Source of the DNA: Sporomusa malonica
GTDB lineage: Bacteria; Bacillota; Negativicutes; Sporomusales; Sporomusaceae
Length of the DNA: 64,000 nucleotides
Direction: 5' to 3'
NCBI RefSeq assembly: GCF_900176355.1
Contig: NZ_FWXI01000008.1
Coordinates: forward strand, 124,001 to 188,000
A program made the position numbers and the translations under genes. Position 1 is the first letter of the stretch. Every line of letters begins with the position of its first letter. The notes beneath the pieces were generated by a model. That model saw only the letters and a list, made by a program, of their open reading frames with translations. It did no database searches and was not told the origin of the DNA. Shown in pieces: positions 1-64,000 of the stretch.

Positions 1-960
1 CTCTATACCGTCTACCGCCTGTGAACGCTCGTTATGGTCAATTAAAATAATTTGGTCACGCTCTGGCACAATAAGCCGGTCACGGTCAATGAGTCCGACT
101 AACTTACCATTTTGGACAACAGGATAATTGCGGTATCCAGTACGAATAATAATGCTTTTTATATCGGCAACCATATCGTCAGGTTTAAAAGCAGTTACAG
201 CAGGTTTCATGATTTTTCCCACTGGAATGCTTTGGTTGATAAGCCGCCCGCAGGTATAGGTATCATAAGGTGCCCTGATAATATACGTTCCTGCCGCCTG
301 AGCGGCAGTTTCAACCTCTGTTGCCACATCAAAATCACCAGTTACAATCAAGCAAGCGACACCGACCTCAATACAGGTCAGCTGAACATCGGTACGGTTG
401 CCAACCAGAACAATGTCACCAGGTTTAATCACTTTGGCCATGGTTTCGGTACGGGAAGCAGCAATTTTAACGCTGCCAATAATTCTTCTGGATAAATCTC
501 CACCACAAATGAGTGTCCCGTTAAGACACCTAAGAATTCCACCATAGTCAACTCCGGTTTCTCGCAAATCTTGCATTCCCAGTTCATTTACATACCGTTC
601 AGCCAAATCTCCGACAGTGACTATGCCCACTAAATTGCCGTCACTCTCTACAACAGGAATTGATTTTACACTATGCTGTTTGATAAGCTGGCCAAGCTTT
701 CTCAGGGTATTCCAGGGATGAATGGCAACAAGTTTTTCGTGCATAACATCTTTGGCCCGCGGATACATGTCAAGGATAAGCTGGGGCGACTGTACGCCAA
801 AGAAGTCCAGTACATATTTAGTTTCAGCGTTGATTTTTCCGGCACGTGCCGGGATTACATGCTCGCCCAAAGCTTTTTTAAGGTGTGCATAAGCAATTGC
901 GGAACAAATAGAGTCAGTATCAGGATTACGATGGCCAATTACATAGATAGGTTTGGACAA
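1..960 (-). CDS. CBS-DRTGG family II Mn-dependent inorganic pyrophosphatase (3' end off the window)
   Basis: Hydrolyses pyrophosphate to phosphate in the cytoplasm. Translating the reverse strand from a TTG at 960 gives 320 residues that stay open to base 1. The DHH-type motif GHRNPDTDS is at residues 9-17. A first CBS domain lies near 70-125, a DRTGG domain near 130-235 and a second CBS domain near 245-300. The second DHH motif (DHNERSQ) starts near 309, so the catalytic core is split by the regulatory insert, as in nucleotide-regulated CBS-PPases. An AGGAG overlapping the phoU stop sits 9 bases before the TTG, so the two are probably co-transcribed. The C-terminal DHHA2 part lies outside the window. 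Confidence 0.9.
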   Translation of the reverse strand, partial: MSKPIYVIGHRNPDTDSICSAIAYAHLKKALGEHVIPARAGKINAETKYVLDFFGVQSPQLILDMYPRAKDVMHEKLVAIHPWNTLRKLGQLIKQHSVKSIPVVESDGNLVGIVTVGDLAERYVNELGMQDLRETGVDYGGILRCLNGTLICGGDLSRRIIGSVKIAASRTETMAKVIKPGDIVLVGNRTDVQLTCIEVGVACLIVTGDFDVATEVETAAQAAGTYIIRAPYDTYTCGRLINQSIPVGKIMKPAVTAFKPDDMVADIKSIIIRTGYRNYPVVQNGKLVGLIDRDRLIVPERDQIILIDHNERSQAVDGIE

Positions 961-973
961 GCGTTTCTCACTC

Positions 974-1642
974 CTAGGACTTTTTATCTCTCATTCTAAA
1001 ACCGGTAGCAACATAGAATACCCATTCAGCGATATTTGTCGCCCTGTCAGCTACTCTTTCAATATACCGAATAGCCACATTATATTCCAATACAACTTCC
1101 TGATTGTTAGGGTTAGCCATGGCAATATTCAAAATTTCTTTAAGCAATGCCTTATTCAGCTTATTAACAACAGCATCGCGTTCTCTTACCTGGCTGGCCA
1201 AGTCGGCATCATTAGTTTCATATGCTTTAATGGAATCAGCCAGCATACCTGCTGCCATATTACCAAGCTCAATTACCCGTTCTGACAGAGGGTCAAGGGC
1301 GGTTAGATCCAGTCTGGGGAATTTTTTTTGGACTATTTTAGCGATATTGTTGGCATAATCGGCTACCCGCTCAATCTCGTTGGCAATTTTAATGGTTGAC
1401 ACTAAAAATCGTAAATCTACTGCAGCCGGCTGCTGAGTTGCAATTGTGGTAATACATCGATCGTCAATCTCTTTATACATAGAATCGACTTCTTTTTCAT
1501 ATTGCCTTGAACGCATCGCCGACTCCACGTTATTGCCTGCAAAGGAGTTGACTGCTGTGATTACTGATAACGTAGTCTTTTCACCCATTAATTTCACAGC
1601 CTCGCGAATACCCGCAAGTTCTTGCACAAAATTAGCCCTCAT
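974..1642 (-). CDS. phoU: PhoU family phosphate signalling protein
   Basis: A helical cytoplasmic protein of 222 residues with two PhoU repeats (E-R-V-A-D-Y-A-N-N-I near 90, E-R-V-A-D-R-A-T-N-I near 205). PhoU proteins normally couple Pst transport to PhoR signalling and bind metal clusters. No pst or pho genes are adjacent here; the gene is instead followed by the CBS pyrophosphatase, which suggests a phosphate-balance pair. The ATG at 1642 is preferred because GGAG lies 11 bases upstream and the product begins in the usual MRxxFxxEL way; the longer in-frame extension to 1714 looks untranslated. Confidence 0.88.
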   Translation of the reverse strand: MRANFVQELAGIREAVKLMGEKTTLSVITAVNSFAGNNVESAMRSRQYEKEVDSMYKEIDDRCITTIATQQPAAVDLRFLVSTIKIANEIERVADYANNIAKIVQKKFPRLDLTALDPLSERVIELGNMAAGMLADSIKAYETNDADLASQVRERDAVVNKLNKALLKEILNIAMANPNNQEVVLEYNVAIRYIERVADRATNIAEWVFYVATGFRMRDKKS

Positions 1643-1845
1643 CCAACAATCAGCTCCTTCATTATTATGCCAAATATAACCAGCACTAACCGAGTTACTT
1701 ATTCGCCAACACACCTAGTAAACCCTGCTTTAAGCAAAGGAAACGTTTTTCACCCTTTTCCGAGTAACCAGTAATATGTTTCGTTATAATATATACTATA
1801 ATGTATGCTGAATATGAATCTTTACGAAAAAAGAGGTAGCTGCCC

Positions 1846-2799
1846 ATGCGAGTACGGTTTGGTTATGTAGCAATCGCTCTTAACATTGCCGAAGGTTCAC
1901 CAAATAAAACCGTTACAATAAAAACCCTTGAAAAGATTGCTGACCCAGAAGGCCGAATCCACCGTCTGCGCCGGTTAACACGAGAAAACTTAGCCAATAC
2001 ACTTCGTATTCTCAGGTACAATTCAGGCCACGATGTATATGTCTACCGTTTTACCTCTAAAACAGTGCCACTGGCGACTCACCCTGTCACTGCTGACTGG
2101 AACTACATCGAAGAGTTTGCTGACGAGTGGCGGGAAATTGGTGATTATATTAAAAGTCGTAATATGCGGGTAAGCGCGCATCCTGATCATTATACACTAT
2201 TAAATAGCCCCAAAGAAGAAATTCTAACAGCATCAATTAATGATCTTGACTATCATGTTAAGATGTTGGAAGCTATGGGCCTGCCGCCTGCTCCGCAGTT
2301 GGTAATCCATGTCGGCGGGCTGTACAAAGCGAAAGAAGCCTCGCTTGATCGATTTATTGCCCGGTTTAACCAATTGCCTGACCGTATCCGCCTGCGACTC
2401 ATGGTCGAAAATGATGATAAAGTATACACGGCTGCCGATGTTCTCGACCTTTGCCAAAAAATCGGCAGCCCTATGGTGCTTGATATTCACCACCATACCT
2501 GCATAAATAGCGGAGAAAGCCTGGCTAACCTGTGGCCTGACATTATCAGAACCTGGGCTGGGGTTACGCCTAAAATCCATGTATCGAGTCCAAGAGATGA
2601 TAAAGATAGCCGTAGTCATGCCGATAATGTAAAACTGTCTGATTTCCTGCCTTTCCTGACTATGGCCAAAGAAGTCGGTCAGGATTTTGATGTTATGATT
2701 GAAGCCAAAAATAAAGACCAGGCATTGTTCAAACTCATGGACGAGCTTGAGCAAACACCTGGTATTAAACGCGTGGAACAAGCTGTTATTGAACTATAA
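1846..2799 (+). CDS. uvsE: UV damage endonuclease UvsE
   Basis: 317 residues of the UVDE TIM-barrel family, which nicks DNA 5' of UV photoproducts in an alternative excision repair route common in spore-formers. Visible landmarks are the N-terminal RFGYVA strand and metal-ligand segments around SAHPDH, VIHVGG, VENDD, DIHHHT and EAKNKD, in the usual order. GAGG lies 10 bases before the ATG. The gene is alone on the plus strand between two minus-strand units. AT-rich TATAAT-like boxes around 1785-1805 probably form its promoter. Confidence 0.92.
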   Translation: MRVRFGYVAIALNIAEGSPNKTVTIKTLEKIADPEGRIHRLRRLTRENLANTLRILRYNSGHDVYVYRFTSKTVPLATHPVTADWNYIEEFADEWREIGDYIKSRNMRVSAHPDHYTLLNSPKEEILTASINDLDYHVKMLEAMGLPPAPQLVIHVGGLYKAKEASLDRFIARFNQLPDRIRLRLMVENDDKVYTAADVLDLCQKIGSPMVLDIHHHTCINSGESLANLWPDIIRTWAGVTPKIHVSSPRDDKDSRSHADNVKLSDFLPFLTMAKEVGQDFDVMIEAKNKDQALFKLMDELEQTPGIKRVEQAVIEL

Positions 2800-2805
2800 C
2801 ACTCA

Positions 2806-3894
2806 TTATACAAGCTGAACCTCATCAGGGCTAAAAGCCACTTCGACGTTACTGCCTGAAGTTAAGGTTAATATCTGTTCACGGGGTGCTCTTACTGTCA
2901 GGGACAAGCCTCTAGCCTCAACTCTAATTTTGTAAGCCCCAATACCTGGAGTAATTCCAGCTACAGTTCCGCAGACAGTCACCATCGGCAATTGCCTAAG
3001 GGCCGAACCTTCATTAAGGATATAAATTGCATCACCAGGCAGACAACAAGCATTTGCCTTAGTATATAAGGAGTGGTTTTGACTAGTAGCACTGTTGCGT
3101 TTAAAGGCAAGGCCGCCAGGCAAATGAAAAATTGCTTCCTGACCGCTGACTTCTACCTGACAGGGCAGAATATTGTCCATATCAACTAAAACAGCCACTT
3201 CGCGGCTGGCTGGGCGACGAAGGACAACTTCTGGGCAGTCGTCCTGAATGATGCGGCCATCGGCTAAAACCACTACCCTGTCGGCGAAATACAGCACATC
3301 ATTAAAATTGTGACTGATAAGCAGAACTGTCAGTTGATTTAGCGTAGCCACCTGTTTCAAATCAGTCAAGATGGCCGTACGCGACGCAGTATCAAGAGCT
3401 GCAAACGGTTCATCTAAGAGCAGCAGTTGGGGGCGATATACAAGCGCTCGCGCCAACCCCACCCGCTGTGCCTCACCGCCTGACAACTGTTTAGCCTGGC
3501 GGTCAGCTAAATGGTGGCACTGAAAAGTCTTGAGCACTGCCATTACCTGTTCTGTAATCTGTGCTTGCGGGTAGCTGCGGAATTTGAGCGGCAGCGCCAC
3601 ATTATCATACACCGTACCATCAACAAGCAAAGTTTCCTGAAACATCATTGAGCTCAGGCGGCGGGCATTTTCTTGCCCGCCTTTAGCAACATCCTGACCA
3701 AACAGAGTAAGCAAGCCTTGCTGATACGGCAGCAGCATATTTAGCACCTGCAAAAGCGTACTCTTGCCCGCACCATTAGCACCCGATACTGCTATGAGCT
3801 CCCCTGACGCTACTGCCAATTGTTCAATATCTAAGGTTAACTGGTTATTACGATATACTTTGACTCCAGACAGTTCTATAATTTTTTTTTCCAT
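2806..3894 (-). CDS. tupC: Tungstate ABC transporter ATP-binding protein TupC
   Basis: ATPase of a tungstate importer. Walker A GANGAGKST is near residue 38, the signature LSGGE near 136 and Walker B LLLLDEP near 158. About 130 C-terminal residues look like a regulatory TOBE/Mop-type extension that could sense the bound oxyanion. The start is set at 3894, where GGAGGGACT precedes ATG; an alternative ATG at 3915 overlaps the tupB stop but has no clear ribosome site. It is the last gene of tupABC, and its end is only 6 bases from the convergent uvsE stop. Confidence 0.86.
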   Translation of the reverse strand: MEKKIIELSGVKVYRNNQLTLDIEQLAVASGELIAVSGANGAGKSTLLQVLNMLLPYQQGLLTLFGQDVAKGGQENARRLSSMMFQETLLVDGTVYDNVALPLKFRSYPQAQITEQVMAVLKTFQCHHLADRQAKQLSGGEAQRVGLARALVYRPQLLLLDEPFAALDTASRTAILTDLKQVATLNQLTVLLISHNFNDVLYFADRVVVLADGRIIQDDCPEVVLRRPASREVAVLVDMDNILPCQVEVSGQEAIFHLPGGLAFKRNSATSQNHSLYTKANACCLPGDAIYILNEGSALRQLPMVTVCGTVAGITPGIGAYKIRVEARGLSLTVRAPREQILTLTSGSNVEVAFSPDEVQLV

Positions 3895-3911
3895 AGTCCC
3901 TCCGCGTGCAC

Positions 3912-4571
3912 TCATTTCGCCGTCCGGTTCTGCAAATAGGTTAAGGCGGCAACAATGCTATATGCGACTACTAACAGGACAAAACTGAGTGCCAAGGCGG
4001 TATCATAGTTGCCCTTACCCACTTCCATAACAGTGGCGGTTGTTAATACCCTGGTTTGACCCTTGATATTACCGCCTACCATCATGGATGCGCCTACCTC
4101 TGATACTACACCGCCAAAACCAGCCATTACCGCAGCTAACAACCCCAACCGTGCTTCGCGAATAAGCAGCCGGTGGGCTTGCCATTTTGAAGCCCCCAAC
4201 GATAAAAGCTGAAGCCGCAGCTTAGGATTCAAACTGCTTATGGCAGCAAACGATAAACCGGCTATAATTGGACTGGCAATAACAGATTGAGCAATGATCA
4301 TAGCCCACGGAGTATACATAATCCCTAATATCCCCAGGGGTCCATACCGCCATAGCATTAGACTCACAACCAAGCCAACAACAACAGGCGGCAGACCCAT
4401 TCCGAAGTTAACTATACTAACGATAATCTTTTTTCCAGGAAACTCATGGAGAGCCAACCATAAACCAAGTGGAATCCCCAAAATGACACTTATTAGAGTA
4501 GCCAGTCCTGACACCTTAATCGTCAGCCATGTAACTGCCAGTATTTCAGGGTCGCACCAAATAGTATCCAT
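3912..4571 (-). CDS. tupB: Tungstate ABC transporter permease TupB
   Basis: 219-residue inner-membrane permease with about five or six hydrophobic segments. The cytoplasmic EAA-type loop near residues 150-170 (EVGASMMVGGNIKGQT) matches TupB/ModB-like permeases. The position between a TTTSTQDSG-type binding protein and a TOBE-bearing ATPase favours tungstate over molybdate. AGGATAAGTT precedes the ATG, and the stop overlaps the possible longer tupC start, so translation is probably coupled. Confidence 0.9.
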   Translation of the reverse strand: MDTIWCDPEILAVTWLTIKVSGLATLISVILGIPLGLWLALHEFPGKKIIVSIVNFGMGLPPVVVGLVVSLMLWRYGPLGILGIMYTPWAMIIAQSVIASPIIAGLSFAAISSLNPKLRLQLLSLGASKWQAHRLLIREARLGLLAAVMAGFGGVVSEVGASMMVGGNIKGQTRVLTTATVMEVGKGNYDTALALSFVLLVVAYSIVAALTYLQNRTAK

Positions 4572-4602
4572 AACTTATCCTGTCCCTTTTTATGAATAGA
4601 GA

Positions 4603-5478
4603 TTATAGCCCGAAATCTTTCTCGGTCTTGCCGCCGTCAGCAGTAAACAGCGCCTGGCCATACTTGTCTTTGCCAAAGGCAGCAATCAGAGCCTGACCTT
4701 CACTTGACAGCAAATAGTCGGCAAACGCCTTGGCTCCTTCTTTATTTACTTTATTAAACTTCTCCGGGTTTACTTCCATCACATGGTAAATATTAAGGAG
4801 TTTGGCATCACCTTCGACCAATACTTTTAACGAAATATTTTTTGCTTGTGCCAAATAGGTAGCCCGGTCGGCCATTGTATAGCCTTTTTTCTCATCCGCG
4901 ATTTTTAACGTTTGTCCCATACCAGCTCCGGCTTCTTGGTACCAGGAGTTGCCTTGTGGTTTAATTCCAGTGGCTTTCCATAAATTTTGCTCCAATTTAT
5001 GGGTACCAGAATCATCGCCGCGTGATATGAAGGAGGCTTTAGCCCCACTGATTGCCTTCAGCGAATCTACAACACTCTTGCCTTTGATTTGGGCCGAATC
5101 TTCAGCCGGGCCAACAAGCACAAAGTCGTTGTGCATGACCATGCGCCGGTTAATGGCAGCCCCAGAAGCAACTACTTTTTTCTCAGCATCAGGCGCATGA
5201 ACTAACAGCACGTCAGCCTCACCTTTTTCCCCCATAGCTAACGCCTGGCCGGTACCAACAGAAATGGTTTTGATTTTATAGCCTGTTTTCTTTTCGAAGG
5301 CTGGAATGACAACATCCAACAAACCACTGTCTTGAGTGCTGGTTGTTGTAGCCAAAATCACTTCAGGTTTAGCTGGGGTCGGCACCGCTGATTCTGGCGC
5401 TTTTTGGCAAGCCGTTAGAATGAATGACATAAGAATGACCAACATAAACACAGCCACTTTCATTACTTTTCTTAGCAT
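4603..5478 (-). CDS. tupA: Tungstate-binding lipoprotein TupA
   Basis: Extracytoplasmic solute-binding protein of 291 residues. A basic N-terminus and hydrophobic core end in the lipobox LTAC (Cys24), so the mature protein is lipid-anchored. The TTTSTQDSGLL segment near residues 44-54 is the hallmark of the TupA/WtpA-like tungstate-binding family; molybdate ModA proteins lack this form. First gene of tupABC, with GAGGTGTCACT before ATG. A structured leader with terminator (5566-5696) lies between it and mog, suggesting attenuation control by tungsten or cofactor. Confidence 0.9.
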   Translation of the reverse strand: MLRKVMKVAVFMLVILMSFILTACQKAPESAVPTPAKPEVILATTTSTQDSGLLDVVIPAFEKKTGYKIKTISVGTGQALAMGEKGEADVLLVHAPDAEKKVVASGAAINRRMVMHNDFVLVGPAEDSAQIKGKSVVDSLKAISGAKASFISRGDDSGTHKLEQNLWKATGIKPQGNSWYQEAGAGMGQTLKIADEKKGYTMADRATYLAQAKNISLKVLVEGDAKLLNIYHVMEVNPEKFNKVNKEGAKAFADYLLSSEGQALIAAFGKDKYGQALFTADGGKTEKDFGL

Positions 5479-5565
5479 AGTGACACCTCATTCTTTTAAT
5501 TAAGTTTTTTTCCAGGAACCCCCATACCGCTGCTCGAATTCCCTCCCTCTACATACCCATATAGA

Positions 5566-5696
5566 AAAACCGGCATTGCGAAGAAACTTAGCAATGCCGG
5601 TTTTTTACCGGTATTAATTTCTTCTTTTCGCAATGGAAGGTACTCCAGTTTCCCGAAGTACCTAACGGTCAGCAGTCATAGCCTTGGCTTTAGACC
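5566..5696 (-). promoter_or_regulatory. Structured leader of tupA with intrinsic terminator (candidate riboswitch)
   Basis: Read on the minus strand: a stem GGTC/GACC (5693-5696 with 5667-5670) enclosing AGCC/GGCT, a short linker, a perfect 7-bp hairpin AGGTACT/AGTACCT (5657-5663 with 5638-5644), the tail CCATTGCGAAAAG (about 5623-5636), then a 9-10 bp GC hairpin followed by T5 (5571-5600). The 9-base tail segment CATTGCGAA (5627-5635) is exactly complementary to TTCGCAATG in the terminator (5574-5582), so terminator and an alternative pairing exclude each other. The same plan precedes aor1 and aor2. The hairpin could also serve as the end of the cofactor operon. Confidence 0.6.
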
Positions 5697-5733
5697 TACA
5701 GACTCGAAGATTTATATGCAATTATTCAATAGG

Positions 5734-6228
5734 TTACGGCCTGGCGCATTCGCTGGCTTCACCTTTCATAATTTCCAGGCCATGCTCCAGGGCCGGGAGT
5801 ATAAACTCCAGGCATTCCCGGACTCCTTTGGGACTTCCTGGCAAATTAATAATGAGTGTGCGTCCGCGCAAACCAGCAGCCGCCCTCGACAGCATGGCGC
5901 GCGAGGTTTTTTCCAAAGACTTGGCACGCATAACCTCAGGAATACCTGGCACATGTCTGTCAATCACTTCTAAGGTAGCCTCAGGCGTTACATCACGCGG
6001 CCCAAAACCAGTGCCACCGGTTGTCAGAATCAGATCAATCTTCAGGTTGTCTGCCATATCAATCATTGTTTGGCTAAGTGCCTGGCGCTCATCAGGAACA
6101 ATTACATAATGCTTGACCTCGCCAAGCTCTGCTAACATTTCGGCAATGACCTTCCCGCTCAAGTCCTCACGTTCGCCACGCGAACCTTTGTCACTTGCGG
6201 TAATAATCCCAATGCTAAACACTTTCAA
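5734..6228 (-). CDS. mog: Molybdopterin adenylyltransferase (MogA/MoaB family)
   Basis: 164 residues. The family activates molybdopterin by adenylation before metal insertion by MoeA. The TTGGTGFGPRDVTPEA segment near residues 69-84 is the MPT-binding signature, and the INLPGSPKG strand-turn near 127 is also typical. It overlaps the MOSC gene by 14 bases and is the last gene of the cofactor operon that starts at 10848. Function in tungsten rather than molybdenum cofactor is inferred from the surrounding tup and aor genes. Confidence 0.9.
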   Translation of the reverse strand: MKVFSIGIITASDKGSRGEREDLSGKVIAEMLAELGEVKHYVIVPDERQALSQTMIDMADNLKIDLILTTGGTGFGPRDVTPEATLEVIDRHVPGIPEVMRAKSLEKTSRAMLSRAAAGLRGRTLIINLPGSPKGVRECLEFILPALEHGLEIMKGEASECARP

Positions 6229-6655
6229 TCACCTCAATTGTATCGCCATTAGCCACCAAGCCACCAGTGATTACAATGGCAAATATACCTTCCTTCGGCA
6301 TAACGCAGTCGCCAGCCTGATAGTAGATATTGCAGCGGGTGTGACACTCTTTGCCGATTTGACTGACCTCCATCAGTACATCCCCAATCTTGAGCTTAGT
6401 ACCGATTGGCAGGACCGGCAGATTAAGCCCCTCGGTAGTAATGTTCTCGGCAAAATCTCCTGGATGGACATCTAGTCCCATTTTGCGCATTTTTTCGATG
6501 CTTTCTAGGGCCAGCAAGCTTACCTGACGGTGTTTAAACCCAGCATGAGCATCGCCTTCAAGACCAAGTCCAACTAAAAGATTTGCCTTTCCCACGTTTT
6601 TTTTGCGTTCACCCTTATTCTTACTGGTACAAACAGCTATAATCTTTCCTTGCAT
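6215..6655 (-). CDS. MOSC domain protein
   Basis: 146 residues forming a single MOSC domain (beta-strand rich), with the conserved Cys in the ECHTRCNIYY segment near residues 103-112. MOSC domains occur in Moco sulfurases and in small stand-alone proteins placed next to mog/moaC, and are thought to carry sulfur or handle the finished cofactor. It lies 3 bases after moaC and overlaps mog by 14 bases, so it belongs to the operon. The exact reaction cannot be told from sequence. Confidence 0.88.
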   Translation of the reverse strand: MQGKIIAVCTSKNKGERKKNVGKANLLVGLGLEGDAHAGFKHRQVSLLALESIEKMRKMGLDVHPGDFAENITTEGLNLPVLPIGTKLKIGDVLMEVSQIGKECHTRCNIYYQAGDCVMPKEGIFAIVITGGLVANGDTIEVIESV

Positions 6656-6658
6656 AGG

Positions 6659-7135
6659 TTATTCCTCCCGTATATAGTCGCCGCTCTTGCCGCCTGACTT
6701 AGCTCGTAGGCGGACATATTCGATTGTCATGCCTTTGTCTACAGCTTTACACATATCATAAATTGTCAACGCCGCCACTGATACAGCCGTTAAAGCTTCC
6801 ATTTCCACCCCAGTCTTACCGGTGGTTTTGACCACAGCCCGAATTTCAACGGCATTGGCAATGTCATCAATAGCAAATTCAAGATTAACGCCTGTCAAAA
6901 GGAGCGGATGGCACATAGGAATCAGATCCCAGGTCCGCTTGGCGCCCATTACCCCAGCCACCTGGGCTACACCTAAGACATCGCCTTTACCCATAGCTCC
7001 CTGTTTCACCAGGCTAAGAGTAGACTGCTTCATGGTAATCCGTCCTTCGGCTACAGCCTCACGCTTGGTTTCATCTTTCACAGTTACGTCAACCATGCGT
7101 GCCTTGCCTGAGTTATTAAAGTGTGTAAGTTCCAT
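6659..7135 (-). CDS. moaC: Cyclic pyranopterin monophosphate synthase MoaC
   Basis: Converts the MoaA product to cPMP, the second half of the first cofactor step. 158 residues, normal length. The MCHPLLLTG segment near residue 74 and the [18 protein letters not shown] helix near 107-124 are MoaC hallmarks, and the C-terminal GKSGDY is conserved. Its partner moaA is not in this operon but sits 14 kb away at 20760. It is 31 bases downstream of moaD. Confidence 0.95.
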
Positions 7136-7166
7136 TAGTGTGTCTGAACTCCTTCCGTTAGCTTCT

Positions 7167-7412
7167 TTAACCCCCGCCTACCGGCGGGAATAAACCTACC
7201 CGATCGCCGCTCTTTAGTGCCTGGCCAGGCTGAGCCTGTACGCCATTCACCATAATAATCTTAATCTCATCAGGATTAAGAGGAAGCCTAGCAATAAGCT
7301 CATCAATCGTACTACCCTCCGCGGCTTCCATTGACAGCACACCGCCTGGCTTATCAGGAAAATAATTGCGAAGTGTAGCAAACAGCCGAACCTCTAACAC
7401 CATGCTGATCAC
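7167..7412 (-). CDS. moaD: MoaD/ThiS-type sulfur carrier protein
   Basis: 81 residues with a beta-grasp fold pattern ([12 protein letters not shown] near the N-terminus) and a C-terminal PPVGGG. The terminal Gly-Gly is the site of adenylation and thiocarboxylate formation, used by MPT synthase. No moaE is present in the window, so the large MPT synthase subunit must be elsewhere. The start overlaps the upstream moeA-PBP stop by 4 bases (ATGA); an ATG three codons later (7403) is an alternative. Confidence 0.85.
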
Positions 7413-9358
7413 TCTCCTAGTTCCTTGTTAATTGCAAGTATTGTGCCTGCTTCTGATAAATCGTACCCACCCAGCCGCTCAACTTCCTGGCGGAATTCAG
7501 GCGATTTCAGGATACTAACTATCATGTCAGCCATTAAATCCCCAGGCGGGAAATTCAAAATAATATCATAACACTCGTGTGATATCGGGATAAACTCGAG
7601 CCCCAATGCCATCGCCGCCGCCCTGATACCCATACCGGTATCAGCTGCACCGGCAGTAATGGTGGCAGCGACTGCCATATGGGTGCTGACTTCTTTTTCG
7701 TAGCCGTCAATCGTGCTGCAAGCCACGCCCTGTTTAGGCAGCAAATAATCCAACAGCATCCTGGTTCCTGAACCGCGCTGCCGATTTACATAGGCAATGT
7801 CTTCCCTGATTAAATCACTTAAGCCTTTAATATTCTTTGGATTGCCAGGCAAGACCATCAGGCCCTGATCACGCCGGGCCAGCCGCACCAATTGCCAGTT
7901 TATGTTAGCCAAATATTTGTTCACAAAGGAAATATTGTATTCTCCTGTTTTGTCGTCAAGCAGGTGAATACCGGCAATATGGGCCTCTCCATTCTTTATC
8001 GCCATAATGCCGCCCATGCTACCAACATTAGCGGCTGTAAGCAGCATGTTGGTCTGACGTTTTAGGAATACCCCCAGAATATCCAGGGCCAAATCATGGC
8101 TGCCGACAGCTAGCAATGTATTTAGCTGCTGTTGACTAAACAGTTTTACCTTGACCTCGGCACCAGCCGCCAGGCCTGGACTGTTTTCACCGACAGAGAT
8201 AACACCTTGGGCTTTAATAAGTGATGATATGATTCCCGCCCCGCGGCTAAGCGGTGCAGCTACTGTTTTCCCTTGGATTGAGGCGACAGACACGCGCACA
8301 AATTCCTCTACACCTACATGCGAATAGAGCTGGCGGGCTAACACTGCCGGAACTTCCTGCAGTTGTGGTTTAGGAAGCCTTTGCCGCTGGTACAGCACAT
8401 CTCTGACAAACAGTTCAGCAGTCAACATGGCTGAGACTGGGTATCCAGGCAGACCGATAACCGGCTTGCCGTTACAGAGTGCCAGCACCACCGGTTTTCC
8501 AGGCTTAATGGCCACTCCGTGCACCAATACCTCGCCAAGCTCAGACAAAATTCGTGAAGTAAAATCCTCAGTACCTGCTGAAGTTCCGGCGTTTGTAATA
8601 ACCATGTCACTTGTTTCAAGACTTTTGGCAACTGCTTGTTTTATCTGTTCATAATTATCTGGCACAATCTCGTGGCGTACCGGTTCACCACCCCAGGTAG
8701 ATACTGCCGCACACAGCATATGGGAGTTAACATCAAGGATGGCTCCTGGTTTCAGATCCTGTGACCGTGCCACAAGTTCGGTGCCGGTCGGGATAACAGT
8801 AACTTTAGGCTTAGCTACAACGTCAATTGTTTCAAGCCCGGCAGCTAATAAAGCCGCAATATCTGGTGGCGTAACCAACTGATGTTCAGGTAATACCATC
8901 TCATTGGCGACAATATCTTCACCAATAATGCGGACATGCTGCCAGGGTGTGGCAGCAGCAATGATCTCAGCAGAATTTCCGTCAATATGTACATCTTCAA
9001 TCATAATGACCGAATTTGTTCCAGCAGGCATTAAATCGCCGGTATCAACGATATAACAGCTGCCAGGAACAAAGGGCTCATTATTTTTCAACAAAGTTAA
9101 CCGTACCGGATTGGTCTCGGCTGCGCCAAAGGAATCCTGAGCCCGCACGGCAATTCCGTCCATGGCTGACCCGTTATAATGGGGTACTGATTGTTTGGCA
9201 TAGGTACAGCCAGCAGTGACCCGTCCCAACGCCTGTCCAATCAGCAGTGTTTCAACAGGCAGACTGGAAAAATAGCCTGCAGCTATTAGCCTGCTCTGCC
9301 ACAACTCCCCGGTTCTTTCCCTAGGTAAACATTCCAGGTATGCCTTTCCCTTATGCAT
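7409..9358 (-). CDS. moeA: MoeA-type molybdopterin molybdotransferase fused to a periplasmic-binding-protein-like domain
   Basis: 649 residues. The first ~405 are a full MoeA: PTGTELV near 190, GTSAGTEDFT near 258 and GLPGYPVSAM near 303. Residues ~410-649 match the PBP-like domain often fused to MoeA in clostridia and archaea (LLAVGSHDLALDILGVFL, later GSGTRMLLDYLL). MoeA inserts the metal oxyanion into adenylated MPT; the extra domain may bind molybdate, tungstate or a pterin. A second stand-alone moeA lies one base upstream, so metal selectivity (Mo versus W) could be divided between them. Confidence 0.9.
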   Translation of the reverse strand: MHKGKAYLECLPRERTGELWQSRLIAAGYFSSLPVETLLIGQALGRVTAGCTYAKQSVPHYNGSAMDGIAVRAQDSFGAAETNPVRLTLLKNNEPFVPGSCYIVDTGDLMPAGTNSVIMIEDVHIDGNSAEIIAAATPWQHVRIIGEDIVANEMVLPEHQLVTPPDIAALLAAGLETIDVVAKPKVTVIPTGTELVARSQDLKPGAILDVNSHMLCAAVSTWGGEPVRHEIVPDNYEQIKQAVAKSLETSDMVITNAGTSAGTEDFTSRILSELGEVLVHGVAIKPGKPVVLALCNGKPVIGLPGYPVSAMLTAELFVRDVLYQRQRLPKPQLQEVPAVLARQLYSHVGVEEFVRVSVASIQGKTVAAPLSRGAGIISSLIKAQGVISVGENSPGLAAGAEVKVKLFSQQQLNTLLAVGSHDLALDILGVFLKRQTNMLLTAANVGSMGGIMAIKNGEAHIAGIHLLDDKTGEYNISFVNKYLANINWQLVRLARRDQGLMVLPGNPKNIKGLSDLIREDIAYVNRQRGSGTRMLLDYLLPKQGVACSTIDGYEKEVSTHMAVAATITAGAADTGMGIRAAAMALGLEFIPISHECYDIILNFPPGDLMADMIVSILKSPEFRQEVERLGGYDLSEAGTILAINKELGE

Positions 9359-9359
9359 G

Positions 9360-10601
9360 TTAGGCCTCCCTCATTACTTCGACAGTTACCACATCTCCGG
9401 CATATAAACCACTGCTGCCCTCAGGCACCTGTACGACGCCATCCGCTTGTGTCATAACGCTGATCAGTCCCGATTTTCCTAATACCGGTTCTGCGCGATA
9501 TTCTCCCTCCAGCCAAATTAGCTTTACCCGCAAAAAATCATCTCTCCCAGGAGCAGAGGCACAATTCCTGGTCAATCTCGCAGAAATCTTGCAGCCTGCT
9601 TTTAGTGCTTTCAACCCCTGCAGCCTCTTAACTACCGGGATAACCAACATTTGGCAAATAGTCATCGCCGCTACCGGATGTCCGGGCAACCCAAATACCG
9701 GCACTCTACCAACCATCCCAAAAATTGTTGGCTTACCAGGTTTAACGGCTAATCCGTGAAAGACTACCTTCTGCCGCCCAAGCTCTTCTATAATCTGAAC
9801 AGTATGATCCCTAGCTCCGACTGAGCTACCGCCTGAGGCCAGTACCAGTTGGTTTTCGTTAACCCCTTTACTAACAGCTGCCAACAGCTCATCGTAATTA
9901 TCCTTAATAATCCCATAGCTAGTCACATGACACCCGGCTTCGGTCAACATGGCTGCCAAAGTATAGGAATTGACATCACGTACCTGACCGCCCACTGGTA
10001 CAGTGCTCACATCGACCACTTCATCGCCGGTGGAGATAATCCCGACCTTCAGCCGCTGCCGTACTTTTACCTTGTCAATACCACAGGCAGCCAGTGCGCC
10101 AATTTCGGCTGGCGTTAGCTTAGTACCTGCAGCAATAAACATAGCACCTGCCTTTATATCTTCGCCTTTAGTCACAACATTCTCACCAGGAGCTGCCGGC
10201 TTTAGCACCAGGAGGGTTTCATGGTCAGAGCGTTCTGTATGCTCCAGCATAACCACAGCATCGGCACCAGCAGGCAACATACCGCCGGTCGGCATAATGA
10301 CAGCTTGTCCGGAAACAATACTAGCTTCAGTTGACTGTCCCATGAAGACTTCATCAGTAACAGTGAGCATTACCGGAACCCCTTCGCCTGCGCCAAAGGT
10401 ATCACGGCTAAGCACTGCATACCCATCAACCGTTGAACGGCTAAATGGCGGCAGATCAACACCAGCGGCAATATCCACTGCAGTGATCCGCCCCAAAGCC
10501 TGCATAAGCCCAACTTCCTCAGGTTCTGCTGTTAGTTCTGGCAGGCTGCTGTCAATTAGACTGGTTGCTTTTGCTAGTGGGATACAATCAAAGAAATCCA
10601 T
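9360..10601 (-). CDS. moeA: Molybdopterin molybdotransferase MoeA
   Basis: 413 residues, standard single MoeA with motifs STGDEVV near 190, GGSSVGARDHT near 254 and GLPGHPVAAM near 304. It catalyses metal insertion into adenylated molybdopterin. The ATG at 10601 is chosen because GGAG stands six bases before it; an in-frame start at 10625 would lie inside the preceding gene and lacks a site. It is separated from the fused moeA by one base and from the small upstream ORF by one base, so translation is tightly coupled. Confidence 0.93.
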   Translation of the reverse strand: MDFFDCIPLAKATSLIDSSLPELTAEPEEVGLMQALGRITAVDIAAGVDLPPFSRSTVDGYAVLSRDTFGAGEGVPVMLTVTDEVFMGQSTEASIVSGQAVIMPTGGMLPAGADAVVMLEHTERSDHETLLVLKPAAPGENVVTKGEDIKAGAMFIAAGTKLTPAEIGALAACGIDKVKVRQRLKVGIISTGDEVVDVSTVPVGGQVRDVNSYTLAAMLTEAGCHVTSYGIIKDNYDELLAAVSKGVNENQLVLASGGSSVGARDHTVQIIEELGRQKVVFHGLAVKPGKPTIFGMVGRVPVFGLPGHPVAAMTICQMLVIPVVKRLQGLKALKAGCKISARLTRNCASAPGRDDFLRVKLIWLEGEYRAEPVLGKSGLISVMTQADGVVQVPEGSSGLYAGDVVTVEVMREA

Positions 10602-10602
10602 G

Positions 10603-10848
10603 TCAGTCTCCTTTGTCGACCCCAAAACAACCTAACTGACAGGCAGTAATTTTTACTTTGGCAGCATCAGCTGCCAGGCCGACAACAATGGGCGGCACAC
10701 CCTCGGCATTGGCCAGTTGTGTTGCTTGAACACATGTCAGACGACCGTCTTTAGCCAATTCGCGTACTTTTTCCTTGATGACTTCATTTACTTGTTCCAT
10801 GGCTGCCTCCAATAATTGATAAAGATTCATATCTTTATATTTTGCCAT
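10603..10848 (-). CDS. Small protein of unknown function heading the cofactor operon
   Basis: 81 residues that I do not recognise. The N-terminal half is an amphipathic helix (QLLEAAMEQVNEVIKEKV). The middle (LTCVQATQLANAEGVPPIVV) has the spacing of a helix-turn-helix and contains Cys. The C-terminus has a second CxxxC (TACQLGCFG). This could be a small regulator or a metallochaperone-like protein. A second possible start at 10800 (MEQVNEV) has GGAGG at ideal spacing and would give 65 residues. Direct coupling to moeA implies a cofactor-related role. Confidence 0.7.
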   Translation of the reverse strand: MAKYKDMNLYQLLEAAMEQVNEVIKEKVRELAKDGRLTCVQATQLANAEGVPPIVVGLAADAAKVKITACQLGCFGVDKGD

Positions 10849-10881
10849 TTGCTTAATAATTCCTGCAATATTTTTTGATAA

Positions 10882-10941
10882 CTTATATCTATATTACCTA
10901 AAATTGTAAATAACGTCACGTTTACATTACAAAAATGTGAC
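10882..10941 (-). promoter_or_regulatory. Cofactor-operon promoter with GTCA-N19-TGAC operator
   Basis: On the minus strand TTTACA (10905-10910) and TATAAG (10882-10887) are 17 bases apart, a sigma-70-type promoter for the operon starting at 10848. Just upstream is an inverted repeat with cores at 10915-10918 and 10938-10941, 19 bases apart. The same core spacing and the GTCACGTTTA half occur in the aor1 activator region, and a one-base variant in the adh region, so one regulator may bind all three. Confidence 0.55.
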
Positions 10942-10948
10942 ATTATTA

Positions 10949-12037
10949 TTATGGGCAAATAATTAGATCCCTCGCCCACAAGCAATCAGAGCAAGTTGGA
11001 TTATTGCCCCAACAGTCAGCCTCATTGGTTAAGACTGTAGAACAACCATCTAGTAGTCTGCAATCTGTGCATGAGGGGTAGTCTGCAGTCCGCACCATCC
11101 AACGAAAACGAGCGTATTGGGGTGTAGTCCAAATTTCTTCTATACTTCTGTCCTTCACATTTCCAAAGCTATGAGCCAACATTTCCTTTTTACGTCCCAT
11201 AATGTAGCAGCTATAACTATGCATAAAAGCATAACATGGACTGACTTCCCCCTGCCAAGTAACTGTTAAGGCTTTGTTTTCAACAAAGCGGCAATGCCTT
11301 GCCGTTCGCAGTTGCATATTAGGAGCAGCTTTAACAGATAAAAAAGTAGATTCTCGTCCAAACGAATTTAAATCCAATCCATTATCGTAAAGAATCTCAT
11401 CTTTCATGCTTTCATGGTATGGCAAAACATTTGTTACTATCAGCTTATGAGCACCAATCCGGTCTGTAAGCGCGGGCATTGCGGGGAGTTTCCTAATGTT
11501 TTGTTTAGTTGCTACAAATTCCACTCCAAGCTCGGGTTTATTGGACTTTTTCTCTTTTTTCAACTTCTGTAAATACTCAATATTCCTAATAACCTCATCA
11601 TAGCTTGCACCCGGTCTTATCGTCTCAAAAGATTGATCATCCGGCCCGTCGAGAGAAACAAATATCCAATCTAACCCTACTTCTATTAGATGGGATGCTA
11701 CTTGAGGCGTAAGCATAGACCCATTTGTTATCATTTCAACAGACAGTCCCAATCCTTTGCATTTTTTAATCATTTCCAAAATATTCGGATGGGTAAGCGG
11801 TTCTCCAAAACCACCAAAATGAACGAATTGTAAACTAGGTAACCCTTTCATATCATCATACAGCTTGTTAAAAACCTGGATAGACATGTCACCCATTTGG
11901 TCAGTCCAAGAATGCCGGATACAAGTTATACAAGAGTAGTTGCATTTGGTGGTCACTTCCACATAGATTTTCTTAACATCCGGCTTTAATGGTATCGAAA
12001 TATTTTCTTCTCCAGTGCTAAACTGGTAATGCTTCAT
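10949..12037 (-). CDS. Radical SAM/SPASM protein, probable tungsten-oxidoreductase maturase
   Basis: 362 residues. The radical-SAM motif CNYSCITC (near residues 34-41) binds the catalytic 4Fe-4S cluster, GGFGEPLTHP follows near 78, and the last ~100 residues hold many Cys (CRF, CYAF, SCTDCRLLDGC, CSDCLW), typical of a SPASM domain with auxiliary clusters. Maturases of this type sit beside AOR-family genes; it follows aor1 directly. The ATG at 12037 with AGGTGG five bases upstream is preferred over the GTG at 12046. The product or modification is not known. Confidence 0.82.
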   Translation of the reverse strand: MKHYQFSTGEENISIPLKPDVKKIYVEVTTKCNYSCITCIRHSWTDQMGDMSIQVFNKLYDDMKGLPSLQFVHFGGFGEPLTHPNILEMIKKCKGLGLSVEMITNGSMLTPQVASHLIEVGLDWIFVSLDGPDDQSFETIRPGASYDEVIRNIEYLQKLKKEKKSNKPELGVEFVATKQNIRKLPAMPALTDRIGAHKLIVTNVLPYHESMKDEILYDNGLDLNSFGRESTFLSVKAAPNMQLRTARHCRFVENKALTVTWQGEVSPCYAFMHSYSCYIMGRKKEMLAHSFGNVKDRSIEEIWTTPQYARFRWMVRTADYPSCTDCRLLDGCSTVLTNEADCWGNNPTCSDCLWARDLIICP

Positions 12038-12140
12038 AGCTTCCACCTACTCCATAACTACTATTCCTAAGCCTGAATACCATTGACTAGTTACTCTTGA
12101 AGCGATGCACTCGGCAAGGTTTCAAACAGTGTTCATTCCG

Positions 12141-12196
12141 ATAAAGTAGACTTAGCTTCAGGTGGGGTTTTAACCCCCGCTGAAGGTTAGTCGCCC
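12141..12196. repeat. 56-bp intergenic element R2, copy 1
   Basis: This segment begins ATAAAGTAGACTTAGC and contains the palindrome GGGGTTTTAACCCC. It is almost identical to 56259-56314, 44 kb away. It lies between the radical SAM gene and the terminator of aor1. The second copy is joined to half of the R1 repeat, so R2 and R1 share end segments. Confidence 0.8.
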
Positions 12197-12270
12197 AACT
12201 TCCAGGGAAGCCTCCTAAACTCCCACTTATAGAAGAGGGAGTCTTAGCGCGGGTTAGTCACAGGATAAAG

Positions 12271-12294
12271 GAGCCCGGACAAATATCCGGGCTC
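12271..12294 (-). terminator. Hairpin after aor1
   Basis: A 9-bp perfect stem GAGCCCGGA/TCCGGGCTC with a 6-base loop, 20 bases after the aor1 stop. The T-tract is poor, so some transcripts may continue into the maturase gene. A sister hairpin follows aor2. Confidence 0.65.
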
Positions 12295-12313
12295 AAGCAA
12301 TACATTAGAATAA

Positions 12314-14035
12314 TTAGAAGTTAAATACTTGTTTAAGTTCTTCTTTAGGAATATCAAATACCACATCATGGGGTTTGAGGGATTCAAAGCGGAAGAAGTC
12401 TGGCAAATCATCGGATTCGTCGCCAAAGCCTGCTGCTTTGTTAAAGGCACGCTCGTCACGAAGTACTTCCTTGCCAAGTTCGAGGTAATCATTAAGGGTG
12501 TAATTCCAGCCGTAGCGGGCGTTACACATCTCAACAATACCTTCCATACCTTCAGGAATATCAAGGATGGCAAAAGCTACGAACAGGCACAAACCGGTAG
12601 TGTCAATAAAGGAGGTCGCGATTTGGAAGTTACGGGACAGATCAACCTGACCTTCAGCTGCCAATGGGTCAGTTTTGCCGCTTACACCCAGGATATTGGT
12701 AGCAACAACATATCCGGCAGTGTGGTCAGCTCCCATAGTCGTGGTAGCGTACGTTACGCCAACACCTTTAACAGCACGGGGGTCATAGGCAGGAATGCCT
12801 TGGCCTTTAACGGTTGGCACGCGGGTTACGCCATATACTTTGCCGGTAACTGCGGCGCCTGCGCCTAAGATCCGGCCAAGCGGAGTTGCCTTACCCATTT
12901 CGTGGATTAGTTCAATAGCAGCTTTGCTATCGCCAAACTTTGCGATACCAGCTTCCATTGCCACCCCTAGAGTAACAGCCATTTCAATCGTATCAACGCC
13001 ATAATCGTCACATAGACGGTTCATATAGGCAATGTCATCAAGGTTGTTTGCACCAATGTTTGCCCCAAAGCCCCAGCAAGTTTCGTATTCAAGACCGCCG
13101 GTAACCATTTCGCCCTCTTTATTCTTATAGGTTTGCGAGCAACGAATAATACAGCCTGGTGAGCATGCATGGGTTGGGTTGGCGCCACGGGCTTTAATCG
13201 TTTCATACATCGTTTCGCCGCCAGTGTCGTTAGCGTTTTCAAAACGGCCTTCTGAGAAATTTCTGGTCGGCAGGCCGCCAGCTTCGTTCAAAATGTTAAC
13301 AAGCACGTTAGTTCCGTATGTTGGCAGGCCTTGACCGGTTACGGCATGGCTGGTCAGCGCTTTAGCCAGTTTCTTCGCACCAGCTCTAAAGGCTTCCTCA
13401 TTCGCAAAGGCAATATTGGCAGCACCAGCATCATCAACAACAATAGCTTTTAAGCCTTTACTGCCCATGACTGCACCCAGACCACCACGGCCAGCTTGAC
13501 GGGTAGGTTCACCCTCCTGGTCGGTAGCACCGATACAAGCTGAGGCCATTTTGTTTTCCCCTGCAGTACCGATAGCGGCTATACCGACCTTTTGTCCGTA
13601 CTTTTGCTGAAGTTTAGCAGTAGTATCATAAATATTGAGACCTTTTAGTTCAGGGCATTCTTCTAATTTAATCCCGTCTTTGGTAACAACCATCGTGTAC
13701 AGTTTACCATCTTGAGCTACATCTTCAACAATAATAGCTTCTGCGCCAGCGCGGGCAAGTTTATGGCCGATAAAGCCGCCAACGTTGCTTTCTTTAATCG
13801 TCCCAGTCAGCGGACTTTTAGCCCCGAAAGACATACGACCAGCATTAGGAGCAAATGTACCAGTTAAAAATCCTGGTGCAAGAATTAGTTTGTTGAGCTT
13901 CCCAAGCGCATGGGCATTGGCATCAACCTCAATTTTAACAATCTTGGAAGTGAGCGCCCGTCCGGCCAGGCCTTTGTACTGCTCGCCTGCGTCTTTGGTC
14001 ACTGTAAGAGTGGCCATGTTAACACGATAAAACAT
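12314..14035 (-). CDS. aor: Tungsten-dependent aldehyde:ferredoxin oxidoreductase, copy 1
   Basis: 573 residues. AOR oxidises aldehydes to acids with ferredoxin, or reduces acids in reverse, using a bis-pterin tungsten centre and one 4Fe-4S cluster. Candidate cluster ligands are Cys291, Cys295 and Cys299 (CSPGCIIRC) and Cys483 (DTTGLCLF). This is a C-x3-C-x3-C form, unlike the C-x2-C-x3-C of Pyrococcus AOR. The pterin-binding AGRGGLGAVMGSKGLKA is at 181-197. TAGGAGGAGATTTAC precedes the ATG. Expression should need sigma-54 (14253-14268) and pass the leader at 14070-14187. The protein differs from aor2 at only residues 138, 144 and 148. Confidence 0.95.
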   Translation of the reverse strand: MFYRVNMATLTVTKDAGEQYKGLAGRALTSKIVKIEVDANAHALGKLNKLILAPGFLTGTFAPNAGRMSFGAKSPLTGTIKESNVGGFIGHKLARAGAEAIIVEDVAQDGKLYTMVVTKDGIKLEECPELKGLNIYDTTAKLQQKYGQKVGIAAIGTAGENKMASACIGATDQEGEPTRQAGRGGLGAVMGSKGLKAIVVDDAGAANIAFANEEAFRAGAKKLAKALTSHAVTGQGLPTYGTNVLVNILNEAGGLPTRNFSEGRFENANDTGGETMYETIKARGANPTHACSPGCIIRCSQTYKNKEGEMVTGGLEYETCWGFGANIGANNLDDIAYMNRLCDDYGVDTIEMAVTLGVAMEAGIAKFGDSKAAIELIHEMGKATPLGRILGAGAAVTGKVYGVTRVPTVKGQGIPAYDPRAVKGVGVTYATTTMGADHTAGYVVATNILGVSGKTDPLAAEGQVDLSRNFQIATSFIDTTGLCLFVAFAILDIPEGMEGIVEMCNARYGWNYTLNDYLELGKEVLRDERAFNKAAGFGDESDDLPDFFRFESLKPHDVVFDIPKEELKQVFNF

Positions 14036-14069
14036 GTAAATCTCCTCCTAAAAAGATGTGCATAGATTA

Positions 14070-14187
14070 AAAAACAAAAAAAGAGGTCTAAAAAAATTTT
14101 AGTACCTCTTCCTTTGCACAATGGCAGGCACGATAATTACTCATCATACCCTAAGGTTTATTATCTCCCAGTAGGGATGATAATAAA
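14070..14187 (-). promoter_or_regulatory. Structured leader of aor1 with intrinsic terminator (candidate riboswitch)
   Basis: On the minus strand: hairpin 1 (TTTATTATC/GATAATAAA, 14157-14187, with an inner TCCC/GGGA), linker CCTTAG, hairpin 2 (8 bp, GGTATGAT/ATCGTGCC, 14127-14150, loop GAGTAATT), tail TGCCATTGTGCAAAGG (14111-14126), then the stem AAGAGGT/ACCTCTT followed by a T-run (14070-14110). Hairpin 2, its loop and the tail are nearly the same in aor2, and the plan recurs before tupA. A terminator inside a 5' leader implies attenuation. Confidence 0.62.
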
Positions 14188-14252
14188 TCGGAAGCAATAT
14201 TCTCTTTTTTACCGCAACCTGAGACATACCCCGTAATTACAACTATTAACTC

Positions 14253-14268
14253 GCAATTCTCATGCCAA
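14253..14268 (-). promoter_or_regulatory. Sigma-54 promoter of aor1
   Basis: TTGGCATGAGAATTGC has GG and GC separated by 10 bases, the -24/-12 consensus. The identical 16-mer lies before adh (15929-15944). An activator with a sigma-54 contact motif is encoded at 16700-18706. The leader between this promoter and the ATG is about 210 bases. Confidence 0.88.
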
Positions 14269-14329
14269 CCCGTTTTCCTAGCAAAAGAGCGTGGCATCCT
14301 GGTAAAACGGTGATATAATCGCAACACTT

Positions 14330-14387
14330 GTGTCTCATTTGCGTCACATTTGTGTCACGTTTATGGTACACATATATGACACATTAC
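14330..14387 (-). promoter_or_regulatory. Activator-binding region upstream of aor1
   Basis: About 58 bp rich in GTCAC and TGTGAC half-sites, conserved with 16016-16073 before adh. It includes GTCA cores at 14343 and 14354 (11 bases apart) and TGAC at 14377-14380, 19 bases after the second core. It lies about 80-130 bp upstream of the -12 element, the usual distance for enhancer-binding proteins. Confidence 0.75.
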
Positions 14388-14457
14388 TTTCAACTACACG
14401 ACCATAACCGTCACGCATTGTTTTCACCCGGCCCTACTGTAATTTGGCAGTACAGCA

Positions 14458-14500
14458 TGGGGTGGTTTCTTTCATGGAAACAATGAAAAAAACCACCCCA
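14458..14500 (-). terminator. Hairpin after adh
   Basis: An 11-bp stem with arms at 14458-14468 (TGGGGTGGTTT) and 14490-14500, 30 bases beyond the adh stop. It lies upstream of the aor1 activator sites and should separate the two units. A minus-strand T-run lies within the first arm rather than after the stem. Confidence 0.6.
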
Positions 14501-14530
14501 TTAGCATCCTATTACTTAAAACAAACCTAA

Positions 14531-15691
14531 CTAAATGGCTGCCTTATAGATAGCCTCAATCTCTTCTTGAGTAGCTTGTTTAGGATTGGTTAAACCACAG
14601 GCGTCTTTAAGAGCATTAGCAGCAAGAGTCGGGATATCGCTTTCGCTAAAACCTTTAAGATCTTTCAGGCCGGCAGGAATGCCGATATCGGCAGAAAGTT
14701 CACGAATAGCGGCAAGCGCTACTGCAGCTGCTTCAGCGGCAGGCATTCCAGCAACATCTTTACCCATAGCTTTGGCGACCTCAACAAATCTCTCAGGAAC
14801 AACTTTCGCATTATAATCTTCAACTGCCGGAAGCAGGATAGCATTGCAAACACCATGCGGCAGATCATAGAATCCACCAAGTTGATGGGCCATTGCGTGT
14901 ACATATCCCAGGCTGGCGTTATTAAAGGCAACACCGGCAAGATATTCAGCATATGTCATCATTTCTCTGGCTTCCATGTCATTACCATTGGCAACGGCTC
15001 TTCTCAGGTAACCAGCTATCAATTCAATCGCTTTAATGGCGGCGCAGTCGGTAACCGGAGTAGCAATTATAGAAACATATGCTTCGATCGCATGGGTCAG
15101 TGCGTCCATGCCGGTAGCAGCAGTAAGCGACGGCGGCATGGCAACCATTAATTCGGCGTCATCAACGGCAATAACAGCGGTAGTATGCCAGTCAACGATA
15201 GCCATTTTTATATGACGGCTTTCGTCAGTAATGATACAGAATCTGGTCATTTGGCTGGCAGTGCCGGAAGTAGTATTAACAGCGATTAGAGGCATCTGGG
15301 GTTTTGCTGATTTATTAACACCTTCATAGTCTTCAATCTTTCCGCCGTTAGCAGCAACTAGGGCAATACCTTTCGCACAGTCATGCGGAGAGCCGCCACC
15401 GAAAGATATAACGAAATCACAGTCATTATCTTTGAGCAATTTCAAGCCAGCATTAACATTGCCAACGGTTGGATTAGGCTGAGCGCCATCAAAAATTACA
15501 TAGCCTACTTCCATCTTGTCAAGCAAATCGGTGAGCTTTTTGGTAAGTTGGATTTGAACAAGAACCTTATCACTGACTATTAGTGCTTTTTTAAAGCCCA
15601 TAGGTTTGATATAATCTGCGATGTCCTCAAGACAGCCAACGCCCATAATGGTTACCGGAGGCATAAAATACCCGTAAGATTTCTTAGTCAT
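14531..15691 (-). CDS. Iron-containing alcohol dehydrogenase (group III)
   Basis: 386 residues, NAD(P)-dependent, interconverting aldehydes and alcohols. The nucleotide-binding [11 protein letters not shown] is near residues 97-107. Fe ligands are expected in [13 protein letters not shown] (near 193-205) and in the paired His segments HAMAHQLGG and [13 protein letters not shown] near 260-285. AGGAGGAGTTTTATT precedes the ATG. The sigma-54 promoter and activator region match those of aor1, so AOR and this enzyme should be made together and would link carboxylates, aldehydes and alcohols. Substrate cannot be told; ethanol/acetaldehyde is plausible. Confidence 0.93.
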
Positions 15692-15928
15692 AATAAAACT
15701 CCTCCTTTTATTAACTCAAGCTTCACTAGATTACCTAACCAAAAGTAACTCACTTGACCGGGGGAACATCGCGAGCCGGACTTTATCTGGTTCACCTCCC
15801 GTATTGACAAAATCTTCAGTCTAATTTCGACAAATTAACCCTGCGCCCCACCGCTATGACTCCACCACCCAAGGCCCCGGTGGTATAAGCCAACGTTTCC
15901 CGGTATCGTAACTCATTAGTAGTATATT
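15692..15928 (-). other. Long untranslated leader of adh
   Basis: About 237 bases separate the sigma-54 promoter from the adh ATG. It contains a GC-rich part (ACCACC near 15881, GGTGGT near 15866 and GGTGGGG further on), able to form hairpins, and a GGGAGGTGAACCAG stretch that looks like a ribosome site without a good ORF. It lacks the hairpin/tail motif of the aor leaders. I see no terminator, so any control may act on translation or RNA stability. Confidence 0.45.
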
Positions 15929-15944
15929 GCAATTCTCATGCCAA
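15929..15944 (-). promoter_or_regulatory. Sigma-54 promoter of adh
   Basis: The same 16-mer TTGGCATGAGAATTGC as at aor1, followed by AATATA. GG and GC are 10 bases apart. Confidence 0.88.
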
Positions 15945-16015
15945 CCTTGTTTTTCTGGAAAAATAATCCTTTTGCAAACAATATCACGTTTTATCCTGTT
16001 AAAACTGTGTTAAAA

Positions 16016-16073
16016 GTGCGACATTTCTGTCATATTTGTGTTACATTTATAGCACACAAATATGACACATTAC
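16016..16073 (-). promoter_or_regulatory. Activator-binding region upstream of adh
   Basis: Aligns without gaps to 14330-14387. Cores are GTCA at 16029, GTTA at 16040 and TGAC at 16063-16066, with 11 and 19 base spacings kept. Its distance to the -12 element is 10 bp longer than at aor1, one helical turn, so the same DNA face is presented. Confidence 0.75.
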
Positions 16074-16123
16074 CTGATTGGTTATGCTACTTACATTGCT
16101 ATTCTGAAAATAAACAAAATTTC

Positions 16124-16167
16124 ACAAAAAAACCATCCAGTATCACCCTAAAGCAAACTAGATGGTT
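16124..16167 (-). terminator. Terminator after the 119-aa gene
   Basis: Arms AACCATC (16131-16137) and GATGGTT (16161-16167) are followed on the minus strand by a run of T (AAAAAAA on plus, 16124-16132). It lies 30 bases after the stop at 16199. Confidence 0.65.
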
Positions 16168-16198
16168 GTGCCATAGTACCCACATTGTACATCGTTCG

Positions 16199-16558
16199 TT
16201 AATGGGGGATAATAAGTTTACGAACTGCTTCTAGCCATTTCATAGCAACTTGCTTAGCTTTGGGATAATCAGTATGGTATTCACTAATTTTAATTTCACG
16301 ACGCTCCAGATCAGGAAATACTGCAAATCCAGAAATGTGGTATCCTTCTGGACTAGCTAATATTTCAACAAAGATGGCGTCGAGAGTATACGGATGTACA
16401 AAATTTGTGTACGGCTCATAATAAATCGCACATTCAAAACTCTCCTGTAGATTCTTGTTTACCTGCTCCACCCATACGTAGTGATGAGTGAAAGCAACTG
16501 GGCGAATCGGGTTTTCAAGGGTATATAGTGTAGGAATACGAAAAGTAATTTCCTTCAA
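16199..16558 (-). CDS. Hypothetical protein (119 aa)
   Basis: I do not recognise this protein. It has no signal peptide or membrane segment and is rich in aromatic residues (HHYVWV, YYEPYTNF, EYHTDYP). The C-terminal helix (AKQVAMKWLEAVRKLII) looks amphipathic. The start is a TTG at 16558 with GGAAGG about ten bases upstream. It sits between the activator gene and adh, has its own terminator, and is AT-richer than its neighbours. A link to the aldehyde/alcohol system is only positional. Confidence 0.6.
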   Translation of the reverse strand: MKEITFRIPTLYTLENPIRPVAFTHHYVWVEQVNKNLQESFECAIYYEPYTNFVHPYTLDAIFVEILASPEGYHISGFAVFPDLERREIKISEYHTDYPKAKQVAMKWLEAVRKLIIPH

Positions 16559-16646
16559 AAGTTTGTACCTTCCTTTTTAAGTAAATAGTGTAACGTTTGG
16601 CTATCATCATAACAAAAATAATTGTCAAAATCAAAAATCCGATTCG

Positions 16647-16692
16647 AAAAAAATAAAGACTTAACTTCGTATTATTCGAGAAGTTAAGTCTT
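16647..16692 (-). terminator. Terminator of the sigma-54 activator gene
   Basis: A 13-bp perfect stem (16656-16668 with 16680-16692, AAGACTTAACTTC) followed by T-rich sequence on the minus strand, starting 8 bases after the stop at 16700. Confidence 0.9.
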
Positions 16693-16699
16693 GCTTTCA

Positions 16700-18706
16700 T
16701 TAATTTTCTATTGCATATAAACGCATCTTGCGATAAAGCGTGTTACGGGAAACCCCAAATTCCCGGGCCACTACACTAACATTACCACCATACTTTGACA
16801 AAAGCGCCAAAATTTGCTGTCGCTCTGCTTCATTCATTAATTTTCGCCGCTGCTCACGGTCATTGCTTTCATTTGCGCTTAAAACAACCAATGGTTGTAG
16901 CGGATAACGAGCGTTTTTTTGCGTTCCATGCACCTCACTAGGTAAATGAGCTACAGTAATTTCCTCTGATTCTGTCAGACTTACCGCCCGTTCAACAATG
17001 TTTTGCAGTTCCCGTACATTCCCCGGCCAGTCGAATTGTTGCAAACACTCCAATACTGGCGGCTTAATATAAAACTTGCAACCTCGGTCCTTCCCAATTT
17101 TCTCTAAAAAATGTTTGAAAAGTAACGGGATATCTTGGACTCGGTTACGTAGCGGCGGAATGGTGAGAGAAATAACATTTAGCCGGTAGTAAAGATCCTG
17201 TCGGAAAGCCCCTTTCTCAACTTCTTTAGGTAAATTTTTATTGGTTGCACAAATCACCCGGACATTTATCGGAATCACTTTTTCACTACCGATGCGTGTC
17301 ACATTCTTTTCTTGTAGTACCCTCAGCAGTGCGACCTGCTGTTCTAACGGCATATCGCCAATTTCATCGAGAAAGATGGTGCCCCCTGAGGCCAATTCGA
17401 ACTTTCCTGGTTTCCCTCCTCGTATGGCACCGGTAAAGGCTCCCTCGACATAACCAAACAACTCGCTGCCGATGAGTTCCCGCGGTATTACACCACAATT
17501 AACTGCTACAAAGGGACCATTTCGCCATTCACTGCGATTATGAATGGCCTGGGCAAAAATCTCCTTGCCAGTACCACTCTCCCCTTGCAAAAGAATATTA
17601 GAGGATGTTGTTGCTGCCAGGGAAGCTACCCTTATGGCTTCAAGTATTTCTTTACTCTCTCCAATAATATTACTAAACTGTAAGGCTGCATGATAGCCGC
17701 TAAATCGATTCACTAGGTTTTGTACATGCTTAATCGGGCGCAGAATAATTACGCCACCCATGACCGTGCCTTGTTCATCAGTTAAAGGCTCTCCTGACGC
17801 TAAACAGTGAAATGTACTCTTGTTAGTATCTACCATGAGCTCGACATCTGTATATGGCTCTTTAGTATTAAGCATTCGCCATGTTGCTATCGCCTTACCG
17901 TTAAATATACGGTCTATAGACTTACCTAGCAGCTCTGATTCAGCTATATTTAAAATTTTTTTTGCCGCCGGATTTAATTGATTCACAATACCGCGTTCAT
18001 CAATCATGAGTATCCCGTCTGAAATTGTATTGAAGATATTAGTCGATCGGTTATTGGCTAAAACCAATTCCCTGTTCTTTCTCCTAATATCAAGCTGTGC
18101 CATAATGGCTTCTGCGGCTGCTACTACCATACCCAAGGTATGCAAATGAGACATATTAACGGCACCTGACATATCCAATATCCCTATAATTCGTCCACGA
18201 TCATCAAAGATAGGAGCAGCTGAGCATGTTAAACAATGATGTTTCTGGCAGTAATGCTCGGCGCCGGAAACCTGAATCGGTTTCTTAGTTACTACTGCAG
18301 TTCCTATCGCATTTGTGCCAGCTTCCTCTTCGCGCCAGGAAGCACCACGAAAAAAGTTATTGGTCAAGGGGTTATTTAATGTATCCTCATCACAGAGCAT
18401 TTCCATTATGTACCCTCGTTCATCGGTTAACACAACGACAAAACCGGATCCCTGAACAAATTTATAGAGATTGGTCATAAAGGGTTTTGCGATCGTTATT
18501 AGTTCTTGTTTCTCTAAAAGCATCGCACTTAGGGCAGCTTCAGCTAATTTACTATGAATACCGCTATCATATGGATTTACGCCGGCTTGCTCACAGCGAG
18601 TCCATGATTCGATTATTTGTGGACGAATCGTGGGCATCCAGTTTTCTCCGGAAACATAATCCTTCCAGGTAAGAAGAATACCACCTTGTTCACTATTTAC
18701 ACCCAT
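16700..18706 (-). CDS. Sigma-54-dependent activator (GAF-PAS-AAA+-Fis, AcoR-like)
   Basis: 668 residues. A GAF domain (~70-205) contains CQKHHCLTC (153-161), which might sense redox or metal. A PAS domain follows (~222-330). The AAA+ domain has Walker A GESGTGKE (375-382), the sigma-54 contact GAFTGA (422-427) and Walker B FLDEIGD (445-451). A Fis-type helix-turn-helix is at the C-terminus (GNVSVVAREFGVSRNTLYRKM). There is no receiver domain, so it responds to a small molecule rather than a kinase. GGAGGGGGTCGCA precedes the ATG. It is flanked by aor2 and adh, and the only sigma-54 promoters seen here are at aor1 and adh, its likely targets. Confidence 0.93.
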   Translation of the reverse strand: MGVNSEQGGILLTWKDYVSGENWMPTIRPQIIESWTRCEQAGVNPYDSGIHSKLAEAALSAMLLEKQELITIAKPFMTNLYKFVQGSGFVVVLTDERGYIMEMLCDEDTLNNPLTNNFFRGASWREEEAGTNAIGTAVVTKKPIQVSGAEHYCQKHHCLTCSAAPIFDDRGRIIGILDMSGAVNMSHLHTLGMVVAAAEAIMAQLDIRRKNRELVLANNRSTNIFNTISDGILMIDERGIVNQLNPAAKKILNIAESELLGKSIDRIFNGKAIATWRMLNTKEPYTDVELMVDTNKSTFHCLASGEPLTDEQGTVMGGVIILRPIKHVQNLVNRFSGYHAALQFSNIIGESKEILEAIRVASLAATTSSNILLQGESGTGKEIFAQAIHNRSEWRNGPFVAVNCGVIPRELIGSELFGYVEGAFTGAIRGGKPGKFELASGGTIFLDEIGDMPLEQQVALLRVLQEKNVTRIGSEKVIPINVRVICATNKNLPKEVEKGAFRQDLYYRLNVISLTIPPLRNRVQDIPLLFKHFLEKIGKDRGCKFYIKPPVLECLQQFDWPGNVRELQNIVERAVSLTESEEITVAHLPSEVHGTQKNARYPLQPLVVLSANESNDREQRRKLMNEAERQQILALLSKYGGNVSVVAREFGVSRNTLYRKMRLYAIEN

Positions 18707-18778
18707 TGCGACCCCCTCCGCTTAACAATACTATTTTTTTCAATAATTACAATTAATTGGAAGAAAGCTTGTATACAG

Positions 18779-18804
18779 GAGCCCGGCCTAATAAAGCCGG
18801 GCTC
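18779..18804 (-). terminator. Hairpin after aor2
   Basis: A 9-bp stem GAGCCCGGC/GCCGGGCTC with an 8-base loop, shortly after the aor2 stop. The T-tract is poor. It differs in loop and stem base from the hairpin after aor1, so it lies just outside the near-identical duplicated part. Confidence 0.65.
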
Positions 18805-18817
18805 CAGGCTGTAAACA

Positions 18818-20539
18818 TTAGAAATTAAATACCTGTTTAAGTTCTTCTTTAGGAATATCAAATACCACATCATGGGGTTTGAGGGATTCAAAGCGGAAGA
18901 AGTCTGGCAAATCATCGGATTCGTCGCCAAAGCCTGCTGCTTTGTTAAAGGCACGCTCGTCACGAAGTACTTCCTTGCCAAGTTCGAGGTAATCATTAAG
19001 GGTGTAGTTCCAGCCGTAGCGGGCATTACACATCTCAACAATACCTTCCATACCTTCAGGAATATCAAGGATGGCAAAAGCTACGAACAGGCACAAACCG
19101 GTAGTGTCAATAAAGGAGGTCGCGATTTGGAAGTTACGGGACAGATCAACTTGGCCTTCAGCTGCTAATGGGTCAGTTTTGCCGCTTACGCCCAGAATAT
19201 TAGTAGCAACAACATAACCGGCAGTGTGGTCAGCTCCCATAGTCGTTGTAGCGTACGTTACGCCAACACCTTTAACAGCACGGGGGTCATAGGCAGGAAT
19301 GCCTTGGCCTTTAACAGTCGGCACGCGGGTTACGCCATATACTTTGCCAGTAACAGCGGCGCCTGCGCCTAAGATCCGGCCAAGCGGAGTTGCCTTACCC
19401 ATTTCGTGGATTAGTTCAATAGCAGCTTTGCTATCGCCAAACTTTGCGATACCAGCTTCCATTGCCACCCCTAGAGTAACAGCCATTTCAATCGTATCTA
19501 CGCCATAATCGTCACATAGACGGTTCATATAGGCAATGTCATCAAGGTTGTTTGCCCCAATGTTCGCACCAAAACCCCAGCAAGTTTCGTATTCAAGACC
19601 GCCGGTAACCATTTCGCCCTCTTTATTCTTATAGGTTTGCGAGCAACGAATAATACAGCCTGGTGAGCATGCATGGGTTGGGTTGGCGCCACGGGCTTTA
19701 ATAGTTTCATACATCGTTTCGCCGCCAGTGTCGTTAGCGTTTTCAAAACGGCCTTCTGAGAAGTTTCTGGTCGGCAGGCCGCCAGCTTCGTTCAAAATGT
19801 TAACAAGCACGTTAGTTCCATAGGTTGGCAGGCCTTGACCGGTTACGGCATGGCTGGTCAGCGCTTTAGCCAGTTTCTTCGCACCAGCTCTAAAGGCTTC
19901 CTCATTCGCAAAGGCAATATTGGCAGCACCAGCATCATCAACAACAATAGCTTTTAAGCCTTTACTGCCCATGACTGCACCCAGACCACCACGGCCAGCT
20001 TGACGGGTAGGTTCACCCTCCTGGTCGGTAGCACCGATACAAGCTGAGGCCATTTTGTTTTCCCCTGCAGTACCGATAGCGGCTATACCGACTTTGAGGC
20101 CATACTTCTCCTGAAGTTTAGCAGTAGCATCATAGATATTCAGCCCCTTAAGCTCAGGGCATTCTTCTAATTTAATCCCGTCTTTGGTAACAACCATCGT
20201 GTACAGTTTACCATCTTGAGCTACATCTTCAACAATAATAGCTTCTGCGCCAGCGCGGGCAAGTTTATGGCCGATAAAGCCGCCAACGTTGCTTTCTTTA
20301 ATCGTCCCAGTCAGCGGGCTCTTAGCTCCGAAGGACATACGACCAGCATTAGGAGCAAATGTACCAGTTAAAAATCCTGGTGCAAGAATTAGTTTGTTGA
20401 GCTTCCCAAGCGCATGGGCATTGGCATCAACCTCAATTTTAACAATCTTGGAAGTGAGCGCCCGTCCGGCCAGGCCTTTGTACTGCTCGCCTGCGTCTTT
20501 GGTCACTGTAAGAGTGGCCATGTTAACACGGTAAAACAT
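18818..20539 (-). CDS. aor: Tungsten-dependent aldehyde:ferredoxin oxidoreductase, copy 2
   Basis: 573 residues, same reaction, motifs and Cys ligands as copy 1. The products differ at residue 138 (Ala for Thr), 144 (Glu for Gln) and 148 (Leu for Gln). In the DNA a dense patch of differences covers those codons (20081-20155 against 13577-13651), while most of the remainder is identical. TAAGGAGGAGATTAC precedes the ATG. The leader keeps the candidate riboswitch but there is no sigma-54 promoter or activator region, so it is probably expressed under other conditions, for instance constitutively. Confidence 0.95.
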   Translation of the reverse strand: MFYRVNMATLTVTKDAGEQYKGLAGRALTSKIVKIEVDANAHALGKLNKLILAPGFLTGTFAPNAGRMSFGAKSPLTGTIKESNVGGFIGHKLARAGAEAIIVEDVAQDGKLYTMVVTKDGIKLEECPELKGLNIYDATAKLQEKYGLKVGIAAIGTAGENKMASACIGATDQEGEPTRQAGRGGLGAVMGSKGLKAIVVDDAGAANIAFANEEAFRAGAKKLAKALTSHAVTGQGLPTYGTNVLVNILNEAGGLPTRNFSEGRFENANDTGGETMYETIKARGANPTHACSPGCIIRCSQTYKNKEGEMVTGGLEYETCWGFGANIGANNLDDIAYMNRLCDDYGVDTIEMAVTLGVAMEAGIAKFGDSKAAIELIHEMGKATPLGRILGAGAAVTGKVYGVTRVPTVKGQGIPAYDPRAVKGVGVTYATTTMGADHTAGYVVATNILGVSGKTDPLAAEGQVDLSRNFQIATSFIDTTGLCLFVAFAILDIPEGMEGIVEMCNARYGWNYTLNDYLELGKEVLRDERAFNKAAGFGDESDDLPDFFRFESLKPHDVVFDIPKEELKQVFNF

Positions 20540-20572
20540 GTAATCTCCTCCTTAATTATGCAAAATAGAAAT

Positions 20573-20670
20573 AAAAAAAGAAGTCTGAATACAGACTTCC
20601 TTTGCACAAGGCAGGCATGAAAATTACTCTTCATACCCTTTCGGCCAGTATATCCTCATGGGAGGTACTG
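20573..20670 (-). promoter_or_regulatory. Structured leader of aor2 with intrinsic terminator (candidate riboswitch)
   Basis: On the minus strand: hairpin 1 CAGTA/TACTG (20646-20670, inner CCTC/GAGG), linker GCCGAAAG, hairpin 2 GGTATGA/TCATGCC (20614-20637) with loop AGAGTAATTT, tail TGCCTTGTGCAAAGG (about 20599-20613), then stem GAAGTCTG/CAGACTTC followed by T7 (20573-20599). The tail's GGAAG runs into the terminator's first arm, so ligand-dependent folding could switch termination. The loop GAGTAATT and the tail are shared with aor1, while hairpin 1 is maintained with different bases, a sign of selection on structure. Confidence 0.65.
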
Positions 20671-20759
20671 ACTCGGAACTCATCTTTATAAAACAGCTAT
20701 TCTCTAAATAAACTAAATATCCTGCCATTTTTAAAAAACAAACAGAATTTTTTTAAAAA

Positions 20760-21740
20760 TCATCCACCAATTTGCGACATTTTTCGAAAAAATTTGGTTT
20801 CTCCGCCTGCATTTGTTAACGTGTGGCCTTGTGGCTTATCAGCAATCGTGTTATAAAACAGTTCTACAATATCATTATCGCTGGCACCATCGCGTAAAGC
20901 AGCCTTAACGTCTATTTCCTGATTAGACAATAAACACGGTTTAAACTTTCCGTCAGCTGTCAGACGAATCCGGTTGCATACACCGCAAAAATGATCAGAT
21001 ATCGGCGTAATAAACCCAAATGAGCCTTTGGCCTGTGGCAGATAAAAATATTTGGCAGGACCATTGCCGCGAATATCCAATGTTGGTTTTAGCGTTCCTC
21101 TGCCGAAAGCATTAATCATAGCCTTTATCTCTTCAATGCTAGGACCAGCAGCCAATTGACTCTCGCCAATCGGCATATATTCGATAAACCGGATTGATAT
21201 AGGTTCCCTGTGTACCAAATCAACAAAATAGGCCAAATCTCGTTCGGTAATAATGTTCGTAAGGACAACATTAAGTTTTACCGGGATCAATCCCGCTGTC
21301 AGAGCTGCTTCCATTCCCCTAATAGTTTCATTAACATCGCCACCGCGGGTAATATTCTGGAATTGATCAGGGTCAATAGTATCAAGACTAATGTTTACCC
21401 TGGTTAAGCCTGCTGCTTTAAGTTTGGTAGCCATAGTGGCAAGTAAGCTGCCATTAGTAGTCAAAGATATATCGGTTATCGTCTTTAAATCTGCGATATT
21501 ACGGATAAAATCTATAATCCCCCGTCGAACTAACGGTTCACCGCCTGTTAAGCGGATTTTGCTGACACCGTGATGGCTGACAACCCTAATAATGCGCAGC
21601 AATTCTTCATAGGTCAGGATTTCTTCATGCCTAAGCATATTGACACCTTGTGTCGGCATACAATAGACACAACGAAAATTGCAACGATCGGTTACAGAAA
21701 CCCGCAAATAGTTGATTTTGCGATTATGGCCATCATACAT
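20760..21740 (-). CDS. moaA: GTP 3',8-cyclase MoaA
   Basis: 326 residues. This radical SAM enzyme starts pterin cofactor synthesis from GTP. The SAM cluster motif CNFRCVYC is near residues 21-28, the C-terminal cluster Cys lie in FCGVCNRIRLTADGKFKPC near 253-270, and the terminal Gly-Gly needed for catalysis is present. The ATG at 21740 has AAGGA nine bases upstream and is preferred over the ATG at 21749 that overlaps mobB. MoaC, its partner, is in the operon at 5734-10848. Confidence 0.94.
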   Translation of the reverse strand: MYDGHNRKINYLRVSVTDRCNFRCVYCMPTQGVNMLRHEEILTYEELLRIIRVVSHHGVSKIRLTGGEPLVRRGIIDFIRNIADLKTITDISLTTNGSLLATMATKLKAAGLTRVNISLDTIDPDQFQNITRGGDVNETIRGMEAALTAGLIPVKLNVVLTNIITERDLAYFVDLVHREPISIRFIEYMPIGESQLAAGPSIEEIKAMINAFGRGTLKPTLDIRGNGPAKYFYLPQAKGSFGFITPISDHFCGVCNRIRLTADGKFKPCLLSNQEIDVKAALRDGASDNDIVELFYNTIADKPQGHTLTNAGGETKFFRKMSQIGG

Positions 21741-21741
21741 A

Positions 21742-22248
21742 CTAATCATTCCTTTGCTGTTTCCAATTTAGTACGTTGATTTCTAAAAAGCCAGCCATGG
21801 CTGCCGGATCATCAAGCCTGAAATGCGGTACATCTTCATAAAGCATGGTATCCGAAACTACGGCAAGGAGTTCGGGCTTAACACCAAGCGGCTCATTACC
21901 TGATGCCTGACGGTATACCTCAATCTTCGGTTTAGACTCCTGTTTATACCCCTCGGTAAAGATTATGTCAACATTGTCTATATAACCGGCTACTTGGTCA
22001 AGCGGCAATTCCTGGTCGGTTTTCTTAATCATGGCTACTTTATGTGGTGAGACCAAGCATACTGTTTCGGCGCCAGCCTGCGCATGCCGCCAGGTATCTT
22101 TACCGGGTTTATCCATATCAAAATCACAATGATGATGTTTAATAACCGCGACTCTAACCCCATGGCACTTAAGTTCAGTTATTAATTTCTCCAGGTACGT
22201 TGTTTTACCGCTGTTTGACCGCCCTACTACAGATATCACTGGAATCAT
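21742..22248 (-). CDS. mobB: Molybdopterin-guanine dinucleotide biosynthesis protein MobB
   Basis: 168 residues. P-loop GRSNSGKTT is near residues 9-17, and the KHHHCDFDMD and EGYKQESKPKIEV segments are typical of MobB. MobB is a GTP-binding adaptor for MobA in dinucleotide cofactor formation. No mobA is in the window. AOR enzymes use undecorated bis-pterin cofactor, so mobB suggests that other molybdenum or tungsten enzymes such as formate dehydrogenase exist elsewhere in the genome. It is the first gene of the mobB-moaA unit; TATAAT stands near 22300 on the minus strand. Confidence 0.92.
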   Translation of the reverse strand: MIPVISVVGRSNSGKTTYLEKLITELKCHGVRVAVIKHHHCDFDMDKPGKDTWRHAQAGAETVCLVSPHKVAMIKKTDQELPLDQVAGYIDNVDIIFTEGYKQESKPKIEVYRQASGNEPLGVKPELLAVVSDTMLYEDVPHFRLDDPAAMAGFLEINVLNWKQQRND

Positions 22249-22431
22249 TTTTGTCGCCCCTTTGTTAATCGGCCAAATTATCTTTATTTTAAAAATTCTC
22301 CATTATAATCAATTCCCCTTCCCCCCAAAAGCAATATTCGATATTTTTATTTCAGAACGGCAGGAATTTATTAAGTAATGTTGGAAAAGTAATATCGTTA
22401 CCCGTTAAAATTAACTTCAGGAGGTGTACCC

Positions 22432-23097
22432 TTGATTACTTTAACATTTTATGGACATGCCTGCTTTGTATTAAAGAGTGACAATACGGCACTGCTGTTC
22501 GACCCCTTCTTTACTGGCAATCCTGTCAATACAACCAAAGCCACTGAAGTTGAGTGCAGCTATATTCTGGTCAGCCATGGCCACGGCGATCATCTTGGTG
22601 ATACAGTTGATATTGCCAAACGAACTGGCGCCACCGTAATTGCCACTGCTGAACTGGCCGCATTGGTCGGGCAGCAAGACTGTGCCAACATAAGCATGCA
22701 TCTAGGCGGCAAACGTGCCTTTGATTTCGGTTATGTCAGAATAACTCCAGCCTTTCACGGCGCTGGCATTCCTGGCGGACACGCTGCCGGTTTTATCGTA
22801 AACTTTTTCGGAAAAACAATCTATTTCGCAGGCGATACTGCATTGTTCGGTGATATGGCACTCCTGGGCCGCTTGGAGAAAATCGACTATGCGCTGTTGC
22901 CGATTGGCGATAACTACACCATGGGCCCAGATGATGCAGTTGAGGCAGTCAAACTGCTCAACCCCCGGGCTGTCGTTCCTATGCATTACAACACCTGGCC
23001 ACTCATTGCCCAGTCACCCGAAGACTTCAAGGAGAAAGTTGAAAATTTAAATATCCCTGTACATATTATGCACCCTGGACAAAGTTTTGAATTATAA
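22432..23097 (+). CDS. UPF0173 metal-dependent hydrolase (metallo-beta-lactamase fold)
   Basis: 221 residues. The HGHGDHLGD motif (near 44-52) and later GDTALFGDM and PMHYNTWP supply the metal ligands of a UlaG-like hydrolase. Substrate unknown. The start is a TTG at 22432 with AGGAGG seven bases upstream. Single gene, divergent from mobB, ending in a bidirectional terminator. Confidence 0.88.
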   Translation: MITLTFYGHACFVLKSDNTALLFDPFFTGNPVNTTKATEVECSYILVSHGHGDHLGDTVDIAKRTGATVIATAELAALVGQQDCANISMHLGGKRAFDFGYVRITPAFHGAGIPGGHAAGFIVNFFGKTIYFAGDTALFGDMALLGRLEKIDYALLPIGDNYTMGPDDAVEAVKLLNPRAVVPMHYNTWPLIAQSPEDFKEKVENLNIPVHIMHPGQSFEL

Positions 23098-23143
23098 AAG
23101 CGAACGTCCCTGCCAATGTGATTGACAGGGACGCTTCGCTTTT
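23096..23143. terminator. Bidirectional terminator between convergent genes
   Basis: A long imperfect hairpin: AAAAGCGA plus CGTCCCTG pairs with CAGGGACG plus TCGCTTTT. It has T-runs on both strands and serves the hydrolase (plus) and the acetyltransferase (minus). Confidence 0.88.
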
Positions 23144-23594
23144 ATAATTCTTTAACCATAGCAATCTCATCACAATTAGGAAACTTGGGACAATTAATAC
23201 ATTCTTTCCACATTTTATGTGGCACACTTTCTTTGGGCACTTCTTTGAAATCTAGTTTGGCAAAGAACCCAGGCTGGTAGGTGAGGGCAAACAAGGTTTT
23301 AACCCCAAGCTCTCTGGCTTCATCTGTCAACATGTCCACAATTTTACGGCCAACCCCACTCTTGATCTTGCTAGAGTGAACAGCCAATGCCCGAATTTCA
23401 GCGAGCTCATCCCATACCAGATGCAGCGCAGCTACCCCGACAACTTTTCCGTCTTCCTCAGCCAAAATAAATTCACGAAGTCCTTCGTATAGAGTATTGC
23501 GCGCTCTCGCAAGCATGAGTCCCTGTTCAGCATAGTCATTAATTAGTTTAAGAATATCTTCCACATCGCTAAATGTTGCTTTACGAAAAATCAT
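23142..23594 (-). CDS. GNAT family N-acetyltransferase (ArgA-like short form)
   Basis: 150 residues, a single acetyltransferase domain. The acetyl-CoA loop is near KSGVGRKIVDML (residues 79-90). The C-terminus has a CINCPKFPNC Cys cluster seen in short N-acetylglutamate synthase-like proteins of clostridia. It may acetylate glutamate for arginine synthesis, but no arg genes are nearby. Confidence 0.78.
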   Translation of the reverse strand: MIFRKATFSDVEDILKLINDYAEQGLMLARARNTLYEGLREFILAEEDGKVVGVAALHLVWDELAEIRALAVHSSKIKSGVGRKIVDMLTDEARELGVKTLFALTYQPGFFAKLDFKEVPKESVPHKMWKECINCPKFPNCDEIAMVKEL

Positions 23595-23656
23595 TCATTC
23601 ATCCCCCAATTCCATGAATCATTATACATTAAGTGTAATATTTATACAATGTTTAT

Positions 23657-24292
23657 TCAATCCACTTTGCTGCTTGGACATAACTTATTCAAAAGGCAAG
23701 TTGGGCACATGGGGCTATTAGCCTTGCAGACCTTGCGCCCATGCCAGATAAGCCAATGGTGGGCATCGCCCCATTTTTCCTGAGAAATAGCTTGCATGAG
23801 CCCTTGTTCAACAGCAAGAGGAGTATCACCAAGGGCCAGTTTTAGGCGGTTAGCTACCCGAAACACATGGGTATCAACAGCAATTGCCGGAACACCAAAA
23901 AGTTGGCTCAAAAGCACATTAGCCGTTTTCCGCCCTACCCCCGGCAATTTAATTAAGTCATCAAAATTATCGGGCACTTGTCCATCATAATCCCTGCATA
24001 ATATCTCACATGTTGCCAAAATATTTTTAGCTTTACTCCGGAAAAGCCCACAGTCTCTAATTTCGTTTTCAAGGCCATCCTGTCCAAGTTCCAAAATCTT
24101 TTCTGGTGTATTATAACGGGGAAACATCCTATCGGTAATAATGTTGACCCTAACATCTGTACACTGGGCTGACAAAACTACAGCAATCAAGAGTTCAAAC
24201 GGCGTCGAATACTTCAGCGCTGTAGTCGTATCTTTATACTGGTGCTCTAACAGCTCGAGCATCTCTTTTTTTATTGCCTTGGTAATACGCAC
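23657..24292 (-). CDS. nth: Endonuclease III
   Basis: 211 residues. DNA glycosylase/AP lyase for oxidised pyrimidines. The helix-hairpin-helix LPGVGRKTANVLL (near 112-124) contains the catalytic Lys, VDTHVFRV has the catalytic Asp near 138, and the C-terminal 4Fe-4S cluster ligands follow the C-x6-C-x2-C-x5-C spacing (CKANSPMCPTCLLNKLC). It lies 22 bases downstream of threonine aldolase and is probably co-transcribed with it. Confidence 0.96.
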   Translation of the reverse strand: MRITKAIKKEMLELLEHQYKDTTTALKYSTPFELLIAVVLSAQCTDVRVNIITDRMFPRYNTPEKILELGQDGLENEIRDCGLFRSKAKNILATCEILCRDYDGQVPDNFDDLIKLPGVGRKTANVLLSQLFGVPAIAVDTHVFRVANRLKLALGDTPLAVEQGLMQAISQEKWGDAHHWLIWHGRKVCKANSPMCPTCLLNKLCPSSKVD

Positions 24293-24314
24293 GTGTCAGC
24301 CTCCCTTCTAAGTA

Positions 24315-25343
24315 TCACTTAATTATTTTTCTTATTGCAGCTACAGCATAGTCTACATCCGCTTCGGTTATCCCCCAATGAGTAATCATCCGGCAGGCAC
24401 TTGGTCCAATGGGTTTCACTTTAATATGTTGCTTAAGCAACTCCTCTGTGACAAATGCGGCTTCTTTTCCAACTGGTTCGAAATCGATTTGAACCACATT
24501 GGTTTTAACCTTACCAACATCAACAAGTCGATCATCAATGTCCACTAATCCGTTAGCCAACCGCAGGGCGTTAGTATGGTCCTCGTGCAGACGCTCCTGC
24601 ATGGTGGTTAAAGCGACAATACCAGCAGCAGCCATATGTCCAGCCTGGCGCATACCGCCGCCAATCCGCTGCTTAATCCATCTTGCTTTATCAATAAATG
24701 ATTGGGTTCCAAGTAGAATTGACCCAAACGGAGCCGCCAACCCTTTTGTCAGACAGAACTGCAGCGCATCTACATCTTGAGCCATCTGTTTCAAGTCAGC
24801 TTTGAAGGCTTCGGCTGCATTAAAGATTCGAGCACCATCAAGATATACGGTCATATCATGTTCACGGGCCAGCTGCGCCATTTCTGCCTGATATTCAGGC
24901 GGGAGCGGATAACCTCGATTCAAATCATAGGTATTTTCAAGACACAATACCCGGCTGATGGGCGATTGTACGCCCCATGGCCTGATGGCCTTTTTAACAG
25001 CCTTAACCGCAAACCGCCCCAGATTGCTTGGTATGGGTCGAGCCTGAACACAAGACAAAGCGGCTAACGCCCCTACCTCCAGATTGTACATATGGGTCTC
25101 TTCACCTAATATTATCTCATCACCTAACTGGGTTAATGCCATGATGGCGATTTGATTAGCCATAGTGCCTGAGACAGTCAACAGAGCTGCTTCTTTGCCG
25201 AACATGACAGCGCTCATATCCTCAAGTTTCTTAACGGTAGGGTCTTCCCCCAGTATATCATCACCGACCTCGGCTTCCATCATCGCCTTTCTCATTTCCG
25301 ATGTTGCCTGGGTAACTGTATCGCTCCTAAAATCTTTGTACAT
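24315..25343 (-). CDS. ltaE: Low-specificity L-threonine aldolase
   Basis: 342 residues of the PLP fold-type I beta-eliminating lyase family. It splits threonine to glycine and acetaldehyde. The N-terminal FRSDTVTQAT and EVGDDILGEDPTV segments are characteristic, and the PLP Lys is in FCLTKGLAAPFGS near residue 200. Acetaldehyde is a possible substrate for AOR or the alcohol dehydrogenase, though linkage is not close. AGGAG precedes the ATG. About 575 bases separate it from aroF, holding its own promoter and the aroF attenuator. Confidence 0.92.
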   Translation of the reverse strand: MYKDFRSDTVTQATSEMRKAMMEAEVGDDILGEDPTVKKLEDMSAVMFGKEAALLTVSGTMANQIAIMALTQLGDEIILGEETHMYNLEVGALAALSCVQARPIPSNLGRFAVKAVKKAIRPWGVQSPISRVLCLENTYDLNRGYPLPPEYQAEMAQLAREHDMTVYLDGARIFNAAEAFKADLKQMAQDVDALQFCLTKGLAAPFGSILLGTQSFIDKARWIKQRIGGGMRQAGHMAAAGIVALTTMQERLHEDHTNALRLANGLVDIDDRLVDVGKVKTNVVQIDFEPVGKEAAFVTEELLKQHIKVKPIGPSACRMITHWGITEADVDYAVAAIRKIIK

Positions 25344-25620
25344 AGTATCTCCTCCGTCTGGGAATAACCCCTCCGCTAACTACCAGCGCCAATATCTTAG
25401 TTCTATTTTTACAGAAGATTAGTAATTTAAGATCATATATGTAAACTTTACATTAAAGTATATAAGCAATAACAGCCTATGTCAATTTGCACTTGCCATT
25501 CCCAAATACAGTAGCTATCCACTATAACCTCTGCACGTACACCTTCAATAAACAAATATATCATTATTATACGATTTCATTTACACCATCTTAGATATTT
25601 CAGATATTTCCATAGAACAC

Positions 25621-25648
25621 TTGACACTTTCATCTCATCTGTTATAAT
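25621..25648 (+). promoter_or_regulatory. Sigma-A promoter of the aroF attenuator
   Basis: TTGACA (25621-25626) and TATAAT (25643-25648) are perfect consensus boxes with a 16-base spacer. Transcription would begin near 25655, giving a ~265-base leader that contains a small ORF and a terminator. Confidence 0.88.
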
Positions 25649-25696
25649 AAATAAAAAGATGCAAAATAACCAATTCTTTATTAGGTGGTTTTTACT

Positions 25697-25819
25697 ATGT
25701 TAAACGCTCATAAAGCAAATACAAATCAATACTTTTTCTTTTTTACTTGGGCCAGCTTTTTTGGCGCAAGCTTTTTTCCATGTGATAACTTAATAAATTT
25801 TTCACCCATGAGTCCTTAA
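25697..25819 (+). CDS. Phe-rich leader peptide of DAHP synthase
   Basis: A 40-codon ORF with AGGTGG eight bases before the ATG. It encodes nine Phe (residues 13-16, 21-22, 26-27 and 35) plus Tyr12 and Trp18, with a core QYFFFFTWASFFGASFF. It ends 34 bases before an intrinsic terminator upstream of aroF. This is the layout of leader-peptide attenuation: ribosome stalling at Phe codons when charged tRNA-Phe is low would prevent the terminator and switch on aromatic synthesis. The other Phe codon run in the same peptide strengthens the case. Function is inferred. Confidence 0.8.
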   Translation: MLNAHKANTNQYFFFFTWASFFGASFFPCDNLINFSPMSP

Positions 25820-25851
25820 ACAGTAAACAAATTGAACTTTGTGTACCACAG

Positions 25852-25883
25852 ACCTAAGGCTCATTGAGACCTTAGGTTTTTTT
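25852..25883 (+). terminator. Attenuator terminator before aroF
   Basis: A stem ACCTAAGG/CCTTAGGT with a short inner CTC/GAG and a run of seven T. It lies between the leader peptide and the aroF ribosome site. Confidence 0.9.
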
Positions 25884-25918
25884 ACTTTTATATACTAAAT
25901 TTTTAGGAGGCGTTTCCA

Positions 25919-26932
25919 ATGGTTATTGTATTGAATTCCTCGACCACACCCGAACAAATTGAAAAGCTAAAACAAGAGCTTGAGAACTATGGTTGCAGTG
26001 TCTGGCCTACTTATGGGCAGTTCCAGACAATTCTTGGTATTGTTGGCGACACGGGAAAACTCGATCGCGACTATTTACTAAGCAAGACCTATGTAGAGAA
26101 AGTACTCTCAGTGCAGGAACCGTACAAAAAGGCTAATCGCACATTCCACCCTGAAAACACCATCATCAATATCGGCAATCAAACAATTGGCGGCAATCAA
26201 GTGGCAATTATTGCCGGGCCTTGCTCAGTTGAAAGCCGCGAACAAATTGTTAATATAGCGCAGGAGGTAAAGGCTGCGGGTGCTGGCTTTTTGCGAGGCG
26301 GCGCCTTTAAACCACGCACCTCACCGTACAGCTTCCAGGGCATGCAACAAGAAGGTCTGGAATTACTAAAGCAGGCTAGGGCGGCGTCAGGCCTGCCCAT
26401 CGTCACCGAAATTATGTCCATCAAGCAATTAGAGAACCATCATGAGGACATTGACATTATTCAAATTGGTGCGCGTAACATGCAAAACTTCGACCTTTTA
26501 AAAGCGGCAGGCCAAATCAACAAGCCCATCCTGCTCAAAAGAGGCCAAAGTGCTACTGTCGAAGAGCTCTTAATGTCTGCCGAATATATCATGGCTGGCG
26601 GCAATGAAAAGGTAATTTTATGCGAACGCGGCATACGTACTTTCGAAACCTACACGCGCAATACCCTTGACCTTAGCGCCGTACTTGCAATTAAAAGGCT
26701 AAGTCATCTGCCAGTAATCGTCGATCCCAGCCACGCTGCCGGACTATGGTGGATGGTCGATTCACTGTCAAAAGCAGCCGTTGCTGTAGGCGCTGACGGA
26801 TTAATTATCGAAGTCCACCAAGACCCTAGCAACGCTAAGTGTGATGGGCAACAATCAATAAAACCCGAACGCTTCACGTCACTTATGAAATCCCTACGGG
26901 AAATTGCGCGTATCGACAACCGCGTGCTCTAA
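25919..26932 (+). CDS. aroF: 3-deoxy-7-phosphoheptulonate synthase (DAHP synthase, type I-beta)
   Basis: First enzyme of the shikimate pathway, condensing PEP and erythrose-4-phosphate. 337 residues: an N-terminal ferredoxin-like regulatory domain (~1-70) and a TIM barrel with AGPCSVES near 98, RGGAFKPRTSPYSFQG near 125, LKRGQS near 206 and DPSHAAG near 272. The N-terminal domain is the kind that gives feedback inhibition by Tyr or Phe. TAGGAGGCGTTTCCA precedes the ATG. It stands alone, with control at both transcript (Phe leader) and protein level. Confidence 0.96.
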   Translation: MVIVLNSSTTPEQIEKLKQELENYGCSVWPTYGQFQTILGIVGDTGKLDRDYLLSKTYVEKVLSVQEPYKKANRTFHPENTIINIGNQTIGGNQVAIIAGPCSVESREQIVNIAQEVKAAGAGFLRGGAFKPRTSPYSFQGMQQEGLELLKQARAASGLPIVTEIMSIKQLENHHEDIDIIQIGARNMQNFDLLKAAGQINKPILLKRGQSATVEELLMSAEYIMAGGNEKVILCERGIRTFETYTRNTLDLSAVLAIKRLSHLPVIVDPSHAAGLWWMVDSLSKAAVAVGADGLIIEVHQDPSNAKCDGQQSIKPERFTSLMKSLREIARIDNRVL

Positions 26933-26935
26933 AAA

Positions 26936-26971
26936 ACAGGCTAAGTCCACTTTGCCAGGGACTTAGCCTGT
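26936..26971. terminator. Terminator between aroF and ywbE
   Basis: A 13-bp stem ACAGGCTAAGTCC/GGACTTAGCCTGT. T6 follows on the minus strand (for ywbE); the plus side has a weaker tail (for aroF). Confidence 0.85.
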
Positions 26972-27003
26972 CTTACTATATACAACGCATTAAGAAAATA
27001 GGT

Positions 27004-27201
27004 CTATTGATTTAAGACTTCTTGAACCCTGCCAACGACTCCGTCTGTTAGTCGGACTTTGATGCCGCGGTGATGTACGGCGCTGCTAGTCAGAATATCT
27101 TTAACTATTCCTTCAGTTAGCTGACCTGTCCGTTGGTGAGGTTTTTGAACAATCTTTACTCTAGCGCCTGGTGTAATGTTTTTTCGCTGTGTACCGTCCA
27201 T
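27004..27201 (-). CDS. ywbE: YwbE family protein
   Basis: 65 residues, of the length and sequence of the conserved YwbE family (GTQRKNITPGARVKIVQKPHQ at the N-terminus, GIVKDILTSSAVHHRGIKV centrally), which looks like a small SH3/KOW-type beta protein. Function unknown. AGGAG is six bases before the ATG. Confidence 0.9.
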   Translation of the reverse strand: MDGTQRKNITPGARVKIVQKPHQRTGQLTEGIVKDILTSSAVHHRGIKVRLTDGVVGRVQEVLNQ

Positions 27202-27320
27202 AATATGCTCCTTATTGTAATTGTTTTTTAATTATCCGTCTATTTATTCTACCCCTTGCACATGTTACTATAGATTTAGTGCCCTGGCCAGGCAATTTTT
27301 GTTAATAAGGGGAGATATGA

Positions 27321-28124
27321 ATGAAACGTTACCTAACAATAATTTTTATAACCATCTTCTTCTGTTTTAACTCGCTAGGAACCGGGCAGGCCAGCAGCAG
27401 TATAATTCGCAACGATTTACAAAAGTTTTTTACAGGTTATGAAGGAACCTTCGTTTTATATGACGAAAATGCTGATCGATATACGATTTACAACGAGCAG
27501 CAAAGCGGTGTCAGACTTAGCCCCTGTTCTACGTTTAAGATATTTAATTCACTCATCGGCCTTGAGAGCGGCGTTCTAGATAAAGAGGACGTATTTACTC
27601 TGATTAAATGGAATGGTCAACAATACCCTTTTCCCGCCTGGAACCGTGACCAAACACTGGCATCTGCTATTGCCAATTCTGTTGTCTGGTACTATCAGGA
27701 AGTAGCCAGAAGAGTCGGCAATGATCGTATGGTGGAGTATATCGATAAGCTACAATATGGTAATCAGGATATCAGTGGTGGTATTGACCAGTTTTGGCTA
27801 AGGTCAAGTTTAAAGATCTCTGCCAGGGAACAAGTCGAATTATTAAAACAGCTTTATAATGATCAACTGCCGTTTGCACCAGATAACATGGCTGTGGCAA
27901 GAAAGATTATTGTTCTATCTACAAGTAATGATCTAGTTTTTTCAGGTAAAACAGGTTCAGCCTACCAGGATGGTCAGTATACTTTAGGCTGGTTTGTTGG
28001 TTGTGTTGAAAAAAACGGTCATAAGTATTTCTTCGCAACGAATATTCAAAACGCTAAAGACGCTCATGGCGGCAAGGCCAGAGAAATATCAAAGTTGATC
28101 CTAAAAGAACTGGAACTACTTTGA
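27321..28124 (+). CDS. Class D (OXA-type) beta-lactamase
   Basis: 267 residues with a Sec signal peptide (~1-24). All class D motifs are present at canonical positions: S70-TFK73, S120-VV, Y146-GN, W159LRSSL and K210-TGS. It should be exported to the periplasm and hydrolyse beta-lactams or act on penicillin-like substrates. AAGGGGAGAT precedes the ATG. There is no BlaR-like regulator next to it and no mobile-element trace, so it appears intrinsic to the chromosome. The downstream start of R1-like sequence (28122-28141) is the only repeat nearby. Confidence 0.93.
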   Translation: MKRYLTIIFITIFFCFNSLGTGQASSSIIRNDLQKFFTGYEGTFVLYDENADRYTIYNEQQSGVRLSPCSTFKIFNSLIGLESGVLDKEDVFTLIKWNGQQYPFPAWNRDQTLASAIANSVVWYYQEVARRVGNDRMVEYIDKLQYGNQDISGGIDQFWLRSSLKISAREQVELLKQLYNDQLPFAPDNMAVARKIIVLSTSNDLVFSGKTGSAYQDGQYTLGWFVGCVEKNGHKYFFATNIQNAKDAHGGKAREISKLILKELELL

Positions 28125-28145
28125 TAAGAAAACACGGCTTGCATC

Positions 28146-28173
28146 AAGTCACCGTTTTACACGGTGACTTTTC
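28146..28173 (+). terminator. Terminator after the beta-lactamase
   Basis: AGTCACCG/CGGTGACT with loop TTTTACA and a T-tail. The 20 bases before it (28122-28141) match one end of the R1 repeat. Confidence 0.85.
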
Positions 28174-28200
28174 CTACTTATGTAATAGAGAGGAGCAGGT

Positions 28201-28887
28201 ATGGCTAATTATCTTATTCTAGAAAAAGGATTTCCTTATGAGCCTGGGTATAGGATCGGGCTTACTCATGAGCAGATTGTTCTAGGCCGCACCGGACACA
28301 CTGTGAAGCCTGATATTAGCTTTGAAAACAAGTTCATATCTCGCAAACACTGCTTACTCCAAATCAATGTAAACGAAATTGTTCTGACTGATTTACATAG
28401 CAAACATGGCACACTGGTTAATAAACAACCAGTTACTCCCGGCACGCCGATTGTTCTTAAACATAATGATCGGATTATTCTCGCTCAGGGGGCTGTCGTA
28501 CTGCGTTATATTAGTCCGGAAAACCCTGACGATGCAACCCTGGAGCTTAGCAACACAAATGTTCACTCAGCCCTGTCTTTTCCAGACACAGGAAAGCTAA
28601 AACTTGATATCCAGAAAAGGCAATGTTTTGTCAACAATAATAGAATTGCACTCTCACCAAAAGAATGGCAGCTACTGTTGCTGCTATATTCGAAATTTAA
28701 CCAGACTGTCCATTATGATCAGATCAGAACTACCGTATGGCCGGAGCGCATCCTGACGGCCAATGAAATTCCTAATGTCGGTCTTGAAGAAATTAATCTG
28801 CTAATATACCGTTTGCGACAAAAACTCGGCAGCCAAGGCAGCCTAATTAAAAACAGCAGAGGCGTAGGCTGTCTTTTAGAATTGTAA
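28201..28887 (+). CDS. FHA domain fused to an OmpR/PhoB-type winged helix
   Basis: 228 residues. The FHA fold spans ~25-100 (LGRTG, ISRKHCLL, DLHSKHGTLVN, LKHNDRI), which binds phosphothreonine. A winged-helix DNA-binding domain follows (~135-228; LSPKEWQLLLLLYSK, IYRLRQKLG, VGCLLEL). It looks like a transcription factor or effector read by a Ser/Thr kinase, but none is in the window. AGAGGAGCAGGT precedes the ATG. Confidence 0.87.
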   Translation: MANYLILEKGFPYEPGYRIGLTHEQIVLGRTGHTVKPDISFENKFISRKHCLLQINVNEIVLTDLHSKHGTLVNKQPVTPGTPIVLKHNDRIILAQGAVVLRYISPENPDDATLELSNTNVHSALSFPDTGKLKLDIQKRQCFVNNNRIALSPKEWQLLLLLYSKFNQTVHYDQIRTTVWPERILTANEIPNVGLEEINLLIYRLRQKLGSQGSLIKNSRGVGCLLEL

Positions 28888-28894
28888 ACAATAG

Positions 28895-29146
28895 TTAAGT
28901 AATCGTAAAACCCGCAACCAGCACTTCCTTGGCTTTGCGGCTCATGCGCTTTATTGCACATTCCCGTTTCCGGGCCTGGCTTTCATTGGGCTGAAGTTCA
29001 TAATAAATCAAGGTAACAGGCAGGCGACTGCGGGTATACCGAGCGCCACTGCCTGAGTTATGGGCTGCCACTCTTGTTTCAAGATTAGTTGTCCAGCCTG
29101 TGTAGAACGTGCCGTCAGCACACTCTACAATATACGTATATGCCAT
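28895..29146 (-). CDS. GIY-YIG nuclease domain protein (YhbQ/UPF0213-like)
   Basis: 83 residues. The motif appears as [17 protein letters not shown], followed by the conserved Arg ([18 protein letters not shown]) and Glu ([19 protein letters not shown]). Small single-domain family of unclear function. It converges with the FHA gene, 7 bases apart, with no terminator visible between them. Confidence 0.9.
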
Positions 29147-29163
29147 AAATATTTTGTTAATCC

Positions 29164-29712
29164 TTACTGCGACTGCCGCAAAAATTCATATAGGGTTTTA
29201 TCGCCAATATATAGCTGCTCGATAACGCCGTAACCATCTTTGATCCGGACGGCAGCCACCCCTGTTTTACCTGCACTTTTTCGATAGGCATCTTCAGCAG
29301 CAGGAGCCAGGTCCTCTGGCAAATAATAGCGCGAAAACGGCAGAATGAAATGAACCGTATTGTGCCCATTGGCATAGGCTTTCCCTTTTATATAGGCGCC
29401 TTGCTCCGGTCGGTTGACACTAACCCCGCTGATATAGGCTTTACCCTCAGCGTTCTCATCAATGATGGCATACACCATTTGTCCCGCAACCAAGTTAACA
29501 TTATCAATGATGGGCACATTGTTTTCCTTAAATCTGAGTTCAACATATCGTCCCTTAAAAGCATCATACGGGTCTACCGGAGCCGTTTCCCAATAAAACT
29601 GACGACCAGTCTGCAGAACGTTTTCCCATCGCCAGGCCATATAGAGTGGCACTATTGCCTGTAGCAGCCCAACAACGATAAATAAGAGAAGCAGGAGTTT
29701 TCTATTTTTCAT
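29164..29712 (-). CDS. GDYXXLXY family membrane-anchored protein
   Basis: 182 residues. An N-terminal hydrophobic segment (~5-25) is followed by an extracytoplasmic domain containing the GRYVELRF stretch (family GDYxxLxY). Proteins of this family almost always follow a DUF2157 protein, as here. The start at 29712 has GGGGTGG seven bases upstream and overlaps the end of DUF2157 by 11 bases. Function unknown. Confidence 0.83.
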
Positions 29713-30997
29713 TCTGCCACCCCGCTTTGCGACGTACCAAAACGACGTTGGCAACAAGAAAACCTATGCCGATTAGGACAAATACGACGCCGCGAACGAC
29801 AAAACTCAAATCAATGTCAAAGAAGCGAGCAACAATGAGTGCCGCCATTACCACCATGCCCAGATTCACAATACCAAGGCTGCGTTCCCGCACTCCGGCG
29901 CTAATAATGCAGATGCTTACCCACAGCATATACCCGTTTAAAATGAGGGTTGCGCCTATGCCACTGCCATCGTAAAACTGAACCAAATAGGCTACACCAA
30001 TTACACAGGGTATCAGCGAAAGCCACTTAGCCTCCAGGATCTTTCTTTTGGCCGCCATGATATTACCGCCAATCACCATGCCCAGGAGTCCACATGCCAG
30101 CACGTAGGATAACAATGGGACAGATTGCCAGTTTGATACTACATGTTCCCAAATATCATTGAACGTCAAAACAAAAGTTAACCCTATACTCCCGACCAAA
30201 CCTACCGCTTTGAACGGCATACGCCAGCTTTCTCCTGGACGGGTAAACCATAATAGTCCGACAAGATATGCTAGTGTAAAAAGTGCGCTATAAATGAGTA
30301 GACCCAGTTGGTCTAAATAGTTTGAAAATGCTGCCGCAAAACAAAAATAAAAACAGATCGTTATAACCCAAGACAAGACAACAGTAGTATTGGCATTGCG
30401 GCTATTCTTGAGCAAGCTCCAATAATAAGGCTGAGCTAATCCTAGCAACACCCAGATAAGCTGTTTGCTTATGCCAGAATGACCGCCAGTCCAGAAAGTT
30501 ACCCCAATAACATACATTACAGCAACACCGGCCGAATTCATCAGATACATCAAAGGCAGCGACAACACCATCCATGTGAGCAGAAAGGCATCGGTGTCTT
30601 CTACCAGATGATAGGTCTGCCCAACCAACGCCATAGCTGCTCCGACCATAAGCATGAGCAAGGTAGCTGCTGCTTCGCGCCAAACTAGGCTATCCCGTTT
30701 GAACCAGAGCACGGTGCCGGCACCTATTTGGGCGGCTAACAGCAGGCCAACAGCAATTGCCAGGCGGTTTATCTTGGTTAGTTGTGCCCAGTTATGGGCC
30801 AAGATCAGGATAATACCAAGGCCTACCAGCAGAGCGCCAATAACACCAAAGACAACAAGAAATGTCCTGTTTCCTGTGTTCTCCTCAACAGGCCCATAGT
30901 GATTTTTTAGGAGTTCCACGCTTTCAGCCGGAATTACCCCTTTTGCTACAAGTTCTGGCAACTGTTGGTACAACCATTCCACTTCTTTTTTATTCAT
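29702..30997 (-). CDS. DUF2157 multi-pass membrane protein
   Basis: 431 residues. A soluble N-terminal ~45-residue segment (VEWLYQQLPELVAKGVI) precedes about 12 hydrophobic segments; DUF2157 covers the start (LAHNWAQLTKINRLAIA). The start at 30997 has GGGAG with seven bases of spacing; the ATG two codons earlier is too close. Pairs with the next gene. Function unknown. Confidence 0.85.
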   Translation of the reverse strand: MNKKEVEWLYQQLPELVAKGVIPAESVELLKNHYGPVEENTGNRTFLVVFGVIGALLVGLGIILILAHNWAQLTKINRLAIAVGLLLAAQIGAGTVLWFKRDSLVWREAAATLLMLMVGAAMALVGQTYHLVEDTDAFLLTWMVLSLPLMYLMNSAGVAVMYVIGVTFWTGGHSGISKQLIWVLLGLAQPYYWSLLKNSRNANTTVVLSWVITICFYFCFAAAFSNYLDQLGLLIYSALFTLAYLVGLLWFTRPGESWRMPFKAVGLVGSIGLTFVLTFNDIWEHVVSNWQSVPLLSYVLACGLLGMVIGGNIMAAKRKILEAKWLSLIPCVIGVAYLVQFYDGSGIGATLILNGYMLWVSICIISAGVRERSLGIVNLGMVVMAALIVARFFDIDLSFVVRGVVFVLIGIGFLVANVVLVRRKAGWQNEK

Positions 30998-31039
30998 AAG
31001 CATTCTCCCGATTACGTAGTTGCGCCATAAGCCTCTCTG

Positions 31040-33202
31040 CTAATTGCCTGCAGCATTAAAATGCTTGCATAACACGGCTTTAATCGCCGCATAGCTTACG
31101 GCATCAGGCAAAGCATCCTTTAGTGGCTTTAACTGGCTGCTGCCGATTTCTTTTATCTTGGCAATCATTAGTTCTTCATACTGCACAGGGATAAGCCTGT
31201 CCCAATCAACTGCATATCCTTCGTTAGCGCATCGCACCAGATGATTTTGCACAGTGTTAATTGTTAAATCCCGGGTTTGGGCAATCTCATCAAGGCTACT
31301 CCCTTGCCGGTACATCTCTAGTGTTACTAGATGACTGGGTTCTGCTTCGGATTTGCTGCTACTTTTTTTGCTTGCTGCTTTTTTCACAGGCTCAGGAGTT
31401 GTAGTTACTGACGTGGTGCTTGCAGCGGCGGTATTTTCGGCCAGATACTTAGTGATAACAGACAAAAATTCCCCACCATATTTCTGCAATTTCAGCTCAC
31501 CAACCCCCTTGATTTGCCGCATAGCAGTAAGGTCTGCTGGACGGTGCTCGCTCATCTCCCGCAAGGTTGTGTCGGCAAACACGACAAAAGGCGGTACTCC
31601 TTCCCGCTCAGAAATCCGCTTACGACACACACGAAGCAGCTCAAACAACGTATCATCAGCAACCGGCTGCCGTTCAGTAAATACCTTTTGCCATACTTGG
31701 GTTTCACTTCTTAGCACCGATAGCGATTCAGGCACCAGCTTTACTACCGGGTATTCACTCTCGGTCAGGCGCAAATATCCTGTGGCGACCAACCGCTGCA
31801 CCAGTGTCTTAATATCCTGCAATGTGCGTTCAGCCATTAAACCATAGGTCGGCAATTGGTCAAAGCCCAGTTGCTGGACTTTTTTGTTTTTAGAACCTTT
31901 GAGGACATCAGCAATCACGGAAATACCAAAGCGTTCTTTCATGCGATAAATGCAGGAAAAGACCTTTTGTGCGTCAACAGTAATATCTACCTGTTCACCA
32001 TCAGCCATGCAATTGCCGCAATGTCCGCAGCCTGGGCCTGCTGCAAATTCACCAAAGTAGTTTAATATATAATGCCGCAGACAGTCAGGCGTATGACAGT
32101 AATCCACCATCTCCTGCAATTTCTTAAGTTCATGCTGCTTACGTTCAGGATGCTCGACAGACTTGTCGATCAGAAAACGCTGCAAAAGCGGGTCCTGCGG
32201 CCCGAAAAGCAAGATACATTCCCCTGGCTCGCCGTCACGCCCGCTACGTCCGGCTTCCTGATAGTAGGACTCCATATTTTTCGGCATGTTGTAGTGTACC
32301 ACATAACGTACATTAGATTTATCAATCCCCATGCCAAAAGCGTTGGTCGCCACCATAACCCGGATATCATCATAGAGAAATTTTTCCTGCTGTGTCATGC
32401 GTTCTTCATCACTTAACCCAGCATGGTAATGACCGGCGGCATAACCTTTTTTGCGAAGCATTTCATATAACCCGTCGACCTCTTTACGGGTAGCTGCATA
32501 AATAATGCCTGATTGGTTGGCATTTGCCTTAATATACTGTAACAGAAACTGCTGCTTATTTTCGCCGCGCATGACCGTAAAGGACAGATTAGGCCGGTCA
32601 AACCCTGTTATATACACCTGAGGCCAACGGAGCGCCAGCAAGTCGGCAATATCGGTCTTAACCTCAGGTGTTGCTGTGGCCGTAAATGCGCCAATGACTG
32701 GCCGGTTAGGCAAATTCGCAATAAACGTGCTGACATTCCGGTAGCTTGGGCGGAAATCATGGCCCCACTGCGACACACAGTGGGCCTCATCGATGGCCAG
32801 CATACTTATCTTGATTTGGCCGATGACTGATTGAAACCAGTCGGCTGTCAGCCGTTCAGGAGCCACATACACCAGCTTATACCGTCCAGCACGCATATTA
32901 TTGAGCCGCCTGCCAGCCTCAGATCCTGTCAGCGAGCTATTGATAAATGTAGCCGGTATCCCTTGCGCGGTTAGAGCGTCTACCTGGTCTTTCATGAGGG
33001 AGATAAGCGGCGAGACCACAATTGTAATACCTGGCAACAACATAGCCGGAATTTGAAAACACAGCGATTTGCCTGCCCCAGTAGGCATGATGGCTACAGT
33101 ATCTTTGCTATTAAGCAAACTGGCTATGACTTTGGCCTGTCCGGGCCGGAATTCATCATAACCGTAATATTTTTTTAGCACTTTGCGCGCTGTCTCAAGC
33201 AT
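31040..33202 (-). CDS. recQ: ATP-dependent DNA helicase RecQ
   Basis: 720 residues. Walker [13 protein letters not shown] near 45, [15 protein letters not shown] near 140, Zn-binding Cys in the RQC region (CLRHYIL, CGHCGNC), HRDC near 500-580 and a C-terminal helix-turn-helix ([20 protein letters not shown]) used by clostridial RecQ. The ATG at 33202 is chosen for GGGAG nine bases upstream; the longer reading frame overlaps the preceding gene. It unwinds recombination intermediates. Confidence 0.95.
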
Positions 33203-33224
33203 ATTTTCTGTCTCCCATTTTAAA

Positions 33225-33560
33225 TTAGCTCCAACTTTCCCAGATCTCAGGGCAGTAGCCGACTGTAGACTTGCCACCATTTCGCACCACTGGGGTCCTT
33301 AACAGCAGTGGAAACTCTAATAGCATTGCTTCTACATTGTGTACAAGATACTTCAGATTGCGTTTGGCATACTCTTTGCCTGTTTTATCAATCAGGTTCT
33401 CCAGCCCGCCAGCAGCAACCCGTACTTTGTCCAGTTCACCTTTACTTAAACCTCGCACTGTCAAATCGATAAAATGAAAGGGTATTTTGCGTTCTTTAAA
33501 ATAACGCTCAGCCTTTCTGGTATCCTGGCATTTTTTTGTACCGAATATCTGTATATTCAT
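33225..33560 (-). CDS. ArsC/Spx-family protein
   Basis: 111 residues with a thioredoxin-like fold. The N-terminal [17 protein letters not shown] has a single Cys rather than the CxxC of Spx, and [10 protein letters not shown] is in the ArsC substrate-binding position. It may be an arsenate reductase-like or regulatory protein. It ends 22 bases before the recQ start and probably shares its transcript. Confidence 0.82.
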
Positions 33561-33587
33561 AGCCGTCAGACTAACTCCTTTACCCTA

Positions 33588-35492
33588 TCAGTTCCCAAGC
33601 TCTTCCACCAGCTCATTCAAATAAGTCCAGCGGTCAAGCAGCTCATTAAGTTGATTTTCCAGCTCCTGCTGCCTGCCAGTAAGCTGCTGCAACAGTTCAA
33701 AGTTGCTGCCTGCAGTATTAATGGCCGTCGCAACCTGCGCAAGTTCGTACTCAACCCCAGCAATTACCGCTTCAATCTGTTCATATTCCCGCTGTTCTTT
33801 GAAAGACAGCTTACGGGGCCGCTCCTTAGGCCTCTCTTGAACTACTGGCTTCTTATCTATTGCTCCTTTTCCCTTATCACCGTTTTCAGACTCAATCACA
33901 TTGATTTTGTCCTGGTAATCCGAATAGTTACCAGAATATTGCGTTATTGTTCCATTCCCCTCAAAGGCAAATATTTTATCGACAATCCTGTCCAAAAAAT
34001 ATCTATCATGTGATACTACAATAACGGCACCTGGGAAATCGTCAAGATAGTCTTCAAGAATGGTTAAGGTTTGGACATCAAGGTCATTAGTCGGTTCGTC
34101 CAAAAGAAGTATGTTAGGTGCACTCATTAAGATCCTGAGCAGGAATAGACGCCGTTTTTCTCCGCCTGACAGCTTAGCAATGGGTGTCCATTGAAGGCTT
34201 GGCGAAAAGAGAAAGCGTTCCAGCATCTGTGCCGCACTAATCGTACCGCCGTCAGCGGTAGGCAAGAAATGGGCTTCTTCTTTAATATATTCAATGACCC
34301 GCAGGTCTTGGTTCATTTCACTGCTTTCCTGAGAAAAGTAGCCGATTTTCACTGTCTGCCCGATTTCAACCTGACCGTTGTCAGGAGTCAGACGACCAGC
34401 AATCATATTAAGCAAGGTTGACTTGCCGCTGCCATTAGGCCCGACAATACCCATTCTGTCATCTTTCAGCACAATATAACTAAAATCATCGATCAGTACT
34501 TTTCCACCAAACGCCTGGCCAATGTGCTCAAGCTCAATAATCTTGCGGCCTAACCGACTCGCACCGACAGATATCTCAAGTTGTCCATTACCAATTTCCG
34601 GCGTTTGGGCACTGAGCTGCTCAAACCGTTCGATTCGGGCCTTTTGCTTAGTGCTGCGCGCCTGAGCTCCCCGCCTGATCCAAGCAAGCTCATTTCTTAA
34701 AATATTCTGCCGTTTGCGCTCACTGGATTCTTGCTGTTCTTCCCGCTCAGCCTTGGACTCCAGAAATTTACTATAGTTACCCGCATATGTGTACAATCTG
34801 CCTCTATCCAATTCAATAATGCGGTTTGTTACTCGATCAAGAAAATACCGGTCATGGGTAATCATTAAGAGGGCGCCTTTGCGTTTAGCCAGGTACTGCT
34901 CCAGCCAGGCTACAGTATCATTGTCTATTTGGTTGGTGGGTTCATCCAGGATTAATAAGTCAGCCGGGTTAATCAGCGCACTGGCCAAGGCTACCCGTTT
35001 CCGCTGACCACCGGATAAGGTGCTGACAATGGCTGTAAAATCGGTAATTCCCAGCTTGGTAAGAATTGTTTTGGCATCACTTTCAAGCTGCCATGCATTC
35101 TGCGCATCCATCTGCTGCGTCAAAGTTATGAGCCGCTTCTGGTGGAAATCATCTTCAGGATGATTCTGAACTGCCGTCAATGCCTGCTCATAGTCTCTTA
35201 ACACCTGCACCACAGGGGAATGCCCTTTGAACACCTGCTCAAGCACGGTAGCACTCGCATCAAACTCAGGATTTTGCGGTAAGTATTCTATTTGTACACT
35301 GCTGCCTGCCGTAATTTTTCCGGAGTCAGCCACTTCCACCCCAGCAACGACCTTTAAAAATGTTGATTTTCCGGTACCATTGACCCCAATCAGGCCAATT
35401 TTGTCCCCTTCATCTACACCAAATGTCACTTGGCTGAATAAGACCTTTTCGCCATAACTTTTTTCCAGATTATCTACTGATAATAAATTCAT
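33588..35492 (-). CDS. ABC-F family ATPase (Uup-like)
   Basis: 634 residues. Two ATPase domains (Walker A GVNGTGKST near 37 and GPNGSGKST near 352; signatures LSGGQ near 150 and LSGGEKRRLFLL near 440), a linker rich in Arg/Lys/Gln near 245-290, and a C-terminal coiled coil (KLSFKEQREYEQIEAVIAGV to the end), as in Uup-type proteins that act on ribosomes or DNA. No membrane segments. The promoter region 35493-35674 separates it from the divergent DEAD-box gene. Confidence 0.9.
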   Translation of the reverse strand: MNLLSVDNLEKSYGEKVLFSQVTFGVDEGDKIGLIGVNGTGKSTFLKVVAGVEVADSGKITAGSSVQIEYLPQNPEFDASATVLEQVFKGHSPVVQVLRDYEQALTAVQNHPEDDFHQKRLITLTQQMDAQNAWQLESDAKTILTKLGITDFTAIVSTLSGGQRKRVALASALINPADLLILDEPTNQIDNDTVAWLEQYLAKRKGALLMITHDRYFLDRVTNRIIELDRGRLYTYAGNYSKFLESKAEREEQQESSERKRQNILRNELAWIRRGAQARSTKQKARIERFEQLSAQTPEIGNGQLEISVGASRLGRKIIELEHIGQAFGGKVLIDDFSYIVLKDDRMGIVGPNGSGKSTLLNMIAGRLTPDNGQVEIGQTVKIGYFSQESSEMNQDLRVIEYIKEEAHFLPTADGGTISAAQMLERFLFSPSLQWTPIAKLSGGEKRRLFLLRILMSAPNILLLDEPTNDLDVQTLTILEDYLDDFPGAVIVVSHDRYFLDRIVDKIFAFEGNGTITQYSGNYSDYQDKINVIESENGDKGKGAIDKKPVVQERPKERPRKLSFKEQREYEQIEAVIAGVEYELAQVATAINTAGSNFELLQQLTGRQQELENQLNELLDRWTYLNELVEELGN

Positions 35493-35674
35493 AGTACAGT
35501 CCTTTTAATTCGATTTTCTTCATTTTAACACAAATATCGAAGTTATTGAAGAAATAGTCTTTACTTTTATGGAAAATAGTAGTATATTATATTTTTATCC
35601 ACACCGCATATCCATGTATTGGCTTGCACACACTTAAATACGGTATATTTTCGGAAAAGAAAGGTGTTCTTTAG

Positions 35675-37003
35675 ATGTCGACAAACTTTTCAACCCTGGG
35701 CATTCGCCCTGAGTTGACTCAATTTTTAAAAGAATCGGGCATTACCCAGCCTACCCCAGTTCAAATCCAAACCATTCCGGTCATTATGGCAGGTAAAGAT
35801 GTTATTGCCCAGTCCCAGACAGGCACAGGCAAAACCCTGGCCTTTTTGCTGCCCATTTTAGAAAAATTAAGAGGTTCGGCACCACATGTACAAGCTTTGA
35901 TTGTCACCCCAACCCGGGAGTTGACACTGCAAATCAAGGCCGAAGCGGCAAAGCTGGCTGATGTGCTTGATATCAACGTATTAGCGGTATATGGCGGACA
36001 GGATGTAGATGAGCAAATCCGCAAACTAAGAGGCCAACCGCACCTTGTGATTGGCACCCCTGGCCGTCTGCTTGACCATGTGCGGCGTAAAACACTGGTA
36101 CTGTCAGGGGTAACAAAACTAGTACTCGATGAGGCTGACCAAATGCTCCATATGGGCTTTTTAGACGAAATCGAAGAGGTTATTCAACTGACTTCTTCTA
36201 AGCGCCAAACCATGCTATTTTCGGCTACAATGCCGCCGAAGGTCCGGTCATTGGCTGCCAGATATATGACTAAACCGGCAGATATCCGTATCGAGAGCGC
36301 TAACGTAACCTTAGATGAAATTAAACAGGTTATCATTGAACTGCCTGAAGAAGAGAAACTTGACAAGCTCTGCAGCATGATTGACGAATATCAACCTTAT
36401 CTGGCTATTGTATTTTGTCATACCAAAGAGAGAGCCAAGGCTGTTAATACCGCGCTTATTCAACGCGGCTACAAAGCTGACGAATTGCATGGCGACCTGT
36501 CGCAAACCAAGCGTGCCCAGGTAATGAGACGTTTTAGCGAGGCTAAGCTGCAGATCTTAGTTGCTACAGATATTGCTGCCCGGGGTCTTGATATCGAGGG
36601 CGTTACCCATATATTCAGTTACGATATCTCTCATGATCCTGAAAGCTATATCCATCGCATCGGCCGAACCGGCCGAGCCGGTGAAACGGGAACAGCCATC
36701 ACCTTTGTCATTCCTGGTGAGCATATGTATTTGCGATTGATTGAACAAGGGATTAAGTCATCTATCGAAAAATATAAAGCCAACGGCCAGAAGGTTATAA
36801 AAAAAGCCAAAGTAATCGTTACTGCACCGAAAAAAGTGATCGAGAAATCAGCCACTGATAAAACGGCTACAGATAAAAAAGCAGTTAGTCATGGCGGAAG
36901 CAATCTACGCAGCCGCCGGAAACCAAAAGCTGCCAGTGAAAAAGCCGGCACAGGCAACAAAACATATGGCGACAAGCGGAAAAAATCCAAGGGCAAGGCC
37001 TAA
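35675..37003 (+). CDS. DEAD-box RNA helicase (CshA/DeaD-like)
   Basis: 442 residues. Q motif (FLKESGITQPTPVQIQ), Walker A SQTGTGKT near 47, PTRELTLQ near 82, DEAD is DEADQMLHMGFL near 150, SAT near 183, HRIGRTGRAG near 327. The C-terminal tail is Lys-rich (RRKPKAASEKAGTGNKTYG). Its last ~90 bases are repeated at 38010-38086, with a smaller, frame-changed version. GAAAGG precedes the ATG. Confidence 0.94.
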   Translation: MSTNFSTLGIRPELTQFLKESGITQPTPVQIQTIPVIMAGKDVIAQSQTGTGKTLAFLLPILEKLRGSAPHVQALIVTPTRELTLQIKAEAAKLADVLDINVLAVYGGQDVDEQIRKLRGQPHLVIGTPGRLLDHVRRKTLVLSGVTKLVLDEADQMLHMGFLDEIEEVIQLTSSKRQTMLFSATMPPKVRSLAARYMTKPADIRIESANVTLDEIKQVIIELPEEEKLDKLCSMIDEYQPYLAIVFCHTKERAKAVNTALIQRGYKADELHGDLSQTKRAQVMRRFSEAKLQILVATDIAARGLDIEGVTHIFSYDISHDPESYIHRIGRTGRAGETGTAITFVIPGEHMYLRLIEQGIKSSIEKYKANGQKVIKKAKVIVTAPKKVIEKSATDKTATDKKAVSHGGSNLRSRRKPKAASEKAGTGNKTYGDKRKKSKGKA

Positions 37004-37263
37004 TCAGCCTTGCCCTTGTTGCCGTCCTGGCGGCATATCCGGCTTATCATTCTTGTCGTCAAAAGACGCGCGGCAAGCTGGGTAGCGCGAGCAACCCCAA
37101 AATTTACCCTGCTTGCCATTTCGCAGCTGCAGAACCCCTTTGCGGCAGCGCGGACAGTGATAGTCACCCTTAAGCGGTATGGCAGCACCCTTAGCCTTGG
37201 TACAGAGACCTGCCGCAAACCGAGCCTGCTGTCCCAAAAAAGTATCCAGACTGGCATTCCCCT
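36912..37263. repeat. Duplication D1, copy 1 (end of helicase gene and topB 3' end)
   Basis: 352 bp nearly identical to 38010-38346. It covers the last ~90 bases of the DEAD-box gene, the shared palindrome (36989-37018) and the last ~250 bases of topB in opposite orientation. The two copies differ by an internal gap of about 15 bases near 36971-36988 and by a few substitutions. Confidence 0.92.
37004..37263 (-). pseudogene. topB 3' fragment (zinc-ribbon end of topoisomerase III)
   Basis: The translation matches the last ~85 residues of the topB product (KGDYHCPRCRKGV, KFWGCSRYPACRASF) but lacks the catalytic part. It is the relic left when copy 1 of D1 was formed. There is no start or ribosome site at the break. 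Only a few substitutions (e.g. QGK for HGK) are seen, so the event is recent or the copies are being converted. Confidence 0.88.
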
Positions 37264-37311
37264 GCCCAGTCAGGACGATATTAGCGAAGTACTTTTTGAA
37301 ATTTGATTCTT

Positions 37312-37911
37312 CTAGTTTGCCCCCAAAGCCTCCCGCACCGCTGCCATCATATTGTTTTTAAACAATGTCAAATCCCCAGCTTCGATTTCAATCGGCACCT
37401 GCGCATATTCAAAAAACTCCAGCACCGCTTCATCGGTAATGTCACAAACCCCGGTATCAACCAACACAATCGTATCATAGAAAGCGAACGCCTGACGCAT
37501 AGCCACGTCATCCACACCCCAACCGGGGTCAAAAAACTCACGCCATCGTACCAGCCAGCTTGAGGTCATATAAAACGTCTTAGGATTTCTCGCCTGACCA
37601 TCCGGCAGCAATTCTCCCAAAAAAATCTCCCAGCAGTTGGCTCCCTGCAGACGCACCAGCTCATAACCTTGCAAAAACTCATAAAATAGCGGATGGCATT
37701 TCTCACCAAAGAGTAAAATTACCTTATCGGCTTGTACCGCCGTCAATGCCTCAATCAGCTTTTCTTGTAATTTTTTTAAATCGACATGCACGCGCAACGG
37801 CAAATACACGGTAGAAAATTCACAGTCAAACAGCTGCTCCTGCTCAAATTCCGCGATCACCTTGTCCAATTCCAATTGAAAAATTCCACAACCAAGAAAA
37901 CATACTTTCAT
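37312..37911 (-). CDS. DUF1638 family protein
   Basis: 199 residues. LGCGIFQLEL near the start, LLFGEKCHPLFYEF near 70-80 and MTSSWLVRWREFFDPGW near 116-132 match DUF1638, found in methanogens and anaerobic bacteria, often near corrinoid methyltransferases. Conserved Cys residues could bind a metal. No corrinoid genes are nearby. It lies between the two copies of D1, so it was inserted with, or trapped by, the duplication. Confidence 0.82.
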   Translation of the reverse strand: MKVCFLGCGIFQLELDKVIAEFEQEQLFDCEFSTVYLPLRVHVDLKKLQEKLIEALTAVQADKVILLFGEKCHPLFYEFLQGYELVRLQGANCWEIFLGELLPDGQARNPKTFYMTSSWLVRWREFFDPGWGVDDVAMRQAFAFYDTIVLVDTGVCDITDEAVLEFFEYAQVPIEIEAGDLTLFKNNMMAAVREALGAN

Positions 37912-38009
37912 ATACCCTTAACCTCCTGCCAGGTGATTGCAAATCTTTGCAAAATTTCACATATTTTATTATAGCACAGGTTCATGGATTGTATATTTCG
38001 GTCGAACTG

Positions 38010-38346
38010 GCCGCCGGAAACCAAAAGCTGCCAGTGAAAAAGCTGGCACAGGCAGCGAAACATATGGTAACAAGGGCAAGGCCTAATCAGCCTTGCCCTT
38101 GTTGCCGTCCTGGCGGCATGTCCGGCTTATCATTCTTGTCGTCAAAAGACGCGCGGCAAGCTGGGTAGCGCGAGCAACCCCAAAACTTACCATGCTTGCC
38201 ATTTCGCAGCTGAAGAACCCCTTTGCGGCAGCGCGGACAGTGATAGTCACCCTTAAGCGGTATAGTAGCACCCTTAGCCTTGGTACAGAGACCTGCCGCA
38301 AACCGAGCCTGCTGTCCCAAAAAAGTGTCTAGATTGGCATTCCCCT
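38010..38346. repeat. Duplication D1, copy 2
   Basis: 337 bp, matches 36912-37263. The topB end is intact here; the helicase fragment (38010-38086) is a relic outside any gene. The shared palindrome is 38072-38100. Confidence 0.92.
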
Positions 38347-40093
38347 CAGCCATCTGGTTCAAAATATTTTCCCAAAGGGCTGTAAAATCAGGGTATGTAA
38401 TCTCATCTGGCAACATATCAACAAGCAAATATGCGGGCTCAGTGGGTTTGAGATATTTTTTCTTGGTTTCTTCCCGCAAAAAACCGCGTTCTGTCAGCTC
38501 TTTGATAATTGTGGCACGGGTAGCTTCGGTGCCGATACCAGATACATCTTTGAGCTGTTTTTTAAAATCCGGGTTTTTTACATATTTATGAATCTCTTTC
38601 ATAGCAGCCAACAGCGTTGCCGCCGTAAAGCGACTGGGCGCTTTTGTCGATTTTTTTTCAGCCGAAGCCCGCATAAATTCAATTTGGTCGCCTTTTGTCA
38701 TGGACGGCAGCATTCCACTGTCGTCCTCTTTTTTTTCTTCGGCGTCAGCGCCATAGACTTCCTTCCAACCCAATTCCTTAATGATGCGTCCATTGGCTGT
38801 GAATCTTTCACCAGCATGTTCCAGTTCAGCCCGCGTCTGGTCATAGACATGTACTGGATAGAATTGAGCAATATAAGACTGGGCAATAAGAAAGTATATG
38901 TTTCTTTCCGTCTCAGTCAAAGCAGCAAAATTGCACCGTTCCACCGTGGGAATTATGGCATGGTGGGCCGTAATTTTTTTATCATTCCAGGCCCGGCTTC
39001 TGATGGCAGGTTCTGCCTTACCGGACCAAGCTGCTAGCTCTTGATGAGCAAGACCGCCTAAGTTGCCTAGGATTCTGACAGCGTCATCTTGTTGGGATTC
39101 TGGCAGATACTCACAGTCAGAACGCGGGTAGGTGGTCAGTTTCCTTTCATACAACTTCTGAGCGGTGTCTAATACAGCCTGCGGATCATAGCCAAATTTT
39201 TTGCCAGCCATGACCTGAAGGGTTGAGAGCGACAGCGGCAACCGCTGTGGTTCTTTTTTCTCGGTGGTTTCGCATAAAACCACGGTGGCTGGCTCGACAG
39301 CTGCCTGCAGCGCTTCCAACAGGGCCTGAGCAATCGCCTTGTCAGCTAACCGGCCCTCAGTATCAAGACCTGGCTGGTCTTCCCGTGGCTTCCAGTAGGC
39401 TGTAAAAACGGTGTCCTCATGCTGAAAATCAGCTTTAACAGTAAAATAGTCGGCCTGTTTAAAGCCTTCAATTTCGCGTTCCCTACGGACAACCAGGGCC
39501 AACGTTGGTGTCTTAACCCGCCCTACCGGCAGCGTAGTCCTATGCCCGGCCTGCTGGGCAGCCAGGGTATATGCACGGGACAGGTTCATACCAATCAGCC
39601 AGTCGGCACGAGATCTGGCTAACGCTGACTGCTTGAGATTATAAAATTCTTGGTTATCGCGGAGATTACCAATGGCTTTTTTTATACTTTGTTCATCTAG
39701 GGCATTTAGCAAAATCCGGCGTACCGGCTTTTGGTTATTTACATAGTCAAGTACTTCGTCAATAAGCAGCTGCCCTTCACGGTCAGGGTCACCGGCATGC
39801 ACAATTTCAGTAGCCTGATCAATCAAATTTGTGATGATCTCAAATTGTTTTTTGCAGGAATCAGCCACAAACAGCTTCCAGCTCTGCGGAATAATCGGCA
39901 AATCCTCTACCCGCCATCTTTCATACTTAGGGTCATATTCATCAGGTTCAGCCTGGCGAAGAATATGTCCATACCCCCAAGTGACTATGCCGCCACCTGT
40001 ATTAATATATCCGTCTTTGCGGCCTACCGGTCCTGGCAGGCATTTGGCGATCTCGGCTGCCATGCTCGGTTTTTCAGCAATATATAGTCTCAC
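38087..40093 (-). CDS. topB: DNA topoisomerase III
   Basis: 668 residues of type IA. TOPRIM segment RLYIAEKPSMAAEIAKCL at the N-terminus with GDPDREGQLL near 105, the active-site Tyr in LTTYPRSDCEYLP near 320, and a C-terminal Zn ribbon (CPRCRKG, CSRYPAC) followed by a basic, Gly-Gln-rich tail. It relaxes and decatenates DNA, often with RecQ. Its start overlaps the rhodanese gene by four bases. Confidence 0.95.
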   Translation of the reverse strand: MRLYIAEKPSMAAEIAKCLPGPVGRKDGYINTGGGIVTWGYGHILRQAEPDEYDPKYERWRVEDLPIIPQSWKLFVADSCKKQFEIITNLIDQATEIVHAGDPDREGQLLIDEVLDYVNNQKPVRRILLNALDEQSIKKAIGNLRDNQEFYNLKQSALARSRADWLIGMNLSRAYTLAAQQAGHRTTLPVGRVKTPTLALVVRREREIEGFKQADYFTVKADFQHEDTVFTAYWKPREDQPGLDTEGRLADKAIAQALLEALQAAVEPATVVLCETTEKKEPQRLPLSLSTLQVMAGKKFGYDPQAVLDTAQKLYERKLTTYPRSDCEYLPESQQDDAVRILGNLGGLAHQELAAWSGKAEPAIRSRAWNDKKITAHHAIIPTVERCNFAALTETERNIYFLIAQSYIAQFYPVHVYDQTRAELEHAGERFTANGRIIKELGWKEVYGADAEEKKEDDSGMLPSMTKGDQIEFMRASAEKKSTKAPSRFTAATLLAAMKEIHKYVKNPDFKKQLKDVSGIGTEATRATIIKELTERGFLREETKKKYLKPTEPAYLLVDMLPDEITYPDFTALWENILNQMAEGNANLDTFLGQQARFAAGLCTKAKGATIPLKGDYHCPRCRKGVLQLRNGKHGKFWGCSRYPACRASFDDKNDKPDMPPGRQQGQG

Positions 40094-40482
40094 TTAACCA
40101 CCGGTCCACGCCAAGCCAACATGCCACCGTCGATGTTATACACATTATCAAATCCTTTGCTTCTCAGAAGACTTGTTCCCTGGCCGCTGCGGTTGCCACT
40201 CCGGCAGATAAGCAGTACTTTCTGATTTTTTGGCACCTCGTCTATACGTCTTTCTAATTGGTTGAGAGGAATGAGAGGTGCGCCTGGTATATGCCCATCC
40301 TGATATTCCTGCTGGGTTCGAACATCAATAACAAACGCCTCTTTATTTTGCCACAAAGCAAGCGCTTCATCAACAGTCACATTAACCCCTCCCTGGGTTG
40401 CTCCGGCCCCACCACAGCCAACGCTAAAGGCTAGTATCATTATCATAAGTACTGCCAATAGCAGTTTATTTCCCCTACGCAT
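40090..40482 (-). CDS. Rhodanese-domain lipoprotein
   Basis: 130 residues. Signal peptide ending in a lipobox (FSVGC, Cys23). The rhodanese domain has VIDVRTQQEYQDGHIPGA and the active-site loop CRSGNRSG (Cys near 94). Located outside the inner membrane, it could handle persulfide or thiosulfate sulfur. It overlaps topB by four bases, an unusual pairing. Confidence 0.9.
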   Translation of the reverse strand: MRRGNKLLLAVLMIMILAFSVGCGGAGATQGGVNVTVDEALALWQNKEAFVIDVRTQQEYQDGHIPGAPLIPLNQLERRIDEVPKNQKVLLICRSGNRSGQGTSLLRSKGFDNVYNIDGGMLAWRGPVVK

Positions 40483-40617
40483 TAAGTCTTACCTCCCATG
40501 TCTCTTACATTTTAACATAATTATTGGAGTCCCTGCCACCCACAACAGTAAGAGGAATATTAATGCAAATGTGGAATATCCTAATTAGATCAGCCTTACT
40601 CGAGTATCGGCATAATT

Positions 40618-40645
40618 AAACGGTACTGACTCCCCAGTACCGTTT
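40618..40645 (-). terminator. Terminator of the second DEAD-box helicase
   Basis: Arms AAACGGTACTG/CAGTACCGTTT, 11 bp, just after the stop of the gene at 40654. Confidence 0.85.
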
Positions 40646-40653
40646 ATCATCCG

Positions 40654-41817
40654 TCATTTAGGCTTGTTGCTGGTTCTTTTATCGTAAACCTTACCATGCG
40701 TAATATGTTTAGGCAGCATTTTTATCTGTAAAACCTTCTCATATTGAGCAATTAAAGCGGCTTCCCGGGGCGAGACTATTGAAATTGCCACACCGCTTTC
40801 CCCAGCTCGTCCGGTTCGTCCGGCTCGGTGCAAGTAAACCTCTGGGTCTTCCGGTAAATCCAAATTGAATACAAACTCTACTCCCGGTATATCAAGCCCC
40901 CGTGCTGCCAGATCTGAGGCAACTAAGAGTTGAATCTTGCCGCTCCGGAACCCATCCATGGCTTTTTTCCGGTCTTCTTTGACAAAACTGCCATGAATGC
41001 CGGCAGCAGTTAAGCCATGATAGTTAAGCTTGTCAACCGTCAGTTCCACATCATCACTTCGATTGATGAACACAAGTGCCTGCTCAATGTTAACGCCTCT
41101 GACTATTTTTCGCAGCACCTCAAACTTATCCCGCCGGTCTGACACAAAATAGACATGCTCAATGTCAGGCTTATTCTCAGCCTTACTCTGCGTCGACAAT
41201 ATCTCAACAGGACTATTCATAAGTTCTTTTACCTGATTGAGGGCTGCCGGTGGCATTGTTGCTGAAAAGGCCAACATCTGCCGGTCTTTTTGCGTAGTCT
41301 TTATGACAGCTTTAACACTGTTAGCATTTCTCTCATCAAGCAGCCTATCAGCTTCATCAAGAATGATGGTCTTAATGGTCTGGGTATTTATCTTCTTTTT
41401 CTGCACCAATTCAAGAATTCGTCCGCTAGAGCCTGTAATGATATGCGGCTTTTCTTTCAACTTTTCAATTTGACGCAGTATGTTGACATCACCAATGATC
41501 GGAGCCGAGGTTACCGGCAAGCCTGAATTCTTGGCCACCAATTCGATTTGCCGTTGTATTTGAATGGCCAGTTCATGTGTTGGCGCAAGAATAAGCACCT
41601 GCGTCTCGCGCTTAGTACTATCAATTTTTTGAAAGAGTGGCAGTAGATATGCCAGTGTTTTGCCTGTGCCGGTAGGCGATTGCCCAATAATGTCTTTGCC
41701 TGCTAGCGCCGCGGGAATAACTTCTGCCTGAATAGTGGTCGGAACAGAGATACCCGCCTTAGAAACACCTTCCACCAGAGGCGCTATCAGCCCTAATTGT
41801 TCAAAATTTGTATTCAT
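40654..41817 (-). CDS. DEAD-box RNA helicase (second paralogue)
   Basis: 387 residues. Q-motif region (FEQLGLIAPLVEGVSKAGI), SPTGTGKT near 44, PTHELAIQ near 81, DEAD near 152 (DEADRLLDE), SAT near 180, HRAGRTGRAG near 315. The ATG at 41817 has GGAGG 14 bases upstream. An in-frame extension of 46 codons to 41955 is just the R1 repeat translated and should be ignored. Short C-terminal tail, so probably a cold-shock or ribosome assembly helicase. Confidence 0.88.
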   Translation of the reverse strand: MNTNFEQLGLIAPLVEGVSKAGISVPTTIQAEVIPAALAGKDIIGQSPTGTGKTLAYLLPLFQKIDSTKRETQVLILAPTHELAIQIQRQIELVAKNSGLPVTSAPIIGDVNILRQIEKLKEKPHIITGSSGRILELVQKKKINTQTIKTIILDEADRLLDERNANSVKAVIKTTQKDRQMLAFSATMPPAALNQVKELMNSPVEILSTQSKAENKPDIEHVYFVSDRRDKFEVLRKIVRGVNIEQALVFINRSDDVELTVDKLNYHGLTAAGIHGSFVKEDRKKAMDGFRSGKIQLLVASDLAARGLDIPGVEFVFNLDLPEDPEVYLHRAGRTGRAGESGVAISIVSPREAALIAQYEKVLQIKMLPKHITHGKVYDKRTSNKPK

Positions 41818-41855
41818 ATAGTATTTATCAACCTCCAGTCTATATCTTCCCGATA

Positions 41856-41938
41856 GAAAGTATAACTTTCTCCTGGATAAGGGCAACATCGGCTTCCGCT
41901 TTCGCCAAAGGCTCGGCGCAAGCCGTGTTTTCTTTATA
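41856..41938 (+). repeat. R1 repeat copy a
   Basis: 83 bp beginning with the palindrome GAAAGTATAACTTTC and ending GTGTTTTCTTTATA, with an internal hairpin at GGCTCGGCGCAAGCC. It lies directly upstream of the DEAD-box gene, between it and 42048. Confidence 0.9.
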
Positions 41939-42047
41939 GTTATGTCCTTTTTCAATCATTCTCATGGCCTAATTCAACATCAGGCAGTTCAATACCTCTA
42001 ATCTGGTAATAGAAGCCAGTCAAATTATACATATGGAGATGATCGTA

Positions 42048-42365
42048 ATGAGTAATAACACTATTTTAGAGTTTTATGAAGCACTGGGTTTTGAGGAAAC
42101 AGAAACCGATGATGGTCTAATTGTTTTTGGCATTGAACTTACCCAAGAAGGAAGTTATGCCTTACTCACCGATGCTGAGGGTACCATGCCGAAAAACGCC
42201 ACCCAAGAAATCATCTTTGCCTATTATACACCAGATGATTCATTTCTGTGGAGCGCCAGCTTTAAAAATTCGGCTGTATTTAAAGAGCTTTGGACAGGCG
42301 CTCAAACAGCAGAAGCCCGAGTCGATGCCATTGTACAGTACCGGAAGGAGCGCGAAGTATTCTAA
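42048..42365 (+). CDS. Hypothetical acidic protein (105 aa)
   Basis: I do not recognise this protein. It is acidic with no signal or membrane segment, and its start (ILEFYEALGFEETETDDGLIVFG) resembles small glyoxalase/VOC-like or effector-binding proteins, but no metal ligands are evident. The ATG at 42048 has GGAG nine bases upstream; the ATG at 42033 is too close to any site. It is followed 22 bases later by the cupin gene, so a two-gene unit is likely. Confidence 0.65.
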   Translation: MSNNTILEFYEALGFEETETDDGLIVFGIELTQEGSYALLTDAEGTMPKNATQEIIFAYYTPDDSFLWSASFKNSAVFKELWTGAQTAEARVDAIVQYRKEREVF

Positions 42366-42387
42366 CTAACGGGAGGTTTTCTCGCTC

Positions 42388-42747
42388 ATGCATGTTGTAA
42401 ACGTATTAGAAAACATGGCCAAAACGCCAATTGACCCAGAGGTTGGCATTGCTATCGTTGAAGGAATGGCCGAGCCCGGAGTCAGTATGGGCCTAGCTGT
42501 AGTTAAGGACCGCATTCGTCCCCATTATCAAAAAGTCAGTGACGAGCTCTACTATATACTGCGCGGCCAAGGCATTATAACCATTGGCGGTGAGCGGCAG
42601 GAGCTGCGGGAAGGGGATGTTGTTGCCATCCCTAAAGGACAGGTTCACGGCTTCGTTAATACTGGTAAAGAGCCTTGTTTGGTGCTGTTTTCCAGCGGCC
42701 CTAAATTTGAAGCAGATAAGGATAGGTTTTTCCCAGAAAATATATAA
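42388..42747 (+). CDS. Cupin domain protein
   Basis: 119 residues forming one cupin barrel. First motif RPHYQKVSDELYYILRGQGII (His and Glu ligands), second motif GDVVAIPKGQVHGFVNTG (His). Probable metal-binding small-molecule enzyme or sensor. GGGAGG lies 11 bases before the ATG. It is followed by an inverted repeat and R1 copy b. Confidence 0.88.
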   Translation: MHVVNVLENMAKTPIDPEVGIAIVEGMAEPGVSMGLAVVKDRIRPHYQKVSDELYYILRGQGIITIGGERQELREGDVVAIPKGQVHGFVNTGKEPCLVLFSSGPKFEADKDRFFPENI

Positions 42748-42762
42748 GAATGAACATACAAA

Positions 42763-42849
42763 GGCGAGATTGCTTCACTATCGCTCTCAATGACCAAAGG
42801 GATATCCTCAGAATCCCGTCACTCAGAGCGTCAGCGTGGCAATCTCGCC
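42763..42849. repeat. Long inverted repeat of the GAGATTGC type, copy 1
   Basis: Arms GGCGAGATTGC and GCAATCTCGCC with further imperfect pairing through the ~85 bases. It resembles the dispersed GAGATTGC/TCATTGCGAG hairpins common in bacterial genomes, and the T-run after it may act as a terminator for the cupin gene. A second copy is at 53434-53520. Confidence 0.88.
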
Positions 42850-42864
42850 TTTTGCATCCTGTAA

Positions 42865-42946
42865 GAAAGTATAACTTCCGCTGGATAAGGCAACATCGGC
42901 TTTCGCTTTCGCCCAAAGGCTCGGCGCAAGCCGTGTTTTCTTTATA
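42865..42946 (+). repeat. R1 repeat copy b
   Basis: Same element as copy a, 16 bases after the inverted repeat and 9 before the stop of the next minus-strand gene. The palindrome is degenerate (GAAAGTATAACTTCC). Confidence 0.9.
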
Positions 42947-42954
42947 GCCTTGGT

Positions 42955-44313
42955 TTAGTTTGTCAGGCTGCGGATCGGTGCCGGAATTCTCCCGCCCCTG
43001 GCAATAAAGTGGTCAGACTTAAACGTACTAACCTTAAGTATTGGGCTATAGCCTAAGAGGCCGCCAAATTCAACATTGTCGCCTACTGCTTTACCCGGCA
43101 CAGGAATGATCCTCACTGCGGTTGTCTTGTTATTAATCATGCCAATAGCTGCTTCATCGGCAATAATGGCCGAAATAGTCGCTGCTGAAGTATCTCCAGG
43201 TACGGCAATCATATCAAGTCCAACCGAGCATACACAGGTCATGGCCTCCAGCTTCTCTAAGGACAGGCTGCCGCACTCGACGGCAGCAATCATGCCAGCA
43301 TCCTCGCTGACCGGAATAAAGGCTCCACTCAGACCGCCAACATGAGAAGAGGCCATCAAGCCACCTTTTTTGACAGCATCATTTAAAAGCGCTAAGGCTG
43401 CTGTTGTGCCTGGGGCGCCACAGCTTTCCAGTCCCATTTCTTCCAGGATATGCGCTACACTATCGCCAACAGCCGGGGTTGGTGCTAGTGACAAATCGAT
43501 AATACCAAAGGGATGGCCAAGCCGCCGTGCTGCTTCTTGTGCCACCAGTTGGCCAACACGGGTGATCTTAAAGGCGGTGCGTTTAATAGTTTCAGCCACT
43601 GTGCTAAAATCCCGCCCGCGTACATCTTCAAGCGCCCGTTTAACAACACCTGGACCGCTTACGCCAACATGGATGGTAACCTCAGGCTCGCCCACACCGT
43701 GGAACGCGCCAGCCATAAAGGGGTTGTCCTCAGGTACGTTAGCAAACACCACCAGTTTGGCGCAGCCTAAAGCATCCCGATCTTTAGTAAGTTCAGCAGT
43801 CATTTTGATGATCTCGCCCATTTCGCGAACACAATCCATATTAATACCGGCTTTGGTTGACCCCAGATTAACAGAAGAACACACTCGCTCGGTTACAGCC
43901 AGCGCCTCAGGAATAGAGCGAATCAGTATGCGGTCACCGTTAGTATACCCTTTTTCAACAAGTGCCGAGAAACCGCCGATAAAGTTAACGCCTACTTCCT
44001 TAGCAGCAGCGTCCAGCGCCTTCGCCACTTCAACATAGCTATCAGAACGACAGCTTTCAGCAGCAATGGCAATCGGGGTTACTGATATGCGTTTATTGAT
44101 AATTGGAATACCATATTCGGCCTCAATATCTTCACCTGTCTTGACCAATTTCTCAGCAGTACGGGTGACCTTGTCATAAATATTTTGACAAAGAATCTTA
44201 ATATCCGGATGTCCGCAGTCGCGCAAGCTGATACCCATAGTGATTGTCCTAATGTCCAGCTTGTTTTCTTCGATCATTCGGTTCGTTTCATGAACGTCCT
44301 TCATTGTAAACAT
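42955..44313 (-). CDS. UPF0210/DUF711 (PFL-like) protein
   Basis: 452 residues, a conserved family always paired with an ACT-domain protein, as here. [18 protein letters not shown] at the start, [16 protein letters not shown] near 140 and the Gly/Ser-rich [20 protein letters not shown] near 330 fit. Fold related to pyruvate formate-lyase but with no glycyl radical motif. The start at 44313 has GGAGG 12 bases upstream. Function unknown; it may take part in one-carbon or amino acid metabolism. Confidence 0.85.
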
Positions 44314-44384
44314 GTTAGTTTTAAACCTCCAAGCCATTCTCTACTACCAACTAAGACTGATTAGAAATGTCCCAGATGCTAGAC

Positions 44385-44654
44385 TTAAATACGATGCATG
44401 GTGCGGAATATATCCTCATGCTGTACTTTAATCTCAAGGCCCATAGCTGCGCCTTTCTCGCCTAGCAGCTGGCCTAAGTCTTTCAGACTGATAATCGACT
44501 GATTCATATCAACCAGCATGACCATGTTAAAGAAACCCTCAAGTATATTCTGGTTGATATTAAGGATATTCACATTGTTCTCCGCCAAAATGTTGCTGAC
44601 CATGGCAATAATGCCTACCCTATCCTGTCCGACAATTGTTATGACAGTTCTCAT
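44385..44654 (-). CDS. ACT domain protein (UPF0237)
   Basis: 89 residues. ACT fold with VITIVGQDRVGIIAMVSNIL. It probably binds an amino acid and regulates the UPF0210 partner, 72 bases downstream. The ATG at 44654 has GGAG nine bases upstream. Confidence 0.9.
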   Translation of the reverse strand: MRTVITIVGQDRVGIIAMVSNILAENNVNILNINQNILEGFFNMVMLVDMNQSIISLKDLGQLLGEKGAAMGLEIKVQHEDIFRTMHRI

Positions 44655-44803
44655 ATTCTCACACTCCAAAAATTTGTATTATGTCTTTAATGGTATGAAT
44701 AATATTATACTCATTTTCCGGGAAAAGCCAAGTGTATGTAAAGAAAAAACACCTGCCGCACATGACAGGCGTTGATTTGTGCATGTATTGCTTACATTCT
44801 TAC

Positions 44804-45721
44804 TTATACTCTTAGCTTATGCAGCAGGTATTCATAGGCTACCAGGGCAGCTTTCGAACCATCGCCGGCAGCAATAACGATCTGCTTGTCAGGCCCATTT
44901 GTCACATCACCGGCAGCAAACAAACCCGGAATTTTGGTACGCGTACGGCAGTCGGTAACAACCTCCCGGTATTCGTTGAAATCAAGTAATCCCTCACAAT
45001 ATTCGGAGTTAGGCATTAAGCCGATTTCCACAAATATCCCCTGTACTTCAAGCTCAATTTCTTTATTTGTCTCATTTTTAACTATAATCAGCTTTTCTAC
45101 CGCCTGTGAGCCTTTTATTTCTTTTGTTGTATAACTCATAAGTTCAGTAACCGGCTGATCAAGCTCTTTTAGTTTTTCGAGCAAAATCGGGTCGGCCTTA
45201 TAGCCCTCCAATGATATTAGGTAAACTTTTTCTGCTACGCCGCTTACCTCAATAGCTGCCTGTAGAGCCGAATTGCCACCGCCAATAACAGCCACTGTCT
45301 TACCCGCAAACAATGGGCCGTCACAGGTTGCACAATAGCTAACACCCCGGCCGGTGAACTCTGCCTCCCCAGGAACTTCAAGCCGGCGCGGTCGCTTGCC
45401 TGAGGCAACAATAACAGCTTGCGCCTGATACTCCCCCCCATCACTGGTTATTGTGAAGGTTCTGTCAGGATTGACAGCCAAGCCTGTAACTTCCTCATAT
45501 TTTATTTCAATAGGAAACTTTCTTACCTGTTCATCAAACTTCTCCATAAGCTCAGGCCCGGTAACAAACTGATAGCCCATATAATTCTCAATATCCATAG
45601 TCCACATCGGCTGACCGCCAAACTCTTTTGTCAGTATCAGCGCCTTCATCCGCTTACGCGCCGCATACACGGCAGCTGTCATCCCAGCTGGCCCCCCGCC
45701 AATAATTATCAGCTCATACAA
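44804..45721 (-). CDS. trxB: Thioredoxin reductase-like flavoprotein
   Basis: 305 residues. FAD motif GGGPAGMTAAVYAAR near 8, redox pair CATC near 133, NAD(P) motif GGGNSALQAA near 153 and the C-terminal GLFAAGDVTNG FAD site. The pyridine motif GGGNSAL lacks the usual HRRxxxR, and no thioredoxin gene follows, so the electron donor may be NADH or ferredoxin. The rubredoxin-flavin reductase gene ends 13 bases upstream; the pair probably passes electrons for oxidative-stress defence. Confidence 0.88.
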   Translation of the reverse strand: MYELIIIGGGPAGMTAAVYAARKRMKALILTKEFGGQPMWTMDIENYMGYQFVTGPELMEKFDEQVRKFPIEIKYEEVTGLAVNPDRTFTITSDGGEYQAQAVIVASGKRPRRLEVPGEAEFTGRGVSYCATCDGPLFAGKTVAVIGGGNSALQAAIEVSGVAEKVYLISLEGYKADPILLEKLKELDQPVTELMSYTTKEIKGSQAVEKLIIVKNETNKEIELEVQGIFVEIGLMPNSEYCEGLLDFNEYREVVTDCRTRTKIPGLFAAGDVTNGPDKQIVIAAGDGSKAALVAYEYLLHKLRV

Positions 45722-45734
45722 AAGCCATCACCCT

Positions 45735-46496
45735 TTAACGTTTACTTCTCCTGTATAAACTATATGTTAGTGCTTCGGCATTTGCTACCATTCTTCCAGA
45801 AGTAACATCAGCAATAAACAATGTATGAGTACCTATGTCCACGGTTTTGTCAGGCAATACCTTAGCTTCAATGTATGCAAGGCAATCTTTAAGGATTGGG
45901 CAGCCATTTTTTCCGAAAATGTATTCTATCCCAGCAAATTTATCGACATTACGGCCTGATTGGTAGCCAAACCGCCGGACAGCGTCTGTTTGATCGCTTC
46001 CCAACATAGACACAGCAAATACACCACTTGCCACAACATACTCGTGTGTAAGATTGTTTTTATTAAGGCAAATGGACACCCGCAAGGGGTTGCTGGTCAC
46101 TTGAAATACCGTATTACAACATTGCCCGTTGATAGTATTATCCTTGATGGAGGTAACTATATATAGACCATAGCTAATTTTATCAAGTGCCGAATTAGCA
46201 GTCTCCGGGCCTGCCTCTGCCACCGCTTCTCTAGTCAACTTCACAGCCTCGTCCAGCAAGAGGACAAACAACTCAGAGCCTACGCCGCACAATGGGCAGC
46301 TGTCTGGTGGCGTGTCTCCCGTATGAACGTAATCACATACAGTACATTTCCAGCGTTTTACCGCTAACTGCTGCTCGGCAGCTAGCTCTTTCACAACCAC
46401 AAAATCCTCTGGTCCAACACCGCAAATTGGGCATTCTGCAGGGGGCTTGTCTCCCTCGTGTATATAACCACATACATTACAGCGCCACTTATTCAT
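45735..46496 (-). CDS. Double rubredoxin-like domain fused to flavin reductase
   Basis: 253 residues. Two CxxC-x12-CxxC modules (WRCNVCGYIHEG...CPICG at ~4-35 and WKCTVCDYVHTG...CPLCG at ~48-80) are followed by a FMN-binding split-barrel flavin reductase (~100-253; GLYIVTS, CLNKNNLTHEYV, GIEYIFGKNG). It resembles Moorella high-molecular-weight rubredoxin, which feeds electrons to a flavodiiron protein, but with the order and number of rubredoxin modules changed. A likely electron carrier in oxygen or NO reduction. Confidence 0.88.
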   Translation of the reverse strand: MNKWRCNVCGYIHEGDKPPAECPICGVGPEDFVVVKELAAEQQLAVKRWKCTVCDYVHTGDTPPDSCPLCGVGSELFVLLLDEAVKLTREAVAEAGPETANSALDKISYGLYIVTSIKDNTINGQCCNTVFQVTSNPLRVSICLNKNNLTHEYVVASGVFAVSMLGSDQTDAVRRFGYQSGRNVDKFAGIEYIFGKNGCPILKDCLAYIEAKVLPDKTVDIGTHTLFIADVTSGRMVANAEALTYSLYRRSKR

Positions 46497-46631
46497 AAAA
46501 TCTCACCTTTCCCATCAAAATCGAAAATAGTTTTCCTTTAATTGTTATTTTCAGTCCATCTTGCACATTTGTCAATAATTTGCTAGTATTTTTCTATACA
46601 ATCTATTGCGTGAAAGCGAGGGAATCATTCC

Positions 46632-46841
46632 ATGATAACTCCTGAACTGATTGCCAGAATCAATGAATTGGCCAAAAAGAGCCGTGATACCGGTCTTACT
46701 GATAGTGAACTTTCTGAACAGACCGATCTGCGCCGCCGCTATATTGACCATATGAAAACCCAGGTTAAAGCCCAGCTTGACTGTGTCAAGTTTGTTGATC
46801 ATGAAGATACGTGTAAGTGCGGTTGCCACAGTAAACACTAA
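46632..46841 (+). CDS. DUF896 (YnzC-like) protein
   Basis: 69 residues: a two-helix DUF896 domain (ITPELIARINELAKKSRDTGLTDSE, LRRRYIDHMKTQVKAQLD) with an extra Cys-rich tail CKCGCHSKH that may bind a metal. Function of the family is unknown. The ATG at 46632 lies in a good GCGAGGGAATCATTCC context. Confidence 0.88.
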   Translation: MITPELIARINELAKKSRDTGLTDSELSEQTDLRRRYIDHMKTQVKAQLDCVKFVDHEDTCKCGCHSKH

Positions 46842-46896
46842 ATTAAGAAAATGAGCAGCTTATACCGTAATATCGATATTAACGCTTAACAGAAAT

Positions 46897-46925
46897 AAAA
46901 AGCCGAGGCATGCCTCGGCTTTTTA
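46897..46925. terminator. Bidirectional terminator
   Basis: AAAAAGCCGAGGCA/TGCCTCGGCTTTTT, perfect inverted repeat between the convergent DUF896 and DUF1540 genes. Confidence 0.92.
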
Positions 46926-46940
46926 TTTCTTCTGGTTGCA

Positions 46941-47327
46941 TTATTTTTGTGATTGAAAAGTTTCACAATCGGTATCTGAAGTTTTAGCAGCGTTAGGACC
47001 GGCTACATGAATGTGTTCGGCGTTGCAATAGTTGCCGTTATCCCAAAACTTACAGTTGTTAACAAAACATTCTACCGCAGGAGTGATTTGAGTTCCTTCC
47101 ATAAAGGCGGCCGTTACACTGCCGCCGATATTGGCATTGTGGAAGGCACCAATCATGTCTCCCACAGTTTTACGGTGATGGAAAGCCTTGCACAGGGTAT
47201 CTTGCGGCTTAGCGGAAGTGCCTTGCGCTTCATCATTATAAACGCTAATTTTTGCAGCCATGCATTGATCGCCAGGCATATAGTGGGTACACTGATCAAC
47301 ACTACACTTAACCATTGGATTGGACAT
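46941..47327 (-). CDS. DUF1540 protein (two repeats)
   Basis: 128 residues with two similar Cys-rich modules (CSVDQCTHYMPGDQC near 8 and CFVNNCKFWDNGNYC near 86), each with a following C at the end of the module (LCKAF, CETF). DUF1540 proteins are small metal-binding proteins common in clostridia and their spores. AAGGAGTGAACAACT precedes the ATG. Duplicated module within one chain is typical. Confidence 0.88.
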   Translation of the reverse strand: MSNPMVKCSVDQCTHYMPGDQCMAAKISVYNDEAQGTSAKPQDTLCKAFHHRKTVGDMIGAFHNANIGGSVTAAFMEGTQITPAVECFVNNCKFWDNGNYCNAEHIHVAGPNAAKTSDTDCETFQSQK

Positions 47328-47360
47328 AGTTGTTCACTCCTTATGTTTTTTTCCCTGTTA

Positions 47361-47443
47361 GAAAGTGTAACTTTCCTCCTGGATAAGGCAACATCGGCTT
47401 ACGCTGTCGCCAAAGACTCGGCGAAAGCCATGTTTTCTTTATA
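47361..47443 (+). repeat. R1 repeat copy c
   Basis: Same 83-bp element; the start palindrome is GAAAGTGTAACTTTC. It lies in the gap between the DUF1540 gene (start 47327) and the zinc-ribbon gene (stop 47475). Confidence 0.88.
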
Positions 47444-47474
47444 TTATCTGTATATATGTCAGCTTTTATGCCAG

Positions 47475-47708
47475 CTAAATTGACACAAGCGCCAGTGCCA
47501 CCCGGGCATCATAATCACACTCAGGACAGTACATAAGGTGTACACAATATCCCTCAGACTTGAACGGCAGTGACTCTATTTCAGCATACGGACTGTAGGG
47601 ACCAAGATAATTATTGAGCGAACCGCCGTCAATTATTATCTGACCGCAATAAGGGCACCTCTCGTCAACTGCCTCCAGCGCATTACACAGTGGACAAACT
47701 TTTTCCAT
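47475..47708 (-). CDS. Small zinc-ribbon protein
   Basis: 77 residues. CPLCNALEAVDERCPYCG is a zinc ribbon at the N-terminus and a further pair CPEC is near 65-68 with Cys at 55, so two metal sites are possible. Function unknown. The ATG lies 13 bases after GAGGTG. Confidence 0.72.
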   Translation of the reverse strand: MEKVCPLCNALEAVDERCPYCGQIIIDGGSLNNYLGPYSPYAEIESLPFKSEGYCVHLMYCPECDYDARVALALVSI

Positions 47709-47771
47709 GCTGCCAACACCTCATCACTAACATCCCTGATTTAGTTTGTTCATACATCCTGTTATTTAATC

Positions 47772-47853
47772 ATAAAGAAAACACGGCTTACGCCGAGCCT
47801 TAGCGAAAGCGGAAGCCGATGTTGCCCTTATCCAGACGGAAAGTTATACTTTC
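47772..47853 (-). repeat. R1 repeat copy d (inverted)
   Basis: 82 bp, opposite orientation to the other full copies. It lies between the zinc-ribbon gene and the permease terminator. Copies c and d flank the zinc-ribbon gene as an inverted pair. Confidence 0.9.
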
Positions 47854-47860
47854 TTACAGG

Positions 47861-47905
47861 AAAAAACCAGGGGCAAAAGCAAATTATGTCTTTTACCCCT
47901 GGTTT
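47861..47905 (-). terminator. Terminator of the amino-acid permease
   Basis: CCAGGGG-x-AAAAG/CTTTT-x-CCCCTGG with a T6 tail on the minus strand. Confidence 0.88.
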
Positions 47906-47910
47906 GTGAT

Positions 47911-49218
47911 TTACTTGTTTCTTTTTAAAATCATATACACTGGAACACCGGCAAGCGTAATACAGAGAGCATACAGCGCATCACCAGGGTTATTTGTCAG
48001 CATACTAAAGGCAATATACACTGAACCTAGGATGGCAATGGCTGGTACTACTGGGTAGCCTGGAACACTATAAGGTCGCTCGGCATTGGGATATCGTTTG
48101 CGTAAAATAAACACGGCCATGAAGGCTAAGATATAAAATACCCAAATAATGAACATGGCCATGTCGGTCAGACGGTCAGGATCACCGAGTGTCATCAGGG
48201 CTGCAGCCAGAATTACCCCCAGAATCAGAGCATTCGCCGGCGCACCTGATTTGCTGTGGACTCTACCCAAAACTTTTGATCCAGGCAGAAGACCATTCTG
48301 CGCCATGGCATAGGGAACTCGCGCACCTGTTAAGATATAGCCGTTAAGCGCACCGAAGATTGAAATCAAGATACCGATATTGATCAGTCTGCCACCCATT
48401 TCACCGAACAATAGCCCTGCTGCGGTTCCTGCGGCACGATTGCCAAGAAGCGCAATCTCAGAAGCAGGTAATAGGTGCAAAAGAGCCATATTTACAGAAA
48501 GATACGCAACAATGACAATCCCCAATCCAACAATGATTGAGCGCGGCAACTCTTTTGCCGGGTTTTTCATTTCACCGGCAACGAAACTAACATTTATCCA
48601 GCCGTCATACGCCCACAAAGTGGCTAAAATAGCCGCCCCCATTCCTGCCGTTTCCGCCACACCGCTTGGCATACTAAGAATCTGACCATTGCCTTTCAAT
48701 AGACCAAACACAGCAATAATCACAATAGGAACAAGCTTGGCTGCTGTAGATACCGACTGAATAAAACCACCATACTTTGTACCGAGCGCATTAACTCCAC
48801 CTAAAAAAGCGACTGTCGCAATTGCTACAGGTAGTTTCCATGCTTCCGGCAAGCTAAAAAAGGGCAGTAGCAGCGAGGCAAAATACAGACCGAGCGCACC
48901 GGTTGTTGCCGGACCATAAATCAAGGTTTGCACCCAGCCGAATAGATAACCCCACATCTTTCCATAGACTTCGTCAAGATAAGCATACAAACCGCCGGTC
49001 TTGGGAATCTGCGCACCAAGTTCAGCTACAGTCAGGCCGGCAGCGATGGTAATAATACCGCCTAAGCCCCAGGCGACAAGGGCCATGCTTGAATCCCCGG
49101 CAGCCGCAATTACTTTACCTGGTTTCATAAAAATTCCTGAACCGATAACCATGCCGACAACTAGCGCCGTGGCAGCTAATAAATTAAGGTCTTTTTTTAG
49201 AGTAGGTTGTTGATTCAT
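47911..49218 (-). CDS. APC superfamily amino acid permease (SteT/LAT-like)
   Basis: 435 residues with about 12 membrane segments. VVGMVIGSGIFMKPG near 20-34 is the substrate-binding unwound helix of APC transporters, and GGLYAYLDEVYG near 80 is typical of LAT/serine-threonine exchangers. It imports or exchanges a neutral amino acid; the substrate is not known. The start at 49218 has AGGAG five bases upstream; the longer frame to 49284 is unsupported. Divergent from the hydrogenase gene. Confidence 0.92.
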   Translation of the reverse strand: MNQQPTLKKDLNLLAATALVVGMVIGSGIFMKPGKVIAAAGDSSMALVAWGLGGIITIAAGLTVAELGAQIPKTGGLYAYLDEVYGKMWGYLFGWVQTLIYGPATTGALGLYFASLLLPFFSLPEAWKLPVAIATVAFLGGVNALGTKYGGFIQSVSTAAKLVPIVIIAVFGLLKGNGQILSMPSGVAETAGMGAAILATLWAYDGWINVSFVAGEMKNPAKELPRSIIVGLGIVIVAYLSVNMALLHLLPASEIALLGNRAAGTAAGLLFGEMGGRLINIGILISIFGALNGYILTGARVPYAMAQNGLLPGSKVLGRVHSKSGAPANALILGVILAAALMTLGDPDRLTDMAMFIIWVFYILAFMAVFILRKRYPNAERPYSVPGYPVVPAIAILGSVYIAFSMLTNNPGDALYALCITLAGVPVYMILKRNK

Positions 49219-49350
49219 GTGATCTCCTATTCTATTTTTGAGAATACTAGCTATTACAATATCAAAAAAACACACAGACTTCAACAGGAATTTCTACAAA
49301 AAACGTCAAAATATTAATGGTAAAAATATCTTGATTGGATAGGTGATAAT

Positions 49351-50751
49351 ATGGCAAAGATTACCCCTCCAGATCTAAATATCAGACCACGAATTCTCTA
49401 TCAGGTAGCAAAGGCCGCCTGGGAAGGCCATCTATTCGAGCGTAAGGAAGAAATATGCCACTTGCTGCAGCGAGAGTTTGAAGATAAAGCGACCCGCCGT
49501 CTGGTCGCCAATCAGATTCGCATTGCTATGGGGCTTGAGCCGAACAATTCAGAAGAAGTGATTAATGAATATGACGAAGAGGCTCTCATGGGCATGGGCA
49601 GCGAACCTGTTGTTATCGCTAACCCAGAAGCTTGTCAAGATTGTAAGGGTTCGTCCTGCGAAAAAGCATGTCCACTTGGCGCTATTACGCGCGATGAGCT
49701 TGGTAGACCCTCTATTGACAGAAACAAATGTGCCAACGACGGCTATTGCATTAGTGCCTGTGAGTTTGGCGCTTTAGCTGATAAATCCCAATTTGTGCCA
49801 CTGATTAATCTTCTTCGCCAGAACACACACAAAGTATATGCCTCAGTGGCACCTGCCTTTGCTGGCCAGTTTGGCCCTGATGTAACTCCTGGTAAACTGC
49901 GCAGTGCGCTTTTGAAATTAGGCTTTAATGAAATGGTGGAAACAGCGTTGTACGCCGACCTTATCACTATTAAGGAAGCCTTTGAATATGACGAACACGT
50001 TAAGGACGAGCATGATTTTTTGATCACCAGCTGCTGTTGCCCTATTTGGATTAAGCTGATCGAAAATAAATTTCCTGATCTAATGGGTCATATCTCGCCT
50101 TCAGTATCTCCCATGATTGCCTCCGGTCGGGTAATTAAAGAACTTGAACCAGATGTCAAGGTAGTCTTTATCGGCCCCTGTGTTGCTAAAAAATCCGAAG
50201 CACAACTACCTGATCTAAAAGGCGCTATCGACTTTGTTCTGACCTTTCAAGAACTTCAGACTATCTTTGAAGCAGCAGATGTCAACCCAGCTGATGAACC
50301 GGATGAGGAAAATCCTATTGCCTCTTGGGGCGGCCGGCTGTATGGCCGGACAGGCGGTGTCAGCGCGGCAGTTGGCACTACTCTTGAAAAACTGATCCCC
50401 CGTCGTGCCGAGAAATTCAATCCCATCAGAGTTGATGGAATACCAGATTGTACTAAGCTATTGGAAGATATTAGAGCAGGCAGGCTTGAGGCTAACTTTG
50501 TCGAAGGCATGGCCTGTAAAGGTGGCTGTGTGGGTGGCCCTGGACGGCTTATTCCTCCTGAACTGGGCACCGGCCATGTAAATGACTATGGTAGTGCCGC
50601 TCACGCCCATACTCCGGTTGAAAATCCGCAGGTATATTCTATTTTAGCCAAGCTTGGCCATTATCAAGGCATGCCGACAATGACTGGCTCAAGCAAAATG
50701 GCGGCCATTCTGGCCCGTAAGCTTGATCCTAATCCTGACTCAAAACACTAA
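49351..50751 (+). CDS. [FeFe] hydrogenase, monomeric (group B-like)
   Basis: 466 residues. A ~85-residue N-terminal helix, two 4Fe-4S ferredoxin sites (Cys95, 98, 103, 107; then Cys127, Asp130, Cys133, Cys137) and the H-cluster domain. H-cluster motifs are TSCCCPIW (226-233), GPCVAKK (275-281) and EGMACKGGCVGG (385-396). The CCC and GPCVAKK forms differ from classical group A TSCSPxW/MPCxxKK and match group B. The second ferredoxin site has Asp in place of one Cys, as in Pyrococcus ferredoxin. No NADH-binding subunit genes are near. It probably exchanges electrons with ferredoxin. Confidence 0.92.
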   Translation: MAKITPPDLNIRPRILYQVAKAAWEGHLFERKEEICHLLQREFEDKATRRLVANQIRIAMGLEPNNSEEVINEYDEEALMGMGSEPVVIANPEACQDCKGSSCEKACPLGAITRDELGRPSIDRNKCANDGYCISACEFGALADKSQFVPLINLLRQNTHKVYASVAPAFAGQFGPDVTPGKLRSALLKLGFNEMVETALYADLITIKEAFEYDEHVKDEHDFLITSCCCPIWIKLIENKFPDLMGHISPSVSPMIASGRVIKELEPDVKVVFIGPCVAKKSEAQLPDLKGAIDFVLTFQELQTIFEAADVNPADEPDEENPIASWGGRLYGRTGGVSAAVGTTLEKLIPRRAEKFNPIRVDGIPDCTKLLEDIRAGRLEANFVEGMACKGGCVGGPGRLIPPELGTGHVNDYGSAAHAHTPVENPQVYSILAKLGHYQGMPTMTGSSKMAAILARKLDPNPDSKH

Positions 50752-50755
50752 AAAG

Positions 50756-50796
50756 ATGACCCTGCCTAACTCATTCTAGGCAGGGTGTCTTTTTTA
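50756..50796 (+). terminator. Terminator after the hydrogenase
   Basis: GA-CCCTGCCTA/TAGGCAGGG-TGTC hairpin with a T6 tail; the convergent nucleoside kinase ends 3 bases later. Confidence 0.92.
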
Positions 50797-50798
50797 TT

Positions 50799-52463
50799 TT
50801 AATGTTTTTCAAAACATGATTTGCCGATAAACTCGCGGAGTATCGAATTGTTTGGAATTTCATCATCGCCTACCAGACTGAAATATTCCAAGAAGTTAAG
50901 CAACCGGCGCGCCTCGGAATATTCTAGGTTTTCCCGCGTAACCTTTTTGAGGAGCGGTTCAGCATATTTTTTCAGCACTGCCAACTCGTAGATAAGCGCT
51001 GAGTTAAACATTACATCCGCCTCTTCCTGAAACGGGAAGATATTGCGTTCTTCACCCCGGCGCACGGATGGCCACATCTTGAGTGTCATAAGGGCGTCAT
51101 GGGAACGGAACTGGCTATCACGGACAATTCGCCGAATAAGCCTGGCATCTGTTGTCGGGATTCGGTTATGATTATCAATGGACAGCTGTGTCAGTGCACT
51201 GACATAGATTTTTATTTTACAGTGACGTGGAACAGACGTTGTAAGCCGTTCATTAAGGCCATGGATACCTTCGATAATGAGTGGCTGACCTTTATCCACT
51301 TTAATCCGGTGGCCCCGGTATTCCCGTTCACCTGTCTTAAAGTTGAAAGTAGGCAGTTCCACCTCTTCCCCTGCTAAAATCCTGGCTAGGTGTGAATTAA
51401 ACAACTCCAGGTCAATGGCTTCAATGGCTTCAAAATCGAAATCACCGTTTTCATCAAGCGGTGTCTTGTGTCTGTCAACAAAGTAATCATCTAAAGAAAC
51501 AGGTACAGGCCACACGCCATTGACTCTAAGCTGAATATTAAGCCGCTGGGCAAATGTCGTTTTGCCTGAGGATGACGGCCCAGCCACCAGAATAACTCTT
51601 ACCTCGTTGCGGTGGGAGGAGACAAAATCGGCGATCTGGGCCACTTTTTTCTCATGTAATGCCTCTGCCACCCTAATGATATCATTAATATCACCGTTTT
51701 TACTGCACTTATTAAGAGTAGCCACATAACCGCATTTTAAAATACTTCCCCAGCGAGCGCCTTCTTGGAAGACCTTAAATAATTTGGGGTTCTCAACAAA
51801 TTTAGGCAGCACATCCGGGTTATCCTTTTCAGGCAGCCGCAGAATAATTCCCGGCGGGTAATATTTGAGTTCAAATACTTTGAGATAAGCAGTAGATGGC
51901 GTCATAGTACCATAAAAATAGTCATACACCTGACCACAGTAGTAAATGCTGACTTTTTCCCTGCCAAGCTGTTCCAGTAAACTGACTTTTTCCCGCTGCC
52001 CTGCTGCCTTGAAGAGTTCAATTGCCTCTGTTTTGGGCAGAGTCTTGCGGACAATCTGACGGTCCTCAATAATAATTTGCCTCATCTGTTTGTCAAGTCT
52101 GGCAATATCTTCAGGTGTCACTTCCCGGCCATGATGCAGCTCACAGTATAAGCCTTTACTCAGTGAATGCTCGACTGTCACTTCACAACCTGGAAATAAA
52201 TCCTGCGCGGCGGCAATCATGACTAATGTTAAACTTCGTTGATACACTTTCATCCCAGCATCTGTATGAAGATCGAGAAAGTCTACCACACTATCCTGTT
52301 CCAGGACACTTTGCAAATCTCTTATTTCATTGTTTACCTTGGCCGCCACTACCGGTGTAGTATATCGGTGCGCGGCGTCCCGGCTAACAGCTACCAGACT
52401 AACCCCCTTGTCATACGCGGCAATACTTCCATTGGAAAATGTCACACTAATTTTCTCTGACAC
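50799..52463 (-). CDS. Nucleoside kinase (TGS/ThrRS-like N-terminus, uridine kinase domain)
   Basis: 554 residues. N-terminal TGS-like and threonyl-tRNA-synthetase editing-like segments (~1-200, HHGREVTPEDIARLDKQM), then a phosphoribulokinase/uridine kinase domain with Walker A GPSSSGKTT near 296, SLDDYFVDR near 324 and IIEGIHGLN near 400. Similar proteins are common in clostridia and probably phosphorylate uridine or another nucleoside. The ATG is at 52463. Confidence 0.87.
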   Translation of the reverse strand: MSEKISVTFSNGSIAAYDKGVSLVAVSRDAAHRYTTPVVAAKVNNEIRDLQSVLEQDSVVDFLDLHTDAGMKVYQRSLTLVMIAAAQDLFPGCEVTVEHSLSKGLYCELHHGREVTPEDIARLDKQMRQIIIEDRQIVRKTLPKTEAIELFKAAGQREKVSLLEQLGREKVSIYYCGQVYDYFYGTMTPSTAYLKVFELKYYPPGIILRLPEKDNPDVLPKFVENPKLFKVFQEGARWGSILKCGYVATLNKCSKNGDINDIIRVAEALHEKKVAQIADFVSSHRNEVRVILVAGPSSSGKTTFAQRLNIQLRVNGVWPVPVSLDDYFVDRHKTPLDENGDFDFEAIEAIDLELFNSHLARILAGEEVELPTFNFKTGEREYRGHRIKVDKGQPLIIEGIHGLNERLTTSVPRHCKIKIYVSALTQLSIDNHNRIPTTDARLIRRIVRDSQFRSHDALMTLKMWPSVRRGEERNIFPFQEEADVMFNSALIYELAVLKKYAEPLLKKVTRENLEYSEARRLLNFLEYFSLVGDDEIPNNSILREFIGKSCFEKH

Positions 52464-52573
52464 CTAAAGGCCCCCTTACTGTCGGCTAAACTCTCTCTCT
52501 CTACACTATATATAAATAATTCAACTATATTCCCCTAATTTCCTGCCTGAATTGTCTGTCTGTAATATACAAT

Positions 52574-52612
52574 AAAAAACCGGCAACTGCTCTATTTCCT
52601 AGCAGTTGCCGG
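52574..52612 (-). terminator. Terminator of the SOD / small membrane protein unit
   Basis: CCGGCAACTGCT/AGCAGTTGCCGG 12-bp stem with a T6 tail on the minus strand. Confidence 0.9.
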
Positions 52613-52623
52613 CTCACATCAAC

Positions 52624-52803
52624 CTATTGCCGCAGTAATTTAAACAGTCGATACGCCATTATCGGCAGTGGCGCTCGTCGTACAGCCAGCCGCATACCTA
52701 ACAACAAGAGAAAAAAGGCTCCTAAAACATGCACAATCCAAAAACCGGTGCGAGGAAAAGCAAATGTGGTGTCATCAAAAATATTGTTGTGATGGCAGCT
52801 CAT
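52624..52803 (-). CDS. Small membrane protein (59 aa)
   Basis: Translates to 59 residues starting MSCHHNNIFDDTTFAF, with one hydrophobic helix (WIVHVLGAFFLLLLGMRLA) and a basic C-terminus. AAAGGAGGCTGATAAC precedes the ATG with ideal spacing, and a terminator follows the stop by 12 bases. It lies 67 bases downstream of the SOD-like gene in the same direction, so it probably belongs to one transcript. The Cys-His-His near the start could bind a metal. Function unknown. Confidence 0.75.
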   Translation of the reverse strand: MSCHHNNIFDDTTFAFPRTGFWIVHVLGAFFLLLLGMRLAVRRAPLPIMAYRLFKLLRQ

Positions 52804-52870
52804 TGTTATCAGCCTCCTTTAGGACTAGTATTTCCTGCACCTGAATGTTCAACCAATGGAAAATATTATA

Positions 52871-53347
52871 CTAACTATCGCGGCGTCTTCGAACGATACC
52901 GCATGCCAGGCGGCGGCCGGCGTTACCTGCTGGCTGGGTCCGGTAATCATCCGGACTTTCATGAATAATAACAGCTTTGCCGACAACTTCCGATACAGTA
53001 AATTTATCAGTAAAAAAAGTCATATACGCAAAGCCTCGATTAGAAAACAGTACTGGAAAATCGCCAGCATGATTACCATGAGGCTGATTGTCAGGATTCC
53101 AATGCCCACCCGCTGCCATAAAGGGGTTAGTTGGGTCACCTACTTTACAGGTGCCACCCTCGTGAATATGAAAACCGTGGGGACCCACCGGCTGCTTCCC
53201 GTTGCTGGCCGGCTGGTAGCGGGGTAAGCCCCATACTTCAATTGTCACTTTCGTACCGCCCTGTACACTCCTAAAGCTTACAGTACCCTTAATATCTGGA
53301 GCAAGAGGCCCCCCCTGAATATTGGCAATCGCTAGGTTGTCACCCAT
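52871..53347 (-). CDS. Cu/Zn superoxide dismutase-like protein without signal peptide
   Basis: 158 residues. HGFHIHEGG (near 57-65), GGHWNP and HGNHAGDFP (metal ligands), GTCKVGDP and RLACG (conserved Cys pair) and HESPDD give the full SodC signature. No signal peptide is present although bacterial Cu/Zn SODs are normally exported. It may work in the cytoplasm or use another export route. AGGTGAG precedes the ATG. Confidence 0.88.
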   Translation of the reverse strand: MGDNLAIANIQGGPLAPDIKGTVSFRSVQGGTKVTIEVWGLPRYQPASNGKQPVGPHGFHIHEGGTCKVGDPTNPFMAAGGHWNPDNQPHGNHAGDFPVLFSNRGFAYMTFFTDKFTVSEVVGKAVIIHESPDDYRTQPAGNAGRRLACGIVRRRRDS

Positions 53348-53433
53348 AATCTCACCTCACCTAAAATTACATAGTAAGGATTCCATGCTATATATTATGG
53401 TGTCCAGGCAAAAATGGTGACAAAATAAAAAAA

Positions 53434-53520
53434 AGCGAGATTGCCACACTATGCTCGCAATGACAGGAAGAGTTAATCTCTCCATACCGTCATTGCGAGC
53501 AACGCGAAACAATCTAGCTT
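53434..53520. repeat. Long inverted repeat of the GAGATTGC type, copy 2
   Basis: Arms AGCGAGATTGC and CAATCTAGCTT with inner CTCGCAATGAC/GTCATTGCGAG. It lies between the SOD gene and the aminotransferase and shares its arms with the copy at 42763-42849. Confidence 0.88.
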
Positions 53521-53544
53521 TTACTTTCTCTTTATAGGCAAATT

Positions 53545-54792
53545 CTACTTTTCGACAGCAGCCATGGCCTGAGCAACTTTAGCGGCCATGCCGGTAATTT
53601 TAGCTGACGGTACGGCGCATACAGCAATACGGATACCTTTGCCAAGTGGTACGGCAAAGATGTGGTCGTCATGTAGTTTGTCACACACGGCATCAGGATC
53701 CTTAGCTGGAATAGTCAAAAAGAAACCTGCTATGTATGGCAGCATGCTGAGATTAGCAGCTTTAGCTTCATTCATAAAGATACCTGAACGTTCGCGGATA
53801 AGGGCATAATATTCACTACGTTCTTTTTCGACCTGAGCTAGTGTCGACTTATCATTATAAATATTGGCTAAAAGCCGCATGCAGCCACGGTTAATGTTTG
53901 ACCAAGTTGCCCGGCTGGTATACTGATTAATGTCTGCGAATTCTTTGATAACTTCTTTACTTTTGGAAACACCGATCATTGCGCCTGTACGTTGTCCATA
54001 CATGGTGTAGCTTTTGGACATACTGTATGCCAGTATGATAAGGACATTGTCAGGCAGGTTTCCGAACTTTTTCATAAAAGTGCGACACTCGTTTTTCTCA
54101 CCGGCATAATCAATGTACGCAATATCGGCCAAAATTACTATACGCTTAGATTGGTCTTTAGCTACTGTCTTAACAATATCTAATACATTATCCCATTCGC
54201 TGTCACTTAGACTGTAGCCGGTAGGGTTGTGGGCCGGAGCATTAATGATTGTCACAAGATTATTTTGTTTTGTCAATATATCGTTAACTTTGCTTTCAAA
54301 TGCCTTAGAATTAAAGTTTTGATTTTCATCAAACAAAGTAAATGTATCAATTTTGCGCAGGGACTCTTCACACAGTACTTTGTAGGGACCCCAGTACCAG
54401 TCGGAGGTTAGAATTGTGTCACCAATTTCAGAATAATTCCAGATTGTATGATGGATAGCCCCGGTACCGCCAGAAGTCGCTATCGCACCGGTGTACGCAT
54501 CAGGACGGTTATCACCGAAAGTAAGTGCAGTGGCTGCCTCCAAAAACTCAGGCAAACCAGCAATAGGTGCATAGTTAGCTACCTCATTGATAGGCAGGTT
54601 GCGATACACTTTCTCGACAGTAGGCAAACATACCAAGGCTTCCTTGTCATCCAATATTGCCCCGATAGTGGCGTTAACTACCTTATCTTTACCAAACTGA
54701 GCAGCAGCCTGGTTGGCAGCTGCGGCAGCTCCGAAGATTTTGTCAATAGCAAATTTACCTTTTGCATGTGTTGCGGCAATACTCATTGTCAT
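53545..54792 (-). CDS. Class I/II aminotransferase
   Basis: 415 residues. PLP Lys in SMSKSYTMYGQRTGAMIG near 265-282, NAPAHNPTGYSLSDSEW near 184-200. It resembles aromatic or aspartate aminotransferases of Firmicutes (SGGTGAIHHT substrate loop near 108). Substrate not certain. GGGGGAG lies six bases before the ATG. It is 32 bases downstream of asnS in the same direction, so coexpression is possible, and an aspartate/asparagine link would be consistent. Confidence 0.88.
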   Translation of the reverse strand: MTMSIAATHAKGKFAIDKIFGAAAAANQAAAQFGKDKVVNATIGAILDDKEALVCLPTVEKVYRNLPINEVANYAPIAGLPEFLEAATALTFGDNRPDAYTGAIATSGGTGAIHHTIWNYSEIGDTILTSDWYWGPYKVLCEESLRKIDTFTLFDENQNFNSKAFESKVNDILTKQNNLVTIINAPAHNPTGYSLSDSEWDNVLDIVKTVAKDQSKRIVILADIAYIDYAGEKNECRTFMKKFGNLPDNVLIILAYSMSKSYTMYGQRTGAMIGVSKSKEVIKEFADINQYTSRATWSNINRGCMRLLANIYNDKSTLAQVEKERSEYYALIRERSGIFMNEAKAANLSMLPYIAGFFLTIPAKDPDAVCDKLHDDHIFAVPLGKGIRIAVCAVPSAKITGMAAKVAQAMAAVEK

Positions 54793-54824
54793 GTTATTCT
54801 CCCCCTGTATATACTTTTTGACAT

Positions 54825-56117
54825 CTAAGGATACATTTTATGCAGCATGCGCGGGAATGGTATCGTCTCGCGAATATGTTCGAGACCGCACAGCCACGCA
54901 ACTGTTCGTTCAAGACCCAAGCCAAAACCAGAATGCGGCACTGTTCCAAACCGGCGTAAATCAAGATACCATTCAAATGCTTCTTTGGGCAGTTTATGCT
55001 CAGCGATACGCGCTTCTAAGAGAGCCAGATCGTCAATACGCTGGCCACCGCCAATAATTTCACCATATCCTTCAGGCGCCAGCAGATCGGCTCCGAGCAC
55101 TACGTCCAGGTTATCGGGGTCAGGTTTCATGTAAAAAGCTTTAATCTTTGTCGGATAGCGGTGGACAAATACCGGTGCATTAAAATGGCTGGAGATAATC
55201 GTTTCATGCGGAGCACCGAAATCCTCACCCCAGGTGAATTCTTCGCCAGCCTGTTTTAGTATATCGACAGCATCAGTATAGCTGATACGTGGGAAAGGAA
55301 GCGTAATAGCTTTGAGTTTTTCAACATCACGATCCAGAGTTTTGAGTTCATTTTGACACTTGACAAGTACACGCTGGACAACGTAGACTATCATTTCTTC
55401 CTGCAGTTGCATATTAGCATCAATATCAAAGTATGCCATTTCGGCTTCAATCATCCAAAACTCCAGGAGATGGCGACGGGTTTTGGACTTTTCAGCTCGA
55501 AAAGTGGGGCCAAAGCAGTATATGCGCCCTAAGGCCATAGCATTAGCCTCACTATATAACTGACCACTTTGGGACAAATACCCTTTCTCACCATGATAGT
55601 CAATCTCAAACAGGTTTGTTGTGCCTTCACAAGCCGCCGGGGTAATGATGGGCGCATCTGCCAAAACAAAATCACGCTCATAAAAAAAGTTCCTAAGCGC
55701 ATGTTCGATCTCTGAACGAATGCGGAGCACGGCCGCCTGACGCGGGGTACGAATCCAGAGATGCCGGTGTTCAGCCAGAAAATCTACGCCATGCTCTTTA
55801 TGAGTTATGGGGTAATCTGCGGCAATACTAACAATCTCCACAGCAGTTACCTGCATTTCGTAACCACCAACTGAGCGCGGCTCTTCACGTACCATTCCCG
55901 TCACTTTGACAGCACTTTCTTGGGTTAATTTTTTTACTTCGCCAAACAGAGCTTCTCCTACTTCCTGTTTGGCAACTACACCTTGCATTAGCCCGGAGCC
56001 ATCCCTAATAATGAGAAAAGCTATTTTCCCAGAAGAGCGCAGATTATAAACCCAGCCTTGTATAGTCACTTCCTGACCGGCATGGCGGGATAAGTTTTTT
56101 ATTAATGCTGTTACCAC
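54825..56117 (-). CDS. asnS: Asparaginyl-tRNA synthetase
   Basis: 430 residues, class II. OB-fold anticodon domain (~10-105, [23 protein letters not shown]), motif 2 [22 protein letters not shown] near 205-226, motif 3 [13 protein letters not shown] near 398. The start is a GTG at 56117 with AAGGAG eight bases upstream; a second GTG at 56126 is too close. A typical direct-charging enzyme. Confidence 0.93.
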
Positions 56118-56258
56118 ACAATGCACTCCTTTTTCGCAAGTATTGTAATATATAGTGCGTACATAGATTACAAAACGATAGGTAATATGGCTATTATATA
56201 CTTATTCTGGCTATACCATTATATTTCCTTTTGCAAATTTTTAAAAACTGTTTTTTTT

Positions 56259-56340
56259 ATAAAGTAGACTTAGCTTCAGGTGGGGTTTTAACCCCATCTG
56301 AAGGTTAGTCGCCCTTATCCAGAAGGAAAGTTATACTTTC
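56259..56340. repeat. Chimeric R2/R1 repeat
   Basis: Starts with R2 (56259-56314, same as 12141-12196) and ends with the R1 half TTATCCAGAAGGAAAGTTATACTTTC. This joins the two families and shows their borders. It lies between asnS and the SASP gene. Confidence 0.85.
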
Positions 56341-56374
56341 TGTCAGGAATAGAAAAAGCAGGCTTACGCCTGCT

Positions 56375-56638
56375 CTAGGGTTTTTGATTTGCGTCTTGTT
56401 TAGCAGTTAGTGTACCGCTTGCAGCTTGAGTGGTTCCTTGTCCGCCAAATTGAGTTTCTTGAGCTTGAATCATTTTACGGACCATTTGTCCGCCTACCCG
56501 GCCGTTGTCAGCCGAAGTAAGAGCTCCTTTGTAGGTATTTTTGTAGTCTTTTAAACCAAGTTCGGCAGCTGTTTCTTCTTTCAGACGATCGAGGCCATTT
56601 TGCGCTGCAGGGTTCACTGGCTTTTTGCTCCTTGACAT
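56375..56638 (-). CDS. Alpha/beta-type small acid-soluble spore protein
   Basis: 87 residues. The two SASP signature blocks are present: GLDRLKEETAAELGL (near 15-29, including the GPR protease cleavage region) and GALTSADNGRVGGQMVRKMI (near 38-57). It coats spore DNA and protects it against UV and heat. Its C-terminal tail is Gln/Gly-rich. Direct evidence that this organism forms endospores. The gene has its own ribosome site, GGAGG before the ATG. Confidence 0.95.
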   Translation of the reverse strand: MSRSKKPVNPAAQNGLDRLKEETAAELGLKDYKNTYKGALTSADNGRVGGQMVRKMIQAQETQFGGQGTTQAASGTLTAKQDANQKP

Positions 56639-56741
56639 TACGCAAAACCTCCGTTTAAATTTATTTTTGGTGCCTGTTTATAGAATGGCTTTTATTAAAT
56701 ATTCGATACATTGTAAGATATGGTGTAACTGGGACAAATAT

Positions 56742-56769
56742 AACAGGCGGCTCATGCGAGCCGCCTGTT
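56742..56769 (-). terminator. Terminator of the porin gene
   Basis: AACAGGCGGCTC/GAGCCGCCTGTT 12-bp stem, loop ATGC. Confidence 0.9.
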
Positions 56770-56784
56770 ATAAAACATGTTAGA

Positions 56785-57651
56785 TTAGAAGTTTACAGCA
56801 AATTCTACGTTGGTACGGTTGTGATCGGCACCACTTTGGTTTTCGGCAAGGTCATGGTAAGCAGTCAGAGTAGCAGCGTCAGATACTTTGTATGCACCTT
56901 TTACACGGAACCCTTTGGAATCTTGGTACCAGCCATCGGTGGTGAAGTTAGGAAGAGCTTGAGCGTCGATATCGCGATAGGAAACTGCATATTTGAAATC
57001 ACCTTTTTTAGCAGCTTCGCCTACAGCAACTTCAGCTAGGTAGCCGTCTGCCTTCGCGGTATTGTTTTTAGCATATTCAACATTTAATACTACGTTGTCA
57101 GCAAGTTTGGTGTCAGCGTTGATTGCATAGTATTTATCGCCAGATTTCAAGTAAGAAGCACCAACGTTAACACCACTGATAGCAGTGCTTACATCAACGA
57201 AGGAGGTTTTAAGATTAGTGTTAGGATCGTTATCTTTACCATAGAAACCATTCATTTTAATGCCTTCGAAAGCAGTACCTACTTGCACACCAGTGAATTT
57301 ATCATCATCCATTAAAAGGCCTTTACCAATAGCCAGCGATTGTTTACCAGCTTTTACGTCGAATTCGCCAGATTTAGCACCAATGTAAGCTTGGTCAAAG
57401 CTAACGCTGTTGTCGGCTTGAGTATCTCTCAGGTTATTAGCCAATTTCATACGGCCATGAATATAGAAAGTGTCATCAATTTGAGCATCTACATTCAAAC
57501 GGATACGGTTAGTCAAGTAATCTCCGCCACCATCTTGGTTACGATACTCAATATTAGCATCGCCGGAGAAGGTAGGAGCAGCAGCAAATACAGAAGCAGT
57601 TGATACAGTCAGGGCAGCCATAACAGCAGCAGCAATCAGTTTCTTTTTCAT
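56785..57651 (-). CDS. Outer-membrane porin of the Negativicutes type
   Basis: 288 residues. Sec signal peptide with cleavage near AFA-AAP (residue 24), then a beta-barrel pattern of alternating hydrophobic strands, ending in VEFAVNF with a C-terminal Phe as required by BamA. It has no SLH anchor domain. With the SASP next to it, this shows a spore-former with an outer membrane. Strong ribosome site GGGGGAAATCACA and a probable high-expression gene. Confidence 0.85.
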   Translation of the reverse strand: MKKKLIAAAVMAALTVSTASVFAAAPTFSGDANIEYRNQDGGGDYLTNRIRLNVDAQIDDTFYIHGRMKLANNLRDTQADNSVSFDQAYIGAKSGEFDVKAGKQSLAIGKGLLMDDDKFTGVQVGTAFEGIKMNGFYGKDNDPNTNLKTSFVDVSTAISGVNVGASYLKSGDKYYAINADTKLADNVVLNVEYAKNNTAKADGYLAEVAVGEAAKKGDFKYAVSYRDIDAQALPNFTTDGWYQDSKGFRVKGAYKVSDAATLTAYHDLAENQSGADHNRTNVEFAVNF

Positions 57652-57800
57652 TGTGATTTCCCCCTCAGTAATTTTTTGTGTGAATTGCTACGAATCCTGA
57701 AACAAGGTTATCTATTCATAACCTGTCCGACCTATTTACTGAGAGGGTAATGCTTTTCTTCATGAGTATCCACGTTTCCTCATAGTTACTTGGCTGTACC

Positions 57801-57947
57801 CTATTCAGCTTTTTCAGCCTGACTAGTTATCTTATTCCGCTCCCACCCCTGCTTTTCATTAGCCGGTTTGGCAGCGGTAACAAGCTTGGTTTTAGCAGTA
57901 AGTGTTTCTTGTTTACTGCTTTGTGATATATGTAATTCGCCTTTCAT
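57801..57947 (-). CDS. Possible small protein (48 aa)
   Basis: Reading the minus strand gives MKGELHISQSSKQETLTAKT and ends GWERNKITSQAEKAE, 48 residues, with AGGA eight bases before the ATG. It is basic, Lys/Thr/Ala rich, with no hydrophobic segment. It lies alone between lysC and the porin and its function is unknown. Spore or small-stress protein is one guess. Confidence 0.4.
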   Translation of the reverse strand: MKGELHISQSSKQETLTAKTKLVTAAKPANEKQGWERNKITSQAEKAE

Positions 57948-58017
57948 GACACAATTCCTCTTTATTCGACAAAATTCGCATTAGTATATTATGGAAGTTG
58001 CTAGGTCAACTGCATAA

Positions 58018-58053
58018 CAAAAAAACAGTCCCTCTGTTATTGGGACTGTTTTT
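58018..58053. terminator. Terminator of lysC
   Basis: AAAAACAGTCCC/GGGACTGTTTTT with runs of A/T on both sides. Confidence 0.9.
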
Positions 58054-58067
58054 GTTAAATCTCAGAT

Positions 58068-59288
58068 TTAGCCGGGAAAAAAGCGAGCATGAATGGCATT
58101 AACAGCTTCCTTTACCTTGTCTGACTCGATAAGGCAGGAAATGCTAATCTCCGAAGTACTGATAACCTCAATATTAATACCGGCGTCAGCAAGCGCTCCA
58201 AAAGTAGCGGCAGCAATACCAGGATGGCCGAGCATACCAGCACCGACAACTGATACTTTAGCTACTTTCTCTTCTATAGTCAGACCACTAAAGTCCATTT
58301 CTTTATTAAGTTGCTCTAAAATATTTCTAGCTTGAGGAACATCACCTTGAGAAATGGTAAAAACCATGTCAATAATGTGCTTATCCATAGCACGAACACT
58401 TTGAACAATCATATCAACATCAATGTTGGCTTCTGCTAAAGCAGAAAATATCTTATACGCGATACCCGGCCGGTCAGGAACGCCCAACACGGCAATTTTG
58501 GCTACATTGGTATCATGTGTTACACCACGAATTACAAACTCTTTCTCTTCCATCGTATATTCCTCCCTGATAAATGTACCGGTTTCACGGGTAAAGGTAG
58601 ATCGGACATGAATCGGCATACCATAATGTTTACCCAGTTCAACTGAGCGCGGGTGCATGACTCCGGCACCAAGCCGAGCCATTTCGAGCATCTCGTTATA
58701 TGTAATTTCCTTCATACGTCTGGCTGTGGGGACAACCCGGGGATCTGATGAATATATACCATCAACATCTGTATAAATTTCGCAATGATCTGCTTTTAGG
58801 CCAGCTGCCACAGCTACTGCAGTAGTGTCAGAACCACCTCTGCCTAAGGTTGTAATGTCACCGTCTTTAGTTAGCCCCTGAAAACCTGCCACGACTACGA
58901 TCTTGCCGTCATTAAGTTCTTCCCAAACCTTGTCAGGGTCAATCCCTGTAATTTTCGCCTTGTTGAATGTTTCATTTGTGGCAATACCAGCTTGAAAGCC
59001 AGTCATAGACACTGCTGGATGCCCCAACTTAGCAAACGCCATGGCTAAAAGCGCAATTGACACCTGTTCGCCTGTTGCTAGGAGCATATCCATTTCTCGG
59101 CCATAGGTCTTGTCAGTGATCGCCTTAGCCAAACTGACCAAATCATCTGTAGTGTCCCCCATTGCTGATACTACAACAACAATTTTATCGTCAGGATTTT
59201 TTTCCTGTAATACGCGCCTGGCAACCGCCATAATTTTTTCTGGTGTAGCTACTGAGCTTCCGCCAAATTTTTTTACAATTAGTGCCAT
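58068..59288 (-). CDS. lysC: Aspartate kinase
   Basis: 406 residues. KFGGSSVATPEKI at the N-terminus, TTLGRGGSDTTAVAVAAGL near 150 for substrate binding, and two ACT domains near 265-400 (VLGVPDRPGIAYKIFSAL, VVGAGMLGHPGIAAATF). It starts the aspartate family pathway to Lys, Thr, Met and, in spore-formers, dipicolinate. Feedback regulated through its ACT domains. It is a single gene with its own terminator. A probable internal start for the short form (beta-type) exists at 58566-58570 region, not confirmed. Confidence 0.94.
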   Translation of the reverse strand: MALIVKKFGGSSVATPEKIMAVARRVLQEKNPDDKIVVVVSAMGDTTDDLVSLAKAITDKTYGREMDMLLATGEQVSIALLAMAFAKLGHPAVSMTGFQAGIATNETFNKAKITGIDPDKVWEELNDGKIVVVAGFQGLTKDGDITTLGRGGSDTTAVAVAAGLKADHCEIYTDVDGIYSSDPRVVPTARRMKEITYNEMLEMARLGAGVMHPRSVELGKHYGMPIHVRSTFTRETGTFIREEYTMEEKEFVIRGVTHDTNVAKIAVLGVPDRPGIAYKIFSALAEANIDVDMIVQSVRAMDKHIIDMVFTISQGDVPQARNILEQLNKEMDFSGLTIEEKVAKVSVVGAGMLGHPGIAAATFGALADAGINIEVISTSEISISCLIESDKVKEAVNAIHARFFPG

Positions 59289-59481
59289 GCCTATCCCCCC
59301 TTATTATGCAGCAGTTAATTTAGCATGACATGTTATATTCTCCATACAAACACAATATCCTTCCACAAGTGGACAAAACAGTTAAAATTCGTTACTTCCA
59401 TAGTATATCTGATTAGTAGATTGAGCAGTCAGATATCTGTTACTACAAAAATATACTCCTTTTAATTTTTAGTAAAACAAA

Positions 59482-59508
59482 GAAACCAGGGAGTAACTCC
59501 CTGGTTTC
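59482..59508 (-). terminator. Terminator of the superoxide reductase gene
   Basis: GAAACCAGGGAG/CTCCCTGGTTTC around TAA, followed by TTTG on the minus strand. Confidence 0.9.
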
Positions 59509-59523
59509 TCGAGAGCATACATT

Positions 59524-59919
59524 TTACTCTTCGATAGAAACACCCTTAGAACCTTCCCATAAGCCATGAATATTACAATAAGCTTCAGCAACAAATGTGC
59601 CGGAAGCGCTGAGCTTAACAACAGCTTTACCAACTGGTTCTGAGTACACAGGACCTTTGTTAGCACCTTCAACCGATTCGCCGTGAGCAGAAAATTCAAA
59701 AGCGGCAATTTCATAAGCAAATTTACTGTTATCAGGTTTAAAATAGAGTTTTATCCAGCGAATATGGTGCTCAGTAGTATTAGGATGGGCAATTTCTTTA
59801 CCGACACATACTTCAACAGTAACTTTTTCCCCAGCTTTCACTTTGTCAGGCGCTTCAATGACTGGTACATGCTTTTCAGCCTTCCAATCAGCGCTTTGTA
59901 CTAAATCGGCAAGTTTCAT
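59524..59919 (-). CDS. Superoxide reductase (neelaredoxin type)
   Basis: 131 residues. Reduces superoxide to peroxide using a single Fe(His)4(Cys) centre. EKHVP near 15-19, HH of TEHHIRWIKLYF near 50-60 and CNIHGLW near 113-119 give the ligands. It lacks the N-terminal desulforedoxin domain, so it is the 1-Fe class. A likely electron donor is the double-rubredoxin flavin reductase at 45735-46496. The ATG has GGGGGAATAGTTA upstream. Confidence 0.93.
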   Translation of the reverse strand: MKLADLVQSADWKAEKHVPVIEAPDKVKAGEKVTVEVCVGKEIAHPNTTEHHIRWIKLYFKPDNSKFAYEIAAFEFSAHGESVEGANKGPVYSEPVGKAVVKLSASGTFVAEAYCNIHGLWEGSKGVSIEE

Positions 59920-60054
59920 TAACTATTCCCCCTCAGTTTATTTAGTATTAATTACCAACAGCTTTAGGGATAATTATTCTCCATGAAAATTAAAATTCCT
60001 TTTATGTTTCTAAAATTTTAATTTAAAAATGCTTTGACTAGTATTCTGAGATTC

Positions 60055-61167
60055 CTATTTAAATATTCGTACCCGCAAACTCTTTAACAGCTGTTGTTCG
60101 AGGCCTTCCCATTCAGGCGGATACAGTAATTCCACAGGATAAAGTACTAATGAGGTATCACATTCATATACGGCATCTAGGGCCTGAACGGCAGCAATCG
60201 CATTGGATGCACGGTTAATGTTCTCAATTTTTTCTCTGGGTACTTTTATAGCTAGCACACAATCATCACTGAACTCACTTTTCACTATACCTGCAGCATA
60301 TGCTTCCTCAAAGGATGGTATGTTTGCTAAAATCGTGGACACGACCTGCAGCAGGATAGCTGCACATAGTTCAAAATGCTGTTTGTTAAATACCCGCGAA
60401 TCTTTATCCTGATATTGAATACGCCCTGACGGAAGCATCTCGCATGTCTGCCGGGGAATAACTGCCTTTGGTGGCAACCAGACCTTGACTAGTGGAATAT
60501 TTACATGGAAATCAATATCCACATCAACAACTACTGGCAGTTTTATATTATGTAAAACTTCGTCTAACCTTGACCTTACAGCACTAGGATCACCAGACAA
60601 TAGCTTTTCAATAAGCGCAATCCGTGTTTCTTCTTCTTCCTCATGCTTATTTTTAGCTTCCTCGTATTCTACTCGCTCTTGTTCATTGCGAAATGCAATT
60701 TCCTCAGCAGCCTCTTGCCCAGCCCTCTTTATTTCCTCATCTCGATCTTTTATGGTAAAGTACAGTGAAACTGCAGCCGCAGTTCCGAGCGCAGCCATGA
60801 TAAGCAGCATTACAGGGCTAAAAAGTATCACCAATACGCCAAGTAAACCGATTAACGCAGCGCCTCTGACGGCAATCGGATAAAAATACTTAGCCTCTGC
60901 TTTAGTTATTGCTTTGCCAATAAGATGACTATAGTCGGTTAATTTTAGCTCTCTAAACTCTTCTCTGACAAGTAGTGCCTCGTAATCTGCCGGCTCATAG
61001 CTGAGTATGCTGACAGCAGCTAATTTAAGCTCATTCTCCTGATTTTGAACAAATTCCTTGCGCCAGCGTTCAAATTGCTCTTCTCCCTTAAAGTACCGAA
61101 CTTCAGCCTTTTCACCCGAACTTACGTCTCGGCCCCGCCCACTGGCAGGAGGTTTTTTTGGCGGCAT
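60055..61167 (-). CDS. Membrane and coiled-coil protein of unknown function
   Basis: 370 residues, family not recognised. A charged N-terminus (Pro/Lys/Gly-rich), two hydrophobic segments near 100-137 (RGAALIGLLGVLVILFSPVM and LGTAAAVSLYFTI), then a Glu/Lys-rich coiled coil (~140-190), then a folded ~180-residue C-terminal domain with VVVDVDIDFHVNIPLVKVWLPP and CEMLPSGRIQYQDKDS. The topology suggests a cytoplasmic C-terminal domain anchored to the membrane. GGGAGGTTCTAGAAT precedes the ATG. The next gene encodes a small membrane protein, and the two overlap in function only by inference. Confidence 0.7.
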   Translation of the reverse strand: MPPKKPPASGRGRDVSSGEKAEVRYFKGEEQFERWRKEFVQNQENELKLAAVSILSYEPADYEALLVREEFRELKLTDYSHLIGKAITKAEAKYFYPIAVRGAALIGLLGVLVILFSPVMLLIMAALGTAAAVSLYFTIKDRDEEIKRAGQEAAEEIAFRNEQERVEYEEAKNKHEEEEETRIALIEKLLSGDPSAVRSRLDEVLHNIKLPVVVDVDIDFHVNIPLVKVWLPPKAVIPRQTCEMLPSGRIQYQDKDSRVFNKQHFELCAAILLQVVSTILANIPSFEEAYAAGIVKSEFSDDCVLAIKVPREKIENINRASNAIAAVQALDAVYECDTSLVLYPVELLYPPEWEGLEQQLLKSLRVRIFK

Positions 61168-61181
61168 ATTCTAGAACCTCC

Positions 61182-61433
61182 CTATTTACGAATTGTTATC
61201 CGAATAGTTTTTCGAGCGACGACGTAACAAAAAGCTAATACGCCACCTAAAGTAAAGAAAAAGGCAACAGGCTTCACCATCATAATCTCTGAACTGCCAA
61301 TCAGACTAAACAAAAGCGCTGTCATATAGGCCAAAAACAGCTCCCCATAACGAGGACTGGTCACACGCGGCGCAATAATCAACCAGACTAAAAAGCCAAT
61401 CAGAATGATGTTGCTATTTTTCATAAACTCCAT
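61182..61433 (-). CDS. Small membrane protein
   Basis: 83 residues with about three hydrophobic segments (IILIGFLVWLIIAP, LAYMTALLFSLIG, PVAFFFTLGGVLAFCYVV) and a basic C-terminus. Family not recognised. It lies 14 bases upstream of the larger coiled-coil protein gene, so both are probably expressed together. The start may be ATG 61433 or the ATG three codons later, 61424. Confidence 0.65.
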   Translation of the reverse strand: MEFMKNSNIILIGFLVWLIIAPRVTSPRYGELFLAYMTALLFSLIGSSEIMMVKPVAFFFTLGGVLAFCYVVARKTIRITIRK

Positions 61434-61560
61434 TACTGAAGATTCACCTACCTACACAAGAATAGCTTTACTTATTCGCTGCAGAACAGTTCTTTTCCTG
61501 CTTGATAATGATAACAGTAACTCCAGTTAGAACATACACTCGGTTTTTGTTGTCCTGTTA

Positions 61561-61643
61561 GAAAGTATACTTTCCGTCTGGATAAGGGCAACATCGGCCT
61601 CCGCTTTCGCCAAAGGCTCGGCGCAAGCCGTGTTTTCTTTATA
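61561..61643 (+). repeat. R1 repeat copy e
   Basis: 83 bp; start palindrome GAAAGTATACTTTC. It lies in the 345-base gap before the Cys-rich gene. The rest of this gap shows only AT-rich promoter-like sequence near 61700-61760. Confidence 0.9.
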
Positions 61644-61787
61644 AAACAAAATTGGCGTGTATAATTCATCTCTTAAATTGTTAACGGCTGTAACATTATG
61701 TTTTTGAAATTCATATGCTGAAGTAGAAACAGATATATATAATTTTGTCACTTTTCCTAAGGTAAATAAAGGAGGGCATTGATATTT

Positions 61788-62132
61788 ATGGAAACTAAAT
61801 ATCCTCATTGGTATGGTCCGGAAGACCAAATGTGTTGCGACTATCCGGAAAAAGACATGATGTGCTGTGACGACCACTACATGGAAGAACCCATGAACTA
61901 CAAAATGTACCGCGACAACTTCAAAGACCGCCTGCTTTGCTTCTTAGGCGACGAAGTCATCCTGGGAACTGACGCCATGATTGACCGCAAAGGCGCAACT
62001 TTCTGCGGCACAATCTGCTATGTAGGGTGTGATTACATTATTGTTAACAGCACATATTGCCGTCGTTCCATTTCGCTGCATGTACCAATTAAGATGATCC
62101 GTTTTATTGCTCCATTTAAAGGTCGCCGGTAA
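61788..62132 (+). CDS. Cys-rich small protein (possible spore coat or metal-binding)
   Basis: 114 residues from the ATG at 61788 (a TTG at 61779 is an alternative). The N-terminal third is rich in Cys, Asp, Met, Tyr and Pro (QMCCDYPEKDMMCCDDHYMEEPM), while the rest has a beta pattern (LGDEVILGTDAMIDRKGATFCGTICYVGCDYIIVNS) similar to DUF2642-like coat proteins. Function unknown; spore-coat or metal binding is an inference. GGAGGG is upstream with a somewhat long 11-12 base spacing. Confidence 0.65.
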   Translation: METKYPHWYGPEDQMCCDYPEKDMMCCDDHYMEEPMNYKMYRDNFKDRLLCFLGDEVILGTDAMIDRKGATFCGTICYVGCDYIIVNSTYCRRSISLHVPIKMIRFIAPFKGRR

Positions 62133-62165
62133 TTCTCTAAAGCCTTGGCAGAGGAGATGATACAC

Positions 62166-62633
62166 TTGAGAAAAGTATTTAGCCGCCGGTCGTTAGCCGT
62201 TGACCCGGCGCACATGATTACCCTGCACCAGGAAGCCATTGAACAGCTTGAGCTTATGCATACAGCTACCGAAGCAGCTGAACAGGCAAGTGATGGAGTA
62301 CGTGATGCGCTTAACACTATAGCAGAAAACCACTGGGAAGAATATACGGATATAATCCACATGATTTCCATGCATGATGAACATTTTGCAACAGTCATGA
62401 AAAAACATGGCTTTACAATGCGCGACAACGAGTCGGCTGATAACGAACGGCAGTTTTACGGCAGCCGCCTGCTACTTTTGGCTCTCCTCTTAGGGCTTAT
62501 CCGGCGACACCGCCGTTTTGCCTACTTCTATGGCTTACGGTCAAACCCAATGGGTGACTATATCAAAGAATCTATTGCCATGGAACGGGAACATGTAGCA
62601 GTAATGATTGGGATGGTACAAAATATGATGTAA
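62166..62633 (+). CDS. Hypothetical helical protein
   Basis: 155 residues from a TTG at 62166 with AGGAG nine bases upstream. Mostly helical, with His/Glu-rich helices (HQEAIEQLELMHTATEAAEQA, HMISMHDEHFATVMKKHGF, EREHVAVMIGMVQNMM), a pattern loosely like ferritin/rubrerythrin-type four-helix bundles, and a hydrophobic segment LLLLALLLGLIRR. It follows the Cys-rich gene by ~33 bases and is probably in the same operon. Metal binding is a guess. Confidence 0.6.
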   Translation: MRKVFSRRSLAVDPAHMITLHQEAIEQLELMHTATEAAEQASDGVRDALNTIAENHWEEYTDIIHMISMHDEHFATVMKKHGFTMRDNESADNERQFYGSRLLLLALLLGLIRRHRRFAYFYGLRSNPMGDYIKESIAMEREHVAVMIGMVQNMM

Positions 62634-62648
62634 AACTTCAGTCATTGC

Positions 62649-62675
62649 AAAGGAGGCAGAACGCCTCCTTTATTT
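62649..62675 (+). terminator. Terminator of the Cys-rich pair
   Basis: AAAGGAGGC/GCCTCCTTT hairpin with a T-tail, 16 bases after the stop. Confidence 0.85.
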
Positions 62676-62682
62676 TCCTGTA

Positions 62683-62763
62683 GAAAGTAAAACTTTCCTC
62701 CTGGATAAGGGAAACATCGGCCCGCGGTCGCCAGAGGCTCGGCGCAAGCCGTGTTTTCTTTAT
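62683..62763 (+). repeat. R1 repeat copy f
   Basis: About 81 bp; start palindrome GAAAGTAAAACTTTC, inner part somewhat diverged. It sits between the terminator and the RluA gene. Confidence 0.88.
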
Positions 62764-62833
62764 TTAAGAGGATTTTAATCTGGCAAATACGAATAATATC
62801 TTGTAGACAGTTAAGTTGACTTAAGGAGCTTTT

Positions 62834-63706
62834 ATGCCCGATTTTAAGGTACCACCAACCTGCCCTACCCAGCTGGTAAAAGATTTTATGCGCCGCCAGG
62901 CTGGAATATCGCTGACTTTATGGCGCAAGATAAAAAACAATGGAACACTCGCGATAAACACCATCCCAGCAGCCGTACACGATTTTGTTAATCCTGGTGA
63001 CATAATTACAGTCACCTGGCCGGAAGATTCTTCAATCATAGCAGAGCAACTGCCGCTTGCTATTGCCTATGAGGATGAATGGCTTTTAGCCGTAGATAAG
63101 CCTGCCGGTATGCTGGTACACCCTGCAACCGGGCAACATTCAGGTACACTGGCAAATGCAGTAATGCATTATTACCGACTGCAAAACTATTCATGCGGGT
63201 TTCATCCGGTTAACAGGCTGGACCGCAACACATCAGGTTTAGTACTTATCGCCAAAAGGCCAGATATTCAGCACTGGCTAAATCAAAATCAACAACAAAT
63301 AGCAAAGTTATATCTAGCCATTGTATCAGGCATCCCCTATCCAGACAAGGGCATCATTGACACTCCCATTGGTCGTAAACCTGGCAGTATTATTGAACGG
63401 GAGGTCAGGCCGGATGGTCAGCAGGCAATCACCCATTATCGTACTCTTACAGTTTTCAATAATGCCAGTCTGCTTGAGGTTATACTAGAAACTGGTCGTA
63501 CTCACCAGATAAGAGTGCATTTAAGCTATATTGACTGCCCATTGTTAGGTGATGATTTATACGGTGGTCCAACAAATTTAATTCACCGTCAGTCGTTGCA
63601 TGCCACCAAGCTTAGCTTACCACATCCAGTAACGAAGCAGGATCTTGATATTATCAGCCCCATTCCTAATGATTTAGCATATCTTTTAACCCAACTTGGC
63701 GGTTAG
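62834..63706 (+). CDS. RluA-family pseudouridine synthase
   Basis: 290 residues. S4-like N-terminus (~15-75), catalytic HPVNRLDRNTSGLVLIAK near 126-143 with the essential Asp, then GRTHQIRVHLSYIDCPLLGDDLYG near 218. It makes pseudouridine in 23S rRNA or tRNA. GGAGCTTTT precedes the ATG. The next gene, fba, starts 78 bases later with its own promoter-like sequence. Confidence 0.93.
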   Translation: MPDFKVPPTCPTQLVKDFMRRQAGISLTLWRKIKNNGTLAINTIPAAVHDFVNPGDIITVTWPEDSSIIAEQLPLAIAYEDEWLLAVDKPAGMLVHPATGQHSGTLANAVMHYYRLQNYSCGFHPVNRLDRNTSGLVLIAKRPDIQHWLNQNQQQIAKLYLAIVSGIPYPDKGIIDTPIGRKPGSIIEREVRPDGQQAITHYRTLTVFNNASLLEVILETGRTHQIRVHLSYIDCPLLGDDLYGGPTNLIHRQSLHATKLSLPHPVTKQDLDIISPIPNDLAYLLTQLGG

Positions 63707-63711
63707 GGTAC

Positions 63712-63746
63712 AAATATGCTATAATGAATGGGAAATATGCTATAAT
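63712..63746 (+). promoter_or_regulatory. Tandem -10-like repeat before fba
   Basis: The 14-base sequence AAATATGCTATAAT occurs twice, at 63712-63725 and 63733-63746, 21 bases apart. Each contains a TATAAT. They probably form two overlapping promoters or a regulator site for fba. Confidence 0.6.
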
Positions 63747-63783
63747 ATATCTGGTTTCAGGAAAAACATAGGAGGGATTTCAA

Positions 63784-64000
63784 TTGCCACTAGTCACTTC
63801 GAAAGAGATGTTTAAAAAAGCTTATGACGGTCAGTACGCCGTTGGCGCGTTTAACGTCAATAACATGGAGATTATCCAGGGAATTGTTGACGCAGCCAAG
63901 GAAGAACAGGCTCCACTCATCCTTCAGGTATCGGCCGGCGCACGTAAGTATGCCAAGCATATCTACTTGGTTAAGTTGGTTGAAGCCGCTCTGGAAGATT
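63784..64000 (+). CDS. fba: Class II fructose-1,6-bisphosphate aldolase, N-terminal part
   Basis: Open to the end of the window. The start is a TTG at 63784 with GGAGGG seven bases upstream. The 72 residues visible (LVTSKEMFKKAYDGQYAVGAFNVNNMEIIQGIVDAA and APLILQVSAGARKYA) match the beginning of class II (Zn) aldolases. It acts in glycolysis and gluconeogenesis. Only the first quarter of the protein is in the window. Confidence 0.92.
   Translation, partial: MPLVTSKEMFKKAYDGQYAVGAFNVNNMEIIQGIVDAAKEEQAPLILQVSAGARKYAKHIYLVKLVEAALED

Follow-up and report, generated by a model that had tools for sequence, protein, structure and literature searches.

Judged by their sequences, the tupA, aor1 and aor2 leaders of the window, the whole stretch of 64,000 nucleotides of Sporomusa malonica DNA analysed here, are members of the known RF01055 (Moco RNA) riboswitch family and not a new class, and all three are P3-less, a form linked to the tungsten cofactor (Tuco) by Regulski et al. 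2008 (PMC2408646). We consider it probable that these P3-less (Tuco/Wco-type) riboswitches act on transcription termination in opposite directions. This proposal builds on the family membership, structure, covariation in the aor-type form, strand sharing and recurrence in relatives observed here.

Assignment of the leaders to the RF01055 family

All three leaders score above the RF01055 gathering cut-off of 36 bits in cmscan, with Rfam E-values of 1.9e-12 for tupA and of 1.9e-7 and 6e-7 for the other two. The alignments extend over the whole model length, with the P3 columns gapped in each. P1, P2, P4 and P5 are common to the three leaders (in tupA by the Rfam alignment only), and P4 carries a GNRA tetraloop, GAAA in tupA and GUAA in aor1 and aor2. 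The loop shared by the latter two, GAGTAATT, was also considered as a non-GNRA octaloop, a reading that was dropped, as it reads as a GUAA tetraloop closed by A-U and G-U. We named this divergent, receptor-less form, in which an A-U pair closes the GUAA loop, type II. The elements are listed below (P1 helices, GUAA loops and tupA terminator from the sequence, tupA tetraloop and receptor by eye).

5605..5721, minus strand: tupA aptamer, RF01055, P3-less (cmscan 61.9 bits, R1 43.1 bits)
5649-5652, minus strand: GAAA tetraloop of tupA
5688-5694 with 5676-5680, minus strand: 11-nt-type receptor in P2 of tupA
5565..5600, minus strand: tupA intrinsic terminator (hairpin 5570-5600, U-run 5565-5569)
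5574..5635, minus strand: tupA antiterminator, a pairing of arm 5618-5635 (3' side of P5/P1) with 5574-5586 (3' arm of the terminator)
14105..14198, minus strand: aor1 aptamer, type II, no P3 (RF01055 43.1 bits; R1 86.1 bits, as part of the R1 training set)
14190-14194 with 14108-14112, minus strand: aor1 P1
14137-14140, minus strand: aor1 GUAA loop
14076..14115, minus strand: aor1 terminator, 5' arm including the P1 3' strand
20593..20683, minus strand: aor2 aptamer, type II (RF01055 44.8 bits; R1 83.6 bits, as part of the R1 training set)
20675-20681 with 20594-20600, minus strand: aor2 P1
20624-20627, minus strand: aor2 GUAA loop
20573..20603, minus strand: aor2 terminator, 5' arm including the P1 3' strand

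The aptamers span 5617-5714 (tupA), 14105-14198 (aor1) and 20593-20683 (aor2) according to the model R1, and 5605-5721, 14095-14205 and 20581-20690, respectively, according to Rfam. By these spans, the leader ranges given in a preliminary description of this DNA contain the elements but cut off the P1 5' strand. On re-reading the minus strand, the hairpins, the terminators and the shared aor1/aor2 loop and tail that it had reported were all present; its hairpin 1 corresponds to P2, its hairpin 2 to P4, and its tail to P5 plus the P1 3' strand. Its proposal of a tungsten or cofactor riboswitch, possibly moco RNA, is borne out by the Rfam scores and the P3-less form.

The same description had called for covarying homologues in relatives, and such homologues were found. 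In an alignment of 41 type II sequences, including aor1 and aor2 and excluding tupA, 17 of 29 pairs changed on both sides, and double-sided changes occupied 125 cells against 38.9 in shuffles, a value reached by 0 of 500 shuffles. The structure exceeds chance, given the Rfam E-values together with this type II covariation. The aor1 and aor2 coding regions are equal at 1678 of 1722 bases, with 3 amino-acid differences, and their leaders diverge widely.

The genes of the window include the following.

4603..5478, minus strand: tupA-like gene, tungstate-binding protein (NCBIfam NF041772, 243 bits, below the cut-off of 400)
10949..12046, minus strand: tungsten cofactor oxidoreductase radical SAM maturase (TIGR04317, 430 bits, cut-off 380)
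12314..14035, minus strand: aor1, aldehyde:ferredoxin oxidoreductase (AOR; PF01314 268.9 and PF02730 187.8 bits, above cut-off)
16700..18706, minus strand: sigma-54 activator downstream of aor2 (PF00158, 230 bits)
18818..20539, minus strand: aor2, AOR, near-copy of aor1 (PF01314 268.9 and PF02730 184.5 bits)

Tungsten-cofactor genes are thus present in the organism, by the TIGR04317 match and the AORs, the TupA label being below its cut-off.

Expression platforms in the window

The three leaders had been described as one common design, which does not hold, since tupA differs from aor1 and aor2 in loop, receptor and expression platform. In the tupA leader the aptamer is standard, the terminator stands apart from it and an antiterminator arm is present, and the predicted platform is OFF; the leader's segment CATTGCGAA indeed complements the 3' arm of the terminator, in agreement with the earlier description. 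By eye, this complementarity is preserved in the two further tupA leaders seen (G009 and G011). In folding calculations the terminator persists when P1 is forced (-55.2 kcal/mol), and forcing the antiterminator gives -50.0 against -55.6 kcal/mol for the free fold; because the free fold favours the terminator by 5.6 kcal/mol, OFF control of tupA would need kinetics.

In aor1 and aor2 the P1 3' strand lies within the terminator 5' arm, a predicted ON platform, and no P2 tetraloop receptor was seen by eye in either leader. The aor1 leader folds freely with its terminator at -47.6 and with P1 forced at -39.6, the upper portion of the terminator hairpin still folding in the latter case; the corresponding values for aor2 are -43.5 and -33.9.

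Platforms among relatives

The platforms of 199 aptamers were called by script in classes set by the loop alone, as an automatic receptor search was unreliable (one version was too loose, and the strict one misses the tupA receptor). Not counted are 11 of 70 class matches (a decayed aor3 leader and 10 extra type II copies from AOR loci that the count already includes) and, among the phylum matches, the 18 with the weakest E-values. Among 82 type II aptamers, 69 were ON, 2 OFF and 11 without terminator, and by eye the two OFF calls appear ON; the 102 GAAA aptamers comprised 15 ON, 77 OFF and 10 without terminator. The 15 with unclear loop gave 5 ON, 8 OFF and 2 none; in 4 of them no loop was detected, and in the other 11 the loop was not GAAA and lacked A-U closure. 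With shuffled downstream sequence, ON was called in 21/410 cases for type II and 34/510 for GAAA. Sorted by gene, aptamers with an AOR within 900 nt (n=62) were 51 ON, 1 OFF and 10 none, and those before other genes (n=137) were 38 ON, 86 OFF and 13 none.

The combination of type II, AOR and ON occurs in 19 families, and AOR-ON aptamers occur together with non-AOR-OFF aptamers in 11 genomes of 5 families, including the window's own. Type II occurs across the phylum of the window, with named loci in Negativicutes and other Bacillota, and at two AOR loci in Chloroflexota. By script, no terminator is present in two (L165, L168) of the seven type II leaders that precede named AORs. Five further AORs (L126, L154, L166, L170, L175) have a GAAA-type leader and no terminator, and translational ON control was considered for them. 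Two leaders of the GAAA class that precede AORs (G306, G307) are both ON and resemble type II except in the loop. Antisense control by convergent aptamer pairs (G004, G005, G006) was considered but set aside, each having its own downstream ORF.

Tungstate response of Sporomusa ovata

Published RT-qPCR of S. ovata at 10x tungstate reported aor1-2 up 30.4-fold, aor4 up 14.3-fold and aor3 unchanged. In genome G004, which we infer to be S. ovata, aor1 and aor2 have tandem intact type II leaders and both AORs of contig C5 are preceded by intact type II leaders; the aor3 leader matches model positions 12-80 only and has lost both P1 strands. The AOR measurements thus agree with the state of the leaders, those that may belong to the induced genes being intact and that of the uninduced aor3 decayed.

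The rises also published for mop2 (3.8-fold) and fdhA2 (3.3-fold) with tungstate are not explained by the ON/OFF scheme. The mop2 operon lies behind a P3-less GAAA-type leader called OFF, and the fdhA2 leader has no convincing terminator and only a weak hairpin (-7.3). The presumed mop2 gene is not a single open frame, and its larger readable piece, the part scanned, carries the molybdenum-hydroxylase domains MoCoBD_1 and MoCoBD_2. Possible fdhA1 frames lie on contig C1 at 810322-813840 (plus) and 819923 to about 822600 (minus), and no aptamer was found around either. The minus frame has an in-frame TGA adjoining a weak SECIS match.

Proposed mechanism and alternatives

What we infer from these results is the ligand with its metal, and the switching as such. 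In ligand-free tupA, the 3' side of P5/P1 would be able to pair with the 3' arm of the terminator, letting transcription proceed; with ligand, a stabilised P1 would capture that strand, the terminator would form and import would be turned off. In aor1 and aor2, P1 stabilised by ligand would hold back the terminator 5'-arm strand, breaking the terminator so that the tungstoenzyme is made. Such opposite switches would couple enzyme production to cofactor supply. We also think it rather likely that type II, often overlooked by Rfam, forms a separate ON branch within the Moco/Tuco RNA family and turns on tungstoenzymes and their activators when the tungsten cofactor is present, while GAAA aptamers of the same genomes turn off import and synthesis; this would account for the 30-fold AOR induction in S. 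ovata and, through decay, for the lack of response of aor3.

The ligand might instead be Moco, or the pterin cofactor with whichever metal, the absence of P3 not setting the metal. The presumed mop2 behind a P3-less leader in G004 speaks for this, as does the 2008 paper, which derives the tungsten preference of the P3-less variant from gene context and reports that P3 deletion in the E. coli RNA abolished control and did not switch specificity. We regard it as unlikely, given that the window genes are tungsten genes (the maturase and AORs) and that S. ovata AOR transcripts increase with tungstate. Tungstate effects on transcripts could also pass through sigma-54 activators, which adjoin aor genes in the window and in G004 and account for three scanned genes behind type II leaders. 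If all three leaders were OFF switches like that of E. coli moaA, the genetic case in the 2008 paper, these activators would induce aor; this seems very improbable to us, since P1 and terminator share a strand in 69/82 type II aptamers versus 21/410 shuffles, which argues for ON, and aor3, with its decayed leader, is not induced. A new class unrelated to moco RNA, which the preliminary description had entertained, finds a hint in six loci of relatives, where Rfam at cut-off detects 1 aptamer and R1 detects 18, most of them from its own training set; it is refuted by the RF01055 scores of all three leaders over the whole model and their common P1-P2-P4-P5, and we give it almost no credence.

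The clear ON platform, the natural knock-out (aor3) and the known tungstate response of a culturable acetogen would open the way to cell tests of the tungsten-side proposal, for which a literature search found no later test. Added tungstate increased the ethanol output of gas-fermenting acetogens, and type II control would bear on their alcohol production.

Comparison with known riboswitches

The window leaders resemble Moco RNA (RF01055) in P1, P2, P4, P5, the GNRA-capped P4 and the kind of gene context, and differ from it in that all lack P3, a feature missing in 58 of 176 examples in PMC2408646. In the family, a tetraloop receptor in P2 is usual, with exceptions, and that paper gives four GCAA-loop examples, none with a receptor; aor1 and aor2 have neither a P2 receptor (by eye) nor a GAAA loop. 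Their platform is of the ON type, unlike the OFF switch of that paper's genetic case, and its main-text parts contain no link that we saw between gene type and ON or OFF control. In 2008 the tungsten side of the family was a proposal, and the paper did not demonstrate direct ligand binding, cofactor instability having precluded binding tests. With the P3-less Tuco (Wco) variant the leaders share both the lack of P3 and the tungsten genes downstream. In adenine pbuE-type ON riboswitches, an aptamer strand doubles as part of a terminator arm and the ligand breaks the terminator. The aor1 and aor2 leaders likewise share an aptamer strand with the terminator arm, and differ from the pbuE type in aptamer and ligand.

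The leaders are members of the Mo/W riboswitch family

Structured RNAs are found in the minus-strand leaders of the tupA-like gene and of the two aldehyde:ferredoxin oxidoreductase (AOR) genes, which confirms the preliminary description. When the whole window was searched with cmscan, three matches were at or over any family's cut-off, all to RF01055, the Molybdenum/Tungsten riboswitch aptamer (cut-off 36 bits):

5605-5721, minus strand, aptamer of the tupA leader, 61.9 bits
14095-14205, minus strand, aptamer of the aor1 leader, 43.1 bits
20581-20690, minus strand, aptamer of the aor2 leader, 44.8 bits

The P3 columns are gaps in all three Rfam alignments. In the anatomy first described, hairpin 1 corresponds to P2 and hairpin 2 to P4, and the tail comprises P5 with the P1 3' strand; the P1 5' strand had been overlooked. 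Its interpretation, left between the known class, a tungsten variant and a new class, holds in part: the family is the known one, within which aor1 and aor2 are set apart as a probable ON branch. The family assignment is itself ordinary; the interest lies in this branch and in a ready-made experiment in Sporomusa ovata.

The same stretch carries tupABC-like genes and an iron-type alcohol dehydrogenase-like gene (both labels scoring under cut-offs, those of NCBIfam for tupABC), molybdopterin synthesis genes, a sigma-54 activator, the two AORs (PF01314 and PF02730) and a tungsten cofactor oxidoreductase radical SAM maturase (TIGR04317, 430 bits, cut-off 380). The coding regions of aor1 and aor2 are equal at 1678 of 1722 bases, with three amino-acid differences, and despite this near identity their leaders are far diverged, with the fold kept.

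Two forms of the aptamer

The window's genome has nine RF01055 matches. At E 0.001 the family was found in at least 10 of 12 genomes of the bacterial family, with at least 73 matches, at least 64 of them over the cut-off, in a search whose first pass scored up to 128 candidates per genome. Reading these matches distinguished two forms, type I (tupA-like), in which GAAA caps P4, and type II (aor1/aor2-like), with a GNAA or similar P4 loop (N not A) closed by an A-U pair, a GC/GC P5, no P3 and no P2 receptor seen by eye.

In an alignment of 41 type II sequences, with the structure written by hand after the Rfam model, pairing holds in 96.2% of cells and both sides change in 17 of 29 pairs. Such changes occupy 125 cells, against 38.9 in shuffles that retain relatedness, none of 500 being as high. 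Sliding the partners lowered pairing below 50%, a control that leans towards the structure, partly fitted on the same sequences.

The covariance model made from this alignment, R1, was run at E 0.001 on 380 genomes of the class, 22 of which had matches, and on 398 drawn from the phylum, where 76 did; type I makes up many of the weaker hits. At six loci of relatives it gave 18 matches, mostly its own training sequences, versus one for Rfam at its cut-off; within the bacterial family at least 22 of 50 R1 matches were also found by the RF01055 search.

Predicted opposite signs of the expression platforms

The free folds of the aor1 and aor2 leaders contain the terminator (-47.6 and -43.5 kcal/mol), and forcing P1 gives -39.6 and -33.9 kcal/mol; even so, the aor1 terminator hairpin keeps its upper part when P1 is forced. 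Transcripts ending at the P1 3' strand fold as the aptamer, with P1. The aptamer could thus form first, to be replaced by the terminator unless P1 is held, and from these energies and truncated folds both leaders are predicted to be ON switches. The tupA leader keeps its terminator with P1 forced (-55.2 kcal/mol). Its candidate antiterminator, CATTGCGAA..GAAG with the terminator 3' arm, reaches -50.0 versus -55.6 kcal/mol for the free fold, and because of this cost of 5.6 kcal/mol it would have to act co-transcriptionally. The complementarity is readable by eye, with changes, in the tupA leaders of two relatives (G009 and G011).

For each of 199 aptamers (73 RF01055 matches from the bacterial family and 126 R1 matches) a script chose the best hairpin followed by a U-run within 130 nt. 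The call was ON if 4 nt or more of the P1 3' strand fell in the terminator 5' arm, otherwise OFF. AOR genes were called by an HMM built from 80 AOR proteins.

Platform calls by aptamer group (ON, OFF, no terminator)
Type II (82): 69, 2, 11
GAAA (102): 15, 77, 10
Loop unclear (15): 5, 8, 2
AOR within 900 nt: 51, 1, 10
Before other genes: 38, 86, 13

Both type II aptamers called OFF (G678:C33:12110 and G000:C17:17800) read as ON by eye, and several ON-called type I cases are weak hairpins. With shuffled downstream sequence, ON was called in 21 of 410 type II and 34 of 510 GAAA cases. The ON/OFF difference between AOR and other genes has a Fisher p of 1.3e-18 among terminator-bearing aptamers, kinship ignored. 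Type II AOR leaders called ON occur in 19 families, and AOR-ON and non-AOR-OFF aptamers occur together in 11 genomes of five families. Two type II AOR leaders, L192 (G005:C57:72408) and L250 (G315:C2:3411), have a hairpin past P1 without a U-run.

R1 matches lie immediately before the AOR at 12 of 80 named AOR loci, for some of which the upstream sequence is incomplete. The top seven (at least 56.9 bits) are type II, from one Negativicutes MAG, two Thermincola MAGs, two other Bacillota and two Anaerolineae (Chloroflexota); five are ON, and the script found no terminator at the other two (L165, L168). The remaining five, from Peptococcaceae, Geobacter, Pelobacter, Spirochaetes and Clostridiales, are GAAA-type, and no terminator was found at them.

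Other genes behind the aptamers

Type II is not confined to AOR genes (25 of 82 lie elsewhere). Among the genes scanned behind these are three sigma-54 activators, a 2Fe-2S thioredoxin-like gene, a trigger factor and Fe-S and NrfD subunit genes; others are moeA, divergent from an AOR, a ThiF gene adjoining AOR genes and a TetR regulator. The trigger factor gene (L050:808-2139; PF05697, PF05698) belongs to G003, with a similar frame in G005. At locus L217 two type II aptamers, both called ON, stand back to back between AOR and moeA (6535-6623, minus; 6804-6892, plus).

In G004, three tandem RF01055 aptamers (L059; G004:C5:353436-354044, minus) lie upstream of a TonB-dependent receptor gene (PF00593, PF07715), and one (G004:C3:73427) precedes another TonB receptor, which suggests that these bacteria take up tungstate/molybdate or a carrier across the outer membrane. 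Recurring behind GAAA-type aptamers is a protein some 558 residues long that has no Pfam match at 1e-5 (L040:844-2517; similar frames by eye in G004, G005, G006, G008 and G010). GAAA-type aptamers also precede long frames with secretion-signal-like starts (G006:C2:56672 and 758236; G004:C5:50137), two identical leaders in G006 among them.

Tungstate response in Sporomusa ovata

Ammam et al. (2016; PMC4973070) grew S. ovata at 1x or 10x tungstate and report that transcripts rose for aor1-2 (30.4-fold, one primer pair for both), aor4 (14.3-fold), mop2 (3.8-fold) and fdhA2 (3.3-fold), those of aor3, mop1, fdhA1 and five alcohol dehydrogenases being unchanged. We infer that genome G004 is their strain, as its Aor1 and Aor2 frames (579 and 484 aa) have the published lengths, and aor3, mop1, mop2, fdhA1 and fdhA2 follow one another in an order, and at approximate distances, that agree with the published locus numbers.

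In G004, aor1 and aor2 are each preceded by two intact tandem type II aptamers, and both AORs on contig C5 have intact type II leaders; either may be aor4, the position fitting neither well. GAAA-type aptamers precede the genes that we take to be mop2 and fdhA2. In the aor3 leader the R1 match is limited to positions 12-80, both P1 strands being lost, with no terminator seen by eye, and no own aptamer was found in the stretches scanned around mop1 and two candidate fdhA1 frames. An aptamer is thus present for each of the four measured transcripts that rose, and an intact one is missing at mop1, fdhA1 and aor3. Since the mop2 leader is called OFF and the direction of the fdhA2 leader is not clear-cut, it is the AOR part of these data that supports the ON model; the mop2 leader could be a Moco-sensing OFF switch relieved as tungsten displaces molybdenum.

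A group II intron domain (RF00029, L210:13606-13680) lies about 310 nt upstream of the mop2 operon aptamer in G004. In a formate dehydrogenase frame (L214:15924-18640, minus) a TGA codon falls in frame next to a SECIS_3 match under its cut-off, and the product is probably a selenocysteine enzyme.

Comparison with known systems

Regulski et al. (2008; PMC2408646) already describe the family and its P3-less tungsten form. They also report that some members have terminators, that a genome can carry several copies and that four members with a GCAA loop lack the receptor. Tandem Wco riboswitches appear in PMC9481103. In our searches of open-licence main texts we found no statement of ON control for members before tungstoenzymes and no link of the family to the S. 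ovata data. Because the family is in print but these two points were not found there, the AOR leaders represent a new variant, probably of opposite sign, within a known family.
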